Shown here piece after piece: positions 1 through 64,000 of a DNA stretch of 64,000 nucleotides (position 1 is its first letter; each line of letters opens with the position of its first letter). The DNA is from Phialocephala subalpina. Its lineage: Eukaryota > Ascomycota > Leotiomycetes > Helotiales > Mollisiaceae. A program made the position numbers and the translations under genes. The stretch spans positions 774,334 through 838,333 of the forward strand of contig FJOG01000028.1 in assembly GCA_900073065.1 (NCBI GenBank). Direction: 5' to 3'. The notes beneath the pieces were generated by a model. That model had not been told where the DNA came from. It saw nothing but the letters and a program-made list of their open reading frames with translations, and did not search any database.

Positions 1-638
1 CTCCATGGTATTGACGTTTCAATCAATTGCAAGATGTTTTGCTAATCACCTTCTCCGCTGAGACCTAAGTTGCTTTTAAGAACTCAGACTCTGTTTCAAA
101 AATCGAGCATCAATCTCCACACCACCCACAACTTACCCCTTTAAACCGGCCTCGCCCCATATCCCTAGTGGATCCGAAGCTTAACCCAACTTCCCCACAC
201 ATCCAACAAATCTATATAAATTTAAATTAGCAGAAATCTCAACAGCTGTATCCCAGTTCCGTCCTCGAGGTAGATTACCTCTTACAAAGAGTAGAAGGTT
301 GGGTTCCCATACAGTCAAACCTATTAAATTAGGTTCATCCGTGCCATCTACCCGCAGAACTACGCTTGAAATACAGTGTAGAAGTACAGCGGTTAGATGG
401 CATACGGTTTTCTGATTTTTCCTACGGTTCCACGTCATTTTTCTTTCTTTTTGCCTTCTTTTGCGATAATTGGGGGTTTTTTGAGCTCTTTTAGAAGGGT
501 GTTTTGGTTTCTTTGCGGGGTCGGAAATAGGGGGCTTGGGTCGCTAAACACTAGCCTCTCGCTAAACGATGACTTCACCTCATCTTCCCAACCTCCCGTC
601 CTTTCCCTTCTGTCTCCAAACATCAGTGATCCATCAAC
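1..638. other. Left-edge intergenic region
   Basis: No coding region is supported. Short open frames exist on both strands but have no domain, start context or splice structure to support them. The last 150 bases are pyrimidine-rich and lie just upstream of the hydrolase start at 639, so they probably hold its promoter and 5' UTR. Confidence 0.5.
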
Positions 639-1607
639 ATGGCCACCGAACCTCAACACCACGATTTCGAAACCCCCCTCGAGCCTTTCGAGGGTAAAAA
701 TCCAATAAAATGCATCTCAAGCTCTCCTTCCGACTCCGCAACCACGACGACACCACCGCCACTAATTTTTACTCACGGTGCTGGAGGCACATTGCAGTCG
801 GACGCTATCCTCAACTTTCGCACTGGTTTCGCGACTCAAAGTCCGATAACATGTTTTCAAGGCTCGATGAACCTCTCTTCTCGCGTCAAGATGTTCGATG
901 CCGTAATTACGCACGAATCGAAAACAGTACCAGTCACAGCGCTAGGAGGGAGAAGTATGGGCGCTAGAGCAGCAGTCATGGCTGCGAAGGGCAAAGCAGA
1001 TGTGAAATACTTGGTGTTGGTTAGTTATCCGTTACATACGGGGAAGGGTGATGTAAGGGATGAGATTTTGATGGAAATTGATAAGAGCGTGAAAGTGCTG
1101 TTTGTGGTGGGAGATAGGGACAGTATGTGTGATTTGGAGAGGCTGGAGGGGGTCAGGTCAAAGATGACGGCGGAGAGTTGGAGGGTCGTGGTTGAGGGCG
1201 CGGATCATGGGATGAGTGTAAAGCCAAAAGTGGGGACCAAAGCTGTGGGGGAATTGGTGGGGAGAGTGGTTGTTGAGTGGTTGAATGAGATTCAAGAGAG
1301 TGTATTAGAAGACAAAAGGAAGGAAGGGAGGATTTGGTGGGATGGTGACGAGCAGAAGGAGAAGTGGGGTGGTTGGGAGGGAGTATCTTCCGATAAGACG
1401 TCTTCACAAAATGATCAGACGGTCAAGAATGACGAGAGCTCAAAGCCTGAGAAGATTTCCAACAAAGCATCGAAGAGGGGCACAACTAAGAAAGAAATCA
1501 CAAGCGATGGTGACCTGAAAACAGGGACACCCCAACCGCGCCACAAGAGGACTCGAAATGAATACCCTGAAATTGAAGAGCTAAGAAAGCCAGCTCGCAA
1601 GCGATAG
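639..1607 (+). CDS. TEX30/KANSL3-like alpha/beta hydrolase
   Basis: A single-exon gene of 322 residues. After a polar leader it has the alpha/beta-hydrolase pattern of the TEX30/KANSL3/YcaC group: the oxyanion strand LIFTHGAGG (about residues 42-50), the nucleophile elbow GGRSMGARAA (about 103-112, Ser in G-x-S-x-G-like context RSMGA), the acid strand VLFVVGDRDSMCD (about 153-165) and the terminal histidine in EGADHGM (about 186-192). The last 100 residues are low-complexity and rich in Lys, Ser and Thr with basic patches (TPQPRHKRTR, ARKR), which look like nuclear signals. The start is the ATG in CAACATGGCC, a good fungal context. The substrate is unknown. The family call is good; the catalytic role is inferred from motif positions only. 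Confidence 0.75.
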   Translation: MATEPQHHDFETPLEPFEGKNPIKCISSSPSDSATTTTPPPLIFTHGAGGTLQSDAILNFRTGFATQSPITCFQGSMNLSSRVKMFDAVITHESKTVPVTALGGRSMGARAAVMAAKGKADVKYLVLVSYPLHTGKGDVRDEILMEIDKSVKVLFVVGDRDSMCDLERLEGVRSKMTAESWRVVVEGADHGMSVKPKVGTKAVGELVGRVVVEWLNEIQESVLEDKRKEGRIWWDGDEQKEKWGGWEGVSSDKTSSQNDQTVKNDESSKPEKISNKASKRGTTKKEITSDGDLKTGTPQPRHKRTRNEYPEIEELRKPARKR

Positions 1608-1852
1608 AAGGTATGAAACAAAGTGTAGGGCGTCTAGGTGGGGAATTGGATGACCACGCGCTGTGCATGATAGGGACTTTGTTGAGGCACTGTGGCCGTA
1701 TGGTGCCTCTGGGAAATCACAACACTGTTCGCTTTTTATTGTAAAATAAATCATTCCAAGCAGGAGTGGCCATATCCAAGGGACTCAACCCTCTCTTTTC
1801 GTTCTAGTGCACATGATGTCCTAACTAATGGAAGTCCTTAAAAGCAGCCCTA

Positions 1853-2353
1853 CTCCTACCTTCACTCTTCCACAGACAAGATCGTTGGTTACGACTCTTG
1901 CCGACGAACTCCAGCCTCAGGCAATATAATCTCTGGAGTAAAGACATGGCCGCCCGTTCTGATGCAATGCATACAGCCGATATGTTCACTCTCAAACAAT
2001 TGCCTTCTCACAGATTCGTCCTTAGCAGCAGCCGCTGCATGATCCCTATCGTTCATCTTGGCGATGAGCCGATTAGCTTGATTACGAGAATACATCTCTT
2101 CCCTCCTACCTTCACTCTTCCACAGACAAGATCGTTGGTTACGACTCTTGCCGACGAACTCCAGCCTCAGGCAATATAATCTCTGGAGTAAAGACATGGC
2201 CGCCCGTTCTGATGCAATGCATACAGCCGATATGTTCACTCTCAAACAATTGCCTTCTCACAGATTCGTCCTTAGCAGCAGCCGCTGCATGATCCCTATC
2301 GTTCATCTTGGCGATGAGCCGATTAGCTTGATTACGAGAATACATCTCTTCCC
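1853..2353 (+). repeat. Perfect tandem duplication, period 250 bases
   Basis: Bases 1853-2103 recur identically at 2103-2353, a shift of exactly 250. The unit covers the C-terminal coding part of the broken retropepsin-type gene on the minus strand (peptide including MYSRNQANRLIAKMNDR and ESEHIGCMHC). Because 250 is not a multiple of three, the second copy is out of frame with the first. Two other loci in this window have exact 250-base tandem duplications, so an assembly origin should be considered. Confidence 0.95.
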
Positions 2354-3599
2354 ATCGTAAGGAAGGTTTGGTAAAACATGAAAGGACATCCCGAAGCTAT
2401 CGAGACCTGGGAGTTGGACGGATGAAATGTGGACCTGTCCAATGGTCTCAACAATAGTTTCGTCTGCCAACATCACACGAGTCCGCTTCCTCCAGTCGAT
2501 TTTCAGCCCTTTCCTGAGCGCACATCCGAAATTCATCAAATCCAGATCAGATCCGGTATCTGCACATGCCGTCAGATTCGCACCATCTGCAGAGAACTCT
2601 ATTGTCCCTTTGGGTGACCCAACCCACTTAAAGCTCGGAAAACTTCCCAGTGGGAGTGGATAATCAACCAGAAGATGCTTGTTTTTCGTTAGATCTGGGT
2701 TTTGCGCAGAAAGTCGAGGCCCATGATCAATGGCACTGAGCAGTTTGCCATGATATAGAAGCAACAAGACTGATCTGCCTCGCCTCCAAGTCCAAGAAGA
2801 CTACAGATTGAGTCTCGACTGACTTGTGGCATGTCGGGCAGACTAACCCTTGAACCTTTTGACCCTTATCTTCAATGATATCAGTATACCAGGATCTTGC
2901 ATCATGCTGCTGCTGATGCATTTCTTCAACATCGCCAAAAGGTCGATAATTCTCGATATGGCCTGTAGGACTCTGGCAGTCTTGATCTCGCTCAAGAGCA
3001 TCACTACTGATGACGGAAGTATCTACGATACTTCGCCGACTGCCATAACCAAAATCCGAATGTGGAAGTCGATTACAAGTCTGCTTGGACTGGAATCCAT
3101 CATCTGAAATGATATCTAGTAGCACTGGCGTCACCTTAGGAACAGGCGACCAAGGTCCATCATCGTGGGTGTACCAATTCTGGATCGGATCCTGAGAAGG
3201 ACGCAGGCTTTGGCCATCTATGGCAATTTTGGAAGTTCCTTGAGTGATTTTTCCATGGTTTGAAGATGCGGGTAAAAGATGAGGCTCGGTGGGAGAAGTC
3301 GCCATTAATTTGAGAAGCATGTTTGGCGTGTCCAAGTCAATCCACGGATTGTGGATAGATATGAAGCCTTTCCTCTGGCGTAATCGGGAAGTGTCTTGAG
3401 TCCACACAACCTGTAGGGGAAGACATGCACTAAAATAACATTTTTTCGTCAGAACTAGGGTGATACAATAGGTGCCTCTACGCTTAATGTGCCGCGCGAG
3501 GATACTGCTCACAGTGATTCGACTGGTCGGTTCGATATCTGCATGTGTTGTGTCAAGTCCAGTTATCAGAGAGCGATGTCGCGGCTTCTCGATTGGCAA
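1853..3599 (-). pseudogene. Broken retropepsin-type aspartyl protease-domain gene
   Basis: The minus strand encodes pieces of a fungal protein with a retropepsin-like domain. The N-terminal frame (3599-2727) is polar and contains CPTCHKS. The next frame (2767-2303) holds the protease hallmark CADTGSDLDLMNF followed by LADETIVETIGQV and FHVLPNLPYDGK. The expected second half of the domain (an ILG-type strand) is absent. The reading switches frame at about position 2355 into a charged, Arg/Ala-rich tail (MYSRNQANRLIAK, ESEHIGCMHC), and that tail is itself duplicated. The first two frames also overlap out of phase near 2727-2767. An intron could explain one switch, but the missing strand and the frame breaks together favour a decayed gene. 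Fungal proteins of this kind may derive from retroelement proteases; that is an inference. Confidence 0.5.
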
Positions 3600-3878
3600 C
3601 GATGGTTGCGGATCGTTAGAACCAAAACACCAAGCGATTGAGGCGTGTCGAGGTGGATTAGATTAAGCTCTTCGATTTGTTTTGCAGGTGGAAGATGAAG
3701 AAAGAACCCGCGAGGAAACCAGCAAGGAGGGCTTGACGAGGTCCGTGCTACGAGGCACACCACGGAGCTGACTTCTACAGCCTCACTTATTATTTCGCCA
3801 ATCAATCACCCCGTGCCTGTCGCAATGTCCCAGACCTTCAAAAATACCGAAGGCTTGCAATGAAGATACAAACATGCA

Positions 3879-4903
3879 ATGTCGCTTTCGGACATCGAGC
3901 ATGCCAACCACAATGTGAACCTCACCCGAGGATTCGCACTCCTTGCATCTAAGATCAACAGCGACATCGACAAGATATCCACGATATACAGGCGGTTCGA
4001 TGAGCTTTCGGCGCGGAATCTGCTATTCTATCAGGCTGAGCTTGCAGAGCTGGAATATGAATTGAAGCGACTTGATGACGAAGACCGAAAAGCGAAGGAT
4101 GAGATATCAGTGGCATGTCAAAGAGACTGGAGTACATTTGCTCGGCACGCGGCAAGCGCTGATAGAGGGTCTGCAGATAGAGGGGCCACAAAGGCAAGAG
4201 AGAAACAGAAGATGGAACATACGATGAAGATCCGGGATATATTGGAGAAATATCGTGAGATCCGAACTTCTCGAAAGAACAACCATCGCTCGGACATTGA
4301 CTGATCATAGAAACCACAGATGCCGCACTAGCGGCACATCAACTCCTCCTCAATTGCCCACCGCCCTCCAAAAATACCATAACAGCTCTCAGAAACTGGT
4401 TCTTCCAAAACACCTCTGGCACCAAAAACGGGGACAAATCTCCCCATCTCTGGGGCGCATCCTCGACCATCTTCTCCATTCCAAGAGACCTAGTCGCTCT
4501 CCGAGTCCCAGCAGACCAAGACCGCCTCTCCAGTTTCATCCACAATAACTTCGGCGCATTCTTCCAAACCTCAGCAGCGGACGGTCGAACAACCTACACT
4601 TCCGAAAAAGCCATCTCCCGTTTCGTAGCAATACTTAGCACTATACTTGCAGCCGTAATGCTATTCGGAGCCATCATAAGCCTCTACGCCGTGAAGAGCG
4701 AGAAAGCACTATTGGGAATGCTGAGTGGATGGACGGCATCGTTCGCTGCTTGTGTGGGACTCTTGACGAATGCGAGACGGGACCAGGTATTTGGTGCTAC
4801 AGCCGCCCATGCTGCTGTCTTGGTTGTCTTCGTGAGTGGGAACTTGGGAGGACCAACTTCTTCAGCTGTTGGAGTGGGAAATAGTACTTGTGGTGTCACA
4901 TGA
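3879..4903 (+). CDS. DUF6594 family membrane protein
   Basis: Two exons, 3879-4254 and 4311-4903. The intron 4255-4310 starts GTGAGA, ends TCATAG and keeps the frame. The protein shows the fungal DUF6594 layout. The N-terminal helical part contains IYRRFDELSARNLLFYQAEL followed by an acidic-basic heptad stretch (ELEYELKRLDDEDRK). The middle carries PRDLVALRVPADQDRLSSFI. The C-terminus has three hydrophobic helices (VAILSTILAAVMLFGAIISL, LSGWTASFAACVGLLT and AAHAAVLVVFVSGNL). The family is very common in ascomycetes, often in heterokaryon-incompatibility-like or accessory contexts, and its function is unknown. It converges on the checkpoint gene at 5071, with only about 170 bases between their ends. 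Confidence 0.8.
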
Positions 4904-5070
4904 TGGAAGTAAACGTACTTGAGATAAAGGTTGTCTTGATTAACGACTCCAAAATTACCACCAAACGCCATACATGATGTCTGTCCATGATGCCAACTCC
5001 AGAACTCCGCCCATGAGCATGACCTGTCCCAAGCCTAGATATCTATATCGTCGTATGCACATTATTCATC

Positions 5071-7464
5071 TCAATTCGCGTTAAACGCAGCATGGATAGA
5101 TTCGCCTTCTTCAGGACTGACGTACATGTCCAGCATCTCGGCCGCAAAAGGTGTGGCATCTGGATCGATGCCTGATTCCAGAAGTAAGTCGTCATCCGCG
5201 TAGTTGAGTCGAGATAAGCAGAGGAGGTATTTTTGAGGACCGCCTGGCACGGCCGCAAGCTTCCTTTGCATGTCGATGTTTTCGTGTTTCGTCACAAGGT
5301 GGTATAGCAATCGCATTGCTAGACTGATTAATCGGGCGCTGAATGTGGTTAGCGGAGTATTCATAAAGATATCGGTGTTCGTGCCTTTCCTCGCTCCCAG
5401 ACTTGTAATCGTACAGATTGTCCATCTCCTCGCTCACAAGATTCACAAATAGCCCCATCGCCTTTGGATGTCCAGCCAATGCCCGACTAGCAGCGGGAGA
5501 CCGCGTCATGCTGGTGAATAGTTGCAAGAGATGAAGACGTATCCTATAAAATTTATCCTGGCCAATTCTTTCCGTGCCTGAGGCGCACGGAGCCTCAACC
5601 ATTTCCTTTACAAGATGATCCATGATCATTCCAGACTCGTATGCCATCATTTCGCCGCTTGGAATAGGGCCCCAGCTTTCCTTCGCCATACTGGTTGATA
5701 ACATCTTGTACATTGTCAAGTAGTCTTCTTCTCTCTGATTGGCGCTAACCATGACCAACACGAATTCCCATCGCATTAGCTTCCAGAAACGGGTGATATT
5801 TTCAGGTAGAGACATGCACCCTTGGGCAACGATATAAAGGAGACGCATACACGCGGTGGTATCAATTTGGTATTCTTCCGGCAATTTTCTGAATCGCTGA
5901 ATTGCTACCAATTCGATTGTTTTTGCAGCCACGTCAACAAGTGCGTCGACGATACCAGGTGCGATCTTCGAAGTATGCATTTCCAGTGCAAAGTTCAACA
6001 TATCTATGAGAAGATGAATTGGCTCGAGCTGTCTCATGTTAGCTTTTGCTGGATAAAGTGAATGTGGAGCATACGTATAATTCCTTCTTGCATTTTTTCC
6101 ACATAGTGATGAGAAGGTTGCAGAATTCTATCGACAACTCCTTAGACTGTTTCTTGAGCCCAAGAGCTGGGATCTGGCCTAGTATGACGGATTGGAACGA
6201 CTCTTTGGGCGAAGATGGTAAAGCGTACTTTCCCAACTCTTCTACTGTCCGTAGGTGCTCAGCATCGATCCTGTGATCTAGCATAGTCCCAATGAACTAA
6301 AACGATTAGCAATTGTCACTAATGAGAGAGAGACACGTGGACTAACGTCAAAACGGTCATCCTGGATATCAAGCTTTGCTAGAATGGCTTCATCCAGAGC
6401 TAAAGTACTTGAATTGAAAGCCAAAGGACCTTCGGGTTGTATGATCTCCAAAGCCCCAGCCGGACTCTCGACAGTCTTCCGTTTTCGCTTGCCTGGCTTG
6501 GACGGGGAGCCTAAGATCCGTTTCTGGAATTTCGAAGGAGAGACCCTCGAGGGAGAAATAATCTCTATCTCGTCGTCGTCGAATCCGTCCCTATGTGGAA
6601 GACTTTTCTTTTTCTTCGGCGTAACATTGACATCCTTCTTTTCTGCATCCCTCGCTTTGTTCAGTCGTCGTACCCTTTCGGATTCCTCTGCTAGGTCCCG
6701 TCTAATAAAGTCTCGTTCTGTGGCAGCGTTCTTCTCTTTCGTACGAGCCTGTTCAAGGGCATGTTGTTGTTTCGCCAATTTCTCCTCGCTTTCTTTCTTG
6801 TAATTGGCCAATTGCCTCTCAAATTCCTTGGATGTCTTCTCTTGCTTGCTCCGGACAATAGAAATCTCGCCCGCTTTTGCATTGAGCTCGTTCTTGAGGG
6901 TGTTGCGCTCTTTGATTAGCTATATAGAATTAGTTTTGATCGACCAGTTACGGAACTGCGAGTTACCTCCTCAAGCTGCTTCTGCAAGCTTTCTACTTTG
7001 ACATCAGATGCAGCAGAGTGCTGACTACCCTGCTCAGCGACAACGGAGTCGTTGAGAGGAATTGCCGCCGGAGGACGAACATAATTTGACACATTGAACC
7101 TGGGAGGCGTGGGCCGTGTTCGATTTGCCAATTGAGATATTGAGTTGGAATTGCTGGTGGCCCCATATCGCTGCTGCCGAAACTGCTCCTGCTGCGTTGG
7201 ATGTCCTTGGTTGTTTCGAGGTGGAGGAGCAATGATTGCAGGCGTACTTCGTGCTTCGTCAACTATTATATCCTCGTCGAAGTCAACATCGTCCAAGTCG
7301 TCTCCATAGTCCGAAGAAGGTGCAACCACCTTCCCTTGAGCAGCTTGCGTCTGGGCCTGTGTAAATTGGATGGCATTGTTCTCGAGCTCTACAAACGCAT
7401 CGTCGGGCAGCGCATCGAAGTCGTCGTCGTCGAAGACCTCTTCATCATCGTCGTATCCCGCCAT
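5071..7464 (-). CDS. uvsD: ATRIP/Rad26-type DNA damage checkpoint protein (UvsD-like)
   Basis: Five exons (7464-6967, 6919-6347, 6296-6075, 6028-5415, 5338-5071) with four introns that all keep frame. The N-terminus is strongly acidic (MAGYDDDEEVFDDDDFDALP) and is followed by a long coiled coil (about residues 150-260: LKNELNAKAGEISIV, EKLAKQQHALEQARTKEK), then a basic nuclear-signal-like patch (KPGKRKRKTVE) and a helical-repeat C-terminal half ending HAAFNAN. This order of acidic N-terminus, coiled coil and helical repeats is that of fungal Rad26/UvsD/ATRIP, the partner that brings the ATR kinase (Rad3/UvsB) to RPA-coated single-stranded DNA. I place the start at 7464; an in-frame ATG at 7503 would add 13 residues (MNTNAACQCMPDG) that look unlike the family. 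Identity is inferred from architecture and several recognised stretches. Confidence 0.7.
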
Positions 7465-8132
7465 CCCATCGGGCATGCATTGACAAGCAGCATTGGTGTT
7501 CAACTGTTCCGTTCCTTCGGATGTTTAAAATGCGTGCCGCCCACGCGTTGATGGGACGCGACCAAATTGGTTTCTGCCAGAGCACACCGCCCTTCACCAA
7601 CTCGGAGGCTCGGTTGAATCGTTGTTCCGACAAGCTTCACGAAGACAGAGTATTTTCGAGGCAGACGTGAGTACGCCAGTGCTTTTTAATCCAGTCTAAT
7701 AAATAAATAGATTTGATCCTGCTTCAACTTCTCATTACTATGGATTAATTTGTGTTTTGTTGGCAGAAGTATTTCCGTTTTCTCGACGCCAAGCACACGC
7801 GACTTTTCACAAGCTTGAGAGACGAGCCCCTAATAAAGAAATTGACCAAGGCTGCTAGGATACGTCAGTGAGAGCCCAACACGCTATCCACCAACTTTCG
7901 CGCGGCAATCGACCACGACAACTCGGTCCTAAGCTTCCTTCTCTTCGATCTGTTCTTTCCCTAGTTGACCGCAGGAACGACTACTGCTTCTGTGCTGGCT
8001 TCATGATCGTGGGCCGACGGATATAAGCAACGCCCTCCTCAGTCTTGGCGCCCATAGAGTCTGCAAAGCAAGGAACACGCGGAACAGCAGGAGATCCTCA
8101 CTCTACAACCTGCATTGCAGAGGATCGCAGCA
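7465..8132. promoter_or_regulatory. Divergent promoter region between uvsD-like gene and cds1
   Basis: About 670 bases separate the divergent starts of the checkpoint gene and the CDP-diacylglycerol synthase. No ORF in it is convincing. No clear TATA box stands out on either side, as is common for fungal housekeeping genes. Confidence 0.4.
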
Positions 8133-9689
8133 ATGGCCAAACCACGTCGGGGTGTCAAGTTTAACCATCGGAATGGCAGTTCGGGCACAGATGGGCGGCG
8201 GAGCAGTTTCTCAGACATCAGCGAAGCGGCATCAGAGCCAGGTTCTCCAACCGATAAAAATGCAAATGGGGGAGATACAATAGTGGTGGTGGGATATCTA
8301 CTCTTCAGATGATCCAGAACTTCAGCTGATAGAGTGCAAATAGCAGCCCCCGATTTCCGAATATGAAAAAAAGAAGCAGACCTTCCTCACTCGAGCACTA
8401 TGGACGTTCGTTATGATCGGCGTGTTTTTTTGGGCAATGTTCATGGGGCATATCTACATCATTGCAATTGTGACGGCGGTACAAATCATCTCGTTCAAGG
8501 AGGTTATAGCCATTGCGAACGTTCCCAGTCGAGCACGACGATTACGATTTACAAAGGCTCTTAATTGGTACTGGTTGGCGACGACTATGTACTTCCTCTA
8601 CGGAGAGAGTGTGATATACTATTTCAAGCATATAGTGCTGGTCGACAAAGTCCTCCTGCCATTTGCCACCCACCACCGATTCATAAGCTTTATGCTCTAC
8701 ATTATAGGTACGGGCTTTAGAAGTGAAGAGAGGACGAGAGGGAAACGTGCTGACATATCCAAGGATTCGTGTTTTTCGTTGCTTCTCTTCAAGCTGGACA
8801 TTACCGATTCCAGTTCACTCAATTTGCATGGACGCATCTTGCGTTGTACTTGATTGTTGTCCAGGCACACTTCATTATGAACAATGTTTTCGAAGGAATG
8901 ATATGGTTCTTCCTACCCGTTTCTTTAGTCATTTGCAACGACATCTTCGCATACATCTGCGGAATCACATTCGGACGTACTCAGCTCATTAAGCTGTCCC
9001 CCAAGAAGACTGTCGAAGGTTTTGTTGGTGCTTGGGTTCTCACTGTACTGTTTGGTATTGGCATGACCAATGTCCTCATGCGGTACAAGTATTTCATCTG
9101 CCCTGTGAACGTAGGTTATTCTCTCTTTATCTAGGCCTTCACTAAGACTACTCAGGATCTCGGTGCAAACCTCTGGACTGGACTTGAGTGTACTCCAAAT
9201 CCAGTCTTCACCGCGCATACCTACGACCTTCCTATCTGGTTCCCGGTCTACAAGACGTTCTCTATGGCACCTATGCAACTCCATATCCTCGTTTTCGCCA
9301 CTTTCGCCTCCCTAATCGCTCCATTTGGTGGATTTTTTGCGTCTGGCCTCAAGCGAACCTTCAAGATCAAAGACTTTGGCGACTCGATTCCAGGGCACGG
9401 TGGAATGACGGACCGCATGGATTGCCAATTCATCATGGGTTTCTTCGCATACATGTATTACCACAGCTTCATTGCAGTCTACAAGGTTTCGCTAGGCGGT
9501 GTTATTGAGAACGCGATTACTGGATTGACTCCGGAAGAACAGATGGAACTCGTCAAAGGCATCAGCAAGCATCTTTTCAATCAAGGTGTGATTGCTGAAG
9601 GAGTAAGTATCACTATAAAACCTACGATAACACTTCGCTAAGTTCAACAGGTCTTGGATTGCCTAAACGCAGCAGTGAAAAGGAGATAA
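8133..9689 (+). CDS. cds1: CDP-diacylglycerol synthase (phosphatidate cytidylyltransferase)
   Basis: Five exons (8133-8288, 8344-8707, 8764-9110, 9156-9602, 9651-9689). All four introns are GT-AG and in frame; among three possible first donors I chose GTGGGA at 8289. The enzyme makes CDP-diacylglycerol from phosphatidate and CTP, feeding phosphatidylinositol, phosphatidylserine and cardiolipin synthesis at the ER membrane. The protein has a short polar N-terminus, several hydrophobic helices (TFVMIGVFFWAMFMGHIYII, FFLPVSLVICNDIFAYICG) and the family signature near the C-terminus (SGLKRTFKIKDFGDSIPG, then HGGMTDRMD), with the expected Lys-Asp and Asp-Arg residues. It ends LDCLNAAVKRR. The family is clear and nothing essential is missing. 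Confidence 0.93.
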
Positions 9690-10482
9690 ATGAAAAGTTC
9701 TTTCTTTAGTTCTTTCTTGCATTACGATTTACGAGTTTCCATTTGCGCCGGTTGGCCTGTATAATACCCTTCTGTCCATATTCCGACTACGCGTTTGGAT
9801 GCTCTGTCGTTAGTGGTCTTCGTGAGCAATGCGCCAGGATCAAGGATAACTGGCCCGAGGGATTTCAAGCATTCGTGGGGTATGGCATCAGGCGATTTGC
9901 ATTTGAATTGGACGTCAGAGGGCTTCTGGCTACATCTAATAGCAATGAAAAGCATTAAAGCGTGTGGTAGCTTTCTCGGTTGAGACGTGTGTCTCAGAAA
10001 TTCTCCATGAGCCTCGACTGCGTAACCTCACATAAACTCGAGTTCCCGCAGAACCTGAAAGGGCAAACAACAGCGGCTTGCAATCAGGTCCTGAAGTATG
10101 AAGAGTTCTAAGATGGCTATAATTCCGTAATTTTGTGGGATTTTCCCAATTCAAATTCCACTGTATTGGGCTTTCGCGAAGATATGCAACGATATCGTGG
10201 CATACAAAGATGGAAAGTCCGAGTATTTCTCAGACAATTATTCTCCCAAAATCATGCAATATATTTCCGACTCCTAGGTATCCGATGTCCGTTTTGGGCA
10301 GGTCCTCCCCGGCGCCTGCCATTTACATCTTGCTCGTCACTTTACGAGTAGGTAGTTACTACGCTACCTCACAAATATTTCTTCGGATTTCCAGCACTTT
10401 GCAATGTCAACGCTGCATACTTCGGCTACAGCATGCACATCCAAACCATCATTTCGCGACAAAGCAATTATAATTGACCAAC
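9690..10482. other. Intergenic region, nothing recognised
   Basis: About 790 bases with no supported gene. The ORFs present are short, overlap each other in several frames and have no domain. The last 60 bases are the upstream region of the A1-type protein. Confidence 0.5.
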
Positions 10483-12264
10483 ATGTTTCTTCGCCATCTC
10501 TCGCTCTATCTCTTCACACTTGTGTCATCAGCGACAGCAGCACTTCCTCCGATACATTATACGATCTCGCGACGAGGTGGAAGCTTTCCAGCACCCGACA
10601 CCGCCAATCTGACGTATCTTCTCGAGCAGGTCAAGGTTGTTGAGCAGCGATACAGTGCGACGACACGCACCTTCAGCGGGAACAAGGTCGTACGCAAACC
10701 GAAACGTGTTCATGGAACGCAAGCTGGGGCCGCTTTGCTGGGCGAAGCTAGTAGAGATGGTAAGTCTTCATTTCGCTGATATGCTTTGGAAATATACGAC
10801 ACAGACATACTAACTTCAAGACTCCGAGCTATAGGAAATTGGTTTGCATCTTTGCACATTGGAGATCCAATGCAAGAAGTCGATATGGATCTCGACATGT
10901 TGACTGCAGACTTTTGGATTCTTTCCACAAGCAGTGATAAGGGATCCTTCTTCCTTGACTTCAATAGCAAATCCTATGGTTGAGTGCCAGCTGCTGCTTC
11001 AATGCATTGTACCTCTACTGACCCAAATATAGTTGATTCCGAAAACCCCTTGGCGTTTCCTACCTGCCGTCAACCGAAAGACCTCGTCCATTTACCTACC
11101 ATACAACGATCAGTTCCCCTCTCCTTCGCCCATTGCAGGCCTTCCAAGCAATGGATCAGGTCGCTTCTGCCATCTGGTGCCTACCTTGGCCTTGCGCCAT
11201 CTACAGCTCTGAGCCAGACCAAGACGATGTCCCTTATGCCACAGTTGGTTGAGAAACAGATCATAGATACCCCGATATGGTCGATTATGCTGGCCAACAG
11301 AAAAGAAGGCATATTCAGTATAGGAGGCACTTCCGTGGCGTCAGTCAGAGAAGTAGAGCGAGAGACGGAGGATAGCTTGGCCCGACTAGGGCATCAAAAA
11401 TCAGAACGAAGCTTTACCATCAATGATGCGCCACGCCGAGAGGATGGCGACAAATTGAGCGAGTGGAAATGGATGAAGGTTCAAGGTGCAGAAGGCTGGT
11501 GGCAGATTCTGATGCGGGGCGTGTTTGTCGAGGGGATCAAAATCCTGGACAGCCAGCCAGTTGTTCTAGATGTAAGTCTGCCGCAGCCTCTGGGTGCTAG
11601 AAATGCTCACTGCAAGCAGATCAATACACCGTTCATTATCGCACCCCCATTGGCTGCTAGGTAAGCCCACCCTTTTGGAGCAACATTACCCTTTCCCTTT
11701 GTTTCGAGAGTTCGAAATATCCCAAGTCTTCCGGGACATTCTACTCTCGTCTTTGAAGTGCTCGAATAGGGATACTGACTTCGAGACCTTGGGTATAGGA
11801 CTTTCTACGCATCCATCTCTGGCAGCAAGCGGTTGTCACCTCCCTACGATCAATTCCACGCCTACCCTTGCTTCAATCTACCGCGAATAAATTTCGAGTT
11901 CGACCAATGGAATGTTCAGGTGCTAAACGCTAAAAGAGATAAGGGTACATTCTCTCCCGGTGGACGGTTTTCTCTCGGCAGGATGACGAGGGGCAGTGGC
12001 TTCTGTATTGGAACTATCATCGAATCCAGGGTGGGTATTAGCACGTCTGATGCAAGGGAATCTAATTCTAAAGTCCACGTTGATGGTGGCAATGGCCTTT
12101 CGGATGTTTGGATCATCGGCGAACCCTTTTACAGAGATGTTCAAGTTGCCTTTCATGTGAGTTTCCGAGCCCTTTCGTACCTTGCTAGCGGAGTCGACTT
12201 CGATGCAGCATGCTGATCTTATCTGTAGTGGAGAGATAAGCTAGTGGGGATGCAACGAGCCTGA
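10483..12264 (+). CDS. Secreted A1 (pepsin-like) protease homologue lacking both catalytic DTG motifs
   Basis: Six exons by my model (10483-10759, 10835-10978, 11033-11571, 11620-11660, 11799-12156, 12229-12264); every junction keeps frame. A signal peptide (MFLRHLSLYLFTLVSSATAA) precedes a propeptide-like segment. The fold markers of pepsin-type proteases are visible: GNWFASLHIGDPMQEVDMDL (family: yf.ni.iGtPpQ.v.vdl), GAYLGLAPS, GIFSIGG, WWQILMRGV, and near the end VWIIGEPFYRDVQVAFH (family: LGd.Flr.yyvvfD). Where the first catalytic DTG should be the sequence reads DMLTADFW, and where the second should be it reads DINTPFIIAP. Both Asp residues remain but the Gly/Thr scaffold is lost. It is probably inactive as a protease and could be a binding or decoy protein. 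The stretch 11040-11160 is the least certain part. Confidence 0.7.
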
Positions 12265-12876
12265 AATAAGATTTTCACGACGGCCTCCAGCCGATCAGAC
12301 CGTTCAGATCTTCCAAAAATTAATTTAGTTGTATGTACAGTACTGTACCTGGTGCCGTGCTGTGCATGTGGTGATTACTGTGGTCGACAGGGGAAAACAA
12401 CGATCAGCGGGAGGATAACCTCAACCGAGCCGGCCCCTGAGCCGGCGTGGAGTTCGTCTGAAGCTAACAAAGTCAATCTCAGCTTGAGACGAAACGAACT
12501 TCGGACCAGCGTCCGCTTAAGTTGAATAAGCTTGACGATCACCAACCAGCGTCTAGGATTCTTCCTTGATATCTTTGCAGCAGCCTTGCAGAAGTGCCGC
12601 ATCCTAGACTAGCGGAAGCTTAACTACTTTGGTACGCCTCCCCCTTATCTACCGAGGCAGCGCTTGTGGAGCCTCAACAATTTGTCCGAGCCGTCTCGCA
12701 GCAGCTTGCAGCCATCGAGTTTTTGCAATTTACGATCAGATCACTCTGATAAGTACGTCTGGGGCCCCATTTTCTTCTTTTTCCCCTTGTCCTTCGCTCC
12801 TGTTTGGCACGTTGTCGAGAAGTAGACATCTCCCTCGCTTTGCTTCTGAGCCCTGACCTCGGTCCTCCTTTTCATC
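12265..12876. promoter_or_regulatory. Upstream region of the HsbA-like gene
   Basis: No gene is supported here. The 130 bases before 12877 are strongly pyrimidine-rich, as is usual ahead of highly expressed fungal secreted-protein genes. Confidence 0.35.
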
Positions 12877-13428
12877 ATGGTCTCTTTCAAGTCACTCTTT
12901 TTTCTCGCCACAGCTGCCCTCCAGCTCGTGAGCGCCAACCCTCTTGCTATCCGCAGTCTTGACGCGGATCTCATCCTTGTCGACCTAAAGGCGCTCGACG
13001 ACACCGTCAAGGGTCTCTCAAAGTCAATCGAGCTTTACCCTGGAGGAGCTGTTGAAGCCGGACCTATCCTCGTTGCGTTCTCTGCTGTCCACATCGCGAA
13101 CAGAAAAGCTTATGGTACCGCCTGTGCCATCAAGAACTTGACCATCTCCGACTCGTATACCGTCCTCAACTACGTGAGCAAGACCCTCGGCGTCGATATC
13201 CCGTCGGGAGTGAAGGATCTTAAGGCAAAAAAGGAGGAGTGTGTCAAGTCGGGTCTGGAGAAGAGTGTTGTTAGCAGTTTGGATCTTCTGAAGTATGATC
13301 ATGAGTCTTTGAGTGGAGCTTTGGGGAAGAAGCTCAGCCAAGATCAGGGTGTGCAGTTGGAGGCTTATGGGGTGGTTAAGTCGATTGATGATGCTATCAA
13401 GGAGGGTATAGCGGGTTTCTCGAGCTAG
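12877..13428 (+). CDS. HsbA-type hydrophobic surface-binding / cell wall galactomannoprotein
   Basis: A single exon of 183 residues. The start ATG lies in CATCATGGTC and is followed by a clean signal peptide (MVSFKSLFFLATAALQLVSA, then NP). The mature part is helical, with the spacing of the HsbA domain (PF12296): DLKALDDTVKGLSKSIELY, AVHIANRKAYGTACAI, SDSYTVLNYVSKTLGVDI, then DLKAKKEECVKSGLEKSVVS and a helix ending SIDDAIKEGI. Two cysteines (in GTACAI and EECVK) could form a disulphide. In Aspergillus, HsbA adsorbs to hydrophobic surfaces and recruits cutinase-like enzymes; related proteins are wall antigens. No GPI signal follows, so a freely secreted protein is likely. Confidence 0.85.
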   Translation: MVSFKSLFFLATAALQLVSANPLAIRSLDADLILVDLKALDDTVKGLSKSIELYPGGAVEAGPILVAFSAVHIANRKAYGTACAIKNLTISDSYTVLNYVSKTLGVDIPSGVKDLKAKKEECVKSGLEKSVVSSLDLLKYDHESLSGALGKKLSQDQGVQLEAYGVVKSIDDAIKEGIAGFSS

Positions 13429-14299
13429 AGGCTCGCTGGGTTATAGGTCAAGGCAAGGATGGGTTATGATGGTATGAGATCAGGTTGGGTACCGGGGGTA
13501 ATCCTTCGGGTTTGGTGATTTGGGGGTTGATGTGATGGATGATAGACTTCTCTTCAGGCAACATGGAGGTATTGGATTGTATGATTCTTAAACCAGCAAG
13601 CAACGATAATGACATCGCGGGACTGGGGCTGGTCGTCCTCTTCTTACGTTCCCTTCAAGTACATACTTTTCGACTCCAAGCAACGATTAATATATTGTGG
13701 CCTGGTTTGGTACTCGGGCTCAAGTCAAGATATTTTCAACTTGCGATACTGGCCAACAAGAGTGACATTCGTTCAAAGTATGTAAATTTTCCCCAGGATA
13801 TTTGGACTGCCGACACTGCTTCTTGACATGACGTTCGCCAAGCGGCCTCGTGGGTCAATTACCCCTTTATCCTCCATGAGTGTTCGTGATGGTTAAGCAC
13901 GTCGAACTTAGTGCGATAGGTACAGCACTACATCATTCTTTTCAGTATCTTCTTTCAGAAACTATGTTATCTTAAGTGTTGCTGGTACTTGCTATCTATG
14001 ATTGCTACTTTGTTCTTTTGAATTTGGTCACAAGCTCACGTGCGATGGATAAAGAAGAAGTATATCTTCAGACTTTAAGATGTTTGTCTTTGAAGAAACA
14101 CTGGACAGAGACCGAGTGGAAATTTAGTATATATGCTCTGGTGAGAAGCACCAAAAGTTGGATCTCGAGGGTCCACTGCTCTACAATAGGTGCGTATATC
14201 ATGTTTTCGGCCCGGTATGTTTCGGCTCGGGCACGTTGCACTCTTCATCAGACCCGCGCTAGCAAAAAGTACACAAAGCCCCAAAAGGATAGTGAACAA
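13429..14299. other. Intergenic region, nothing recognised
   Basis: About 870 bases between convergent genes. Several short ORFs overlap in opposite frames and none has a recognisable domain. It probably holds the 3' UTRs of the HsbA-like and RING/NF-X1 genes. Confidence 0.5.
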
Positions 14300-16332
14300 T
14301 CAGCTCAGTGTATACGAGCAACCATTCTTGAATCTCCCGTCAGTTTTCATCTGTAACCTCAGCGCCGCTATCAGTCCCAGCGGTACCACCACGTCTTCCC
14401 GCAAGCCCTTCATTTTCTGCCCGCCAGCCTCGTAGTCTGCTCTCCTGGCGCAGACCTGCAGGTTGTCAGGATAATATCCGAATGCTGCTGTCCTCATCAC
14501 AACCTCCTTCTCATTTTTAGGGCTCCATTCTCTGATCCCTTGCTTCGTGATCTGGGCTGGTGAGAGGCCAGAGGTACTGTACACTTTCATGAAGGGTTGA
14601 TACACGCAGTGTGTGGTGAAGTAGTGCATGTTAGGGATTTGAAGAGAGATCTCTGGGATCAGGACATGTGGATTGTCTCGTGTTGTTTGGGTCCAAGTTC
14701 CTGTTTTGAAGATCGCTTCTGTTGTTCCTTGGGGAAGTGTAGTATCGTTTGAATTCGGGTTTGGGGGTGAGGTGCAAGTCAGGTTCATAATTCTCCACAT
14801 GTGTTTGTATAGGTCGAAATTGATGGCAACATGGATTTCTGGTGACAGGGTGCCGGTCATGCGGTGATAGGAGTAGAAGGGATCAGTTGAAAGTTTTGAC
14901 TTTTCCACGGGGACTGTCATCTTGAATTCATCGATACCGATTTGGCGTATTGGTTCCTCCAGAGTGTCCGGGACGTAGAGGGTGAATGAGGATGAGGGAA
15001 TGCTTGAGCTTCCATAGTCTTTTTCTGCGGGTTCGTTAGCGGTGGGTTTGACAAATTTTTAGAGTGCTTCATACGATTGTCCAACTTCACTCGAGTGTCA
15101 AAACCACGGCAGCTGTCTTTCATCTGATCCTTCCAGGCGGCATGAGGCCCCGCTGCTGCTCTGGTGGATGTTAGCACTGTACGATCTATTGGGACTGCAA
15201 CCTACAATACAAATACATCGAGTGAGAGTGCTGCGGCAAAGCAAATTGCAAGCAAGTAGATTATGAGTTTAGTACCGAGACTGAACCTAGAAATGTTAAA
15301 ACCCATGAATATTGCTTTCGATGCGCAATTAGCCAGAGCCAGTCCGATGATTCCGAAAAAAGGTGTGAGTACAACGACTGCGGCGATTGTCAAGCCACTT
15401 TCTTTTCCACGCATCTTCTCCGTGAAATGTCTATGTTCTAGAGGACGGGTCAATCGGTCGATTCGACTGATCATCCAGTATAAAAACGGTGCTGTGATGA
15501 TTATCAAGCCAACAAAAGCCCAAATTGCCCTACGTGAGTAGTATTTAGCATTCCTCTCTGGCAAATTGGCGTGTCCGTCCTCATCTGGTACAAGCCTTTG
15601 AGCCCCCATGACTGAAGCAAATTCTCGGGATCCAGAAGCCGAATTTTGCTGAGATCCTGCTTCTTGTCTCTCAACCCGATTCATTTGTCTGTGATACTCG
15701 ACAGGCGACATGTTGGCTGTTGCAGGGGTCCTTCCAAACGGCTTGTCGCGCTGCGAGGGACACCAGTCGTTACAGACAACGGGCTCGCACGGTCCAGGAT
15801 GGCAAACCTTGCTACAATTGCTGAGGCATGGTGCTGTGGGGTTGCCAGTGCATTTGTTCGGCTTGAAGCAGATTGCACCACAAGAATTGCCAGTGTAAGA
15901 GAGCTTTTCCTGTAATCGCCTCCCGCACCAGCAAGAAGGGACCATGTTCGAAGCTTTCCCAACTTGGAGAGTCTTGCATGTTGGGCATGGCCAAGTGAAC
16001 GTGCCCTTCTTTTCCGCCCAGGCCTTGATACAGGTGAAATGGTAGATGTGATGACAGCTCTTGCATGACCATAGCTGCGTTTCTGCATCGATCTCGTCAT
16101 GGCATATCACGCGGTCTGCTTTCCCATTCATGAGGTCTTGAATAATCTGATTGCCGCGTTCTTGCTTCGGGCACACTGGCGGATCATCTTGGAATTCTCT
16201 ATTAGTAAAGGATTTTTCATTTCATGACTGTTTTTTGGGAGTCAACGAACCTTGCTTTACGGAGACAGCATCTAGAACAATGTCATGGTCAGGCTCCGCA
16301 TTCCATGTTGCATGTCTGATTGCGTTAAACAT
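14300..16332 (-). CDS. NF-X1/RING zinc-finger protein with membrane segments
   Basis: Exons 16332-16251, 16196-15075 and 15024-14300, assuming the in-frame TAG at 15204-15202 is bypassed. Next to the N-terminus is an NF-X1-like RING-CH block: VICHDEI, WSCKSCHHIYHFTCIKAW, PCPTCKTLQ, then CWCGRR, SCGAIC and the NF-X1 motif CHPGPCEPV. The first zinc ligand of the usual CxIC pair is Arg here (RVIC). Three hydrophobic segments follow (AIWAFVGLIIITAPFLYWMI, LTIAAVVVLTPFFGIIGLAL, LIIYLLAICFAAALSLDVFV), then a domain of about 270 residues that I do not recognise. NF-X1 proteins are E3 ligases or transcription regulators; membrane anchoring suggests an organelle-bound E3. If the TAG is a true stop, the gene ends at 15202 and 14300-15199 would be a remnant without its own clear start. 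Confidence 0.55.
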
Positions 16333-17289
16333 CGTTCTCGAGTCAGAAGGTTCGAGGACAGGAGCGAGTTGTAATTGATTCGCATGGAAAACAAGATATC
16401 GAAAACGAAACGGGACTTGGCTTCTACTTATGATTCCGCAAAATTCTCGTGGGGAAGAACGGTACCATCAACTAAATGTCATGTGACAGTATGAGGGGGT
16501 ACTAGCGCTGCTAGTTCCCATGGCGTACCATGGTTGAGGCATATCGCGAAACGTCACAGTAACTATGCTCTCAATCATTTCAATCCCTGAAGTCCTTTTC
16601 GGAAATCAAAAGAGGACGCTCTTCTGATTCTAGCTTCGTGATTGTTGGATATGAAAGTGTGAAGTCAGGTCGTACTTTCCCAATTCGCACCGCATAGCAC
16701 TCAAACATACCCAGGTATTCTAGTATTGTAGGTTCCCATTTGAGAACATCATGCTCTCCACGAGACATTACGGGGCGGGACCCAGTGTAGAGACCTTTTC
16801 TAGTGCATTTCTAGAAGACTTCTCGATCTCTTCTGGAGCATTTCTTCGGCGTTTCTAGGCTCTCTCGTGTTTTTCAAATGCGTCTCGGTCCCAGAGCAAG
16901 GTGAAAAACAGGAGAGCGTGAGATCATGACCACAGGGGCCAACGTTCAAGGAGCTAGCATGAAAATAAAGTTGCCCAGAACATTTTAGCATTTGCTTTAG
17001 AAGATTCGATGTCGTGATGCATGAGAAGAAGAACTAGCGATCGTGCGGCTCAACGCCGTCGCTAGCATTCCGTTCCGTCATATCGGGATCCCATAATGCG
17101 GGGCAACGTCTGAAGGAAACGTGCGAAAGAAAAACAAGAAAATAGGGATTGACACTCGACGAAAGGAGGTTAATGAACTGCATGCTGATGGGACGAGATG
17201 GCGCATATGACGCCCAGAAAGATGGAAACAGGTTGCGATTGAAACCACTCAGAAAGTTTCAGATATATACCATCTATTCGTGTTCATAA
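16333..17289. other. Intergenic region, nothing recognised
   Basis: About 950 bases. Only short unsupported ORFs are present. The right part (17000-17289) is the 3' flank of the GH35-like gene. Confidence 0.5.
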
Positions 17290-19146
17290 TCAGATATCGC
17301 TGCTGTCCTCCTCAAGGGAGTACACCTCGCACTCGGCGATCATAGTGCGAGCGGGAATGGTGACACAGATCGGGAAGCCACCATAATCCGGATCCTCATT
17401 TGGCATCATCAGGAACCTTCCGCTTCGAGTCTCATCGCCGTTGAGCTTCTTGCCCGTGATGAGCTTCCCGGTATCCTTGTCAACCACTTTCTCAGTGAAG
17501 TTCAAGATGCCCGTGAAAGTAGACTTTGGAGACGTGTTCTTGAACTCAGCCTGGAAGCCCCAACCGATCAAAAGGAATTTGGCTCCGCCTTGATGAATGA
17601 GCATCCCTGCACCAGGCCCTGGCTTTCCGAACACAAAGCAGCGATTGATGGTTACTTCAAAGTCACCGAAGCGTGCGACAGTTGGTAAGGAGGGGTCACG
17701 ACCATCTTCCAGCAGTTCGTCGAAAAAGAATCCTATCGAGGAACCAGGATTTCTGTGTGCTTCCAGGACAATTTCTTTGACCTGAGACAGCAAGCGATAG
17801 TGTCTTGTGAAAGGGTTTGTCTCTGGCTCCAATGTGTCGATACCAAATGGGGAAGTACCGATCGCTTGAAAGCTTCCGAACGCTTTCCAAATTCGGCGTG
17901 CACCATACTCATCGCGGCGCTGCTCTGGAATAAAGAGAGGTTGATTGAGGTGGCGATACTTCTTGCAGGATACGCTGTAGTCGTTCAGGTAGATATCCGG
18001 GGCGATGAAATCGAGTGATGGCGCGAATGTCCTCCAAATATCGAGAACGTTGCTGACTCCACCTCCAGAGGGATAATCCCCAGGCTCGCCTCCTCCTCCA
18101 GCAATGACTGGGAATGCGTTATCATCATCTGATCCCACATAGTTTTGCCACACATTGGTGTACAAAGGAATGCCGTATTCCTTCTTTCCAGCGGCAGCAA
18201 CGTGATTGACATACACGGCATAGTGGTAGGCCATGAAAAGCTCGTCCGTCTGCTTGCTCTTTCCAAATACGGTCTCCCATGAGCCCGCTTTGTGATCAAG
18301 ACTCTTGAATACCTGTAAATTACTCTTCAAGTCTGGAGACAGTGAATCCCAGTTTGATGAAAGATGTTCAACGAGCTCCTTGGGTACTTGCCCTGAAAAT
18401 TTCTTGTTCGCAGTGGCGCTGCCATCTCTAGAGTCGCCTAATAGGCCAGTCTCGTTCTCAACTTGAGTCATTATCACAGTGCCGTGAGCTTGATCGACTT
18501 CCTTCACATGACTCATCAAGGCAGAGAACGCTCGCGCGTCAGCATCCCGAACTCCGGTATGAAAGATCGAGACAACATCGGCGGTCTTAAGCACACCTCC
18601 CGCTTTTCTGAGATGAGCCCTTGGGAAGCGCTTGATGTCTTGCTTTACCCAAGAAGGTGCATATGATGAAAGGCCTAGAACCGGTCAGGGATTTCTGCAT
18701 CAGAGGTGCGATACTTACCATTCTTGAACGACCCAAACCAGAGAAGGACGAGATGAAGACCATGAGACCTCGCACCCTCGATGACCTTGTCTAATTCCGA
18801 GAAGTCAAACTTGCCCTCTACAGGCTCAATGTCCTCCCATGTAACGCAGCCCAAGACAGTATTGATATGGGTGTCAACAAGTTTTTGCCATACTGTATCC
18901 ACTACAAGAAGTCAGTAAGTGCTTTCAGGGGATGCTGAGGAGTCGAGGAGCCGAGATCTTCGGGAGCTCGACTCCCTACGGAATGGTAGAATCAGGGCGA
19001 TATCTATACATACTGTACGCAGACGAGGTCATGGAAGAATTTTGCAACTCAGCGCCGAGCATGAGAAACGGCTTCCCATTGACGATCAACTGCTGTGAGA
19101 TCTCAATGCTCTGCAAATGAGGTATCGCTTTGGTATTAGACGCCAT
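17290..19146 (-). CDS. GH35-like beta-galactosidase (DUF5597 type)
   Basis: Three exons: 19146-19014, 18901-18719 and 18674-17290. The first intron is the introner-like copy described separately. The protein opens with a TIM-barrel start (QLIVNGKPFLMLGAELQNSS), then VLGCVTWEDIEPVEGKFDFS and GLHLVLLWFGSFKNG. The acid/base motif is MTQVENETG and the probable nucleophile is the Glu of PLFIPEQRRDEYG. The C-terminal half (FGKPGPGAGMLIHQGG, FLLIGWGFQAEF) matches the beta-rich DUF5597 region. It should release galactose or a similar sugar from a small glycoside. No signal peptide is seen at MASNTKAIPHLQ, so it is probably intracellular and depends on uptake of the substrate. That fits the divergent sugar permease at 19851 and the Zn2Cys6 regulator beyond it. 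The exact substrate is inferred. Confidence 0.82.
18902..19013 (-). mobile_element. Introner-like intron, copy A (first intron of GH35-like gene)
   Basis: This 112-base intron runs from the donor at 19013 (GTATGT) to the acceptor at 18902. From about 16 bases inside the donor to the acceptor it is homologous to the esf2 intron 55828-55941. The first 61 aligned bases differ at four places, all C/T exchanges. Both copies end with the branch site and acceptor ACTTACTRACTTCTTGTAG. The middle has 9-base inverted arms (GGAGTCGAG at 18939-18947 and CTCGACTCC at 18967-18975) that can form a hairpin. The copy is in the sense orientation of its host gene. Confidence 0.85.
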
Positions 19147-19850
19147 GTTGGATGATAGAGGATACTCGGTTCGCATTGCGAGGTGGCTTTTGAATTATGC
19201 AGTCGAATGATCTTTCGAGGCAGTCAGAATGTCCTCGAGAAGATGAACGCGTCAGACCATTCTGATATATGTTGAAAGTGTCGCCTGGATCTCCCAGTGC
19301 CATGCAGTTGACACGAAGCCTTCAGTGTTGGAGATCTGCAAACCGGACCATCTCTCGACGAAACCCGGGAATGGGCAGTGTTGATTGGTCCACAGGCCGG
19401 ACCCCTCAAGAATACGCCAGCTTCCCCACCTCTACTCGGGTGACTTGGCAGGCTCAAAGTAATCCGAGTCATGTACCGATCAAACTGACTGTCAAGCGTG
19501 AGACTGACCTTTTGTGGGGAGAAGTGTTTAGTACTGATTGAGACTAGATCTAGTTTTTTTTTGAGGCGGGGAGCACGGGGAAGGGGAAGCAGGCTTCCTC
19601 CGACGGGAATTGCCCTTCCTGATTGGCCAGAATGCCGGTCCTGGCCCCCTAGTCAAAATGTTTCGGGTATCTGCTCTATGGACAGAACATCGTGGCTGGC
19701 ACCAGACCCTTCGTTCGAACTCGATTGAACGAGCAGAATTCTATATAAGCCCAGTGCCGACGATGGTTAAGGAGACATTTGACTTGAAAGGACAAACGAT
19801 TTTGTTAACAATCTTTGAACCATCATCATTGTTCCTCGCCGCATCAGACA
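19147..19850. promoter_or_regulatory. Bidirectional promoter of the beta-galactosidase / permease pair
   Basis: About 700 bases between divergent starts. On the permease side a TATA box (CTATATAAGC, 19741-19750) lies about 100 bases before the ATG. Two matches to the carbon-repression consensus SYGGRG occur (GTGGGG near 19513 and GCGGGG at 19566-19571). The motif is short and expected by chance, so CreA control is only a suggestion. The layout resembles the lacA-lacpA arrangement known in Aspergillus. Confidence 0.5.
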
Positions 19851-21922
19851 ATGGAGAAAGACTTCTCCGATCAGGCAGTGGCTCAGGTCGACCGCGGCGA
19901 TGTTGACAGGTTGGCGTATTCATACGAGCATGTTGACGGCTTGGATGTTCCCGAGGTGACCTGGTATAAACATCGCGGGCTTCGACGACTGTATCTTATG
20001 ATGCCGGTCCTGTTCCTCGGCTCCACGACGAATGGCTATGATGGCTCCTTGTTGAATGGCCTTCAGACAATGGGTCCATGGCAAGATTGTAAGCAATTCA
20101 TAATTTGGATTCCCAGAACAATGGTTAACGGGTCTTCGCGTCACAGATTTCAATCATCCCACTGGATCGAGACTCGGTCTTATTACTGCCATCCAGCAGA
20201 TTGGTGCAATATGCGCTTTATTATTCAGCTCATACATCGCGGACTTGTTTGGCAGAAGAATTGGCGTTTCCACTGGCATCCTCATGCTGTTGATTGGTAC
20301 TATATTGCAAGGTCAGTCATAGATGGGATGCGTAGAGAGCAAATCGTAGCTTACCTTTCCCGCAGTTGTTCCCGCGAGCAATCATCTGGGAATGTTTCTT
20401 GGAGGAAGATTTCTTGTTGGGTTCGGGTAAGTGATTTGACTCCTCATTCATCGATGGAGCCATGCAATTAACAAGACCACCAGATCCAACCTCTCGCAAG
20501 GTTCTGCTCCATTACTGATCATGGAACTTGCGCATCCTCAGCATCGCGGAAAGCTTACAACTATGTGAGTAGAATTCCCAGCAGGCGACGCTCTGCGATT
20601 GCTCACAGTGTCAAGGTATAACACACTGTGGTATATGGGCGCCATCATTGCTGCTTGGACAGTCTTCGGAACCGTAAAGTATACTTCGGATGCGGCGTGG
20701 AGGATCCCGGTCGGACTCCAAGGAGCCATGCCAGCTATTCAATTGGCGCTGGTTTTCTGCTTGCCTGAATCCCCACGATGTAAGTGTCAATTTCTCGGAG
20801 AGTATTCCCCTTTTCGTGTTGTCCATGGAGTGTATTGCTCCAAATGCATTCTCAAGACATGCATCTGCACTCCTCAAATATTCCAAAACAGTAAGCTGAC
20901 TCCGAGATCTTAATGAACAGGGCTTTGCTCCCAAGACAGACCAGATGAAGCATTCCAAATATTGGTCAAGGTAAGCCTCCATGTTCCGTACGATATTGTA
21001 TGCGTGTTAAATGCTGACGAGGATATTGGAGTATCATGCAAACGGCGACTCGACAGACCACTTTGTGAAGTCCGAATTTCAAGAGATCCAGGAGACCCTC
21101 CGCCTCGAGCAACTCAACTCGAAGAATGGCTGGGGCGAATTTTTGAAGACTCCCGGCAACCGAAAAAGGCTTCTGCTCATTGCTTTGGTCTCCTTCTTCT
21201 CCCAGTGCTCGGGCAACGGCCTCGCATCATACTATCTTCATGACATCTTGAACTCTGTCGGTATCACAACTTCGTACGACCAATCTCTCATCAATGGCGG
21301 CCTTCAAATCTGGTCGTTCTTGGTCGCAATATTCTTCTCACTCTGTGTTGACAAGATGGGAAGAAAAATGCTATTCATGATTGCTGGAGTTGGTATGCTC
21401 TTCACGTTCAGCACCTTGACTGCTTGTTCTGCCGTGTATGCACAGTCTGGGAACTCTGGGGCAGGAAGTGCTGTCATCGCCATGATCTTCTTGTTTTATG
21501 GTGTCGCTGGCTTCGCCTGGCCAGGCTTGACTGTCGCCTATTGTGCTGAGATTTTGCCGTACAACATTCGGGCCAAGGGCATGGCAATCAACCTCGCGTT
21601 GACTGCGACAGCTTCGGTTTTCAATCAATATGGTAAGCCCGCATATTTGCCTCCCTAGTCGAATCATGTGTGCTGACCAATTCAAGTAAATCCGATCGGA
21701 CTCCAACACCTCGCGTGGAAGTTCTATTTCGTGTATATCGCGATTCTCGTCATCGAGTGTCTTTGTATTTGGTTCCTGTTCGTGGAAACAAAGGGTCCAA
21801 CTCTTGAGGAAATTGCTCGGCTGTTCGATGGCGATGCAGCTAACGTCTCGGGAAAAGACGTCCTGGACGAGAAAGAGGTGGCTGCTAGACGTGGCCATGC
21901 CGAACATGTAGAGGAGATCTGA
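19851..21922 (+). CDS. MFS sugar transporter, lactose-permease type
   Basis: Eight exons (19851-20088, 20147-20311, 20366-20426, 20484-20564, 20616-20779, 20921-20970, 21032-21632, 21687-21922); all junctions keep frame. The protein of about 530 residues has the fungal sugar-porter pattern: NGYDGSLLNGLQTMGPWQDY in helix 1, the loop 2-3 motif ADLFGRRIG, FLGGRFLVGFGSNLSQGSAP, the PESPRW motif before the central loop, the loop 8-9 motif DKMGRKM, and VETKGPTLEEIARLFDG after helix 12. LLLIALVSFFSQCSGNGLAS and the NGYDGSLLN start resemble lactose/cellobiose permeases rather than hexose carriers. It shares a promoter with the GH35-like enzyme, so uptake of a beta-galactoside is the likely job. Confidence 0.88.
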
Positions 21923-22334
21923 GCCTGACATGTTATTGGCTCTCTAGAACCGAGTTCGGATAGGGGATGACTAAATTTTCTTCCCTTGAGGTAGAACCCC
22001 CATAGACTGGTTGAAAGTCCAAGGCTCCTCCTGATGCAAAGCGATACTGACCACGCCCGTTGTCGTCCTGAAACTGGTGAGATTTTAGGAATGAGCATAA
22101 AGAGTAAAATTTGATAGAAACCTCAAGTTACATTTAATCGATTCCCTTGGCTTGCTTGCCTTGAAATTCCGGTCCTGATAAAAGTGCCCGAATTTCTAAT
22201 ACTTTGGTGTGTCGCTTTTTCGAAAATGGCGAGCGGGGTTAGGCGCCGACATCTAATAAGAGGAACCATGGAGCTCCAATGTATAGCGATAGTAGTATAT
22301 ATTTCGAAATCATGGAATATTGAAGACGTTTTGA

Positions 22335-24248
22335 TCATATAATTGTGTCCGATACTCGAATGATACTTTCAGTGACACGACTTCTCTCAAGAAGTCTCTG
22401 GTCCTCGATAGCAAAGCCCTGCAAATCCGTGCCGAGGTAATTATCGGAGTATACCTTTTCGTCGAGGGCCAAAGCATGCTGGAGCAAGAACTTTACCATC
22501 CACTTATCGAATCGACTATAGATAAATCAGTATGAGATTTGAAGCATGATTTGGGAGTTGAGGAGCCGAGGAGCCGAGGAGCCGAGTTCATGGTACTCGT
22601 GAAGAGATCGGGCTCTGGATTTCTCTTCAAATAAAGGGCAAGAGTTCACGTACTGAGTTCCGAGTTGTGCCATCCTCAGGCAAGCATCTTGAAATGTGAT
22701 CAGTCTCTTCATCTAATTATCGAGTCAGTTTATACCTCAAATGTTCGTTAATGAATGAAACGCTACCATCAAGTCGACACTGGGCCAGATTGTCCTCAAT
22801 CTGACCAAATACTCAAAATTGTATTCAAGACGCTGTCTTGCCATCGGCAATTCGTCATCGTCTCCAAGTAACAGAGTGTGCAAGTGCACAGACGAAGAAA
22901 CAACAGTCATATGGCCCACAACATTGTGTAGAGCTTCGGCATTTCCATGCAGGGCCGAGCTTTCAATCAGTTCGCAAAAAGCTTTGGCGTGGTGCTTGCA
23001 GCGATGTGCAAACATCCTCGTTCTTGGCGTGATGGGACGGCTTTGATCAAGGTATTGATAATACAGCAGTGTCGAATAGTGATGATAGCCCATATGCAAA
23101 GCTACGAATGTTCGACCCGTGCCCCGGCGAACCTGTAAGTCGAGATTCTCCGACGTGAACACCAACATCGAAGGTAAATCTCTCTCAAAGGCAGCTAGTT
23201 GATCGGCTAGGCCGAGTACTTGAGAGTCGATGTCTTCTTCCTCCCAGTGCGGGCTCTCAACAAGGGCTTTGTTGAGATCTTGAATATGGCCAAAGATTTT
23301 AACCAACGTGATCATATGACTCCACATTCCTGGCTGCCACTTCTCTAGGTCTTCAATTGTCTCGCTAACACGAAGAGAACGAAATGCGACCTCGTCCATG
23401 GGGATCCGGGGGACAATGCCTCCATCGTGAAATTGGCGAGGCAATCCGAGGCCTGCGCTTGCCCAGCGGTCAATGAGGTACAAGCTCCACCATATTCGTC
23501 GCTTGACTTCGCGAGTGACAAGGTCTTCTTCGGTGTTTTCGTTTGCTAATTTTAGCAATTGTGCCATACGATTGGCGATGACTGAGACAGCATTTAGTGT
23601 GGGTATTGACGATGTTAGGCAATGCAGGTGAAAGTTCCAAGCGCCAGGACTTCGAGGTGCGGACTAATGGGCGACAAACCAAAATAGAGGGATTCTGCGT
23701 CCGCATTTGACTCTGCTAGACATATATTTCCACATAGGACACATGCTTGGATGCTTTCGACGCAGATGTCTTCGAGACCTTGCTGGCACAATCTTTTTGC
23801 CTCTGACGCCCACGCGTGACCTTGGGTGCGGATATCCTCTTTGGATGAAAATCTAGACAAATCAGATACACATTTGAATTCCAGATTTAAAAACTCACCT
23901 AGCTGATAGACCAAATATTCCGAATAGAACTGCCGGAGACGATGTGCCATCTTTTGCGGAGTTCTTGAGAGACGGCTCATGAAAGAGGGTATGTGGTTTG
24001 TCGTGAATGTAGCAAATATAGAGATCGATGAGGTCTAGTACGACATCGATTGATGGCAATGGTAAACTTTCATCCCGCATTAAAGCCTGGTTGTGCGGAA
24101 TGAGCTTTGCAGGCGTCGTGGACACACGGTTCGAGCTTGAGCAATGAAGCCGACGCCTCTCGCATTGATGGCAAGCGCTTCCTAGAGCTAGTTTCTCGCA
24201 CTTTCGTTTGCCCTGTCTGCATTGTAAGCACGCTGAGCCTAGCTTCAT
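22335..24248 (-). CDS. Zn2Cys6 transcription factor with fungal middle homology region
   Basis: Five exons (24248-23899, 23852-23680, 23581-22767, 22712-22654, 22515-22335), each junction in frame. The binuclear zinc cluster is at the N-terminus (residues about 5-35: SACLQCRQGKRKCEKLALGS, then ACHQCERRRLHC, six cysteines in the usual spacing). The fungal-specific middle domain follows, with VKRRIWWSLYLIDRWASAGL as its clear marker and GLPRQFHDGGIVPRIP next to it. An ATG 34 codons upstream (24350) is possible but adds a Cys/Arg-rich leader, so I prefer 24248. It lies tail-to-tail with the sugar permease and could be the cluster regulator; that is inference from position. The last intron (22516-22653) carries an odd repeat. 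Confidence 0.82.
22516..22653 (-). repeat. Long repeat-bearing last intron of the Zn2Cys6 gene
   Basis: A 138-base intron from GTACGT (22653) to CTATAG (22516). It contains three tandem copies of the 9-mer GAGGAGCCG-type unit at about 22561-22587 (plus strand). The neighbouring text CTCGGCTCCTCG is shared with the introner-like copies at 18.9 and 55.8 kb, but the rest is too different to call it a copy. Confidence 0.45.
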
Positions 24249-24884
24249 GGCGGTGCATTTTGTCAGTTGAGTGTGGGTGAGGTTAAGACTTGAAGTCCGA
24301 GGTTCTCGTTTTCTGCGCCTCAGGCAACCACATAGGCAAAAGCGCTCCAATGAGCACAGCCAAACACGGGCCTCGCTTAGATGGAGAGGGAAAAGGGGTT
24401 CATTTCAGTACCGCGAGGGACTTTGGTAATTCCAGCTCTCAGAATATATAGAGGCTTTATCGGCACTTTACAAAGATTCTAATACGTCTCAGTAAGCTAC
24501 TGAATTGAATGAGCTTGTAGCCCGGGCATCTCTAGCTTGTCAACCAATTCCAGTCGCTGACAATAGATTTCCAATCCCGTTCGAGGACCTGATAGAGTCA
24601 AATTCATTCCGATCTGATACAGACAATCTCAGCCTACCTTTATTCAAGCAGGCTTCCACGTGCGAACGCGTGAACCTGATGGTTCATTTCGGCGCTAGCG
24701 CGTTCTCTGAATACCTTCATTTACTCCATAAATCCCTTGCCCTCAAGCCACCAACACGACACCGCCCGACCATCTAAGAAACGTGCGTCGCATCGCAGCT
24801 CCTGTCTGCCACCATTTGCGCCGTCAGTCCATATTCTATTCTCGTCGCACTCAATGTGTCGTGCTAACACTGTCTATGCAGATC
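24249..24884. other. Promoter region of the Zn2Cys6 gene and the small tail-anchored gene
   Basis: Divergent intergenic region of about 640 bases. It has no supported ORF. A TATA-like ATATATAG lies near 24445. Confidence 0.35.
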
Positions 24885-25381
24885 ATGTCAACACAAGAGG
24901 TATGCGCTGCGCATTTCCCCAAACTGATCATCTTCGCACGCCGCGCTTGACAACACAAGTTCGTAGCAGGTGTTGTACCAGCTAACAGAATGTAGCATGG
25001 CGGGTTCGATGAGTGCACTGAGCTTCGCAACCAATCGTGGGCCGAGTTCATCGCAGATACGTTGACTCGGGAAGGTGAGAGGGGAAACATCTCCAAGCCG
25101 GACCCCGAGCACGTGAGATCATGCATTTTCCCAGGTAGTTGCATATTACTAATGTGGTATAGCTTCAAGGGATATTCTAGATTGTAGTCGAAACATCTAA
25201 GAATGAACTGAGACTTGAACCACTCGAAGAGGTATTGAGACGTGAAAAGGAGGGGGTACAACGAGCCATCGCAGATGAAGTGTGGAAGACTGTTCGTGGA
25301 GTTCTGCTACTGGTTATCATCTTCATTTTGGCGGCGGTCTTCCTACTATGGAAGCTCGGCAAATTCGTGGCTGCAATGTAG
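24885..25381 (+). CDS. Small C-tail-anchored membrane protein, unknown family
   Basis: Three short exons (24885-24899, 24996-25112, 25181-25381) give a 110-residue protein. The introns are GTATGC...TGTAG and GTGAGA...TCTAG and both keep phase 0. The N-terminal part is hydrophilic and acidic (FDECTELRNQSWAEFIADTL), then a charged helix (ELRLEPLEEVLRREKEGVQR), and the end is one strong hydrophobic helix (GVLLLVIIFILAAVFLLWKL) followed by GKFVAAM. This is the shape of a tail-anchored protein inserted post-translationally in the ER or outer mitochondrial membrane. I do not recognise a family. Support is the consistent splicing plus the terminal helix; the first exon of five codons is the weakest part. 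Confidence 0.5.
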
Positions 25382-25699
25382 ATCACAGCTAGATAACATA
25401 GCCACTTCAATGAAAACAGATTGTGTATCACTTCCCCGGTATCAGCACTCCTCTTTCAACTACCGGGTAATCGATCCAATGTCCAAGCCTACTTTCGAGG
25501 CAACCTTGTCAAATGTTCTGGCGCCCAGCCGTACAATTGCGAGCTTTGGCTATATACTCTCTTTATCCCATCCTCTTCTTCACAACGGTGGGGGACGACG
25601 ATTCAGCACCTGTCAAGAGCAGAGTTTTACTCTGCGGGTGTCCTCTACGAACCTGTAGCACCTTGAGAGCTTGATCTACTTCTCAAATTGGATTGAGCG

Positions 25700-26644
25700 T
25701 ATCTGCGGATGCGCAACAAGACCCCAGAGCTAAAACTGAATCAATCCAACGATACTCGAGGTAATTAGAAGAAAGAATTGCGCGCGATCGCAGAGTTTTT
25801 CCCCTTAGGGTTTTTAGACATCAGCAACATCAAATTATATCAATTGCAACACTACAACCATTAAAAGTCGCATCGATAAAAAGCTAGCGCGTAAGGAGAT
25901 TTTCTTTTGTCGATAACCTCTCGATTTCTACTACCGTGGCCTCTTCTTTTTCTCTTTATTATAACTATAACTACAACTCGAACTACGATAGCATATTGCT
26001 TTACTACGATAATACTTTGTCTTCTTTTATTTAAATTAAGCCTCTACTACTTACACCTCGAAGATATTTACACCCGGGTTACATTACGAAAAAGGATCAA
26101 GAGCGGGGATACAAGTCTTGAAGGAAGCGAGAAAGGTTATCGATAAATAAAGGGGTGACTATATATTTAGCTGGCGAGAGAAATAAGGGAGAAAAGGCTC
26201 GAAGAGTAGGGATTAGGAAGTTTTCGATATTGCGCCTTTGTGTGCACTTTAAGGCTCACGTTACTGCCGAGGAAGAGGGGTCTAGAATATTATTATCGAA
26301 TTTGTTAAAAGAAAGTTTTTAACTTACATCGAGCCTACTTAGGATTCGGCTCTAAAGGTTCTAGATACCTTTCTACAGGAGCACATCTTTCTTAGAATTC
26401 AGCCCAATCAGCAGGGAGGTTTTCTATCACTAAGCCCTTTTAATTAGGCGCGGTTTATATGAATTGCTTTCTTATAAGTTAGGCATTACAATACCGCGGG
26501 ATTAAAGACCCGGTTTTGCTCTAAAGGATATCTTTTAGTGTGCTCTAAAGCAAAACTGTAATTCTGAAGCTTAGTACGACCCCGTACCCCACGGAAGGTC
26601 CTAGGATTGCAGCCTTTGGCTGCCATCCGCTGGTCGTAAATCAA

Positions 26645-26681
<37 letters not shown>

Positions 26682-26685
26682 TCAC
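25700..26685 (+). mobile_element. Decayed non-LTR (LINE, Tad-like) 3' end
   Basis: An A+T-rich stretch without usable ORFs ends in TGGCTGCCATCCGCTGGTCG followed by an (ACT)n tail at about 26646-26678. That 3' end, a short GC-rich terminal motif and then a trinucleotide repeat, is the usual form of fungal Tad-clade LINEs. The body is rich in TA and poor in intact codons, which fits repeat-induced point mutation. The 5' limit is not defined and no reverse transcriptase can be read, so the boundaries are approximate. Confidence 0.45.
26646..26678. repeat. (ACT)n microsatellite
   Basis: About eleven perfect copies of ACT in a row, directly after the putative LINE terminus. It is probably the element's tail rather than an independent microsatellite. 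Confidence 0.9.
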
Positions 26686-27990
26686 AGCGGTATTATCAAA
26701 GAGAGAATCGTAAGCCCAAACAATTGATCGGCCTGGGGGCAATTGAAGCGAGGAACTCGACCCTACCCCTTTGATTCCTGGTGATCAGTACCCACCAGTA
26801 TACATTCATCGCTTGATAACACAGGTCGGGTAAGCTTTCCGGACACATCCAACCTACTGACCAAGCAGTAGCAGAGAACTTTCCCTTCTCATTTTTTGTA
26901 TGCGTCCCCGGATTGTCCATCTGCTGCGGAGGCCTTACAGCGGTATAATTGTCGCTTCTTCGGAGGGGTAGGTGGAGAGGCGGGAATCGTGCAAGAACGC
27001 GGACATCAATCCGCGGATCGGTCCGCCGGGAGGGAGGTGAAGCGGTGCTAACAGACATAGGATCTTATAGAGAGGTACTTGATTTGAAGCATCTCGCACA
27101 TGTCTCCACCTCAATCTGCCACAGTGGATGGCCTTCTAGATTCGGGTGTTGTAGATTCGCCTTTATTCTTTCGTATCTGAAAGTCCCTCGCCTGCTGGGT
27201 CTCCACGAAGCATGATGTCGGTCTCGAGCTTGGTATCGTGCAGAAAATGCCTTGTCTTTCAAAGAAGAAACTGTGCGTGAGGTCGGCAGTCTCGTGGAGC
27301 TTTCGGAGATCGAGGGCATTGGACCATCGTCAAGCAACTTAATCGCCGTATCGATTTCCGTCGACGTGAGTCGGCATACCCCACTCAAAGATTCGGGGAG
27401 CTTGTTAGGCGTCGGAGATTTCCGTAATTGATGCTCGAGAGTCGACGTGCAGAGCTGTGGAGATCATTACTAGTAAAATCGAAGCGGTCCTGTTGGTTTT
27501 GAGGTGACGGGACCTGGGAGATTCAAAATCTTGGTAACATGTGACTCCCACTAACGCCTCCGTCTTCCTTTCTTCCTTCCTTTCTCCTGTCTTGCGCCCA
27601 AATCTAATGTTTTCACTTCTCAGGCCTGTGTGCCCAGTATCCCTGCTCCGTCCGTATGTGTTTCACGGGCAGCGAAGACTCACAGTTGAGATGCAAGCTC
27701 TGAAGCACAAGCAAACGATCCTCAATTTGCGATATTTCGGTTTCTAGAACCAATGCTGTTCGAGCCGTAACACAATTCCAGTGGCTATTCTGATATCGTT
27801 GACTGGATCCAGGGTCACCCGTCGTAAGGCAGCGATGAGTGTTTGGGTTTAGTTGAGTCGCCTTCTTGCCATGCCATAAAGGAGCTTTTATACTCTGTCT
27901 TCGCTTACTGGTAGCTGTTTTTTTGTACGTGCTTAGCATTCACGCGAACGCAGAACTTCTTTCTTGCAAGCTATATAGCAAGGACAGGGT
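26686..27990. other. Gene-poor region, nothing firmly supported
   Basis: Short ORFs occur on both strands (for example minus 27388-27065, containing RRGTFRYERIKANLQHP) but I could not link them by splicing or assign a family. They may be remnants of an old gene or element. Confidence 0.3.
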
Positions 27991-30900
27991 CGGGTATAAA
28001 GGCGACCCTCTTCTTTATGACAATGCTTCCAAGCAGAAGCACAATGGGATCCAATATCAGCTATACGAACGACATGAAAACAGCACGAAGATGTCAAGCT
28101 GAAATGCAGAAGGACAAGCTTACACGCTATTTTGTTATTAGGATTATTCCACGGATGCGGATAGTTTCCACCTCACATTTCCTTCCCGTCCAGGGACAAG
28201 GTCATGATAACAAAGATACAGTTGATAGCAAATGCAAGAAGATGAAAGGCAAACATGAAGAAGCGGCTTCATGCTGCAAGAGAGAAGGAAAGACAAGGCG
28301 AGCCGAAGTCATACAGCACTAGAATATGAAGGGATCGCTCAGAAGAGAGATTGCAGCAATCAGGGAGATCCATCCTTGGATGGGAGGCGAGACTCGGTGT
28401 GTAAAATTGCAATTTCAATGCGGTCAAAGGGACGCTATTATCTCCACCATCGTCTGCCTCTTTCATTTCTCACGACCCCGCGGATGAATCACAAATTTTG
28501 CTTTTCCAGAGCTTTACTACTACTGATATCGGGCAGCTTCACGAGAAAGACCCGCCGAATTTTTTCACCTTGCAAAGAAAGCATCAAATTGAACGCGTTA
28601 TCTTTTCAAAGGTCGCATGCTTTTCGGAGCAAACCCGAGAAAGTAGAGCACCGCGGCCGATCCCAGGCAGCCTCGTATCAATGGTTTACCAGCTCCAATC
28701 ACCTTACAGGCACTTTCTAATTTTGAACGCCTTACTTTTTGAAAAGTCGGGTGACTTTCAAGACGACTAAGAAAGCAAGTGGAGTATAAAGGTATACCTT
28801 CGCTCGTACTCTCTTGTGCTATGAGACCTTATCACAACCGCAACGCAGTATGGCGACAAAGACAACGAGGTAGTTGGTGATGTCTGTATGCATCCTGCTT
28901 AATAGGGTTGCAGCGCCACTAGCAATAGAATATCGCTCCGCAAGTTGACTTGAGCGTGCACATGGTCTGGAGAAGTTGACCATGAAATGACGTGTGACAA
29001 CAAAGATGTGAACTCGATATGGAAAGTGCGTGAGCTGGGAAATGTGTGAGTGTATCTCGCAGCGACGCCTTGCAGCTGTCAAATGAAGCAAGCGGGCAAC
29101 CCTATGACCTGCACCAGATTCATCCTGCCCAAGACCCAGCCTCTACCTCCGGGCCAAGGAGGTATTCCGAGTGGATGATTTCATGGGGACGTCGCTCGCT
29201 CGTGTCTTTTTGTAGGCACTACCTGTTTGCTATCTGCGGCCTTCTGTCCAAGGCCAGATCGTGAAGTTCCATTTACATCTCTTTTACAAAACATGAATCC
29301 CCAAAACGTGAACGCACAAAATACAAGCAAGCGAAACGTGTCTCTACGAGAGTATATAATACGATGCCCTAATCCACGAACCGAAGCAAGAGAACAACAA
29401 GTACAGCTGCCCAGACCGCAGGAGAAAAAGGCGGCAACTTATCCATTTGTGCTTCTACCTTTCATTGAATGCGGAGCTTTCTAGCGTTTTTGACTATCCT
29501 GAACGTTGGTAATATGCTATTGGGGAAGTTGACAACTATGAATTTGTGCGCATATTATACTGTAATGGGGCAAGGGATGGCAATGAAAATGCAACTAATT
29601 GCAGAGAGTGAAATGAAATAAACTCGAAGAAAGCCAGCGAAGTATATAAAGCATACTATAAGGAGGGGTATTAACCCATTAACTTATGGCTGTTTTCACC
29701 GCCCTATTAGTCGCACGTCTGTCGTTCTCGATGTGTCCTCTATGACGTCCAAGGTCTGCAGAAATCGAGGTTTTATAGTCTGATACTTTCGCATTGTGCT
29801 TGACACGGGAAAGGCAACTTTCCCTTCCTACCAGCCTTCGGCTTCCATAGTTTCGAATGCAACGCAACGTAACGAAAAATCATGACTTGTGCTAGAGTAA
29901 AAGGGAAGGGTATATAAGCACCCCGCTCCTTGTTTCCCATTAAGAAGTAGAAGCAGAATGGGGCATAATTGATATTATATCGTAGCGGCTACGTCTCGCG
30001 GTCTGTGTAACACTTGCACGTAGACCGGAGAATCTCTTCTAGAGTAGGATGACTTAGAGAGAGATTTGTCAGACCCGAGAGGAAGCTACTTAATATTTGG
30101 GCGAGGTACGAAGTTCGTCTTATCGTGGGAAAGAATTGACAATGAAAATGTAATTGGTAGTAGAAAACCAAAGAATTGGAATTCAAGACGTGGGACGGAA
30201 GGAGGAAGGAGAGGAAAGCGAGCCTAAGCTTGGTGTTATGCATTGCCAGGAGGGCAGTAGAATCAGCGGGGTCCGGCATGAACAACACCGACCCAAGGTG
30301 TCAAGATATGCCTTGTTAGCCATTTAGCATAATGTTTGTCGTGAGCCTCTAAATACAAGTTTTAATACCCGCAGCCTCTCCCACACTGCCCTCCAAATAC
30401 GCAATGAGATTCACCTCCGTCCAGCTTTGCAGTAATGCAGCTCGAAGCATGGCAGGCGTAATATGGTAGTATGACCCACAAAGGAAGAGACAAAGGGTAT
30501 ATAAGCATGTCCCTCCTCCCTCCCAGTGTTCCACCAAGTAGTAATAACAAGTTGAAAAGCATTAATAGCGTCCTAATGCACTGTGACGACCACGTCTTGG
30601 TGTGTCGTAAAAGCAATATTCCCCTGAGATTTGGGGACTCGTCAGCTCTGACAGATCTAGTAATGAAAAGATAGAAGTTGACAGCAATGGGGGTTTTCAG
30701 ATGAGACGGAGATCGAAAGAAACATCCAAGCGTGGAATAAGATAGGTGCAAAATTTGCCTGGAGATGAAAGCAATAAGCATCTCGCTGGGAACCCCGGAC
30801 TCGAGGCTTGCCCTGATATCTGCCCCTGTGACTTCTTCCTTTCCTGTTTCCTCTTCTTGCATGGCAGCGAGATCTTATGTGCTCGCTGCAAAGGTATTTG

Positions 30901-31260
30901 AAGCTCAATTTCGCATACCACAATTCACCACATGCTAAGCTGACACAGCTTTTCCATGCCGTTATTCACACCCGCAACCGAGGCACCTCGTTTTAGACAT
31001 ATATATACCCCCCCTTACCCCTCCCTGTACTCGACCACCAGTCGAAGACCAGGGCAAGGCCAAGGGAAAGGACAGGGAGAAAGGGGAAGAGTCATGGAGG
31101 ATAGCTGACGAGGTACTTGGCGATCGAGTCGTCCAGGGAGAGTGGAATTGGGCATGATCCCGCTTGGGGGTTTGAGTTCTGAGAATTGAGTGATTGGGAT
31201 GAAGGGAAATAAGTTGACAACGGAAGGTGGAGTTAACAGCAGAAAGCAGGATTGACAGCA
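27991..31260 (+). repeat. Array of six diverged units, each with a strong TATA box and a GTTGAC-type motif
   Basis: On the plus strand, strong TATA boxes occur at 27995, 28785, 29353, 29911, 30498 and about 31000, at intervals of 790, 568, 558, 587 and 502 bases. Each is followed 175-226 bases later by a GTTGAC-like motif (28221, 28975, 29528, 30135 as ATTGAC, 30677, 31213), usually preceded by AA or AG and followed by A/C-rich text. Two TATA boxes share GGGTATATAAGCA exactly. No ORF is conserved between units. This could be a decayed tandem family of short genes or non-coding transcripts. The alignment was made by eye and the units are highly diverged. Confidence 0.4.
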
Positions 31261-31757
31261 GAAGCAAACTTGAGATGGAAAGGGGATAAAAGGTTCAGAC
31301 CCAAGCAGAATGAACGCGAGAAGAAGATTTTTGTAGATTGAAAGCGGGGTCGGAGAATGTCCCTCGAGTTCTGGGTGGTCGAGCCTTACTCTGTTGCTTG
31401 TCTCATCCAGCCCTTGCCCTGTCTCGACCGTCTTCTTGTGTGTATGGTGGGTCTTTTATAGCAGATGATTTGAGGTCTGCGTGATCAAGGAAGAATGCTA
31501 TCCGGAGTCTTCTCTAAGTACCTTTGAAGGAGGAAGCTGAGAAGATTGTGCCCAATTGAACCGGAGATTCGACGACTTCAGGAGAATAAGGCAGGAATTG
31601 AAAGGGCAACAGCGAGGTGCTCGTCTGCTTGCTTGTGAGTGATAATTTCTGGCAAAATATACCTCGATCGACGGGACACTGGAGCTAGCAAGAAGGTACG
31701 TGCTTTTATACTTATCTAACTTGTCTCTTCCTCCCGGGAAGTTCGTCATTTTTGTGA
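31261..31757. other. Intergenic region downstream of phosphomevalonate kinase
   Basis: About 500 bases without a supported gene. Two more TATA-like boxes occur, read on the minus strand (near 31456 and 31703), but no GTTGAC-type partner is visible. Confidence 0.35.
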
Positions 31758-33227
31758 TCATTTCGAATAAGCAACCGCATCTTCCTTCCTAGCACCCTCC
31801 AGCTCTCCCTTCGCGTTCAACAACTTCACATTCCCCTTCTTCTCCTCACTCCACTTCTTGCAAAACGCATTGATCTCACCCATCGTCTTCTCATCATCCT
31901 TCACCAACAAAACAATAGCATCATATCCTCCCGCACCAGGAACCACCCCCCCAGCAACCCCCTCCACATCCCTCGTAACCGCATCCAACAACTCCGTTTG
32001 TTCCTTCGGCTCAATCGGTACACCCGACGCTTCACTCATGTCCCTAATCAACGCCCGGATAGCAACGAACGCTTCTTCAAGCTCAAGCATACATCCCTTT
32101 CTCAAATTATCAGCCAAGATTTCGTTGCTGATTTGCAACTCATCCCAAAGCTGCTTCGCATCTTCCGAGTTTGCTTTTCTCCATTCAAGGACTTTTTTGA
32201 CCATGGACACGGTTTGAGAACCACAGTCTACGTCACACATTACGAGCGCCATGCCTTCCGGGATCGTGACGCCATTTTTTGAGATTTCGGTGTCCCATTT
32301 TACGGACGGGTCGGTGTCGTCGACAATATTCCTGACTCGGGTAGAGAATCCTTGGGATCCAGGCTCGCCGAGAGAGGATAGGATGGAAGGAGAGAATCGG
32401 CGATAGACGCACGTGCCGTAAACAGCGGTAGCGATATCGAATCCTGACCCAACTTTCCCTTGAGCTGCACAGTGAGCTACTTGAGCTAGGTTATGGAGCT
32501 TTGATCGTCCTTCTTCGGTGTCAAGGGAGAAGATGGAGGTGGGGAGGTAGTGAGAGAGGATTGCTCCTGTGAAGGCGGTCACGAGGGCGGCGGAGGAGCC
32601 GAGGCCGGTTTTGTGTGCGTCTTGGAGGCGGACGGCGAAGTCGGAGAATCTGGGGTAGGAGGGGAGGGTTGAGGAGGAGGTGTTGGAGTAGTAGTCGTTA
32701 TCGGCTAGGATGGTGACTTTGGATGGCTTGATGGTGGTTTTTGGGAGGACTGAGGAGATGTACGTCAGAGCGTAGAGGAGGGCTGTCTCAACGAATGAGT
32801 TCTTGGAGGATGCTGCAGGTGAGCCACTAGATACTGATGAGCTGCCATATCCAGAATATGAATGCTAAAGGAAGTAATTTCGGTGTTATCACGTGATAAG
32901 ACCGAGAAAAAGGGGGTTCAAGCGGATATAAAAAGACTTTCCACGGAGCCACGGAGCAAAGAGAAATGCTCACCCCTGCAACTGGATGACAGCAACTCCA
33001 CCTTGATCTTCAGCTAGATGATATCCGTAATTCCACGTTGCGTCCCGGAACTGCGGACTTTGGACTACAATCTCCGCGAGGTCGACGCCCGAGCTGGTAT
33101 CGATGTCGTGGACCAGGACGTGAACGCGCGCACTCAAAGCAAAGACTAGAGCCGTGTATGCTCGATCGAGGACCAGGTAGCCTCCTGCCAAAAAGACCTT
33201 GCCTGGGGCGGAAACGGCTGTCGACAT
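31758..33227 (-). CDS. erg8: Phosphomevalonate kinase
   Basis: Two exons, 33227-32974 and 32841-31758. This enzyme of the cytosolic mevalonate pathway phosphorylates 5-phosphomevalonate to the diphosphate, supplying sterols and isoprenoids. The N-terminus has the GHMP substrate motif (SAPGKVFLAGGYLVLD). The second exon holds SSKNSFVETALLYALTYIS, ILADNDYYS, the ATP-binding GHMP motif KTGLGSSAALV, and AQVAHCAAQGKVGSGFD. The C-terminus carries VVPGAGGYDAIVLL, the third conserved GHMP motif. Only the acceptor at 32842 (ATGGCAG) keeps frame; the nearer TTTAG at 32865 does not. The intron is 132 bases and contains a 26-base palindrome. Length (about 445 residues) is normal for ascomycete ERG8. Confidence 0.92.
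32880..32905. promoter_or_regulatory. 26-base palindrome with a CACGTG core in the erg8 intron
   Basis: TCGGTGTTATC followed by ACGTGATAAGACCGA is a near-perfect inverted repeat centred on CACGTG; one base pair (the two G opposite each other) breaks symmetry. CACGTG is the E-box bound by bHLH factors. Its place inside an intron leaves open whether it acts as a DNA site or an RNA hairpin. Confidence 0.5.
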
Positions 33228-33560
33228 TGTGGTGGCCTGAGGTGGTGGTGGAAGTGGAGGTGAGAGACAGCTCCTTAATTTTCCGTCGGAGAGGAAAATG
33301 AAAAACGCCTCGTTTGGCCTTCAAGCTGTGATTCAGGGGTCGTTTCGATCTGATTACGAGCTTCATCCGCGTCCATCAATGCATGGTGCAAAAGGGAGAA
33401 TAGGAACAGGGTAAGCCGGGAGGATGTTTGGGCCGATGTCCTTGTGGGAAAGCGTACTGTCGGTGTGGGTGTGCATCGACTTCGGATCTGATAAGCAGTC
33501 GGCCCGGGGGGGGATGATGATTCAGATGACGACCTGCCAGAAATCAATCTCAAGCAGAAG

Positions 33561-34247
33561 NNNNNNNNNNNNNNNNNNNNNNNNNNNNNNNNNNNNNNNN
33601 NNNNNNNNNNNNNNNNNNNNNNNNNNNNNNNNNNNNNNNNNNNNNNNNNNNNNNNNNNNNNNNNNNNNNNNNNNNNNNNNNNNNNNNNNNNNNNNNNNNN
33701 NNNNNNNNNNNNNNNNNNNNNNNNNNNNNNNNNNNNNNNNNNNNNNNNNNNNNNNNNNNNNNNNNNNNNNNNNNNNNNNNNNNNNNNNNNNNNNNNNNNN
33801 NNNNNNNNNNNNNNNNNNNNNNNNNNNNNNNNNNNNNNNNNNNNNNNNNNNNNNNNNNNNNNNNNNNNNNNNNNNNNNNNNNNNNNNNNNNNNNNNNNNN
33901 NNNNNNNNNNNNNNNNNNNNNNNNNNNNNNNNNNNNNNNNNNNNNNNNNNNNNNNNNNNNNNNNNNNNNNNNNNNNNNNNNNNNNNNNNNNNNNNNNNNN
34001 NNNNNNNNNNNNNNNNNNNNNNNNNNNNNNNNNNNNNNNNNNNNNNNNNNNNNNNNNNNNNNNNNNNNNNNNNNNNNNNNNNNNNNNNNNNNNNNNNNNN
34101 NNNNNNNNNNNNNNNNNNNNNNNNNNNNNNNNNNNNNNNNNNNNNNNNNNNNNNNNNNNNNNNNNNNNNNNNNNNNNNNNNNNNNNNNNNNNNNNNNNNN
34201 NNNNNNNNNNNNNNNNNNNNNNNNNNNNNNNNNNNNNNNNNNNNNNN
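33561..34247. other. Assembly gap (687 N)
   Basis: A run of unknown bases. Nothing can be said about its content. The gap lies between the divergent erg8 and PPR genes, so it probably covers intergenic sequence. Confidence 1.
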
Positions 34248-34299
34248 CGGTTGGCGTCGGAGCTGTGAAAGCTGCGAAGACGACACCAGGCTAAGCCAG

Positions 34300-34353
34300 C
34301 GAGTTCCCAGTCCCAGTTCCAGTTCACCAGTTCCAGTTCCAGTTCCAGTTCCA
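34300..34353. repeat. CCAGTT-type hexamer minisatellite next to the gap
   Basis: Repeated CCAGTT/CCAGTC hexamers (TTCCAGTTCCAGTTCCAG and neighbours), broken once by a CACCAG interruption. It lies about 55 bases right of the assembly gap, so the gap may have been caused by a longer array. Confidence 0.8.
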
Positions 34354-35060
34354 GCCTTGTTTGGCCTTACTTTTAATGGATGATCTCAGCTGCGCTGGGA
34401 CATTTGATTTGCAGACTCGATGCGGAGTAGCGGGAAGTGATCCATCCTTCCCGTTGGCTCGTTTGAGCGGGGCCACGGCGGGCCTTGAAAATTTATATGG
34501 CGCCCACTCCGTGTTTTTCTCGCGTGATGACTGTTCGCAACCCGCGATATTCTCTACGCTTCCAAACTCCAGGCACGACTGAACCACGAAGCCTCCTTGA
34601 CGCACACGACGACCATTTTCTCCTTCCCTCATTCCTTCAAACCGTTCTTTCGTCCTCCGATTGTTCTTCGCCATCCTGCGCAGCTGACCTCGCATTGCCC
34701 CGGCTGCTGCTCTAGTCCTTCGAATTGACGTGCAGCCTTAATATTGGCGACATTGCATGTGAATTCACCAATAGAAGTGGAATTCCACTCGTCATCGACA
34801 CCTCTCTAGCGCAGAGGACACGAGGTATTACTCTTCCTCATAGCTCCTACTCAGGCTTTAACTCTTCTCCAGACCTCAGGCTTTGCATTTTCAACTACAG
34901 CGCCACCTTCGAAAGCTTCTGCAGCCAGAAAGACAAGCTTCAGTCGAGTCAAACTCGACTTGAACCTAACCCATCAATCACCACTCAATTCAATCAGCGC
35001 GTTTGTTTGACGGCCTTGCTGTCAAATGAACCTGCACCAGCTACCTTCTTGAGATCCCAA

Positions 35061-35171
35061 GTAAGTGCGCGCGCGCCCCCCTTATTCAAAAGAATCCCCA
35101 CTGCTGAAAACACTCCTCTGCTATGTGAGAAATATTTTCAAGGCAAGCAAAGCTGACAGCTACCCTTGCAG
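35061..35171 (+). other. Probable 5' UTR intron of the PPR gene
   Basis: A canonical donor GTAAGTGCGC at 35061, a branch-like GCTGACAG and an acceptor CCCTTGCAG ending at 35171 bound a 111-base stretch, 39 bases before the PPR start codon. No coding frame crosses it, so it is probably in the leader. Confidence 0.5.
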
Positions 35172-35210
35172 CCCCCTCTCCCTTCCATGAGAGGTTCCTC
35201 CATCCACTAA

Positions 35211-38200
35211 ATGCCCATTTACTCCAACATCGCCTCGACTCTTGCACGTCAGGGTCCGAAAACTTTCACACACGGTTACGCCCAATCCCTCGTTGCTGCC
35301 ACCCATCCCCAAGTTTACGCGTCAAGCAACCGACCTGGATTTGGTCTTCACCGACGAGCTAGCAAAGTCGGACACTACCCCAGCTACCACTTCCAAAATG
35401 CTTTTCACAGCAGCGCCCAGTCTTCGAGCACTGTTACCCAAGTCCGCCCGACCGAGAAAAATGACACGGGTTTAGAGGCGTACTTTGAGGCATGGAACAA
35501 GCAACAGGCGGCTGGTGAGCCGGAGAAGGAGTGGATACAGTTTCAATTTGCGAAGCGCATCGAGTGGAAGCCCTTAATTGAGGTTGACGCCGAAGGTAAC
35601 AGCAATGTTCAGTCATCCGAAGCAGCCGCCAAACCCACTCTCGAGCGAGCATACAGCACGAGCGCGGTGGAGGATATTAAGAAGGCGGAGATCAGTTCTG
35701 AAGAGCAAGAGGCGTTGGCACAGATTGACGCGGCTATCAACAAGGAGATTCAGTCACGAAATGACCGGACAATATTTGAGGCTGAGTTGAGCGTTGTTGC
35801 GGCTCGAGTTCCAACACCTCCTGCCCGCACTCAATCGCCTGCGCTCTCATCCACAGAGACCGGTTTCTCTGCGACTACTCCTGCTACTTCTGTTAGCTCA
35901 GCTTCTGAGCTCCAATCTCAGAGCTATGCCGAACATCTCAGCAAACTCTCTGAAGGCGGACGATATGCCGAGATCCCAGCAGTGTTCGAGGCCATGTTGG
36001 TTGCGGGCATCCAACCAACAACACCAGCCTACAACGCTTTGTTGGATGCGGCCATTCATCTTCCGTCTGAACAGATCCAGGTCGTGCCCAAGGCCTTAGA
36101 TGTCTACTCGGATATGCTGCGACGAAAGGTCCTGCCAAATACCGCTACTTACGATACCTTGTTGAATCTGATTTCTTCGAGAACTCTCGAAGTTTCATCT
36201 CAAAAACAATTGTTGGAGGAGAAGCGAGCACGTTTTGGTGGTATGGAAGAGGCTGGCAAATTTATGTTCACTTCAAACGAGTACGAGTTCGCCATCCTTG
36301 CCGAAGCAGACCATCTCGATCTTGCGATCAGGATGTTTGATGCATCAATCACCATTCGAAAGGACCGATCGTATCCACCCGAAACGTACCATCGACTGAT
36401 TTCGGCCTGTTCCGAGACTGGTAGAATCCCTGAGATGATCCGCATATATGAACACATGGAGAACAACAACATTGCCCCTTTATCGTCCACCTTCCCACCA
36501 ATGATGCACGGCTTCACCCAGGTTGGTAACTTGCATAATGTTGTTGAGTGTTACGACGAGTACAAACAAATGGCTATCAAGCATGATCAGGGCAAGATCG
36601 AACTTCACGACAGACAGGATGGCAGAATCTACGCTGCTGTGATCAAGGCTTATGTCAAGACCGGCAGAACCAGCGGTGCCATCAAGTTCTACGAGAGGAT
36701 CATGGCCGCCAACCCATCAGAAGTCGCGTCTATTATGGATGTCATCATCAAGGATGGATTTGTTCAAGGTCATCTGGATCGTGGTGAGCTATCGGACGCT
36801 CTCAGCTACGCCGAGGGTCTTGGAAGCTCCTCGAAGATCGTCACGATGAGCCAAATCGCAATTCGTGCAGCTGACAACGGCGACAAGTCAGCCGCAGTTG
36901 CTGCTTTTGCTCACATCCCTGCCAGCTTCCAAGAGATGGCCCGCCCTGCCATGGCTATGTTGGCGCTCAGTGTCCGAGAGGGCGATGTTCCAGCAGCTCA
37001 ACGATACTGGCATATCCTTTCAGCACCTGAGATGCATGTGTCGAGATCCTTCATCGAGCCCACTGCGATGTACGCTGTCGCAATGATTGGCTCTGGACAA
37101 GTTACTGACGGTCTCAACCAATCCGAGCGGATGTTTGAACGCATCCGGCTCGGCGCTGTTGATATGAACTCTCACCTCCACGATGAGATCGATGAAGGAA
37201 TTGAGTTCATCAATCGATTTATGGCAGTCCGCCGCATCACTGATCCTCGTGGCATGGTCCCCGTGACTCCAGTCTTGCCGCACACCTTTGCTCCGGCTCC
37301 ATATCATCCTGCACCAACATATGAGGATACTTTCGACCCATATGCCGCGTCGACCGATTTCAAGGGATCTGCTCTCATTGCTGACGAACTCGAGAAAAGT
37401 ACCAATGCCCGTGCCAAGGCATCTCGTCTGAATGAAGCTCTTGGTAGATTCCGAAACATGCGTCGCGCTGGCCGTCACCCACGTTACATTACCTACGCCA
37501 AGCTCATCTCCGCCGCTGCCAGAGAGGAGCGAATGAACCTTGTTCACGACATTCTCGGTATGGCCAGAACCGACATCCCGTTACTTCCACAGTACTCGGT
37601 TGTTCGTTATGGATGGGTTTCGATTCTGGATGCCATGGTTGGTGCTTGCCTCACGCTCGGTAACCGCAAACTGGCTGCCCAGTACCATCAAGAACTTCTC
37701 GATATGGGAGCTGCCCCTACCGCAAACACTTTCGGTCTGTACATCACTACTTTGAAGGAGTCGACCAAGACCTTTGACGAAGCTACGGAGGCTGTCAAGA
37801 TCTTCCATCGTGCTAAGAATGAGGGTGTTGAGCCTTCATCCTTCTTGTACAATGCTCTCATCGGCAAGCTTGGAAAGGCTCGTCGTATCGATGACTGTCT
37901 TTTCTACTTCGCTGAGATGCGAGCTCTTGGTATTCGTCCTACCAGCGTCACCTACGGTACCATCGTCAATGCTCTCTGCCGTGTCAGTGATGAGAAGTTT
38001 GCTGAGGAGCTGTTCGAGGAGATGGAATCCATGCCCAACTACAAGGCTCGACCAGCGCCTTACAACAGCTTGATGCAATTTTTCTTGACCACGAAGCGTG
38101 ACAAAAGCAAGGTCTTGGCTTACTATGAGCGCATGAAGAACAAGGGTATCGAGCCAACAAACCATACCTACAAGCTTCTTGTTGATACCCATGCTACCTT

Positions 38201-38747
38201 GGAACCTGTCAACATGCCTGCCGCCGAAGCCGTTCTCGATGTCATCCGCAGCACTGGCCAAAGCCCTGAGGCTGTTCACTACTCGTCTTTGATTCATGCC
38301 AAGGGCTGTGTTCTCCACGACATGGAGGGTGCCCGAGCTGTCTTTGACTCAGTCATGGCTGATCGCTCAATCCGACCTCAAGCCTGCCTTTACCAAGCTC
38401 TCTTCGAGTCCATGGTCGCCAACCACCGCGTCGTTGATACCGAACCTGTTCTCCTCAACATGGCTACTCGTGGCGTCGACATGACACCATACATCGCCAA
38501 CACTCTCATCCACGGCTGGGCCAACGAGATGAACATCGACAAGAGCAAATCCATCTTTGCCCGCGTCGGCCGTGAGAGAAGAGAACCCAGCACATACGAA
38601 GCCATGACCAGAGCCTATCTCGCCGTCGAGGACCGAGCTAGCGCCAAGGGTGTCGTCCAAGAGATGCTCTCCAGAGGCTACCCTGGTGCCGTTTCTAACA
38701 AGATTCTCGAATTACTCGGAGGTGGCAACGCTGAGAACGCCGTCTAA
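35211..38747 (+). CDS. Large mitochondrial PPR-repeat protein (CYA-5-like)
   Basis: A single exon of 1178 residues. The N-terminus is basic, Ser-rich and without acidic residues for about 50 residues (MPIYSNIASTLARQGPKTF), typical of a mitochondrial presequence. The body is a series of 35-residue helical hairpins with pentatricopeptide signatures: TTPAYNALLDAAIHL, NTATYDTLLNLISSR, PETYHRLISACSETGRI, PSSFLYNALIGKLGKARRID, GIRPTSVTYGTIVNALCRVS and IEPTNHTYKLLVDTHATLE. PPR proteins bind organellar RNA and control its stability, splicing or translation. The layout resembles Neurospora CYA-5, needed for cytochrome oxidase subunit 1 expression, but the exact target is inference. The long uninterrupted reading frame makes the gene model secure. 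Confidence 0.88.
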   Translation: MPIYSNIASTLARQGPKTFTHGYAQSLVAATHPQVYASSNRPGFGLHRRASKVGHYPSYHFQNAFHSSAQSSSTVTQVRPTEKNDTGLEAYFEAWNKQQAAGEPEKEWIQFQFAKRIEWKPLIEVDAEGNSNVQSSEAAAKPTLERAYSTSAVEDIKKAEISSEEQEALAQIDAAINKEIQSRNDRTIFEAELSVVAARVPTPPARTQSPALSSTETGFSATTPATSVSSASELQSQSYAEHLSKLSEGGRYAEIPAVFEAMLVAGIQPTTPAYNALLDAAIHLPSEQIQVVPKALDVYSDMLRRKVLPNTATYDTLLNLISSRTLEVSSQKQLLEEKRARFGGMEEAGKFMFTSNEYEFAILAEADHLDLAIRMFDASITIRKDRSYPPETYHRLISACSETGRIPEMIRIYEHMENNNIAPLSSTFPPMMHGFTQVGNLHNVVECYDEYKQMAIKHDQGKIELHDRQDGRIYAAVIKAYVKTGRTSGAIKFYERIMAANPSEVASIMDVIIKDGFVQGHLDRGELSDALSYAEGLGSSSKIVTMSQIAIRAADNGDKSAAVAAFAHIPASFQEMARPAMAMLALSVREGDVPAAQRYWHILSAPEMHVSRSFIEPTAMYAVAMIGSGQVTDGLNQSERMFERIRLGAVDMNSHLHDEIDEGIEFINRFMAVRRITDPRGMVPVTPVLPHTFAPAPYHPAPTYEDTFDPYAASTDFKGSALIADELEKSTNARAKASRLNEALGRFRNMRRAGRHPRYITYAKLISAAAREERMNLVHDILGMARTDIPLLPQYSVVRYGWVSILDAMVGACLTLGNRKLAAQYHQELLDMGAAPTANTFGLYITTLKESTKTFDEATEAVKIFHRAKNEGVEPSSFLYNALIGKLGKARRIDDCLFYFAEMRALGIRPTSVTYGTIVNALCRVSDEKFAEELFEEMESMPNYKARPAPYNSLMQFFLTTKRDKSKVLAYYERMKNKGIEPTNHTYKLLVDTHATLEPVNMPAAEAVLDVIRSTGQSPEAVHYSSLIHAKGCVLHDMEGARAVFDSVMADRSIRPQACLYQALFESMVANHRVVDTEPVLLNMATRGVDMTPYIANTLIHGWANEMNIDKSKSIFARVGRERREPSTYEAMTRAYLAVEDRASAKGVVQEMLSRGYPGAVSNKILELLGGGNAENAV

Positions 38748-39656
38748 ACATTCAACTTAGACTTAGACGGAAGTTTCTCGCATGCTTCTCTCCAACATTC
38801 TCTTGTCTATACATCTAGTCTACTCGACGAGCTGTTTATAGATGATTGCATTGCTTCTACACATATTTTTCCTTTGTTCAATGATACCCGTGCCTTTGCA
38901 CAAAACATATTTGCGAAAAAGACTGGGTATCAGGGGTCGTGCGATCTGGTTGAACCTAATGAAAGCGCTTTTCCTTTGTCAGATGCATTAAAATATCTTG
39001 CTCTGTTGCTTGTACCAACATTGAGCTGAGGCGTTAGTGGGGTTGTCGTTTTTAAAGCGGAGGGGCTGGTGTGGGTTACTGGCATGGTGAAACGGATGGG
39101 TGAAATGGGTGTGCATGGGCGCAAAAGGGGAAAAGAACAATCTCAACTCTAGAATCTAGTCACGAATGGGCGTATCATGAGATGGATGGTATAGCCTGTG
39201 GCTGGATAATCAACGTGTAATATTATGAATAAATATCAGCCTAGAGGCTTGGTATAAACAATTTGTCTGTATGTGCAGTCGTGACTCCCCTCCATTCCGA
39301 AAACTCCTGGACAATCTCCATTAGCGGGAATTTTCAAGCCAGTATCCACCATCCATAAATTCAAGTTGACGTGTCGTCCGATGTTTAGATTTTGCATCGT
39401 CATGAAAGTCTCATCTCAACTTGAACTCCGACCTCCAAACCCGCCGAGATGAATTCTCCGTCCCACCAGCGCCACCAGCACCAACACTATTGACATCAAT
39501 ATTTATACCCGGACTCCATCCCCATATAACTCCCCACGGGCCACCATGCTGTAAATCAAAGGCGCCACGACTTAATCTTGGCATCCTGCGTCTTCGTCCT
39601 CACCATGCATCGCGTCCCATCTCTTGGACATCGCTCCATCCTCCACCGACACCACG
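38748..39656. other. Intergenic region, nothing recognised
   Basis: About 900 bases holding the 3' UTR of the PPR gene and the 3' side of the small minus-strand gene. Proline/Thr-rich ORFs here are antisense shadows of simple sequence. Confidence 0.5.
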
Positions 39657-40061
39657 CTATCGCCCCCCACCAAGACTACTCCTAACCTTCCTCCTCCTCC
39701 TTTCCTTGCTCCCCCCACACCCCCTCTTCCTCGCCAACTCAGCCTCCCATAACACATCCTCATAATACGGATAGCCAACTCTCAACGGTCTGGCTTTGAC
39801 GTCGTAATCCCTTCCCTCAGTGTTGAATGTAAACTCGGAATCCTCGGAAGTTGGTGATAGAGAAGGAGAGAGGGCGTACGAAGTTGGAGTGAGAGGTGAT
39901 GATGGTGTGGACGGTGATGAGGAGGTTGAGGAGGAGCGTGAAGACCAGGATTTTATGCGTCGCGTTGGCGGCTTCTCGAATGTTGTTGATGAGGAGGACT
40001 TTCGTGATGTTGATGGGCGGGGGGGTGAGGGAGAGGAGTGGGTGGATTGTGAGGCTCCCAT
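39657..40061 (-). CDS. Small Ser-rich protein with N-myristoylation motif
   Basis: A single exon of 134 residues beginning MGASQSTHSS. Gly2 and Ser6 fit the N-myristoyltransferase consensus, which would place the protein on membranes. The first 70 residues are Ser/Pro/Thr-rich and probably disordered (SSRSSSTSSSPSTPSSPLTP). A more ordered C-terminal part follows (RPLRVGYPYYEDVLWEAELA), ending in a basic tail (KERRRRKVRSSLGGGR). I do not recognise a family. The conserved-looking aromatic block and the lipidation motif are why I count it as real; codon bias alone would not settle it because the segment is simple sequence. Confidence 0.5.
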   Translation of the reverse strand: MGASQSTHSSPSPPRPSTSRKSSSSTTFEKPPTRRIKSWSSRSSSTSSSPSTPSSPLTPTSYALSPSLSPTSEDSEFTFNTEGRDYDVKARPLRVGYPYYEDVLWEAELARKRGCGGSKERRRRKVRSSLGGGR

Positions 40062-40725
40062 GTTGAGGTGACTTGGATGGAAGTGAGAGCTGGTGTTGAG
40101 CGAAAGAGGTTTGAGAAGTAGGTAATCTTAACTTCGGTTTGACCTAGACCTCGTTTGCGATGTCGACGAGGTATGAACCGATATCGTTCAAGAGGGAGAA
40201 GGTAAAGGGTGTCGACAAGTGGGTAAGAGATGTGGGTGAAGATAAGAAGTAAGTGACAAGAAAGACGTGTAAGTAAGTCAAAAGTCCTTCTCTTCTTCTA
40301 TCGCCATTGATTCGTGATCTCGGACTCGGGTATCCAATAACAACTCTTACACCCTTCTTCTGCCTTGCTCTCTGCCCTTATGTCCGTTTCTACTTCTGAG
40401 CTCGAGGCAGGCTGTCTGACTCGGGTATGTAAATGACTGGCTCCAAGTATGCTTGACCGACTGACAACAATTGTGTGGATCAAGGAAAACCAGGAAACGG
40501 GAAATTGGCTCTTTTTGTCTTATCACATCCCAAACACAGGCAGAAACAAGTCAAATCAGAACGACCCAAAGAAAATTTAACATGCTTACTGTCACCATTA
40601 TATCATAGACACGTTAAAAGCAAGAGTACCGCTGTGCCGTGATTCGGTGTTCGTAGTTCGTGGCTGATGGCATCCCCTGATCAGAGACCGGCCGCCGAAT
40701 GAGCCGAACGACAACAATCCCATCT
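40062..40725. other. Upstream region of the myristoyl-type gene
   Basis: About 660 bases with no supported gene. It probably includes the promoter and leader of the minus-strand gene ending at 40061. Confidence 0.4.
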
Positions 40726-41225
40726 GATCCGACCATACCTAGGGGTGATCTTGTGTCGCAGCCTGATTGCTGGGAATGATGGGATGGAGGGGATTGGTGA
40801 GTGATTTTCTGGGAGGGTTAGTGATCGGTTTTGGTAATTTGGGTTGGTGATTGGATGGTCGGTGAGCAGGACTGAGTAAGATGGTTTGCGGTCGTACAGT
40901 AAGACCAGCAAGTGATGAGTACCGTATGACTAGTAGCCGAGGACGAGACGCAGCATAAAGTCGACGATAAAGCTAGATCCGACCATACCTAGGGGTGATC
41001 TTGTGTCGCAGCCTGATTGCTGGGAATGATGGGATGGAGGGGATTGGTGAGTGATTTTCTGGGAGGGTTAGTGATCGGTTTTGGTAATTTGGGTTGGTGA
41101 TTGGATGGTCGGTGAGCAGGACTGAGTAAGATGGTTTGCGGTCGTACAGTAAGACCAGCAAGTGATGAGTACCGTATGACTAGTAGCCGAGGACGAGACG
41201 CAGCATAAAGTCGACGATAAAGCTA
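40726..41225. repeat. Perfect tandem duplication, 2 x 250 bases
   Basis: Copy 1 is 40726-40975 and copy 2 is 40976-41225, head to tail and identical as far as read. Both contain GACCATACCTAGGGGTGATC and TCGACGATAAAGCTA. The repeat is intergenic. Its period equals that of the duplications at 1853 and 60837. Confidence 0.95.
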
Positions 41226-42206
41226 ATTCAAATAAGACTCATCGCTGTTGGCAGAAGTACCCATTCATCTTACTCTGACAAAGTCCCTCTTTCTGCTTCT
41301 GATTCTGCTTTCCTTGCACTCGCATAAAACTCTTCGGACTCAATGCTCCTCCTTCTCGCCGCTTCTCTACTCCTGCCACTCTATCGGTGCGTTTCCTTCC
41401 TCCCTATCCTGCATGTCCCATTCTCTCGCGTTTGTTCATCATATCCCGAGTCTTAATCATCCTAGAATCTTCTTCGCCTCCTCTTCTTTTCGAAGCGGAA
41501 ACACCCATCCTTTGCCAGCAGTGACCTGTCTTCCGTTCCACAGATCCTAAACCTCCGAGTCAAGATCTTAGCTTGCAGAGCAGATCTCGGGAGAATAGAA
41601 GTAGAGAAGGATGTATGAAGATAAGGTGCTTCTAGCGGGAGCTGTGTGGTCGAGGAGAACGAGAAGAAGGCTTATTGAGAGAGTTGCAGTCGTTTCGCGT
41701 GGTTAGGGGTTGCTGAGTGTGATGGGTGCAGTGTTGATGATGTCGGTGTGCATGTGAGAGAACGGGACGAGTGATCGAGAAGATTGCTGGTTTGGGGAAT
41801 GGTGTCGGCCGGTAGGATGGAAGGTGATGGGAACTCAGCCTTGTGATGTGATGATCTCTGAGGTGCTGTTCGTGTTGACGGTTGATTGATGTGGCTGTGA
41901 ATATGACGGTGGAAGCTAAGTCAGCTGTGGATGAGATATGCCCAATATTCCTCCGTGTGACAGACAATGTGAAAGCAAATAAATGATATTTGGAGATGAT
42001 TAAGAGGTAACTTTCAATGCCGGCCTTGCCTTGTCATTTCGAAGAGAGGCAGTAAAGAAAATTGGACGAGTATGAATGTTTCTGACATGATGCAACAACG
42101 AACCTAGGCTGGGTAGATCTGAGAAATATGGTTGCTGCCTTCATGAAATGTGTCGAGCTTCGGTCAACAAAGTATGTACTCCTATCCGGAAAGGGTATGT
42201 ACAAAA
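41226..42206. other. Intergenic region, nothing recognised
   Basis: About 980 bases. ORFs are pyrimidine-tract shadows. The right end is the 3' flank of pantothenate synthetase. Confidence 0.5.
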
Positions 42207-43355
42207 TTATTTAGTCACAGGTTTGAGGATGATGTTGTCGATCAACCTCACAGGCGGGCCATTTGCCAAGCCTAAGTCTTCTCCAGACTGCGGAGACTCA
42301 ACAGGCAGCATCTTCACAGCCCCACTGAGAATTCCTCCCTTGGTATCGTCGACTTCGTCAACCTCCTGCATGGTCTCTGGATCTGCAAGAGATACGTAGT
42401 CCATTTCGAACTGTACTCGTTCCTCGGGCTTCAATTGTTGTTGTTCCATCATTAGCAATCTCGCCAATTCGTTTGCAGGTCCCAAGAGTTCATCTCTCGA
42501 ACGCTTGCCTCGTACATATGCCGTCTCGGCTGTTCTCAAGACTTTTGAGAGCACCGTAGCAACACTCCTTCTTCTCGTCCCAAGATACACATTCCTCGAG
42601 CTCAGGGCCAAACCATCAGGCTCTCTTCTTGTCTCTCCAACAACCACTTGCGTATCCATGCAAAAGTCCTTAACCATCCTCTTAATGACCACTGTCTGCT
42701 GAACATCTTTCTGTCCAAAATACACTTTCTCGGGTGTGACAATGTTGAAAAGTTTCATGCAGACAGTGGCTACTCCTCGAAAGAATGTAGGTCTGCTAGC
42801 GCCCTCCAGCACCTCTCCCACAGGAGTGATTGTGATAAAGCTTCCCTTGCCATTAATTTCCTGGCTTGGTCGCCCACTCGGATACATCTCATTCGTGGTT
42901 GGCGCAAAGATGGCAGCAATCTTCCCCAGATTTCCACCATCAGCTGCAAGCTCTCGGTCGAGGTTCCTCAACATCTCCGCATCCTTCTCCCATGTCTTCG
43001 GATAGCTGTCTAGATCTTCGTGCACGCCGAATTGGGTCGGATTGACATATATACTGACAACTACAGACGAATTCTCCTTAGCTGCCATGCGAATGAGGGA
43101 TAGATGGCCTTCGTGAAGGGCTCCCATAGTAGGGACAAGACCGACGGAGCGGTAGTCGAGCATTTGCTTGTGGCGCCATTGACGGAGGGCAGTGATCTCG
43201 CGGAAGACTTTGATGCTTGTATTGGGTATTGTCGCGTCCTTGCTTCGCGCTCGCAGAACTTGGGAGGTAGACAATGGTCGAGCGATGGTGAAGAGCTTCG
43301 GGGAGCTTAGCTTGGAGCTCTTGACGAGCAAGGTCTTGCTGTACTGGGAAAACAT
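42207..43355 (-). CDS. pan6: Pantothenate synthetase (pantoate-beta-alanine ligase)
   Basis: A single exon of 382 residues. The enzyme joins pantoate and beta-alanine with ATP to make pantothenate for coenzyme A. Motifs in order: the nucleotide-binding LVPTMGALHEGHLSLI (HxGH), VNPTQFG, a substrate loop TFFRGVATVCMKLFNIV, YFGQKDVQQ, and the KMSKS-like segment EPDGLALSSRN. The first 45 residues (MFSQYSKTLLVKSSKLSSPK) are basic and lack acidic residues, suggesting mitochondrial import. An internal insertion (about residues 135-160, ELAADGGNLGKIAAIF) is typical of fungal forms. It is divergent from dbp7 with a shared region of about 285 bases. Confidence 0.93.
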   Translation of the reverse strand: MFSQYSKTLLVKSSKLSSPKLFTIARPLSTSQVLRARSKDATIPNTSIKVFREITALRQWRHKQMLDYRSVGLVPTMGALHEGHLSLIRMAAKENSSVVVSIYVNPTQFGVHEDLDSYPKTWEKDAEMLRNLDRELAADGGNLGKIAAIFAPTTNEMYPSGRPSQEINGKGSFITITPVGEVLEGASRPTFFRGVATVCMKLFNIVTPEKVYFGQKDVQQTVVIKRMVKDFCMDTQVVVGETRREPDGLALSSRNVYLGTRRRSVATVLSKVLRTAETAYVRGKRSRDELLGPANELARLLMMEQQQLKPEERVQFEMDYVSLADPETMQEVDEVDDTKGGILSGAVKMLPVESPQSGEDLGLANGPPVRLIDNIILKPVTK

Positions 43356-43639
43356 GGTGTCAATTGAATGAAATCAAAGATGATATTGGATTGAGAGGAT
43401 TGAAAAGATTCCTCTCAGGGTCCATGCTGAAGGCAGCAATGGAAATGGATCATGCTGGTATTTACAGCGAAGTTAGAGTCCTGGTGGAATTCTGACACAG
43501 AAGATCTGCTAAGTCCCAATGCGGCAAGGCTTCGATGCGGGGATCAATATTGATCCAGACGGCTATCTAATCGATAAAAATGTACAGCCAAAAAAATCTT
43601 AGGCTTGACCAGCACACTCTACGACATTCGAGCAGAAAA
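43356..43639. promoter_or_regulatory. Short divergent promoter between pan6 and dbp7
   Basis: Only 284 bases separate the two starts, so both genes must share or overlap regulatory sequence. A palindromic ATCAATATTGAT lies near 43543. No TATA box is obvious. Confidence 0.45.
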
Positions 43640-46344
43640 ATGGCGGACGATGGCATGCTTATGAATTGGGAGATTGGAGATGTGCCAATACTCCCAAAGC
43701 AGAAATTTCAAGGCGGCAGGTGGAAGGATCGATTGGCGGCGAAGAAAATTGTGCAGAAGAGAACGAGCAGACCGCCAAATCCCTCTACCAGAGAAATTTT
43801 CAAAGAGAATCGACACAATGTGCCAGTGGAGGATTATATTGGACCAAGTTCAGAGCCAAGACCACCGAAGAGACAAAGAGTGGAAATCAACAGTGGACGC
43901 AATCTAGACACTGCGAAATTTATCTCTGGAAAACTTCCTCCTGGCAGCATCAATACTGGCGAAAAGCGAAGCGTGCCCATACAGGAAGATACCAGGCCTG
44001 CCTTTGTGTCGGGAAAGTTGCCGCCCGGGAGCATCAAGACTGGAGAGTCTCGAAGTATACCCTTTAAAGAAGATCCAAGGGCAGCAGTTGTGTCTGGGAA
44101 ACTGCCTTCGGGGAGCATCAATAATGCTGGCGCTCGAAGCACGAAATTCGATGACGAGACTAGGCCAGCATATACGTCGGGAAAACTACCACTTGGGAGC
44201 ATAAAGGGTGGAGGAGGAGGAGGGAGTAATGCCAACAAAGGATTCGCAAATGGAGGGCATCATGTAGAAAGTGGGAAGCCAAACCAGATCATATCCTCAC
44301 TCTTCTCTTTCAATCCTTCTGCTAAGACCAAGTTCGAGGAGCCTGAGGAAGAGGCAGAACCTGCAAAGCCTTCCAATGCACCCCTTACGGAGGAGATGGA
44401 GACTTTCACAGCACTGGGACTTTCGAGAAGATTAGCGGCACATTTGTCAACGAAACTCGACATGAAAGCACCAACTGCCATCCAGAAGGCCGCCATACCA
44501 GAAATGATTAAGGATGACAGCGATGCTTTCATACAGGCAGAGACAGGTTCTGGCAAGACCTTGGCGTATCTGCTACCTGTTGTGGAGAGGATATTGGCTA
44601 TGAGTAGCAAGGAAGTACAAGTACATAGAGACTCGGGATTATTTGCTATTGTGGTTGCACCTACCCGAGAACTGTGCAAGCAAATAGCTACCGTCCTGGA
44701 AAAATTGCTTCGATGTGCACCATGGATCGTTGGAACTACTGCTATTGGAGGAGAAGGCAAACAATCTGAAAAGGCTAGATTGCGCAAGGGCGTGAATATT
44801 CTGATCGCAACTCCTGGTCGTCTAGCAGACCATCTGGACAACACGGAAGTATTGAAAGTAAACATGGTCCGATGGCTAGTGCTAGATGAGGGCGACCGGT
44901 TGATTGAGGAAGGATTTGGAGACGATATTAAGAAAATTGTGGACAGAATCGGCGCGACACCGGTATCTACTGTCCGCGACAAGATTCTCACTGGCTTGGA
45001 CACCAAGGCACTACCAAGTCGAAGAGTCACAATTCTCTGCTCGGCTACCATGAGCATGAAGGTCCAGCAATTAGGAGAGATCAGTCTGAAGGATGCTGTG
45101 CATATCCAAGCAGACCCATCAGATGTCGAAGCTGTGAAAGAAAAGACAGACGGAACTACGGATGATGAGAAAGCATTCTCAGCACCAGCACAACTCAAGC
45201 AGGCTTACGCTGTTGTCCCTGCAAAGCTCCGTCTTGTCACACTGACGGCGATCTTGAAGCGTGCCTTTGCCAGGAGAGGCTCGGTCATGAAGGCCATTGT
45301 TTTCATATCCTGTGCTGATTCTGTCGATTTCCACTTCTCTCTGTTCAGTCGTCCTTGGGAAGCGTCGACAGAGGATGGAGAGGCTGCTCCTGAAGTTCCG
45401 GAACTCACCAAGAATGATTTGACGAAAGACACAGTCGCTTACGGTTCTACCTTCTCGAGTAAGGCGAATCCAGTCGTACTCTGCAAACTTCATGGATCGT
45501 TAGCACAGAACATTCGGACTGCCACACTTAAAGCCTTCACCGAGTCAACGGTACCTTGTGTGATGGTTTGCACCGATGTTGCATCTCGTGGTCTAGACAT
45601 GCCAAATGTCGACTATGTCATAGAGTACGATCCTCCATTCAGCGCAGAAGATCATTTGCATCGTGTAGGTCGAACTGCAAGAGCTGGAAAGGACGGCCGA
45701 GCTCTCATCTTCCTATTGCCCGGCGAAGAAGAAGAATATGTCTCCATTCTTGCATCTGGATATAGAGAGGGCAAGAAGGCTCTAACTCACCATACTGCTG
45801 AGGATTTACTGAGGAAGGGGTTCGGAGGAACTGGCAGAGAATGGGAGGATCGTGCAACAGAGTGGCAACTTGAGGTTGAGAGGTGGGCCCAAGATTCGCC
45901 AAAGTATCTTGAGATGGCTCGTCGTGGATTCCAGAGTCATATTCGTGCATACGCTACACATGTAGCCAACGAGAGACATATCTTCAACATGCAGACGTTG
46001 CATCTAGGACATCTCGCCAAAGCATTTGCTTTGAGAGACAAGCCTGGTAGTATCAAGGTTCCAGGCCTACGGCCAGCGAAGTTGACCAAGGCAGACAGGA
46101 GCGTGGCAGCCAGGAAGGCTAAGAGAGGCGAGGTAGAGGACAAAGCTCCAGAGGTAAGCCTATTCCCACGCTTTCTATTTCTTCCTAGGTTTACAGTGCT
46201 AATTCATTCGGGTAGGGTGAACGGGTTAAGAAACAGAGAAAGCTTGATTTGGACCTTCCAGCTGCGGATGACAGCGCCGCAAAGAGGATGAAAAAGAAGA
46301 TGAAGGAGCATATGGCGGTAGCTAGCGAATTTAATATCGGATGA
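43640..46344 (+). CDS. dbp7: DEAD-box RNA helicase Dbp7
   Basis: Two exons, 43640-46153 and 46216-46344. The short last intron (GTAAGC...GGTAG) is required to reach the basic C-terminus GERVKKQRKLDLDL. Dbp7 is a nucleolar helicase of 60S ribosome assembly. Helicase motifs: Q motif APTAIQKAAIP, motif I AETGSGKTLAYLLP, Ia VAPTRELCKQ, Ib TPGRLADHL, motif II VLDEGDRLIEEGFGDDI (DEGD, as in Dbp7 rather than DEAD), III CSATMS, V TDVASRGLDMPNVD, VI HRVGRTARAGKDG. The N-terminal region of about 110 residues holds four near-copies of a SGKLPPGSI unit. I chose MADDGMLMNW at 43640; an in-frame ATG at 43580 would add 20 residues. Confidence 0.93.
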
Positions 46345-46683
46345 TCGGGGTCTCTCAACCCTATGAACAACCAGAAGTCCTCCCCGAGTCCTTGCCAACG
46401 GCGCAATCTTGCACAACTTCCACGTGACCACTATACGGATGCATAATTGTACCCACAGCCGCGGCCGCGTCAAGTCGCGTCTTCCGAACCTCACTTCGAT
46501 GATATGAGAACCGATCTCTTTTCTCCTTTTTGGACAAATTGTACTTCTCTTGTATCTATAGATTGTCCCCCATTCATCGACTTCCGAACCCACATTCTCC
46601 GTAAATCGATCGACACTTTGCTCTCATGAATGTTTTTTTTTTCTAATCAGACTTTGAGCATCCCTAGGAGTATTCGCGCAAGA

Positions 46684-46916
46684 TGAAAGGCCCTATGATG
46701 GATTTGGAGGAGCTCGCAGCGACGATAGGTTACAAATTCCAACCCAGACTCCTTCCCAACCCTTCTCATTTGGCATGTGAGCCAAATTCTCCGCCCAAAA
46801 TGCCAGCCCGCCAACCAATGCCGAAGAAGGAAGACCCGATGTTGAAGATACAGCTCTTGATGGGCCGGGACGTCGTCCAAGCTGCAGTCGACGAAACGAT
46901 TCAAGCTTCAGAATAG
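46684..46916 (+). CDS. Possible small gene or first exon, unknown
   Basis: An open frame of 77 residues from MKGPMMDLEELAATIGYKF to DETIQASE. The peptide is not low-complexity and reads like a real protein (LLMGRDVVQAAVDETIQ). The next gene's frame is entered right after an acceptor-like AACTCTAG at 47047, so this may be an upstream exon of that gene. I could not find a junction that joins them in frame without including the TAG at 46914. Confidence 0.25.
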
Positions 46917-47049
46917 ACACAAAAACGCTCACGTACTGACTTCGAAGAATGTTCAGGTCCTTCAACAACCCCAAAGCCAGCCAAGGTCACCAAGAAAATG
47001 CTTTCTCTGCTATGATGAGCAATGTAAAACAAAGCACCAACTCTAGGAA

Positions 47050-48611
47050 ATGGACAAACCAAATTGTGACCTCGAAGGCTTCACGGAAGACTTCGAGCAG
47101 GTTCTGAATGGACGGGATATTGCCAGTGACTGGCACCGACAAGAAGCCAATTGGGCATCCTTCATTACGAACGCCATCAAGGACTACATCAATACTCGCA
47201 CCTTACCCCATCTCCGGTCAGCCTCTCACTTGCAGACGAAGATCAACGCACTGCATATGATGATCGATATTGCTACTGGTATTGCGTATGCACCGGAAGG
47301 CAGTATATCGCGAGATATGTCTCGAAGCCATGTACCGAGGTTTTTACTTGACCAAATGTACAATCTTGTGAACAAGATGTCGACTTCCGAGGTAAGACAG
47401 CTTGTGAAGGAGAAATACTTCATACATAAGGCCAAAACATTTCGCCGGGAGCCACTCATGAAATGGGAAGGTGCTACCTGGAACGGTCTGGACGAAATCT
47501 TGAGAGTTGTGAAGGACCCTGGACCAGTGGACTTCCGGAGAATCTACTCCGATGTCGAGCAGCAACTGAATGTTGGCCGATATTCCAGCACGTCTGGTGT
47601 CCTGGTTGTTCGAATCGTTCGCAATATGTCACCCGGTCCATGTGCTTCGAGACAATATACAACGCGATTAAGGCTTTAGTGGAAATGGATATGCTCCTCA
47701 TGAGGAGAACTATCTCTCTCGAAGATCGAAAAATCATTTTCGATACTCTTTCCGGCGCTCTCTTGACTATTGGTCAGCCGTTCAATGAAGAAGAGGTTTC
47801 CAAAATCCTGAGGGGAATGCAGTCCGAGGAGTCAATGTCCGATTCGGGCTGGTTGTGCCAATTTCTTAGCGTCATGGACTGTAACATGAGGAGACCTATG
47901 AGACCATACTCCTAGGGTTATGACTACGACATTCCCGATACGAACTTTGCAGCTCAGTGCGCACAACGACGAATTCTGGAGAACGCGGTGGATCGTAAGA
48001 AGTCACAAACGTCGAGTGTGTACGGACAGAAAGGGCTTCTGGTGAAAATCTTATACATGAGGTACTCTGGGACTAGCGGCCGTGAGGATGCTAAAGATAG
48101 GCTGAATGAGACCGTATTGTTATTTCCTGACAGGTCAGCTCCATTGGAATCAAAGCACGTACTGGGAAGACTGGACGAGACTCTTTCCCACTGCGTGCGG
48201 ATCACGTCCTATGTACACGATGCTCGACTAGCCGGAGCTGTGAAAGATATCCAAACATCTATCGATCGCAGCATATCCCAAGTATCAAAGAACGCGACCG
48301 GAGGGACCAGCTTGGAAGTGAGGCGTAGTTCTCTCAAGATTCTTACCGAGATTGGACTGCGAATTGTCGAATGGTGTCACATTTCACGTCCGCAGTGGCA
48401 TCGGGAAATCTTCCGAGATCATCTCTCGGAGGGTTCTTTGACGGACGCCATGATGCTCATTTGTGATTCTTTAAGCAAGTCGGATTGGATGCGAGTAATG
48501 GAGGACCAAGAATTTCTGAATGAGATGTTGGAATTGGATGTACGACGCTTGCCCCGAATCGATGGAAGGGCTGGATCCTGTCCTCGGGATCATTCAAGAT
48601 CCCGACCATGA
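47050..48611 (+). CDS. Unknown gene, probably three exons
   Basis: Three open blocks: 47050-about 47508 (MDKPNCDLEGFTEDFEQVLN to DEILRV), about 47589-47870 (containing FETIYNAIKALVEMDMLLMR and KIIFDTLSGALLTIGQPFNE) and 47916-48611 (GYDYDIPDTNFAAQ to SRSRP). An 80-base GTGAAG...TTCCAG intron ending about 47588 would join blocks 1 and 2 in frame. Blocks 2 and 3 share one frame interrupted by TAG at 47913; a 45-base GTCATG...CCTAG intron would remove it. The protein looks helical and contains KDIQTSIDRSISQVSK. I do not recognise a domain. It may be a real hypothetical protein or a gene starting to decay. Confidence 0.4.
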
Positions 48612-48710
48612 GACTTCGAAGGCCACGAGATGCCCCAAAGACACGGTTCCAGTGCTAGGGGAGAGCATCATTGACCGGACGGATGATTAGATGCCGCCAA
48701 TCTTTCTGCT

Positions 48711-48871
48711 CATACGTTTTCAATCTCCCAACCTAGCAAGGACAATCGAGGAGGCTAGGTTAGGCTGAGATACTGCATGCAGTAAAGTCTTCTAGTATTA
48801 GTCAACGAGCGTCCTTGCTTACGGAAATGAGTCCCAAAGATTGCGGGCAAGGATGGAAGATAAAAGCGCTG
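48711..48871. mobile_element. Degenerate hAT-like MITE, copy 2
   Basis: About 161 bases matching the MITE at 57292-57450 along its length. The left half is clear (GACAATCGAGGAGGCT and TAGGCTGAGATA are shared exactly). The right end (AAGGATGGAAG, then AAAAGCGCTG) is a weaker match to the other copy's right inverted repeat. The termini have mutated (CATACG instead of CAGCG) and no target duplication remains. It lies just after the unknown gene. Confidence 0.65.
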
Positions 48872-49676
48872 GCCAGCCGATGTATGTCCAGAAGGACATC
48901 AAACGACGAATGATGGCTGGCACTTGAAATCAAATTTCGATGGGCTGGCAGATGTTGATTGCTAGTCACTTCCTCAGGAAGAAGTGATAATTCGTGTCAT
49001 CACGGCAACAATCTCCAGGCTCCTGCCCGCTCTTCGACCTTTATGCCTCGAAGTGTATAAATTACGAGCAGTACTAGTACTGTACATTCAATGGCATAGA
49101 TGTACTATAGAGGACTTGGGTCTTGGCGCTCTAGGGCTACATGCTGAAGCAAGGGGAGACGATGTTCTTCGTGGATCTTTTAGAAGTTTGGCTTACAAAT
49201 GGTAAGGAAGCGGTTCTAGACCATTTTGGAAATCTTTCCAGTTATATCATAGTAACAGTCTTTTTGATTTTTGTGCCTGTCCAGCATATGTCCACGGCGC
49301 CTGGTTTGAACAGAGCCTTGACATCTCCAGTCCTGCTCGTTTGCTTTGATGTTGTCTTTGCTCCCTTTTGAAATAGAAGCCCAAGCGATGTTCCATTACT
49401 TTCTGGTCTAGCTAAAGGTGAATGGCTGTCAATGTCCGACCCAGCAAAGATGAAAATGTCGAGGCTCTGTCACTTTCGGCATGCGGACATTCTGATAAGA
49501 GTAATTCACTTTCATTATCGCGGCTACGACCATCTATAGCCTCATCTTCGTTACTAGTGCCCAAAAGTAATACTACTCCATCTTGCCAGAAAACTTCCTA
49601 GAAGCGCATCAACAGCCTCATAACACATTTTGCTTTGCTTATTACTGAGCTCGCAAAGCCTCGAAAAATAGCAAGC
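48872..49676. other. Intergenic region, nothing recognised
   Basis: About 800 bases. Short ORFs have no recognisable content. The right part is the leader of the gene starting at 49677. Confidence 0.45.
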
Positions 49677-51294
49677 ATGTCGGCGCAAGACATAACGGCG
49701 ACGAACCAACTTAGCATTGGCAATGGCAGTATGTCTTCCGGTACCAGTTATCATGCCCAGTCAAATTAACCTTCAAGTTAACGCGTATTCTCAGGTCCTA
49801 ATATTACGCCCAATCCCAATCCAAACGAACCCATCAACTATGAGCAGGTAGAGAGAGCTCGAGCTCAGACAGAAGAATTCCAAGCACCCCAGAAGAGATA
49901 CAAGACGCAGTCAGGACACATTAGAATGCCAGGATCCGTCGCCCAAGACGAACACCTCGATGTCCGCAAACGCAAGCTCCCGCGAGCTAGACGCAGTTCC
50001 TCGGAGACCATACGCCCAGGGGACATTGACTCGGCCGATACCACTGTGCAAAAGTCGCCAACGTCCCCTGATAGGATCGCGCCAGTCAACTTTCCAGCCC
50101 TTCGTCTTCTTTCGGCAAATCCCGTTGTTCCCATCATTAGAAACCCGGATCTCATCAAATCTGGTGTTACTCACGCGCTCTTCCATCCTACCCTTGGCAT
50201 CATCCCAATTCACGGTTGGTTGGTGCGAGAGCTGTTCCCATTCCTCGCCCAGATCTCTCCCCTGACCTCTCGGTTGGCCTCTATGGACCACTTGACATTT
50301 GGTGCCAATCGAATTTCCACGAATGTCCTTGGTAGTATGGAACAACGCGTTACACCCGACCCTCCATTTGATGCCAATTGGGACCCAGGACTCAAACCCC
50401 CCGCACCAAATGTTCATGGTTAGTCACGTGGACCCCTGAAAGAGAGGTCTTCCGCTAACATGAGCAGATGGGATCAACGAAGTTATCTCATTGACCAACT
50501 TCGTGATCAGTTCCGCCGCAGGAACCCCAGCTCCCGCAAACATTATGTCCATCGTCGAAGCTCGTATTCCTCTTCAGCATCAGAGAATGCGTTCTACTCA
50601 CAGAATTGACCCGTCAAAGATGCAGACAATGGGGGACACTCGTCGCAACATGGATTTCCTGGCTAACGAGTTGCCTGTGACGTGGGATGATGATTTTATT
50701 GACCGCGAGGTGAAGGATCCCGACGTTGAGAATCTGAAGCATCTGGTTGCCATTGGTGTTATGAAGGCGGGTAGTCCCATTGTGTTGGCAGCATTAAGAC
50801 AGGTGGACAAGGAAATAGGGGAGGGACCAAAGATAAGGCATCTGTTGGAGCGCAAGTGGCAATCGGAGCGTTCTGCTTCTTCCCGTTATACTCTCAACCG
50901 CGGTGATCAATCTCCTGAGTACGCCTTCAATCTCGATATTACCAACAGCTTGGGTGCATGTTTTGCACGTGGTGGTAAGTCACTTTCCAATATCCTTACG
51001 TGTTTTTGGTCCTTCTGAAGCATCGAAGATACTGTCAAAGGAATTTGCTAACTCCAATCTTCTGATCAGGACCTGGAACAGATGAAATCATTGCCTCGGC
51101 GGTACATAACATTTCAAACTTTCTTGGTTTTGCAGACAACGGCTGACTGGTCTTCGCAGAAACGCTATAAGCAACAACAACTTGAGAAGCAAAGCTTCAA
51201 GACCTATGATAACCTGTTCACGGCCGTTATGGAAGAGATAAGGAAGGACCATCGTGTGACTTCAATTGCTTGGCGAGTAAACCAGCTTGGATGA
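49677..51294 (+). CDS. Unknown multi-exon protein
   Basis: Exons 49677-49728, 49795-50418 and 50468-50974 are joined by canonical introns that keep frame. A further exon enters near 51070 (DEIIASA) and continues from about 51128 (TTADWSSQKRYKQQQLEK) to a stop at 51294. The 3' end is uncertain; a very acidic stretch at 51300-51400 (GDEDSESREDGHDGFDDD) may belong to it through another splice. The N-terminus is polar (NITPNPNPNEPINYEQVE), and the middle is compact and conserved-looking (HPTLGIIPIHGWLVRELFPF, NRISTNVLGSMEQ, LKHLVAIGVMKAGSPIVLAA). No family is recognised and no signal or membrane segment is seen. Confidence 0.5.
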
Positions 51295-51461
51295 CTACTC
51301 CAGAGCAAGATTATGGCGATGAAGATTCCGAGAGTAGAGAGGATGGACACGATGGATTCGATGACGATGGAGATGATAGTGGCAACGGAAACCAGCTGAG
51401 GATGGAGATTCTGATGCTACGCACTTTGGCTCAGAGGAGACAGTCTACCACGATCCTATAG

Positions 51462-51993
51462 ATGAAGCCCTTTGATGTCTGATACCGCACAGGCGGATCT
51501 TTGTATGGTTGGAATGTGGTCCTCTAGGAGGCCTTTGATGTAGATTAGTGTTTCGGAGTTTATGGCGCAGGGAGGAGATACCCACTTAGAGTCCCAAATA
51601 TCCACAAAAAGGATAAAAACCGCTCTCCTACCATCCTGGTCTGCAAAGCAGAAGACAATAAATCAATGTAAACTACCCCAAAAGTCCCGATTCCCTTGAT
51701 GCATTGAGAGCCCCATTCATTCAAAACATAAGCTCAGATATGACAACCCCAAGCTTTTTGTCCCCTCCTTCTATAATCTAACAGATATTACTGCTTTTTG
51801 GTGACAATACGAAGTTTCTTCGTCCGCCAATAGTATTACATCCAGCTCGAAATGAACCGACTCCCTTAGTAGAAATACAATTAATTTATACTCATATACA
51901 TATTCAAATCTCCCCAAATGTGCTCCTGTCCCAACTCACAGTTCAAATACCTCCTCTCTTGTCCCATGTCTCTCCTTAGTTTGAGGCGTTCTT
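51462..51993. other. Intergenic region between convergent genes
   Basis: About 530 A+T-rich bases with no ORF of note, probably two 3' UTRs. Confidence 0.5.
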
Positions 51994-52361
51994 TCAGTAG
52001 GCACGACCACGGCTCATTCTTCGCGCATGGTGTACAACCCTTCCTCCCAGCCCACAACTATACGAACTGGCTCTCGATCTAGCGTCTTCGCGGCGCGACA
52101 CGTCGAAGTGATCGAATGCTTCGAGTTCTGCGTCTGCGTCGTCGACGATTGCTGTGGAGGCGATAGCTTTTTCGCGCATGAGGGAGATACTGTGGAAGAG
52201 TCAGAGAGAGGAACGGTGGCAATGAGGCGTAGGAGTGCTTACTCATCTTCACTGTAGCCAGGAAAGTGTATGGCTGGTCCTGATTGGAAGTTGAAAGGCG
52301 GACTCTGGTTTTCATCAGCGAAGTATCTTCGATTGATGTCTCTGACGGCAACCCACAATTT
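51994..52361 (-). CDS. 3' exons of an unknown gene
   Basis: Two exons, 52361-52243 and 52189-51994, joined by a GTAAGC...CACAG intron that keeps phase. They encode KLWVAVRDINRRYFADENQ, then SPPFNFQSGPAIHFPGYSED, DISLMREKAIASTAIVDD and a C-terminus ending HHARRMSRGRAY. The exon begins at an acceptor (AAGCTAG). The upstream exon was not resolved; an open stretch at about 52372-52540 (KLFKLLKMFPCAHLSDNIF) is a candidate but no donor fits. I do not recognise the family. Confidence 0.4.
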
Positions 52362-52561
52362 CTAGCTTTGGTCTAGGTTTCGATTTCAGGCCCAAGGTCT
52401 CGAGGCATCGGTTGCCGATCCTAAAGATGTTGTCGGAGAGGTGCGCGCAGGGAAACATTTTGAGGAGCTTGAAGAGCTTCTTGATGATCGAGACGGTAGA
52501 GGTGGTGTCGGCGAGTTTATAGAAGACAGAAAAGCTTAATACTAATAACACAGGATATTGG

Positions 52562-53654
52562 AAAGACTATATGTGAAAAAAGGCCGAGATGACGCGCTTG
52601 CTGAAGAACGGACTAAAACTAAAACAAAAGAGCGAATGCGGCAAGGACAGTAAGAACGAAGGCCACCAGGAAAGACTGTGTGTTGAAGTTGGATTGATGT
52701 GGAGAGCACTTGAGAAAGTTCCCATAGTACGGGGAATTTCGAAGATATAAGTATTAAGCTTCAAAGGAAGCGGGAAGCCGAGGAAATTTCCTGCTGCTAG
52801 GGGCAACACAATACAAAATTCGAGAAATTAGGAAGAGTCAGTAGCACAATAGGAACGAACGGGTGGCGTCAGACGTACCATTCTCAATGTTGCAGAGAAA
52901 TGGATGAACTTAGGCAATGATTCAGTTGCTCCTTGCGCGAGGAAATTTGGTTGCCATGGGCTGATGAATCCCGACGTACCGTGGAATGTTGACGAAACCA
53001 GCAGCTCTCAAGTCCAAGACCGTGAGACAAGCGACGGCCTCGTCTTCGGAACTTGGTCAGCCTTAAGGCAAGTTCGAAAAGTGATCAAGTTGTATCGGAG
53101 ATATTTTGATCGTCGTGGCTTCCAAGCTTTCCGTACAGCAAAGAAGGTACGACGGGAACGATGCGGGGGATGCAAGGAAATCCCATAGAAGAAGGAGCTT
53201 ATCTTGTGATACAATATTCTGTGAAGGTCCCCATTTTCCGCAGCAAGGTTCCGAATTCCGTGCAAGGACCCGTCGTTCCTGTTCAAGGGATGGCGTCAAA
53301 AGGGGTCCAATCACGGGATATCAAGGGATCGCTTAATCCACAACCAGGAGCATTTTGTAACCACGTGCGACCATGTATCTGTCACTGAACATCGAAATTT
53401 CCTGTGTATTCATAGTCAGTCGCTCGCTCAAACTTCTGCTCTATCGAAGGCCTAGATGTGAGCCATAAGGTATTTTGAATATCCACATGGCGGAAAATGA
53501 GGTCAACACGAGATTTGTGATTCGAGATTCATTGGGCTTGTCTATGTCGTTGATGATGGTAACGCAAGATACCCGAGACCTCGTGTTGCTAAGTAATTTG
53601 TTGGGGCTGAAGCGTCAGGTCGCCGATGGCATGGCATTCTCGCTGATGGTCCTC
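52562..53654. other. Intergenic region, nothing recognised
   Basis: About 1.1 kb between the unknown minus-strand gene and the aldehyde dehydrogenase. Overlapping short ORFs in opposite frames give no coding signal. Confidence 0.5.
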
Positions 53655-55168
53655 TCATTTTGGATAGTCCTTCACATGGAATGATTTCAGCTTCACAAAC
53701 TGGTCGAACCCGTATTTTGAGAGCGTTTGGCCTTTTCCGGAATTCTTCCAGCCGGTCCATGCGAGATCCTATTATGGTCAATATTGTCCCTACCGAAATG
53801 GAACATTTTGGGACTTACTGGGCTAGGGAAGTCACATCTGTTGACGAAAACTGTTCCTGCGTCCACCTCCCCAGCCAACTCAGCCCCTTTGCTCGTATCC
53901 TTGGTCCATATAGAGGCAGTCAAACCAAATTCGCTATCATTCATCAGTTTGATAGCTTCGGCATCTCCCTTAACCTTCATGACCGGGATGACAGGACCAA
54001 ACGTCTCCTCAGTCATGACCGTCATACTATGATCAACATTAGTAAGGAGAGTTGGCTTTACGAAGTTGCCCTCGGATGGAGGAGAATTGAACGATTCGTT
54101 TTCAGGAGTGGCGTCTGTGGCTCCCTTGTCGAGTGCATCCTTGATATGTGCCTCAATTGTTTCCTTCGACCGTTTCGATATAACTGGTCCAACATGCGTC
54201 GACTTGTCGAAAGGATCGCCGAGCTTGTAATTCTTCAGGACGTTTTGTACTTCTTCAACGAATTTGTCATGAACGCTCTCGTCGACGTAGATACGCTCCA
54301 AACTACAGCAGCTCTGACCCGAGTTGAAGACTGCTCCGTCGACGATCTCCTCTGCTGCCCATGCAAGGTCGACATCTGATCTGATATATGCAGGATCCTT
54401 GCCACCAAGCTCCAATCCTACGCCGACAACCCTGTCTGCTGCAGCCTTTTGGACAGCCAAGCCACCTGCCACAGATCCTGTGAAGCATACAAGTGCGACT
54501 TTAGGGTCCCTAACAATTGACTCGATTATGAGAGGGGATCCGCAGTGGAAGTACTGAATAACGTTTTTAAGAAGGCCAGCTTCTTCGAAGATGGATTGCA
54601 TGTGTTCGACGACCGTAGGTGTTTGCGGTGAAGGTTTCAGGATCACCGAATTACCTGCGAGAAGTGCAGGTATCAAGCTATTGACGAGGATAAGATATGG
54701 GTACTGGGGAAAGGAGCGAAAGGGTTAGTAAAATGACCTAGCACTTCAAGGGCATTCACTTACATTCCAAGCAAACAGAATAAGAACTGGCCCAACCGGG
54801 ACCTTTCTAATAAATCTCTTGAAGCCCCTCTCAGATTCACCAGGCGTATCCGCCAAGGTCTCCTCACTGATCTTAAGAAGGTACTCTCCCCTCTTAACAG
54901 CCGTGGTAACTTCCTTCGCAGTATATGCAATTGGCCTTCCCATCTGCTCCGTAAGCTCCTTGGCGAGCTCATCTTGTTTGTCGTTCAGAAGCTTCAAGGC
55001 CTTCTTAACAATAGCTTGTCTGTCCACTAGGCTTGTCTTTCTGAAGCTTAAGAACGCTTCCGTTGCCACTTCTGGCAGGAGCTCCAGATCAGAGCTCGAG
55101 ATGCCATTTCGGGTCACCACTGGCTTATTGGTAGTCGGTGAGATAGTCGTGAGGGTTTCGACGGACAT
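53655..55168 (-). CDS. Aldehyde dehydrogenase family protein
   Basis: Three exons: 55168-54764, 54703-53819 and 53768-53655; both introns keep frame. The last intron is needed to restore the normal ending, DLAWTGWKNSGKGQTLSKYG and then DYPK. NAD(P)-binding and catalytic features are complete: NSVILKPSPQTPTVVEHMQ, the FTGSVAGG nucleotide loop, the general base in LELGGKDPAYI and the nucleophile in FNSGQSCCSLERIYV, followed by TEETFGPVIPVM. The sequence is closest in style to the soluble fungal group resembling succinate-semialdehyde or betaine-type dehydrogenases, but the substrate cannot be told. No targeting signal is seen. It is divergent from esf2, about 210 bases away. Confidence 0.9.
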
Positions 55169-55380
55169 TTTGATGTCTAAATTGTATGTTGCAAGGTGAA
55201 AAGTTCCGTAAACAAAGTGGGATGAAATTGTTTGAAAAGGTACGATTCAGCGACGTGCCCCGCCGAGCCCACTATTACAATTCTTATCGAAATTACAGGG
55301 GTTGCGTTCCGCTATCGCCAACCTTATTTTTGTCTTGCAGCCTCTCGAAAAAGTTTCACCGAACAAGGGACATATGCAAA

Positions 55381-56391
55381 ATGGCGACGAGAAAGCACAA
55401 CGAATTCTTGGATGCGGATGCGAGTGAAGACGATCAGAGTCAGGGCTATGATTCCGAGATTGAGGATTTGAAAAAGGGCGAGAGAAGTGCGAAGAGGAGG
55501 AAGGTGGAAAGCGATGTCAGCGACGGCGACGACGATGATGCAGAGGAAGGAACCCAGAAAAAGAGCAAATCGGCAGAATTGCCCGGTGTTTCGAAGTCAC
55601 TCACGAAGAAGAATCTCGTTGCGACAGAGAAAGCGATAAAAAAATCCGGCGTGGTCTACCTCTCCCGAATACCACCCTTCATGAAGCCTTCAAAACTACG
55701 ATCACTACTCGAGCCATATGGCGCAATCAATCGCATATTCCTTACACCAGAAGATCCAACATCGCATACTCGGCGAGTCCGCAATGGAGGAAACAAGAAG
55801 CGGTCGTTTGTGGACGGCTGGATCGAAGTAAATCCCACCCTGATTCTACCATTTCGTAGGGAGTCGAGCTCTCGAAGATCTCGGCTCCCCGATTCCTCGA
55901 CTCGTCATTATCCTTTGAAACCACTTACTAACTTCTTGTAGTGGGTGAACAAAGCTGAAGCAAAGCAAGTTTGTGAGCTATTGAATGCAAAGACTATCGG
56001 AGGAAAGAAAGGCACATACTATCACGACGATGTGTGGAATCTGCTATATCTGAAAGGATTCAAATGGAACAACTTGACCGAGCAGATCGCTGCTGAGAAC
56101 GCGGAGAGAGCGAGCAGGATGAGAGCGGAAATCAGCAAGACTACCAAGGAGAACAAGGAGTTCGTGCAGAACGTGGAGAGAGCGAAGATGCTGGAGACTA
56201 TGGAGGCGAAGAAGGCGGCGAAGGCGGCGAAGAAGAGAAAGGAGGATCCAGGTGCAGTGAGCACGAGCGAAGCGCCGATTTCAAAGAAGGCCGAGAGACC
56301 AAGGCATTTCAAACAGACGACGGTGGCGGCGAAGAGGAAACCAGAAGATCAGCCTGAGCAGGTGAAGAGAGTGCTCAGCAAGATCTTCTGA
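55381..56391 (+). CDS. esf2: Pre-rRNA processing protein Esf2 (ABT1 family)
   Basis: Two exons, 55381-55827 and 55942-56391. The acidic, Lys-rich N-terminus (MATRKHNEFLDADASEDDQ) precedes the ABT1/Esf2 RNA-recognition domain: GVVYLSRIPPFMKPSKLRSL, GAINRIFLTPED, KKRSFVDGWIE, then after the intron WVNKAEAKQVCELLNAKTIG and DDVWNLLYLKGFKWNNLTEQ, a hallmark of the family. A basic coiled tail follows (EAKKAAKAAKKRKEDPG). Esf2 works with the helicase Dbp8 in early 18S processing in the nucleolus. The intron splits the RRM in phase 0 and is an introner-like copy. A second ribosome-assembly gene, dbp7, lies 9 kb away, probably by chance. Confidence 0.93.
55828..55941 (+). mobile_element. Introner-like intron, copy B (esf2 intron)
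   Basis: This 114-base intron runs from GTAAAT at 55828 to TTGTAG at 55941. From CCCTGATTCTACCATT at about 55838 to the acceptor it is homologous to the GH35-like intron 18902-19013. Inverted arms GGAGTCGAG (55860-55868) and CTCGACTC (55896-55903) are present here too. It is in the sense orientation of esf2. Confidence 0.85.
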
Positions 56392-56744
56392 GTGTTGAGT
56401 TCGCAGGTAGCAAGATTATACCCAATTGAGAATTCGGATGCCGGATGAAATCTTTTCAGATAGTTCACGATTCGTGAGTCTGAGAAGAGTTGCAAACTTT
56501 AAATGTGAATATCATGGAATTGAGAACGATTGCCACTTTTCAAAGATCTACAAATTCGAGGACTTTTAGAGCTAGGAAACCTCTCCGGGGACGTTTGCTG
56601 CATAAGGAGTACGTCCAGTACACTCAAGCTGCAGATCACTATGCTTCACCTAATACTATCAAACTATTGAGTTATCTGAGGCTTAACACCCCTACAAAAT
56701 CATGCACTCTCCAAAGACGCAATGTCATACTCAATCAGCAACTT

Positions 56745-58357
56745 TTACACCTTCCTCCTCCACACCCATCCAGTCTCCGCGACTCTTGCCCCAACCAAGA
56801 TCAAAGATCCAACCGTCATACACGTTCCCCCAAAGATGCAAACTCCAACAAATTCTCCACCCATCCTATCAATCAAAGCCCCCGCAATCGGTCCCCCAGT
56901 AAAGCAAGCAAAAGATGCAACGCTCAACACCATCCCCACCCTCGTCCCCATCTTACTCAAATCCTTCGTCAAGCTACTCACGCTACCTAGGAATATTGCT
57001 TGAACACCTGCATTCATGAATCCGTATATCACTGCAAAGGCGATTAGGCCGGGAAAGGAAGATACTGAGAGCCAGATGTAGATTAGGAGGGCGCAGATGA
57101 TGCAGAGGAGGATGAATGTGTTGAGGGGACCGATGATGCGGTCTGCTAGGAGGGCGGGAATGATGCGCCCTGGAATACCAACTGCGTTGAAGGTTAGGAG
57201 GATTGTGAGGGAGGTGGAGGTTGTGGTGTGAATTATGCTTGTTGCGAAGACGTTTATCTGAGGATGTCAGAAATTGATCCTACCTCTGGGACAGCGTTTT
57301 CAACCCCCCAGCCTTGGCGAGACAATCGAGGAGGCTTGGCTAGGCTGAGATAATTCAGGCAGTAAAGCGTTCTGATCTTGACCAATTGTTGTCCCCGCTC
57401 AGGAAAGGTGGGCCGAGAAAGTCCAGGAGGCTAGGAGATTGAGAACGCTGCTCTGGGAATGGAGGACTTACATAGCCATATGCATAGTATACGGGCCAAA
57501 GTGAGAAGAACGTCCCGATAGTATATAATATATAGGGTATCTCTTTGAAAGCAGTCCATTCGAAGAATGGTCCAGACGGCCGAGGCGGAAGCCTTGTTCT
57601 AGCGACTGATATCACCGCAATGGCGTTGAACAAGACCACAAATCCCATGATCCGAATTGTCCAAGGAAATCCTAGCCTTGGAAGGAGTTTCTGGACCAGA
57701 AGAGGGAACACGATGCCGCCAGTGCCACCTCCACAAGCTACCAGGGAGACTGCAAACATTCTCCGACGTTGGAAGTAGGTGGAGACGAGGCTTATGGTAG
57801 GGCAGAAGATGAGCCCAGTACCGAGGCCTTGACAGACACCCTGAGAGAGGAAGATTTGCCAGTACTGTGTGGCAAAGGAGACCGAGAAGATTCCAAGAAT
57901 TTGGAGAAAACACCCGGCGATTAGGGTGTGGCGGTAGAAGCCAGCATCGAGGGCTCGGCCAGAAAACGCCCCAATAAACATCAGAAAGAAGATCTGGACA
58001 CTGCCAGTCCATGCAACAGTAGATGCTGGGAGATTGAGAGTCTTCTGGTAATAGGCTTGGAAGATCCCATAGGAATTTATATAGCCCCAACAATTGACGT
58101 TCAAGAGATGGCCCATCAGCACTGTAAATGTCAGTCAGGTACTCGTTTCGCACACAGAGATCGGGCTTACCTTGGAGCCAAGCTTTTGAGCCTCCATCTG
58201 GCGGCGGCTTTCGTCCTTCAGCAAGATTGCCCCTTGGTTGGCTTTGAAAGAATTCTCTGACTCCATCGTCCGTTTCGTTGAAGCAACCCGCAGTCTTTTC
58301 AAAGCCTTGGCAACCTGTCCCTGAGACGGTGTCGTTTAACGATCCATTTATTTCCAT
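56745..58357 (-). CDS. MFS monocarboxylate-type transporter
   Basis: Three exons: 58357-58171, 58121-57472 and 57257-56745. A polar N-terminal tail (MEINGSLNDTVSGTGCQGFE) ends in the MCT marker PPPDGGSKAWLQV, and helix 1 follows (GHLLNVNCWGYINSYGIFQA). GAFSGRALDAGFYRHTLIAG, QGVCQGLGTGLIFCPTISLV, STYFQRRRMFAVSL and ACGGGTGGIVFPLLVQKLLP are typical of the fungal monocarboxylate transporter-like (MCH) branch. The second half has GIPGRIIPALLADRIIGPLN and GGPIAGALIDRMGG. Fungal MCH proteins often do not carry simple monocarboxylates, so the substrate is open. The second intron (57471-57258) is enlarged by a MITE; splicing it restores the frame exactly. Confidence 0.88.
57292..57450. mobile_element. 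hAT-like MITE, 159 bases, intact target duplication
   Basis: Inverted ends: left CAGCGTTTTCAACCCC, right (read on the other strand) CAGCGTTCTCAATCTC; over the first 22 bases all four differences are C/T exchanges. The 8-base direct repeat CTCTGGGA flanks it (57284-57291 and 57451-57458). A CAG-starting inverted repeat with an 8-base target duplication is characteristic of hAT transposons. No coding capacity exists, so it is a non-autonomous element. It lies inside an MFS-gene intron. Confidence 0.88.
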
Positions 58358-59199
58358 GCCACGAACTGAAAAACAATGGTTCGTTTCTAAAGATGATAGG
58401 TAATGCAAACTCGAGAAAAGGCTTGGAGAAGAGCAAAGGAAAAGATTTGAGCAAACCTGGAAGGGGAATGAAAACAAAAGTGGGGCTAGCTTGCAAGTAG
58501 CCTAACTTGCGTGATCGACGTGCATCCAACCTCACAACATCGGCATGATGATGACTGGAAAACATAGCTAGACTGAGACTGAGTATGCCTTGCAGTTGAC
58601 AGCAGAGACTCATCTTGTTGGCAACTTGCCTGGGCAAGATGCTAGGTGGTATGGCAATGGCCATCTCGAGAAACTGGAACCGCTACACATCGACCCTTCC
58701 AGCCATTTATACTGCTCAGGACACGAACCCTCCGAGGACAACGGATTTGATTCAATTTGTGGTTAGGCGAAGCGTTCATCTTTTGGGTAGATGAAAGTTC
58801 AGATGAATCGACAAGCAGTGCCCCGCCAGCCTAACCAAGTCACTGGGGATTTGGTGGTGGGATTGAGGTTGTGAAGCCAACTGGCAAATTTGAAACTCAT
58901 GTTGATAGTTTTAGAGCTTGAGTAGCCAGGACATGTCTCGGTTCATATTGAGAAGTGTAATGCCCGACAGCAACTCTGGTGGCTGCAGATGGAATCGGAA
59001 GAAAAGCTGCAAGCCGTTGGTGTTCGAGGTGAAGTGTGGCTGGTGGTGCTAGACTAGTGTGGCAAGCATCTGGGGAGAGCTCTAGCCACACGCGTCAACC
59101 TCCACTGCATGCTTCACCAGCTGTAAACAAACATTTGAAGATCTTTTCGTCCAAACTATCTGGCGGACTGTACCACCGGCTTCAACGTATATTTGTGAC
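58358..59199. promoter_or_regulatory. Divergent region between MFS and PQ-loop genes
   Basis: About 840 bases, no supported gene. It should hold both promoters. No distinctive motif was recognised. Confidence 0.4.
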
Positions 59200-60314
59200 A
59201 TGGACTTCTTTAATCGTCTAGCCAGTGACCTTGGCAACAGCCGATGTGAGAAGCTCCAGTCCCCGAGCTACCTCAATCTCGCATTATCGATGTGAGTAAC
59301 CATAACACCCGTGGCTTGAAACAGCTCTAATAGACACAGCTTGCTTGTACTCGGCATTCTCGTCTCCTATCTTCCTCAACACTACAGAATTATCGCGCGA
59401 GGCACCTCCGAAGGCATCTCACCATTCTTCATTCTTCTTGGAACCACCTCGAGCACATGCGCCTTCGCGAATATACTCGTACTTCCAGCCTCTCGAGCAG
59501 ATGTAGCATGCTGTAAAGTTGTAAGCACGTTTGAATGTGCAGCAGGACTCTTAGGCATTGCACAGCTCGGGGTCCAGTGGTTCTCCTTCAGCGTAATGTA
59601 AGCTTCGGAACAGGCTGGAATGTGCATTCACTGACGCTCTTAGTCTCTTCCTATTCCTCGTTTTCTTCCCCAGAGGCCCAATACTCCCGCCCAACGATGC
59701 CGAAAAACCATACACATGGCGAACAGCAGTAACAGTGGCGGTCCTGTGCCTGTTACACGGCCTCATCGTCATCATCGTCAGCGTAGCCCTCATAATTGCA
59801 CGACCACACCATCTTGGAACATGGGCGAACATGCTGGGGATAACGGCGACGATCTTGGCTGCCATACAATACTTTCCACAGATCTGGATGACTTGGCATC
59901 TGAAGCATGTCGGGAGCTTGAGTATACCTATGATGCTGATCCAGACCCCGGGAAGCTTTGTCTGGGCTGGTAGTCTGGCTGCTAGATTGGGCCCTACGGG
60001 TTGGAGCACGTGGGGTATGTTTGTGGTTACTGGCTGCTTGCAGGGTACATTGCTAGCCATGGGAATAGTCTTCGAGGTTCAAGCTCGAAGGGCAAGGGAG
60101 AATTCGGAGGGTGAAGGAGTAAGAATGAACTTCTGTATTCAAAGGCATGAAAACTAACTATTGACAGACGAATGCCAGGTGCATCGCTGGATGCATTCCA
60201 GGAATTGTCGAAACCGACGACGAAGGCGGACCAGTTGTCGAAGACGGCTTAACAGAAAACGCCCCTCTGCTGAACGGGTCAAGGAAATCCTCTCCTCCCT
60301 CATACAGCGACTAA
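59200..60314 (+). CDS. PQ-loop repeat membrane protein
   Basis: Four exons (59200-59291, 59340-59599, 59644-60118, 60168-60314), all in frame; the second exon ends at the GTAAGC near 59600. Two PQ-loop motifs are visible, VSYLPQHYRIIARGTSEGIS and IQYFPQIWMTWHLKHVGSLS, within about seven hydrophobic helices (LVLGILVSYLP, AVLCLLHGLIVIIVSVALII, LGITATILAAIQYFP, FVVTGCLQGTLLAMGIVF). The family includes lysosomal/vacuolar exporters of cystine and cationic amino acids (cystinosin, Ypq) and SWEETs. The C-terminal tail is acidic and polar (ETDDEGGPVVEDGLTENAPL), as in fungal relatives. Substrate and membrane cannot be assigned; a vacuolar amino-acid role is a guess from the family. Confidence 0.85.
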
Positions 60315-60580
60315 CGATCTCAAATTTTCTGGATAGTAATTGAATCCTGAAATCGATATTTTCGATTCTCAATGTCTGTTCTTTTTCCAGTCACCAGCAA
60401 AACGAGAATGCCCAAAGTTGTTCAGCACACTCCAAAGCTGCATGCATTCGATCTAAGCGCTGTCTATAGGTATCCTCGCAACGATCCCTTCTCATTATTT
60501 ATCTTAAATTGTCGAAAGCATATTCTCTCAAAATCAAGTACTCCTTAACTTTCATCTCATCCCAACGCCATCCCACAAAA

Positions 60581-62365
60581 TCAAAACACCAACCCAGCAG
60601 CAAGCGCCGCAATACTCACAGCCGCAATCGCAGCTACAATCTCCTCCCTCTTACTTTTTGCAGTATTGGAATTACTTTCTGAGCGTGCGTAGTTTTCGTA
60701 TGTTGGTGGTGGGGTATATGCTAGAGGAGGAGGCGCGTACGCTGGCGGTGGGTAGGAGGCTGCTGGCGGGGCGTATACTCCGCCCGCATAGGCTGGAGGT
60801 AGAGGAGTGTAAGCAATGGGAGGAGGACCGTATGCAGGCGGTGTACTTAGAGGCACGGTTTCTTCAGTGCATGTTGAGGAAGCGCTAGATAGGAGAGAGG
60901 GTGTTGCGGGGAATATCGATCCGCTTGAAATGGGCGACGAGAAGATGCCAAGTACAGTCGATGATCCAGTTCCGTATTTCGCGCTGGTGCTGGTGCTGGA
61001 ATCTCCGCTGGTCAATTGAATTTTGAGATCTGCACTTGTTGATGGGCCCGGATTGGATTGGAAGCTGAGGGGGGAAGAGACACTCGGGCGGTGTACTTAG
61101 AGGCACGGTTTCTTCAGTGCATGTTGAGGAAGCGCTAGATAGGAGAGAGGGTGTTGCGGGGAATATCGATCCGCTTGAAATGGGCGACGAGAAGATGCCA
61201 AGTACAGTCGATGATCCAGTTCCGTATTTCGCGCTGGTGCTGGTGCTGGAATCTCCGCTGGTCAATTGAATTTTGAGATCTGCACTTGTTGATGGGCCCG
61301 GATTGGATTGGAAGCTGAGGGGGGAAGAGACACTCGGTCGGTGGTACCTGACGACGTTGTTACGTATTCCATGCTAGTCGAAAGAGATGTTCGAGTCAAG
61401 TGAGCTGACAATCCAACTCTCGTGAACTGACTGGGTGTTGACAAAATAACAGGTGTCGAAGAGATACTCGAAAGAAGCGAAGAGCCAGGGTTCGAGGAAG
61501 TGCTTGACAGAATCGAATATGATGATGACGAAGATGCGGATGCTGGTTGCAGGGTCGGTGAAAATGCATCAGAATTACCTGACGATGGTGTCCTGCTGGT
61601 AGGGGGAGAAGTTTGAGTAAACAGAGTTGCTGGTACAGAAGTAGAAGATGGCACAGATGTCGACAGGCTACTAATTATCGAGGACACGCTCGAAAGAAGC
61701 GAAGAGCTGGAACTTAATGGGGTGCTCGGTATGGATATTGTTGCCGCGGACTGTGACGTCGAGTGCAGAGAAGTTGGGGTCTTTAACACCACAGTCGCAG
61801 GTATCTTGCTCGTGCCGAAGCTCGTTCTGGTGAGGTAGATCGTCGGCTGCGACCTAGTTGAAGTGCTACAAGACGTCGAACTCAGGGTCGAAAAGATACC
61901 ATTTGCGGAGTACCTCGACGCTAGGGACATCGCAGATGTTGCTACAGTTGGGAAAGTTCCTGTCGTATGTTCCCCTAGCGTAGACACCTTGGTTTTCGTC
62001 GAGTGGTCATGCGTCCGAGTAGTGCTCGCAATATGAGACGAGTGCCTCGTTCCGGTGTCTTCTTCATGCGTATGTGTAGAAGAGGGAATATGGCTCGAGT
62101 GAGTGGTCCTAGCCGAGAGACTCGCATGCTCACTTTGTATCGGTATACTCGTCAATCCTTCACTCTCGCAGCTTTGGTATATTGTTGGTGTGCTGACGGT
62201 AGTAACTGTGCTGATAGCAGTAATTGGTGTCACAGGTGGAGATGGAATCGACGGCGAAATTGTTGACGGTGGCGGTGGTGGGCCGTAGTCCGGCAGAGGT
62301 TCTCCAGCGATAAAAATGCCCCTCAGGAGGAGGAACAATATGAGTCCAGAAGTTGACTTCATCAT
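60581..62365 (-). CDS. Ser/Thr/Pro-rich GPI-type cell wall protein, frame disturbed by a duplication
   Basis: The N-terminus is a signal peptide (MMKSTSGLILFLLLRGIFIA, then GEPLP), followed by about 340 residues very rich in Ser, Thr and Pro (SSSSLLSSVSSIISSLSTSV), a likely O-mannosylated stalk. The far C-terminal part (frame ending at 60581) is Pro/Tyr-rich (PPAYAPPPLAYTPPPTYENY) and ends in a hydrophobic GPI-type tail (EEIVAAIAAVSIAALAAGLV). The two parts are separated by the tandem duplication 60837-61337 and a stop at 61264-61262, so no single frame runs through. Collapsing the duplication alone does not restore the frame; an intron or another assembly error near 61290-61400 is needed. 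Signal plus GPI tail make one cell-surface gene likely. Confidence 0.5.
60837..61337 (+). repeat. Perfect tandem duplication, period 250 bases
   Basis: Bases 60837-61087 recur at 61087-61337, a shift of exactly 250; GTGTACTTAG occurs at 60841 and 61091. The unit lies inside the Ser/Thr-rich wall protein and changes its frame. The period is the same as at 1853 and 40726. Confidence 0.95.
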
Positions 62366-63886
62366 GGAAGCGTCTTAGCGTCTTAAATGCTGTTCGAGTG
62401 ACAGCGAATCTGCCGAAGCTCTGAATTAAGTAGCTGAAGAAATGAGCGTGGGGTGTGGTCGGAGAGCTGCTGAAATAACGGGTGAAAGTCCAAACTCAAG
62501 TGAATGTATGGGACGAATGAAAATTGCTTTGAAACCAGCCAAAGACTTGTTAATTAAGGAGTGGCAAGGCAATATCGCCTGGAAAGAGAAACCTGTTCCA
62601 AAAGTGAGAGTGAAGTTGATCTGACATCGCTGTGTATTTCAACGCGCCACTGGCACTTCCTCGGTGGACGTCGCCGACTGTGATCCCAATACGATCACAG
62701 GGCTTGAATCTGACTGATATTGCACAGTAATATCGCGATCCTGATATGCACGAGAATACAAGATCGGTGCGATGTGACTGGCCTCGGAAGTTGGTCCTAC
62801 ATGTCAGGTTCGATTATGTCTCATGAATTCTCGTTCCTCGCGTGGAAAGAGGCAAAGTCGTAGGACTAGTGAGATATTGAATCATCACGATTCTTCCTGG
62901 AATACATGCTATGAGTACAACTCCATTGTCTTTTGTCTGGCGGCCAAAATTACTGAATGATTCCCTACTACTTTTGCCAGAGACCCAGTTGGTCTAGGGC
63001 ACCAGACTCTTACAAGCTATAGCCTCCTATATGGTCGAGATTAGTGAGCCATATCAATGTAGAGGAGACATTCTCCCCCCTTCGATCTCTAGCTAGCATA
63101 CTTCACCCTTCAACATCCCACCTTACTTTTCTTATCGCGGTAAGCGATGTGTATCTTCGCATGGACTCCGTGGACTTACCCCCATAATGTATACGTCAAA
63201 GAATCGCATGTACTTTCATCTGCCGGGACATTCATACTCACGTTCTTACTCTTCACAGCACTGCAAGTGCAGCAGAGCTGGAGTCTGGGCGTGTTTCGGG
63301 GGTATTGTCATGGTTGCATTCTGTCTTTTGTTTGGGGGAGGGAGGGGGGGCCGCAATTGAGAGAGAAAGCAGGGAAAAAAGGATGGCGATAGGCTCCGGC
63401 AATGGTCAAATGTTGGATGGGCTCCAAATATCTGGGGTTTCTGAGTCTTGGTTGGAAGCTTTCAAAATTGTCTCATCCAAGTCCTTGATTACTATTGATT
63501 GGATTTTGTTCTAGGATAGAGGTAGGAGTAGGGAGAAGGATACCATAGCGTACCGACTCAAGAGCCGAGTTCTCGGGCCATCGACGAACTCTTGTCTTCG
63601 GTAAGTCACACCTTTAGTGTACCTTTTAAGCACTCTGAATCACATGAATAAATTACATTACTCCATTGAAATAAAGTTCCGTTAGATATGTTGGAAGCAG
63701 GATATAGAACGTGGGAGTACTGTGAACTTATAGCTGATAGACTGTCATAGCATTTCAGAAGTAAGAGTTCGGGCCACAGCTCGTGGCACACTTAAGCGAA
63801 ATTACCCCCCCACCATAATTTCCCACCCTCTCTTTTTAAACCTCAATTGCAACACAACCACTAATCCAAACCTCTTCAAATTTAAA
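62366..63886. other. Intergenic region, nothing recognised
   Basis: About 1.5 kb. It includes the promoter of the wall-protein gene and the left flank of the transposase-like ORF. Short ORFs lack any recognisable domain. A poly-C tract precedes the ORF at about 63805. Confidence 0.45.
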
Positions 63887-64000
63887 ATGGAGACTCCCAT
63901 TCAGTCATCCTCTCCTCCACATGAATCGGGCCAAAATTGGAAAACCCCAAAACGAGCTAGAGTCCGACAAGCGCGAAGCGATGGAAAATCATGGGGTCAA
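63887..64000 (+). CDS. Start of a probable Tc1/mariner-type transposase (cut by window end)
   Basis: An ATG at 63887 opens a frame that is still open at the window end (38 codons). After a polar leader (METPIQSSSPPHESGQNW) it reads TPKRARVRQARSDGKSWGQ. A basic stretch followed by R..R.DGKSW.Q is the beginning of a helix-turn-helix as found at the N-terminus of fungal Tc1/mariner and Pogo transposases. The catalytic part would lie to the right. The call rests on one short motif and could be another HTH protein. Confidence 0.4.
   Translation, partial: METPIQSSSPPHESGQNWKTPKRARVRQARSDGKSWGQ

What the first reader, a model, noticed from the sequence alone, without database searches (positions are those of the whole stretch)
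18902..55941. Two introns in unrelated genes are copies of the same sequence: introner-like elements
The first intron of the GH35-like gene (minus strand, 19013-18902) and the only intron of esf2 (plus strand, 55828-55941) are homologous although the genes are unrelated. Similarity starts 10-16 bases after the donor and runs exactly to the acceptor, including the branch site and the TTCTTGTAG end. The best 61 bases differ at four places, all C/T. Each copy is in the sense orientation of its host and both can fold through GAGTCGAG/CTCGACTC arms. Sense orientation, near-identity, exact end at the splice site and hairpin potential match the published description of fungal introner-like elements. 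A wider active family in this genome would be new intron birth caught in progress.
Basis: partly seen in the sequence, partly recalled or inferred. Interest (0 to 1): 0.88.

Follow-up and report, generated by a model that had tools for sequence, protein, structure and literature searches.

The report
Copied introns that favour ATGG sites
Two introns of a root-dwelling fungus are copies of one short element that has planted itself as a ready-made intron in dozens of unrelated genes, mostly just before the letters TG, which gives a handle on how new introns are born.

Summary
The GH35 and esf2 introns are copies of one repeat in Phialocephala subalpina (Leotiomycetes). I located 88 places in the 68.15-Mb genome (a lower bound) and read 74 in full. 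All 74 run GT to AG and carry an in-frame stop if retained; no two share flanks. Where the reading could be judged they lie sense in coding exons; none was shown to be intergenic or antisense, though 14 places are unread and some short readings stay open. Three annotated proteins checked match exact removal. Four GH35 relatives with read-through of intron 2 lack this intron. No target-site duplication or terminal inverted repeat was found. This fits published fungal introner-like elements (ILEs). I found no report for this fungus in the open library; supplements and subscription papers could not be checked. The new feature is a strong target preference: 64 of 74 downstream exons begin TG (background 8.2%), 43 of 74 TGG; 47 of 74 upstream exons end in A. 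Papers I saw describe random sites for such elements in ascomycetes. Best reading: RNA-mediated, transcription-linked insertion that reads the target. Present activity is not shown: mean divergence 5%, closest pair 99% identical.

The parts
18902..19013 (-). ILE copy = intron 1 of the GH35 (beta-galactosidase) gene, 112 bases, GTATGT...TTCTTGTAG
   Evidence: annotated protein P0121 agrees with its exact removal
55828..55941 (+). ILE copy = only intron of esf2, 114 bases, donor GTAAAT after a 6-base deletion
   Evidence: annotated protein P0001 agrees with its exact removal
17290..19146 (-). host gene: GH35-like beta-galactosidase coding region (introns 19013-18902 and 18718-18675, read by eye against P0121)
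55381..56391 (+). host gene: ESF2 (18S rRNA factor 2), 298 aa, one intron
18964..18975 (-). 5' arm of the 12-bp hairpin (GGAGTCGAGCTC) in the GH35 copy
   Evidence: sequence; pairing counted across 43 copies
18947..18958 (-). 3' arm of the hairpin (GATCTCGGCTCC here, one mismatch to the family GAGCTCGGCTCC)
   Evidence: sequence
18911..18917 (-). branch-site-like TACTGAC (family TACTAAC)
   Evidence: sequence; alignment
55860..55871 (+). 5' arm of the hairpin in the esf2 copy
   Evidence: sequence
55877..55888 (+). 3' arm of the hairpin in the esf2 copy
   Evidence: sequence
55926..55932 (+). branch-site-like TACTAAC in the esf2 copy
   Evidence: sequence
18899..18901 (-). target-site side TGG directly after the GH35 copy (A at 19014 before it; codon A|TG = Met, conserved in the relatives fetched)
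55942..55944 (+). TGG (Trp) directly after the esf2 copy; the relatives fetched have Phe or Tyr here

Best explanation
The two introns are members of a mobile family of fungal introner-like elements: complete spliceosomal introns of 95-146 bases that carry donor, branch site and acceptor and copy themselves into exons of unrelated genes. Shown: the family, sense orientation wherever it could be judged, agreement of the annotated proteins checked with exact removal, no target-site duplication, no terminal inverted repeats, absence in relatives for one of the two window sites, and a strong N|TG(G) target preference. Inferred: the excised intron RNA is re-inserted, splicing-like, into the coding strand of a transcribed gene (its mRNA, or the single-stranded coding DNA of an R-loop) between a base that is often A and a following TG, then copied into DNA and kept because it splices out cleanly. 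Identity as an ILE about 0.95; the RNA-mediated step about 0.55.
For: Whole-genome searches: 40 of 40 scored candidates match for each window copy (82 candidates each, 42 not scored). Patterns for middle and 5' end match 62 and 69 times against 0 in the reversed-pattern control; 88 distinct places after merging. 74 read: 74 GT..AG; no pair of loci scored above 35 in local alignment of their 100-base flanks; 74 have an in-frame stop if retained and 48 also shift frame; 67 have a longer open frame in sense than in antisense after splicing; 37 have a Pfam domain above its cut-off in the sense frame, 33 running through the junction (hand count). No direct repeats at the ends beyond chance and no inverted termini. 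TG at +1/+2 in 64 of 74 against 8.2% background, P about 1e-58; A at -1 in 47 of 74 against 24.9%, P about 3e-12. Hsp70 and xanthine dehydrogenase junctions align to solved structures without a gap. GH35: P0130, P0171, P0172 and P0191 have extra residues exactly at the intron-2 site, as read-through would give, and nothing extra at the intron-1 site.
Against: 14 of 88 places were not read, so their orientation is unknown. In 7 of 74 the antisense frame is the longer, and L005 among these stays unproven; 37 of 74 have no Pfam domain above cut-off. No RNA-seq was seen. The hairpin has no covariation support. The target motif is unlike the proto-splice site AGGT described as a preferred site of intron gain (PMC3443670, passage). 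At esf2 the TGG does not look ancestral (Phe or Tyr in the 24 relatives fetched), and in the RidA-like gene L067 the junction Met is Val or Phe in the two solved structures shown, so insertion may not have been perfectly seamless everywhere.
Confidence: 0.62

Rival explanations
1. DNA-level transposition by a non-autonomous element without target-site duplication (Helitron-like, inserting between A and T); antisense and intergenic copies were lost or not seen.
For: 70 of 74 sites have T at +1 and 45 of 74 have A|T; no TSD. Helitrons are reported in this genome at 0.3% (PMC5148876, passage seen).
Against: No copy of 74 could be shown to be intergenic or antisense, although by my arithmetic from the published gene, exon and intron numbers (PMC5148876) coding exons are about half of the genome. 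Ends are GT...AG, not TC...CTRR, and the hairpin ends 45 bases from the 3' end, not 10-12 (Helitron features recalled).
Confidence: 0.15
2. Intron RNA captured during repair of double-strand breaks in transcribed genes (a model proposed for Hypoxylaceae sister introns).
For: Seamless insertion without TSD; foldable intron; proposed for Hypoxylon (PMC8469720, passages seen).
Against: Random breaks should give random sites, as reported there; here the site is strongly TG(G).
Confidence: 0.15
3. Ordinary ancient introns or segmental/gene duplication explain the similarity.
For: The two introns lie 37 kb apart on one contig.
Against: No pair of the 74 loci has similar flanks; the copies lie in many different protein families; the GH35 intron is missing in four relatives that show read-through of intron 2.
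Confidence: 0.02
4. The TG(G) bias is not target choice but comes with the element: the mobile unit ends ...GTAG-TG(G) and replaces bases of the target.
For: In esf2 the residue after the junction is Trp (TGG), but Phe or Tyr in each of the 24 relatives fetched. In L067 the junction Met is Val or Phe in two solved structures.
Against: In GH35 the Met at the junction is kept in 11 of 11 relatives fetched, and in the permease L036 in 9 of 9 fetched; in L091 the Trp is shared with both solved lipases shown.
Confidence: 0.08

Closest known systems
Fungal introner-like elements (ILEs) of Dothideomycetes (Fulvia fulva, Dothistroma septosporum, Zymoseptoria tritici and others)
   Same: Near-identical complete spliceosomal introns in unrelated genes; sense to transcription; longer than ordinary introns (mostly 104-120 bases here against a mean of 80.2 for this genome, PMC5148876); hairpin potential; no TSD or TIR; several forms; absent in relatives at the one site tested.
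   Different: Different class (Leotiomycetes). Strong N|TG(G) target preference, where ILE sites are described as seemingly random (PMC8469720, passage). Sequence was not compared with the published families, because supplements could not be read.
Symmetrical stwintrons and cropped sister introns of Hypoxylaceae/Xylariaceae (Sordariomycetes)
   Same: Functional on the coding strand only, seamless, repeated introns without TSD.
   Different: Those are highly symmetrical with terminal inverted repeats, many are twin introns, and the papers report no nucleotide bias in the flanking exons (PMC12403724 and PMC8469720, passages). Here there are no terminal inverted repeats and a strong bias.
Introners derived from DNA transposons (Gozashti et al. 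2022, PMC9860276)
   Same: Repeated introns enriched in genes.
   Different: Many of those families have TSDs and/or TIRs; the paper calls ascomycete families outliers without either (passages), which fits this family.
Group II intron retrohoming
   Same: Working model only: intron RNA inserting into a DNA strand at a preferred sequence (recalled).
   Different: The element is too short to encode a protein of such introns and carries canonical spliceosomal signals. No search for group II structure beyond Rfam was made. An intron-encoded guide is speculation.

Membership tests
fungal introner-like elements | near-identical introns in many unrelated genes | tested here: met
   88 places, 74 read, no shared flanks among the 74
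fungal introner-like elements | found only in transcribed DNA, sense orientation | tested here: met
   67 of 74 have a longer sense than antisense frame; 37 of 74 have Pfam domains in sense above cut-off; none shown antisense or intergenic; 14 places unread and some readings short
fungal introner-like elements | complete intron with donor, branch site and acceptor | tested here: met
   74 of 74 GT..AG; 67 of 74 start GTATGT; branch motif CTRAY in the last 25 bases in 67 of 74
fungal introner-like elements | spliced efficiently in RNA | not testable with these tools
   only annotated proteins agree with splicing (3 of 3 checked)
fungal introner-like elements | recent gain, absent from orthologues | tested here: met
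   GH35 only: four relatives with read-through of intron 2 lack it. esf2: relatives continuous, but these could be transcripts or spliced models. Other loci not tested.
fungal introner-like elements | stable predicted secondary structure | tested here: inconclusive
   5 copies folded, z -0.58 to -2.60; no covariation beyond shuffles
fungal introner-like elements | sequence relation to published ILE families | not tested
   published family sequences are in supplements that could not be read
DNA-transposon introners | target-site duplication and/or terminal inverted repeats | tested here: not met
   no direct repeats of 2-8 bases beyond permutation; first 12 bases match the reversed end at 4 of 12
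Helitron | A|T insertion without TSD, TC...CTRR ends, 3' hairpin 10-12 bases from the end | tested here: not met
   A|T in 45 of 74, but ends GT...AG and hairpin ends 45 bases from the 3' end; defining features recalled
symmetrical sister (stw)introns | terminal inverted repeats / twin introns | tested here: not met
   no terminal inverted repeats; twin structure was not searched for beyond single GT..AG limits
known structured RNA (Rfam) | match above the gathering score | tested here: not met
   window 18850-19060 only (GH35 copy): one match at 15.5 bits against a gathering score of 37, on the opposite strand

The most novel reading that the evidence does not exclude
A spliceosomal intron family with sequence-specific homing: the excised intron RNA is directed to A|TGG-like sites on the coding strand of transcribed genes, perhaps by pairing of the target with the intron or a spliceosomal RNA. 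65 of 74 copies (56 of 62 A, 7 of 9 B, 2 of 3 C) keep CCA shortly before the branch site, which could pair with TGG. If so, ILE insertion is a targeted reverse-splicing reaction, not random capture.
Probability: 0.25. Interest if true: 0.88.

Novelty: new variant of a known kind. Interest (0 to 1): 0.64.

Why it matters
How new introns arise is an open question, and ascomycete introners are hard to explain because they lack the marks of DNA transposons. A family with a clear insertion-site rule turns 'seemingly random' insertion into something that can be tested in vivo or in vitro. It also appears to extend the element to Leotiomycetes, a class for which the open-library searches made here showed no report.

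Tried and rejected
Segmental or gene duplication: rejected, no pair among 74 has similar flanks. Target-site duplications and terminal inverted repeats: searched, none. The TG being carried by the element: rejected for GH35, the permease and the lipase-like gene; left open for esf2 and L067. 5' truncation of the esf2 copy as a sign of target-primed reverse transcription: dropped, a 6-base deletion explains it. A structure kept by covariation: not supported, although the 5' arm is changed less often than expected (20 against 38.7, P 0.0007) and the 3' arm is not (36 against 36.1). A specially conserved block GCATCCTTTGAAAC: not colder than average (44 against 45.6). Local hopping: neighbouring copies are not more alike than random pairs (11 pairs, P 0.69). 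Known RNA family: none for the GH35 copy. A sequence model was built but could not be run on this genome. A promoter/terminator scan of the 250-base duplication at 1800-2400 gave nothing.
Full report
What was claimed and what is there. The GH35 intron 1 (19013-18902, minus) and the esf2 intron (55828-55941, plus) are at the stated places. They align over 104 columns at 84% identity, E 3e-31, including one 8-base gap. The next-best matches to either in the window are about 30 bases or shorter.

Which genome. The spliced Esf2 protein is 100% identical over 298 aa to P0001, and the spliced GH35 protein contains the 566 aa of P0121 at 100%, both named Phialocephala subalpina. Taxonomy: Leotiomycetes, Helotiales, Mollisiaceae. 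The window is G000:C111:774334-838333 of a 68,147,902-base assembly in 119 contigs. These two annotations, and that of the permease P0241, agree with exact removal of the element: 3 of 3 checked. Annotation is not RNA evidence.

How many. Each window copy gave 82 candidates, of which 40 were scored and 40 matched. A pattern of the 3' end matched 108 times with up to 3 mismatches against 44 for the reversed control (the printed list was cut short). The middle gave 62 and the 5' end 69, against 0 each. A longer 3' pattern gave 66 against 0. Merging the places listed gives 110 clusters, of which 82 have support beyond the short 3' pattern. Two of the other 28 were read as full copies (L063, L070), two were confirmed by a search with a long copy and two by a search with a form-B copy (one of them partial): 88 places. 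This is a lower bound, since candidates scored are capped. 74 were read in full: 54 in L001-L090 and 20 in L091-L110. 14 are known by coordinates only.

Anatomy. All 74 begin GT and end AG; 67 begin GTATGT; 69 end TAG, 4 CAG and 1 AAG; 67 have a CTRAY branch motif in the last 25 bases. I sorted them by eye into A (62 copies, mostly loop CCGAA), B (9 copies, most ending like CCATGCTAACTTCTTGTAG) and C (3 copies of 135-146 bases with an extra inner segment). Lengths fall on 96, 104, 112, 120, 128 or 136 in 60 of 74 copies, steps of 8, through a CTCGACTC/CTCGGCTC tandem repeat. Hairpins are foldable, but neither shuffles (5 copies, z -0.58 to -2.60) nor covariation (43 copies) prove a maintained structure. 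Donor and acceptor regions are changed less than expected among 62 A copies (8 against 25.8 and 14 against 29.3), as expected of introns in use; the branch region is borderline (15 against 22.8, P 0.056).

Where they sit. After splicing, 67 of 74 have a longer open frame in sense than in antisense. The seven others are L005, L032, L039, L074, L094, L101 and L104. L039 has acyl-CoA dehydrogenase domains above cut-off, one through the junction, and L032 a sub-threshold MFS match. L074, L094, L101 and L104 had no Pfam match and resemble known proteins only by my recollection; L005 stays unproven (no match). If retained, all 74 introduce an in-frame stop in the frame judged best, and 48 also change the frame. 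Pfam, sense frame, all 74 peptides: 37 have a family above its curated cut-off and in 33 of these the match runs through the junction (hand count at E 0.001 and at E 0.01; 6 of the first 30 were rescanned). Antisense peptides were not scanned. The Hsp70 (L043) and xanthine dehydrogenase (L099) junctions align to solved structures without gap or extra residue.

Target preference. Downstream exons begin T in 70, TG in 64 and TGG in 43 of 74. Upstream exons end A in 47 of 74. In the flanking sequence of the same loci (6-96 bases away) TG occurs at 8.2% of positions (P about 1e-58) and A at 24.9% (P about 3e-12). The preference holds in form A (53 of 62 TG), B (9 of 9) and C (2 of 3); A at -1 is 41 of 62, 6 of 9 and 0 of 3. 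Phase is 1 in 42, 0 in 18 and 2 in 14 of 74, as expected if A|TG Met codons are hit often. Ordinary introns of this genome were not compared. The TG seems to have been there before insertion in GH35 (Met in 11 of 11 relatives) and in the permease L036 (Met in 9 of 9 relatives), and the Trp of L091 is shared with both solved lipases shown. Against this, in esf2 the Trp codon after the junction is Phe or Tyr in the 24 relatives fetched (of 1923 found), and in L067 the junction Met is Val or Phe in the two structures shown. No direct repeats of 2-8 bases exceed permutation, and the ends are not inverted repeats.

Age and absence in relatives. Form-A copies differ from their consensus by 5.2% on average (1.8-10.8%, 62 copies). 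Among all 74, median nearest-neighbour identity is 94%, maximum 99%, and no two loci share flanks. So copying was recent on an evolutionary scale, but there is no identical pair, and present activity is not shown. For GH35, fetched 14 proteins from unnamed sources; 12 reach the intron-1 site and none has an insert there. Four of these (P0130, P0171, P0172, P0191) carry extra residues exactly at the intron-2 site, as read-through of an unspliced intron would give, so their lack of intron 1 is not due to splicing. For esf2 the 15 proteins are continuous across the site, but some sources may be transcripts, so this is weaker. The permease relative P0243 (96% identical) has the same limit.

How it probably works. 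Sense placement in exons, complete splice signals, seamless joins and lack of TSD/TIR fit the published inference for fungal ILEs: an RNA intermediate linked to transcription. PMC3443670, PMC3879977 and PMC8469720 (passages seen) discuss reverse splicing into mRNA or directly into the coding DNA strand. A random-capture model predicts no site rule. The Hypoxylaceae/Xylariaceae papers report none (PMC12403724, passages; PMC8469720, passages), and the latter describes ILE sites as seemingly random. The TG(G) rule here says that some step reads the target, unless selection after insertion made it. Which molecule reads it is unknown. Pairing of TGG with a CCA kept near the branch site in 65 of 74 copies, or of the target with a spliceosomal RNA, are guesses.

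Novelty. Searches of the open library found no paper holding both 'Phialocephala' and 'introner'. The single papers holding 'introner' with 'Helotiales' or 'Leotiomycetes' do not report ILEs there in the passages I saw (for the second, only the introner passages). PMC9860276 (passages seen) surveyed annotated genomes and found introners in Pezizomycotina without TIR or TSD; its species tables are in supplements I could not read, so this genome may be listed there. I read parts 1-3 of 4 of PMC4457414 and passages of PMC5148876. Van der Burgt 2012 and Torriani 2011 were not read and are known to me only through citing papers. I therefore call it a new variant of a known kind.

Noticed in passing
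window 1853-2352, 40726-41225, 60837-61336: Three exact tandem duplications, each of exactly 250 bases. The identical unit length, in what is probably the published Roche/454 assembly (PMC5148876), suggests a contig-joining artefact.
   Followed up: partly
genome G000, 88 ILE places: Adjacent copies lie within 55 kb of each other in 16 cases (5.9 expected, P 0.0002; within-contig shuffle on 77 copies 15 against 7.3, P 0.002), but not in excess within 25 kb (3 against 2.7). The threshold was chosen after looking; neighbours are not more alike.
   Followed up: partly
window 55942-55944: esf2 has Trp (TGG) right after the junction where the 24 relatives fetched have Phe or Tyr.
   Followed up: partly
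L095:353-495, L099:368-513, L108:371-505: Long forms of the element with an extra inner segment; possibly an older form from which the short ones lost the segment.
   Followed up: partly
window 48715-48826 and 57295-57406: A second 112-base repeat pair, 72% alike; nature not examined.
   Followed up: no
P0241 (L036 host gene): The annotated P. subalpina permease lacks about 24 residues near its start that relatives have; probably an annotation or indel problem.
   Followed up: no
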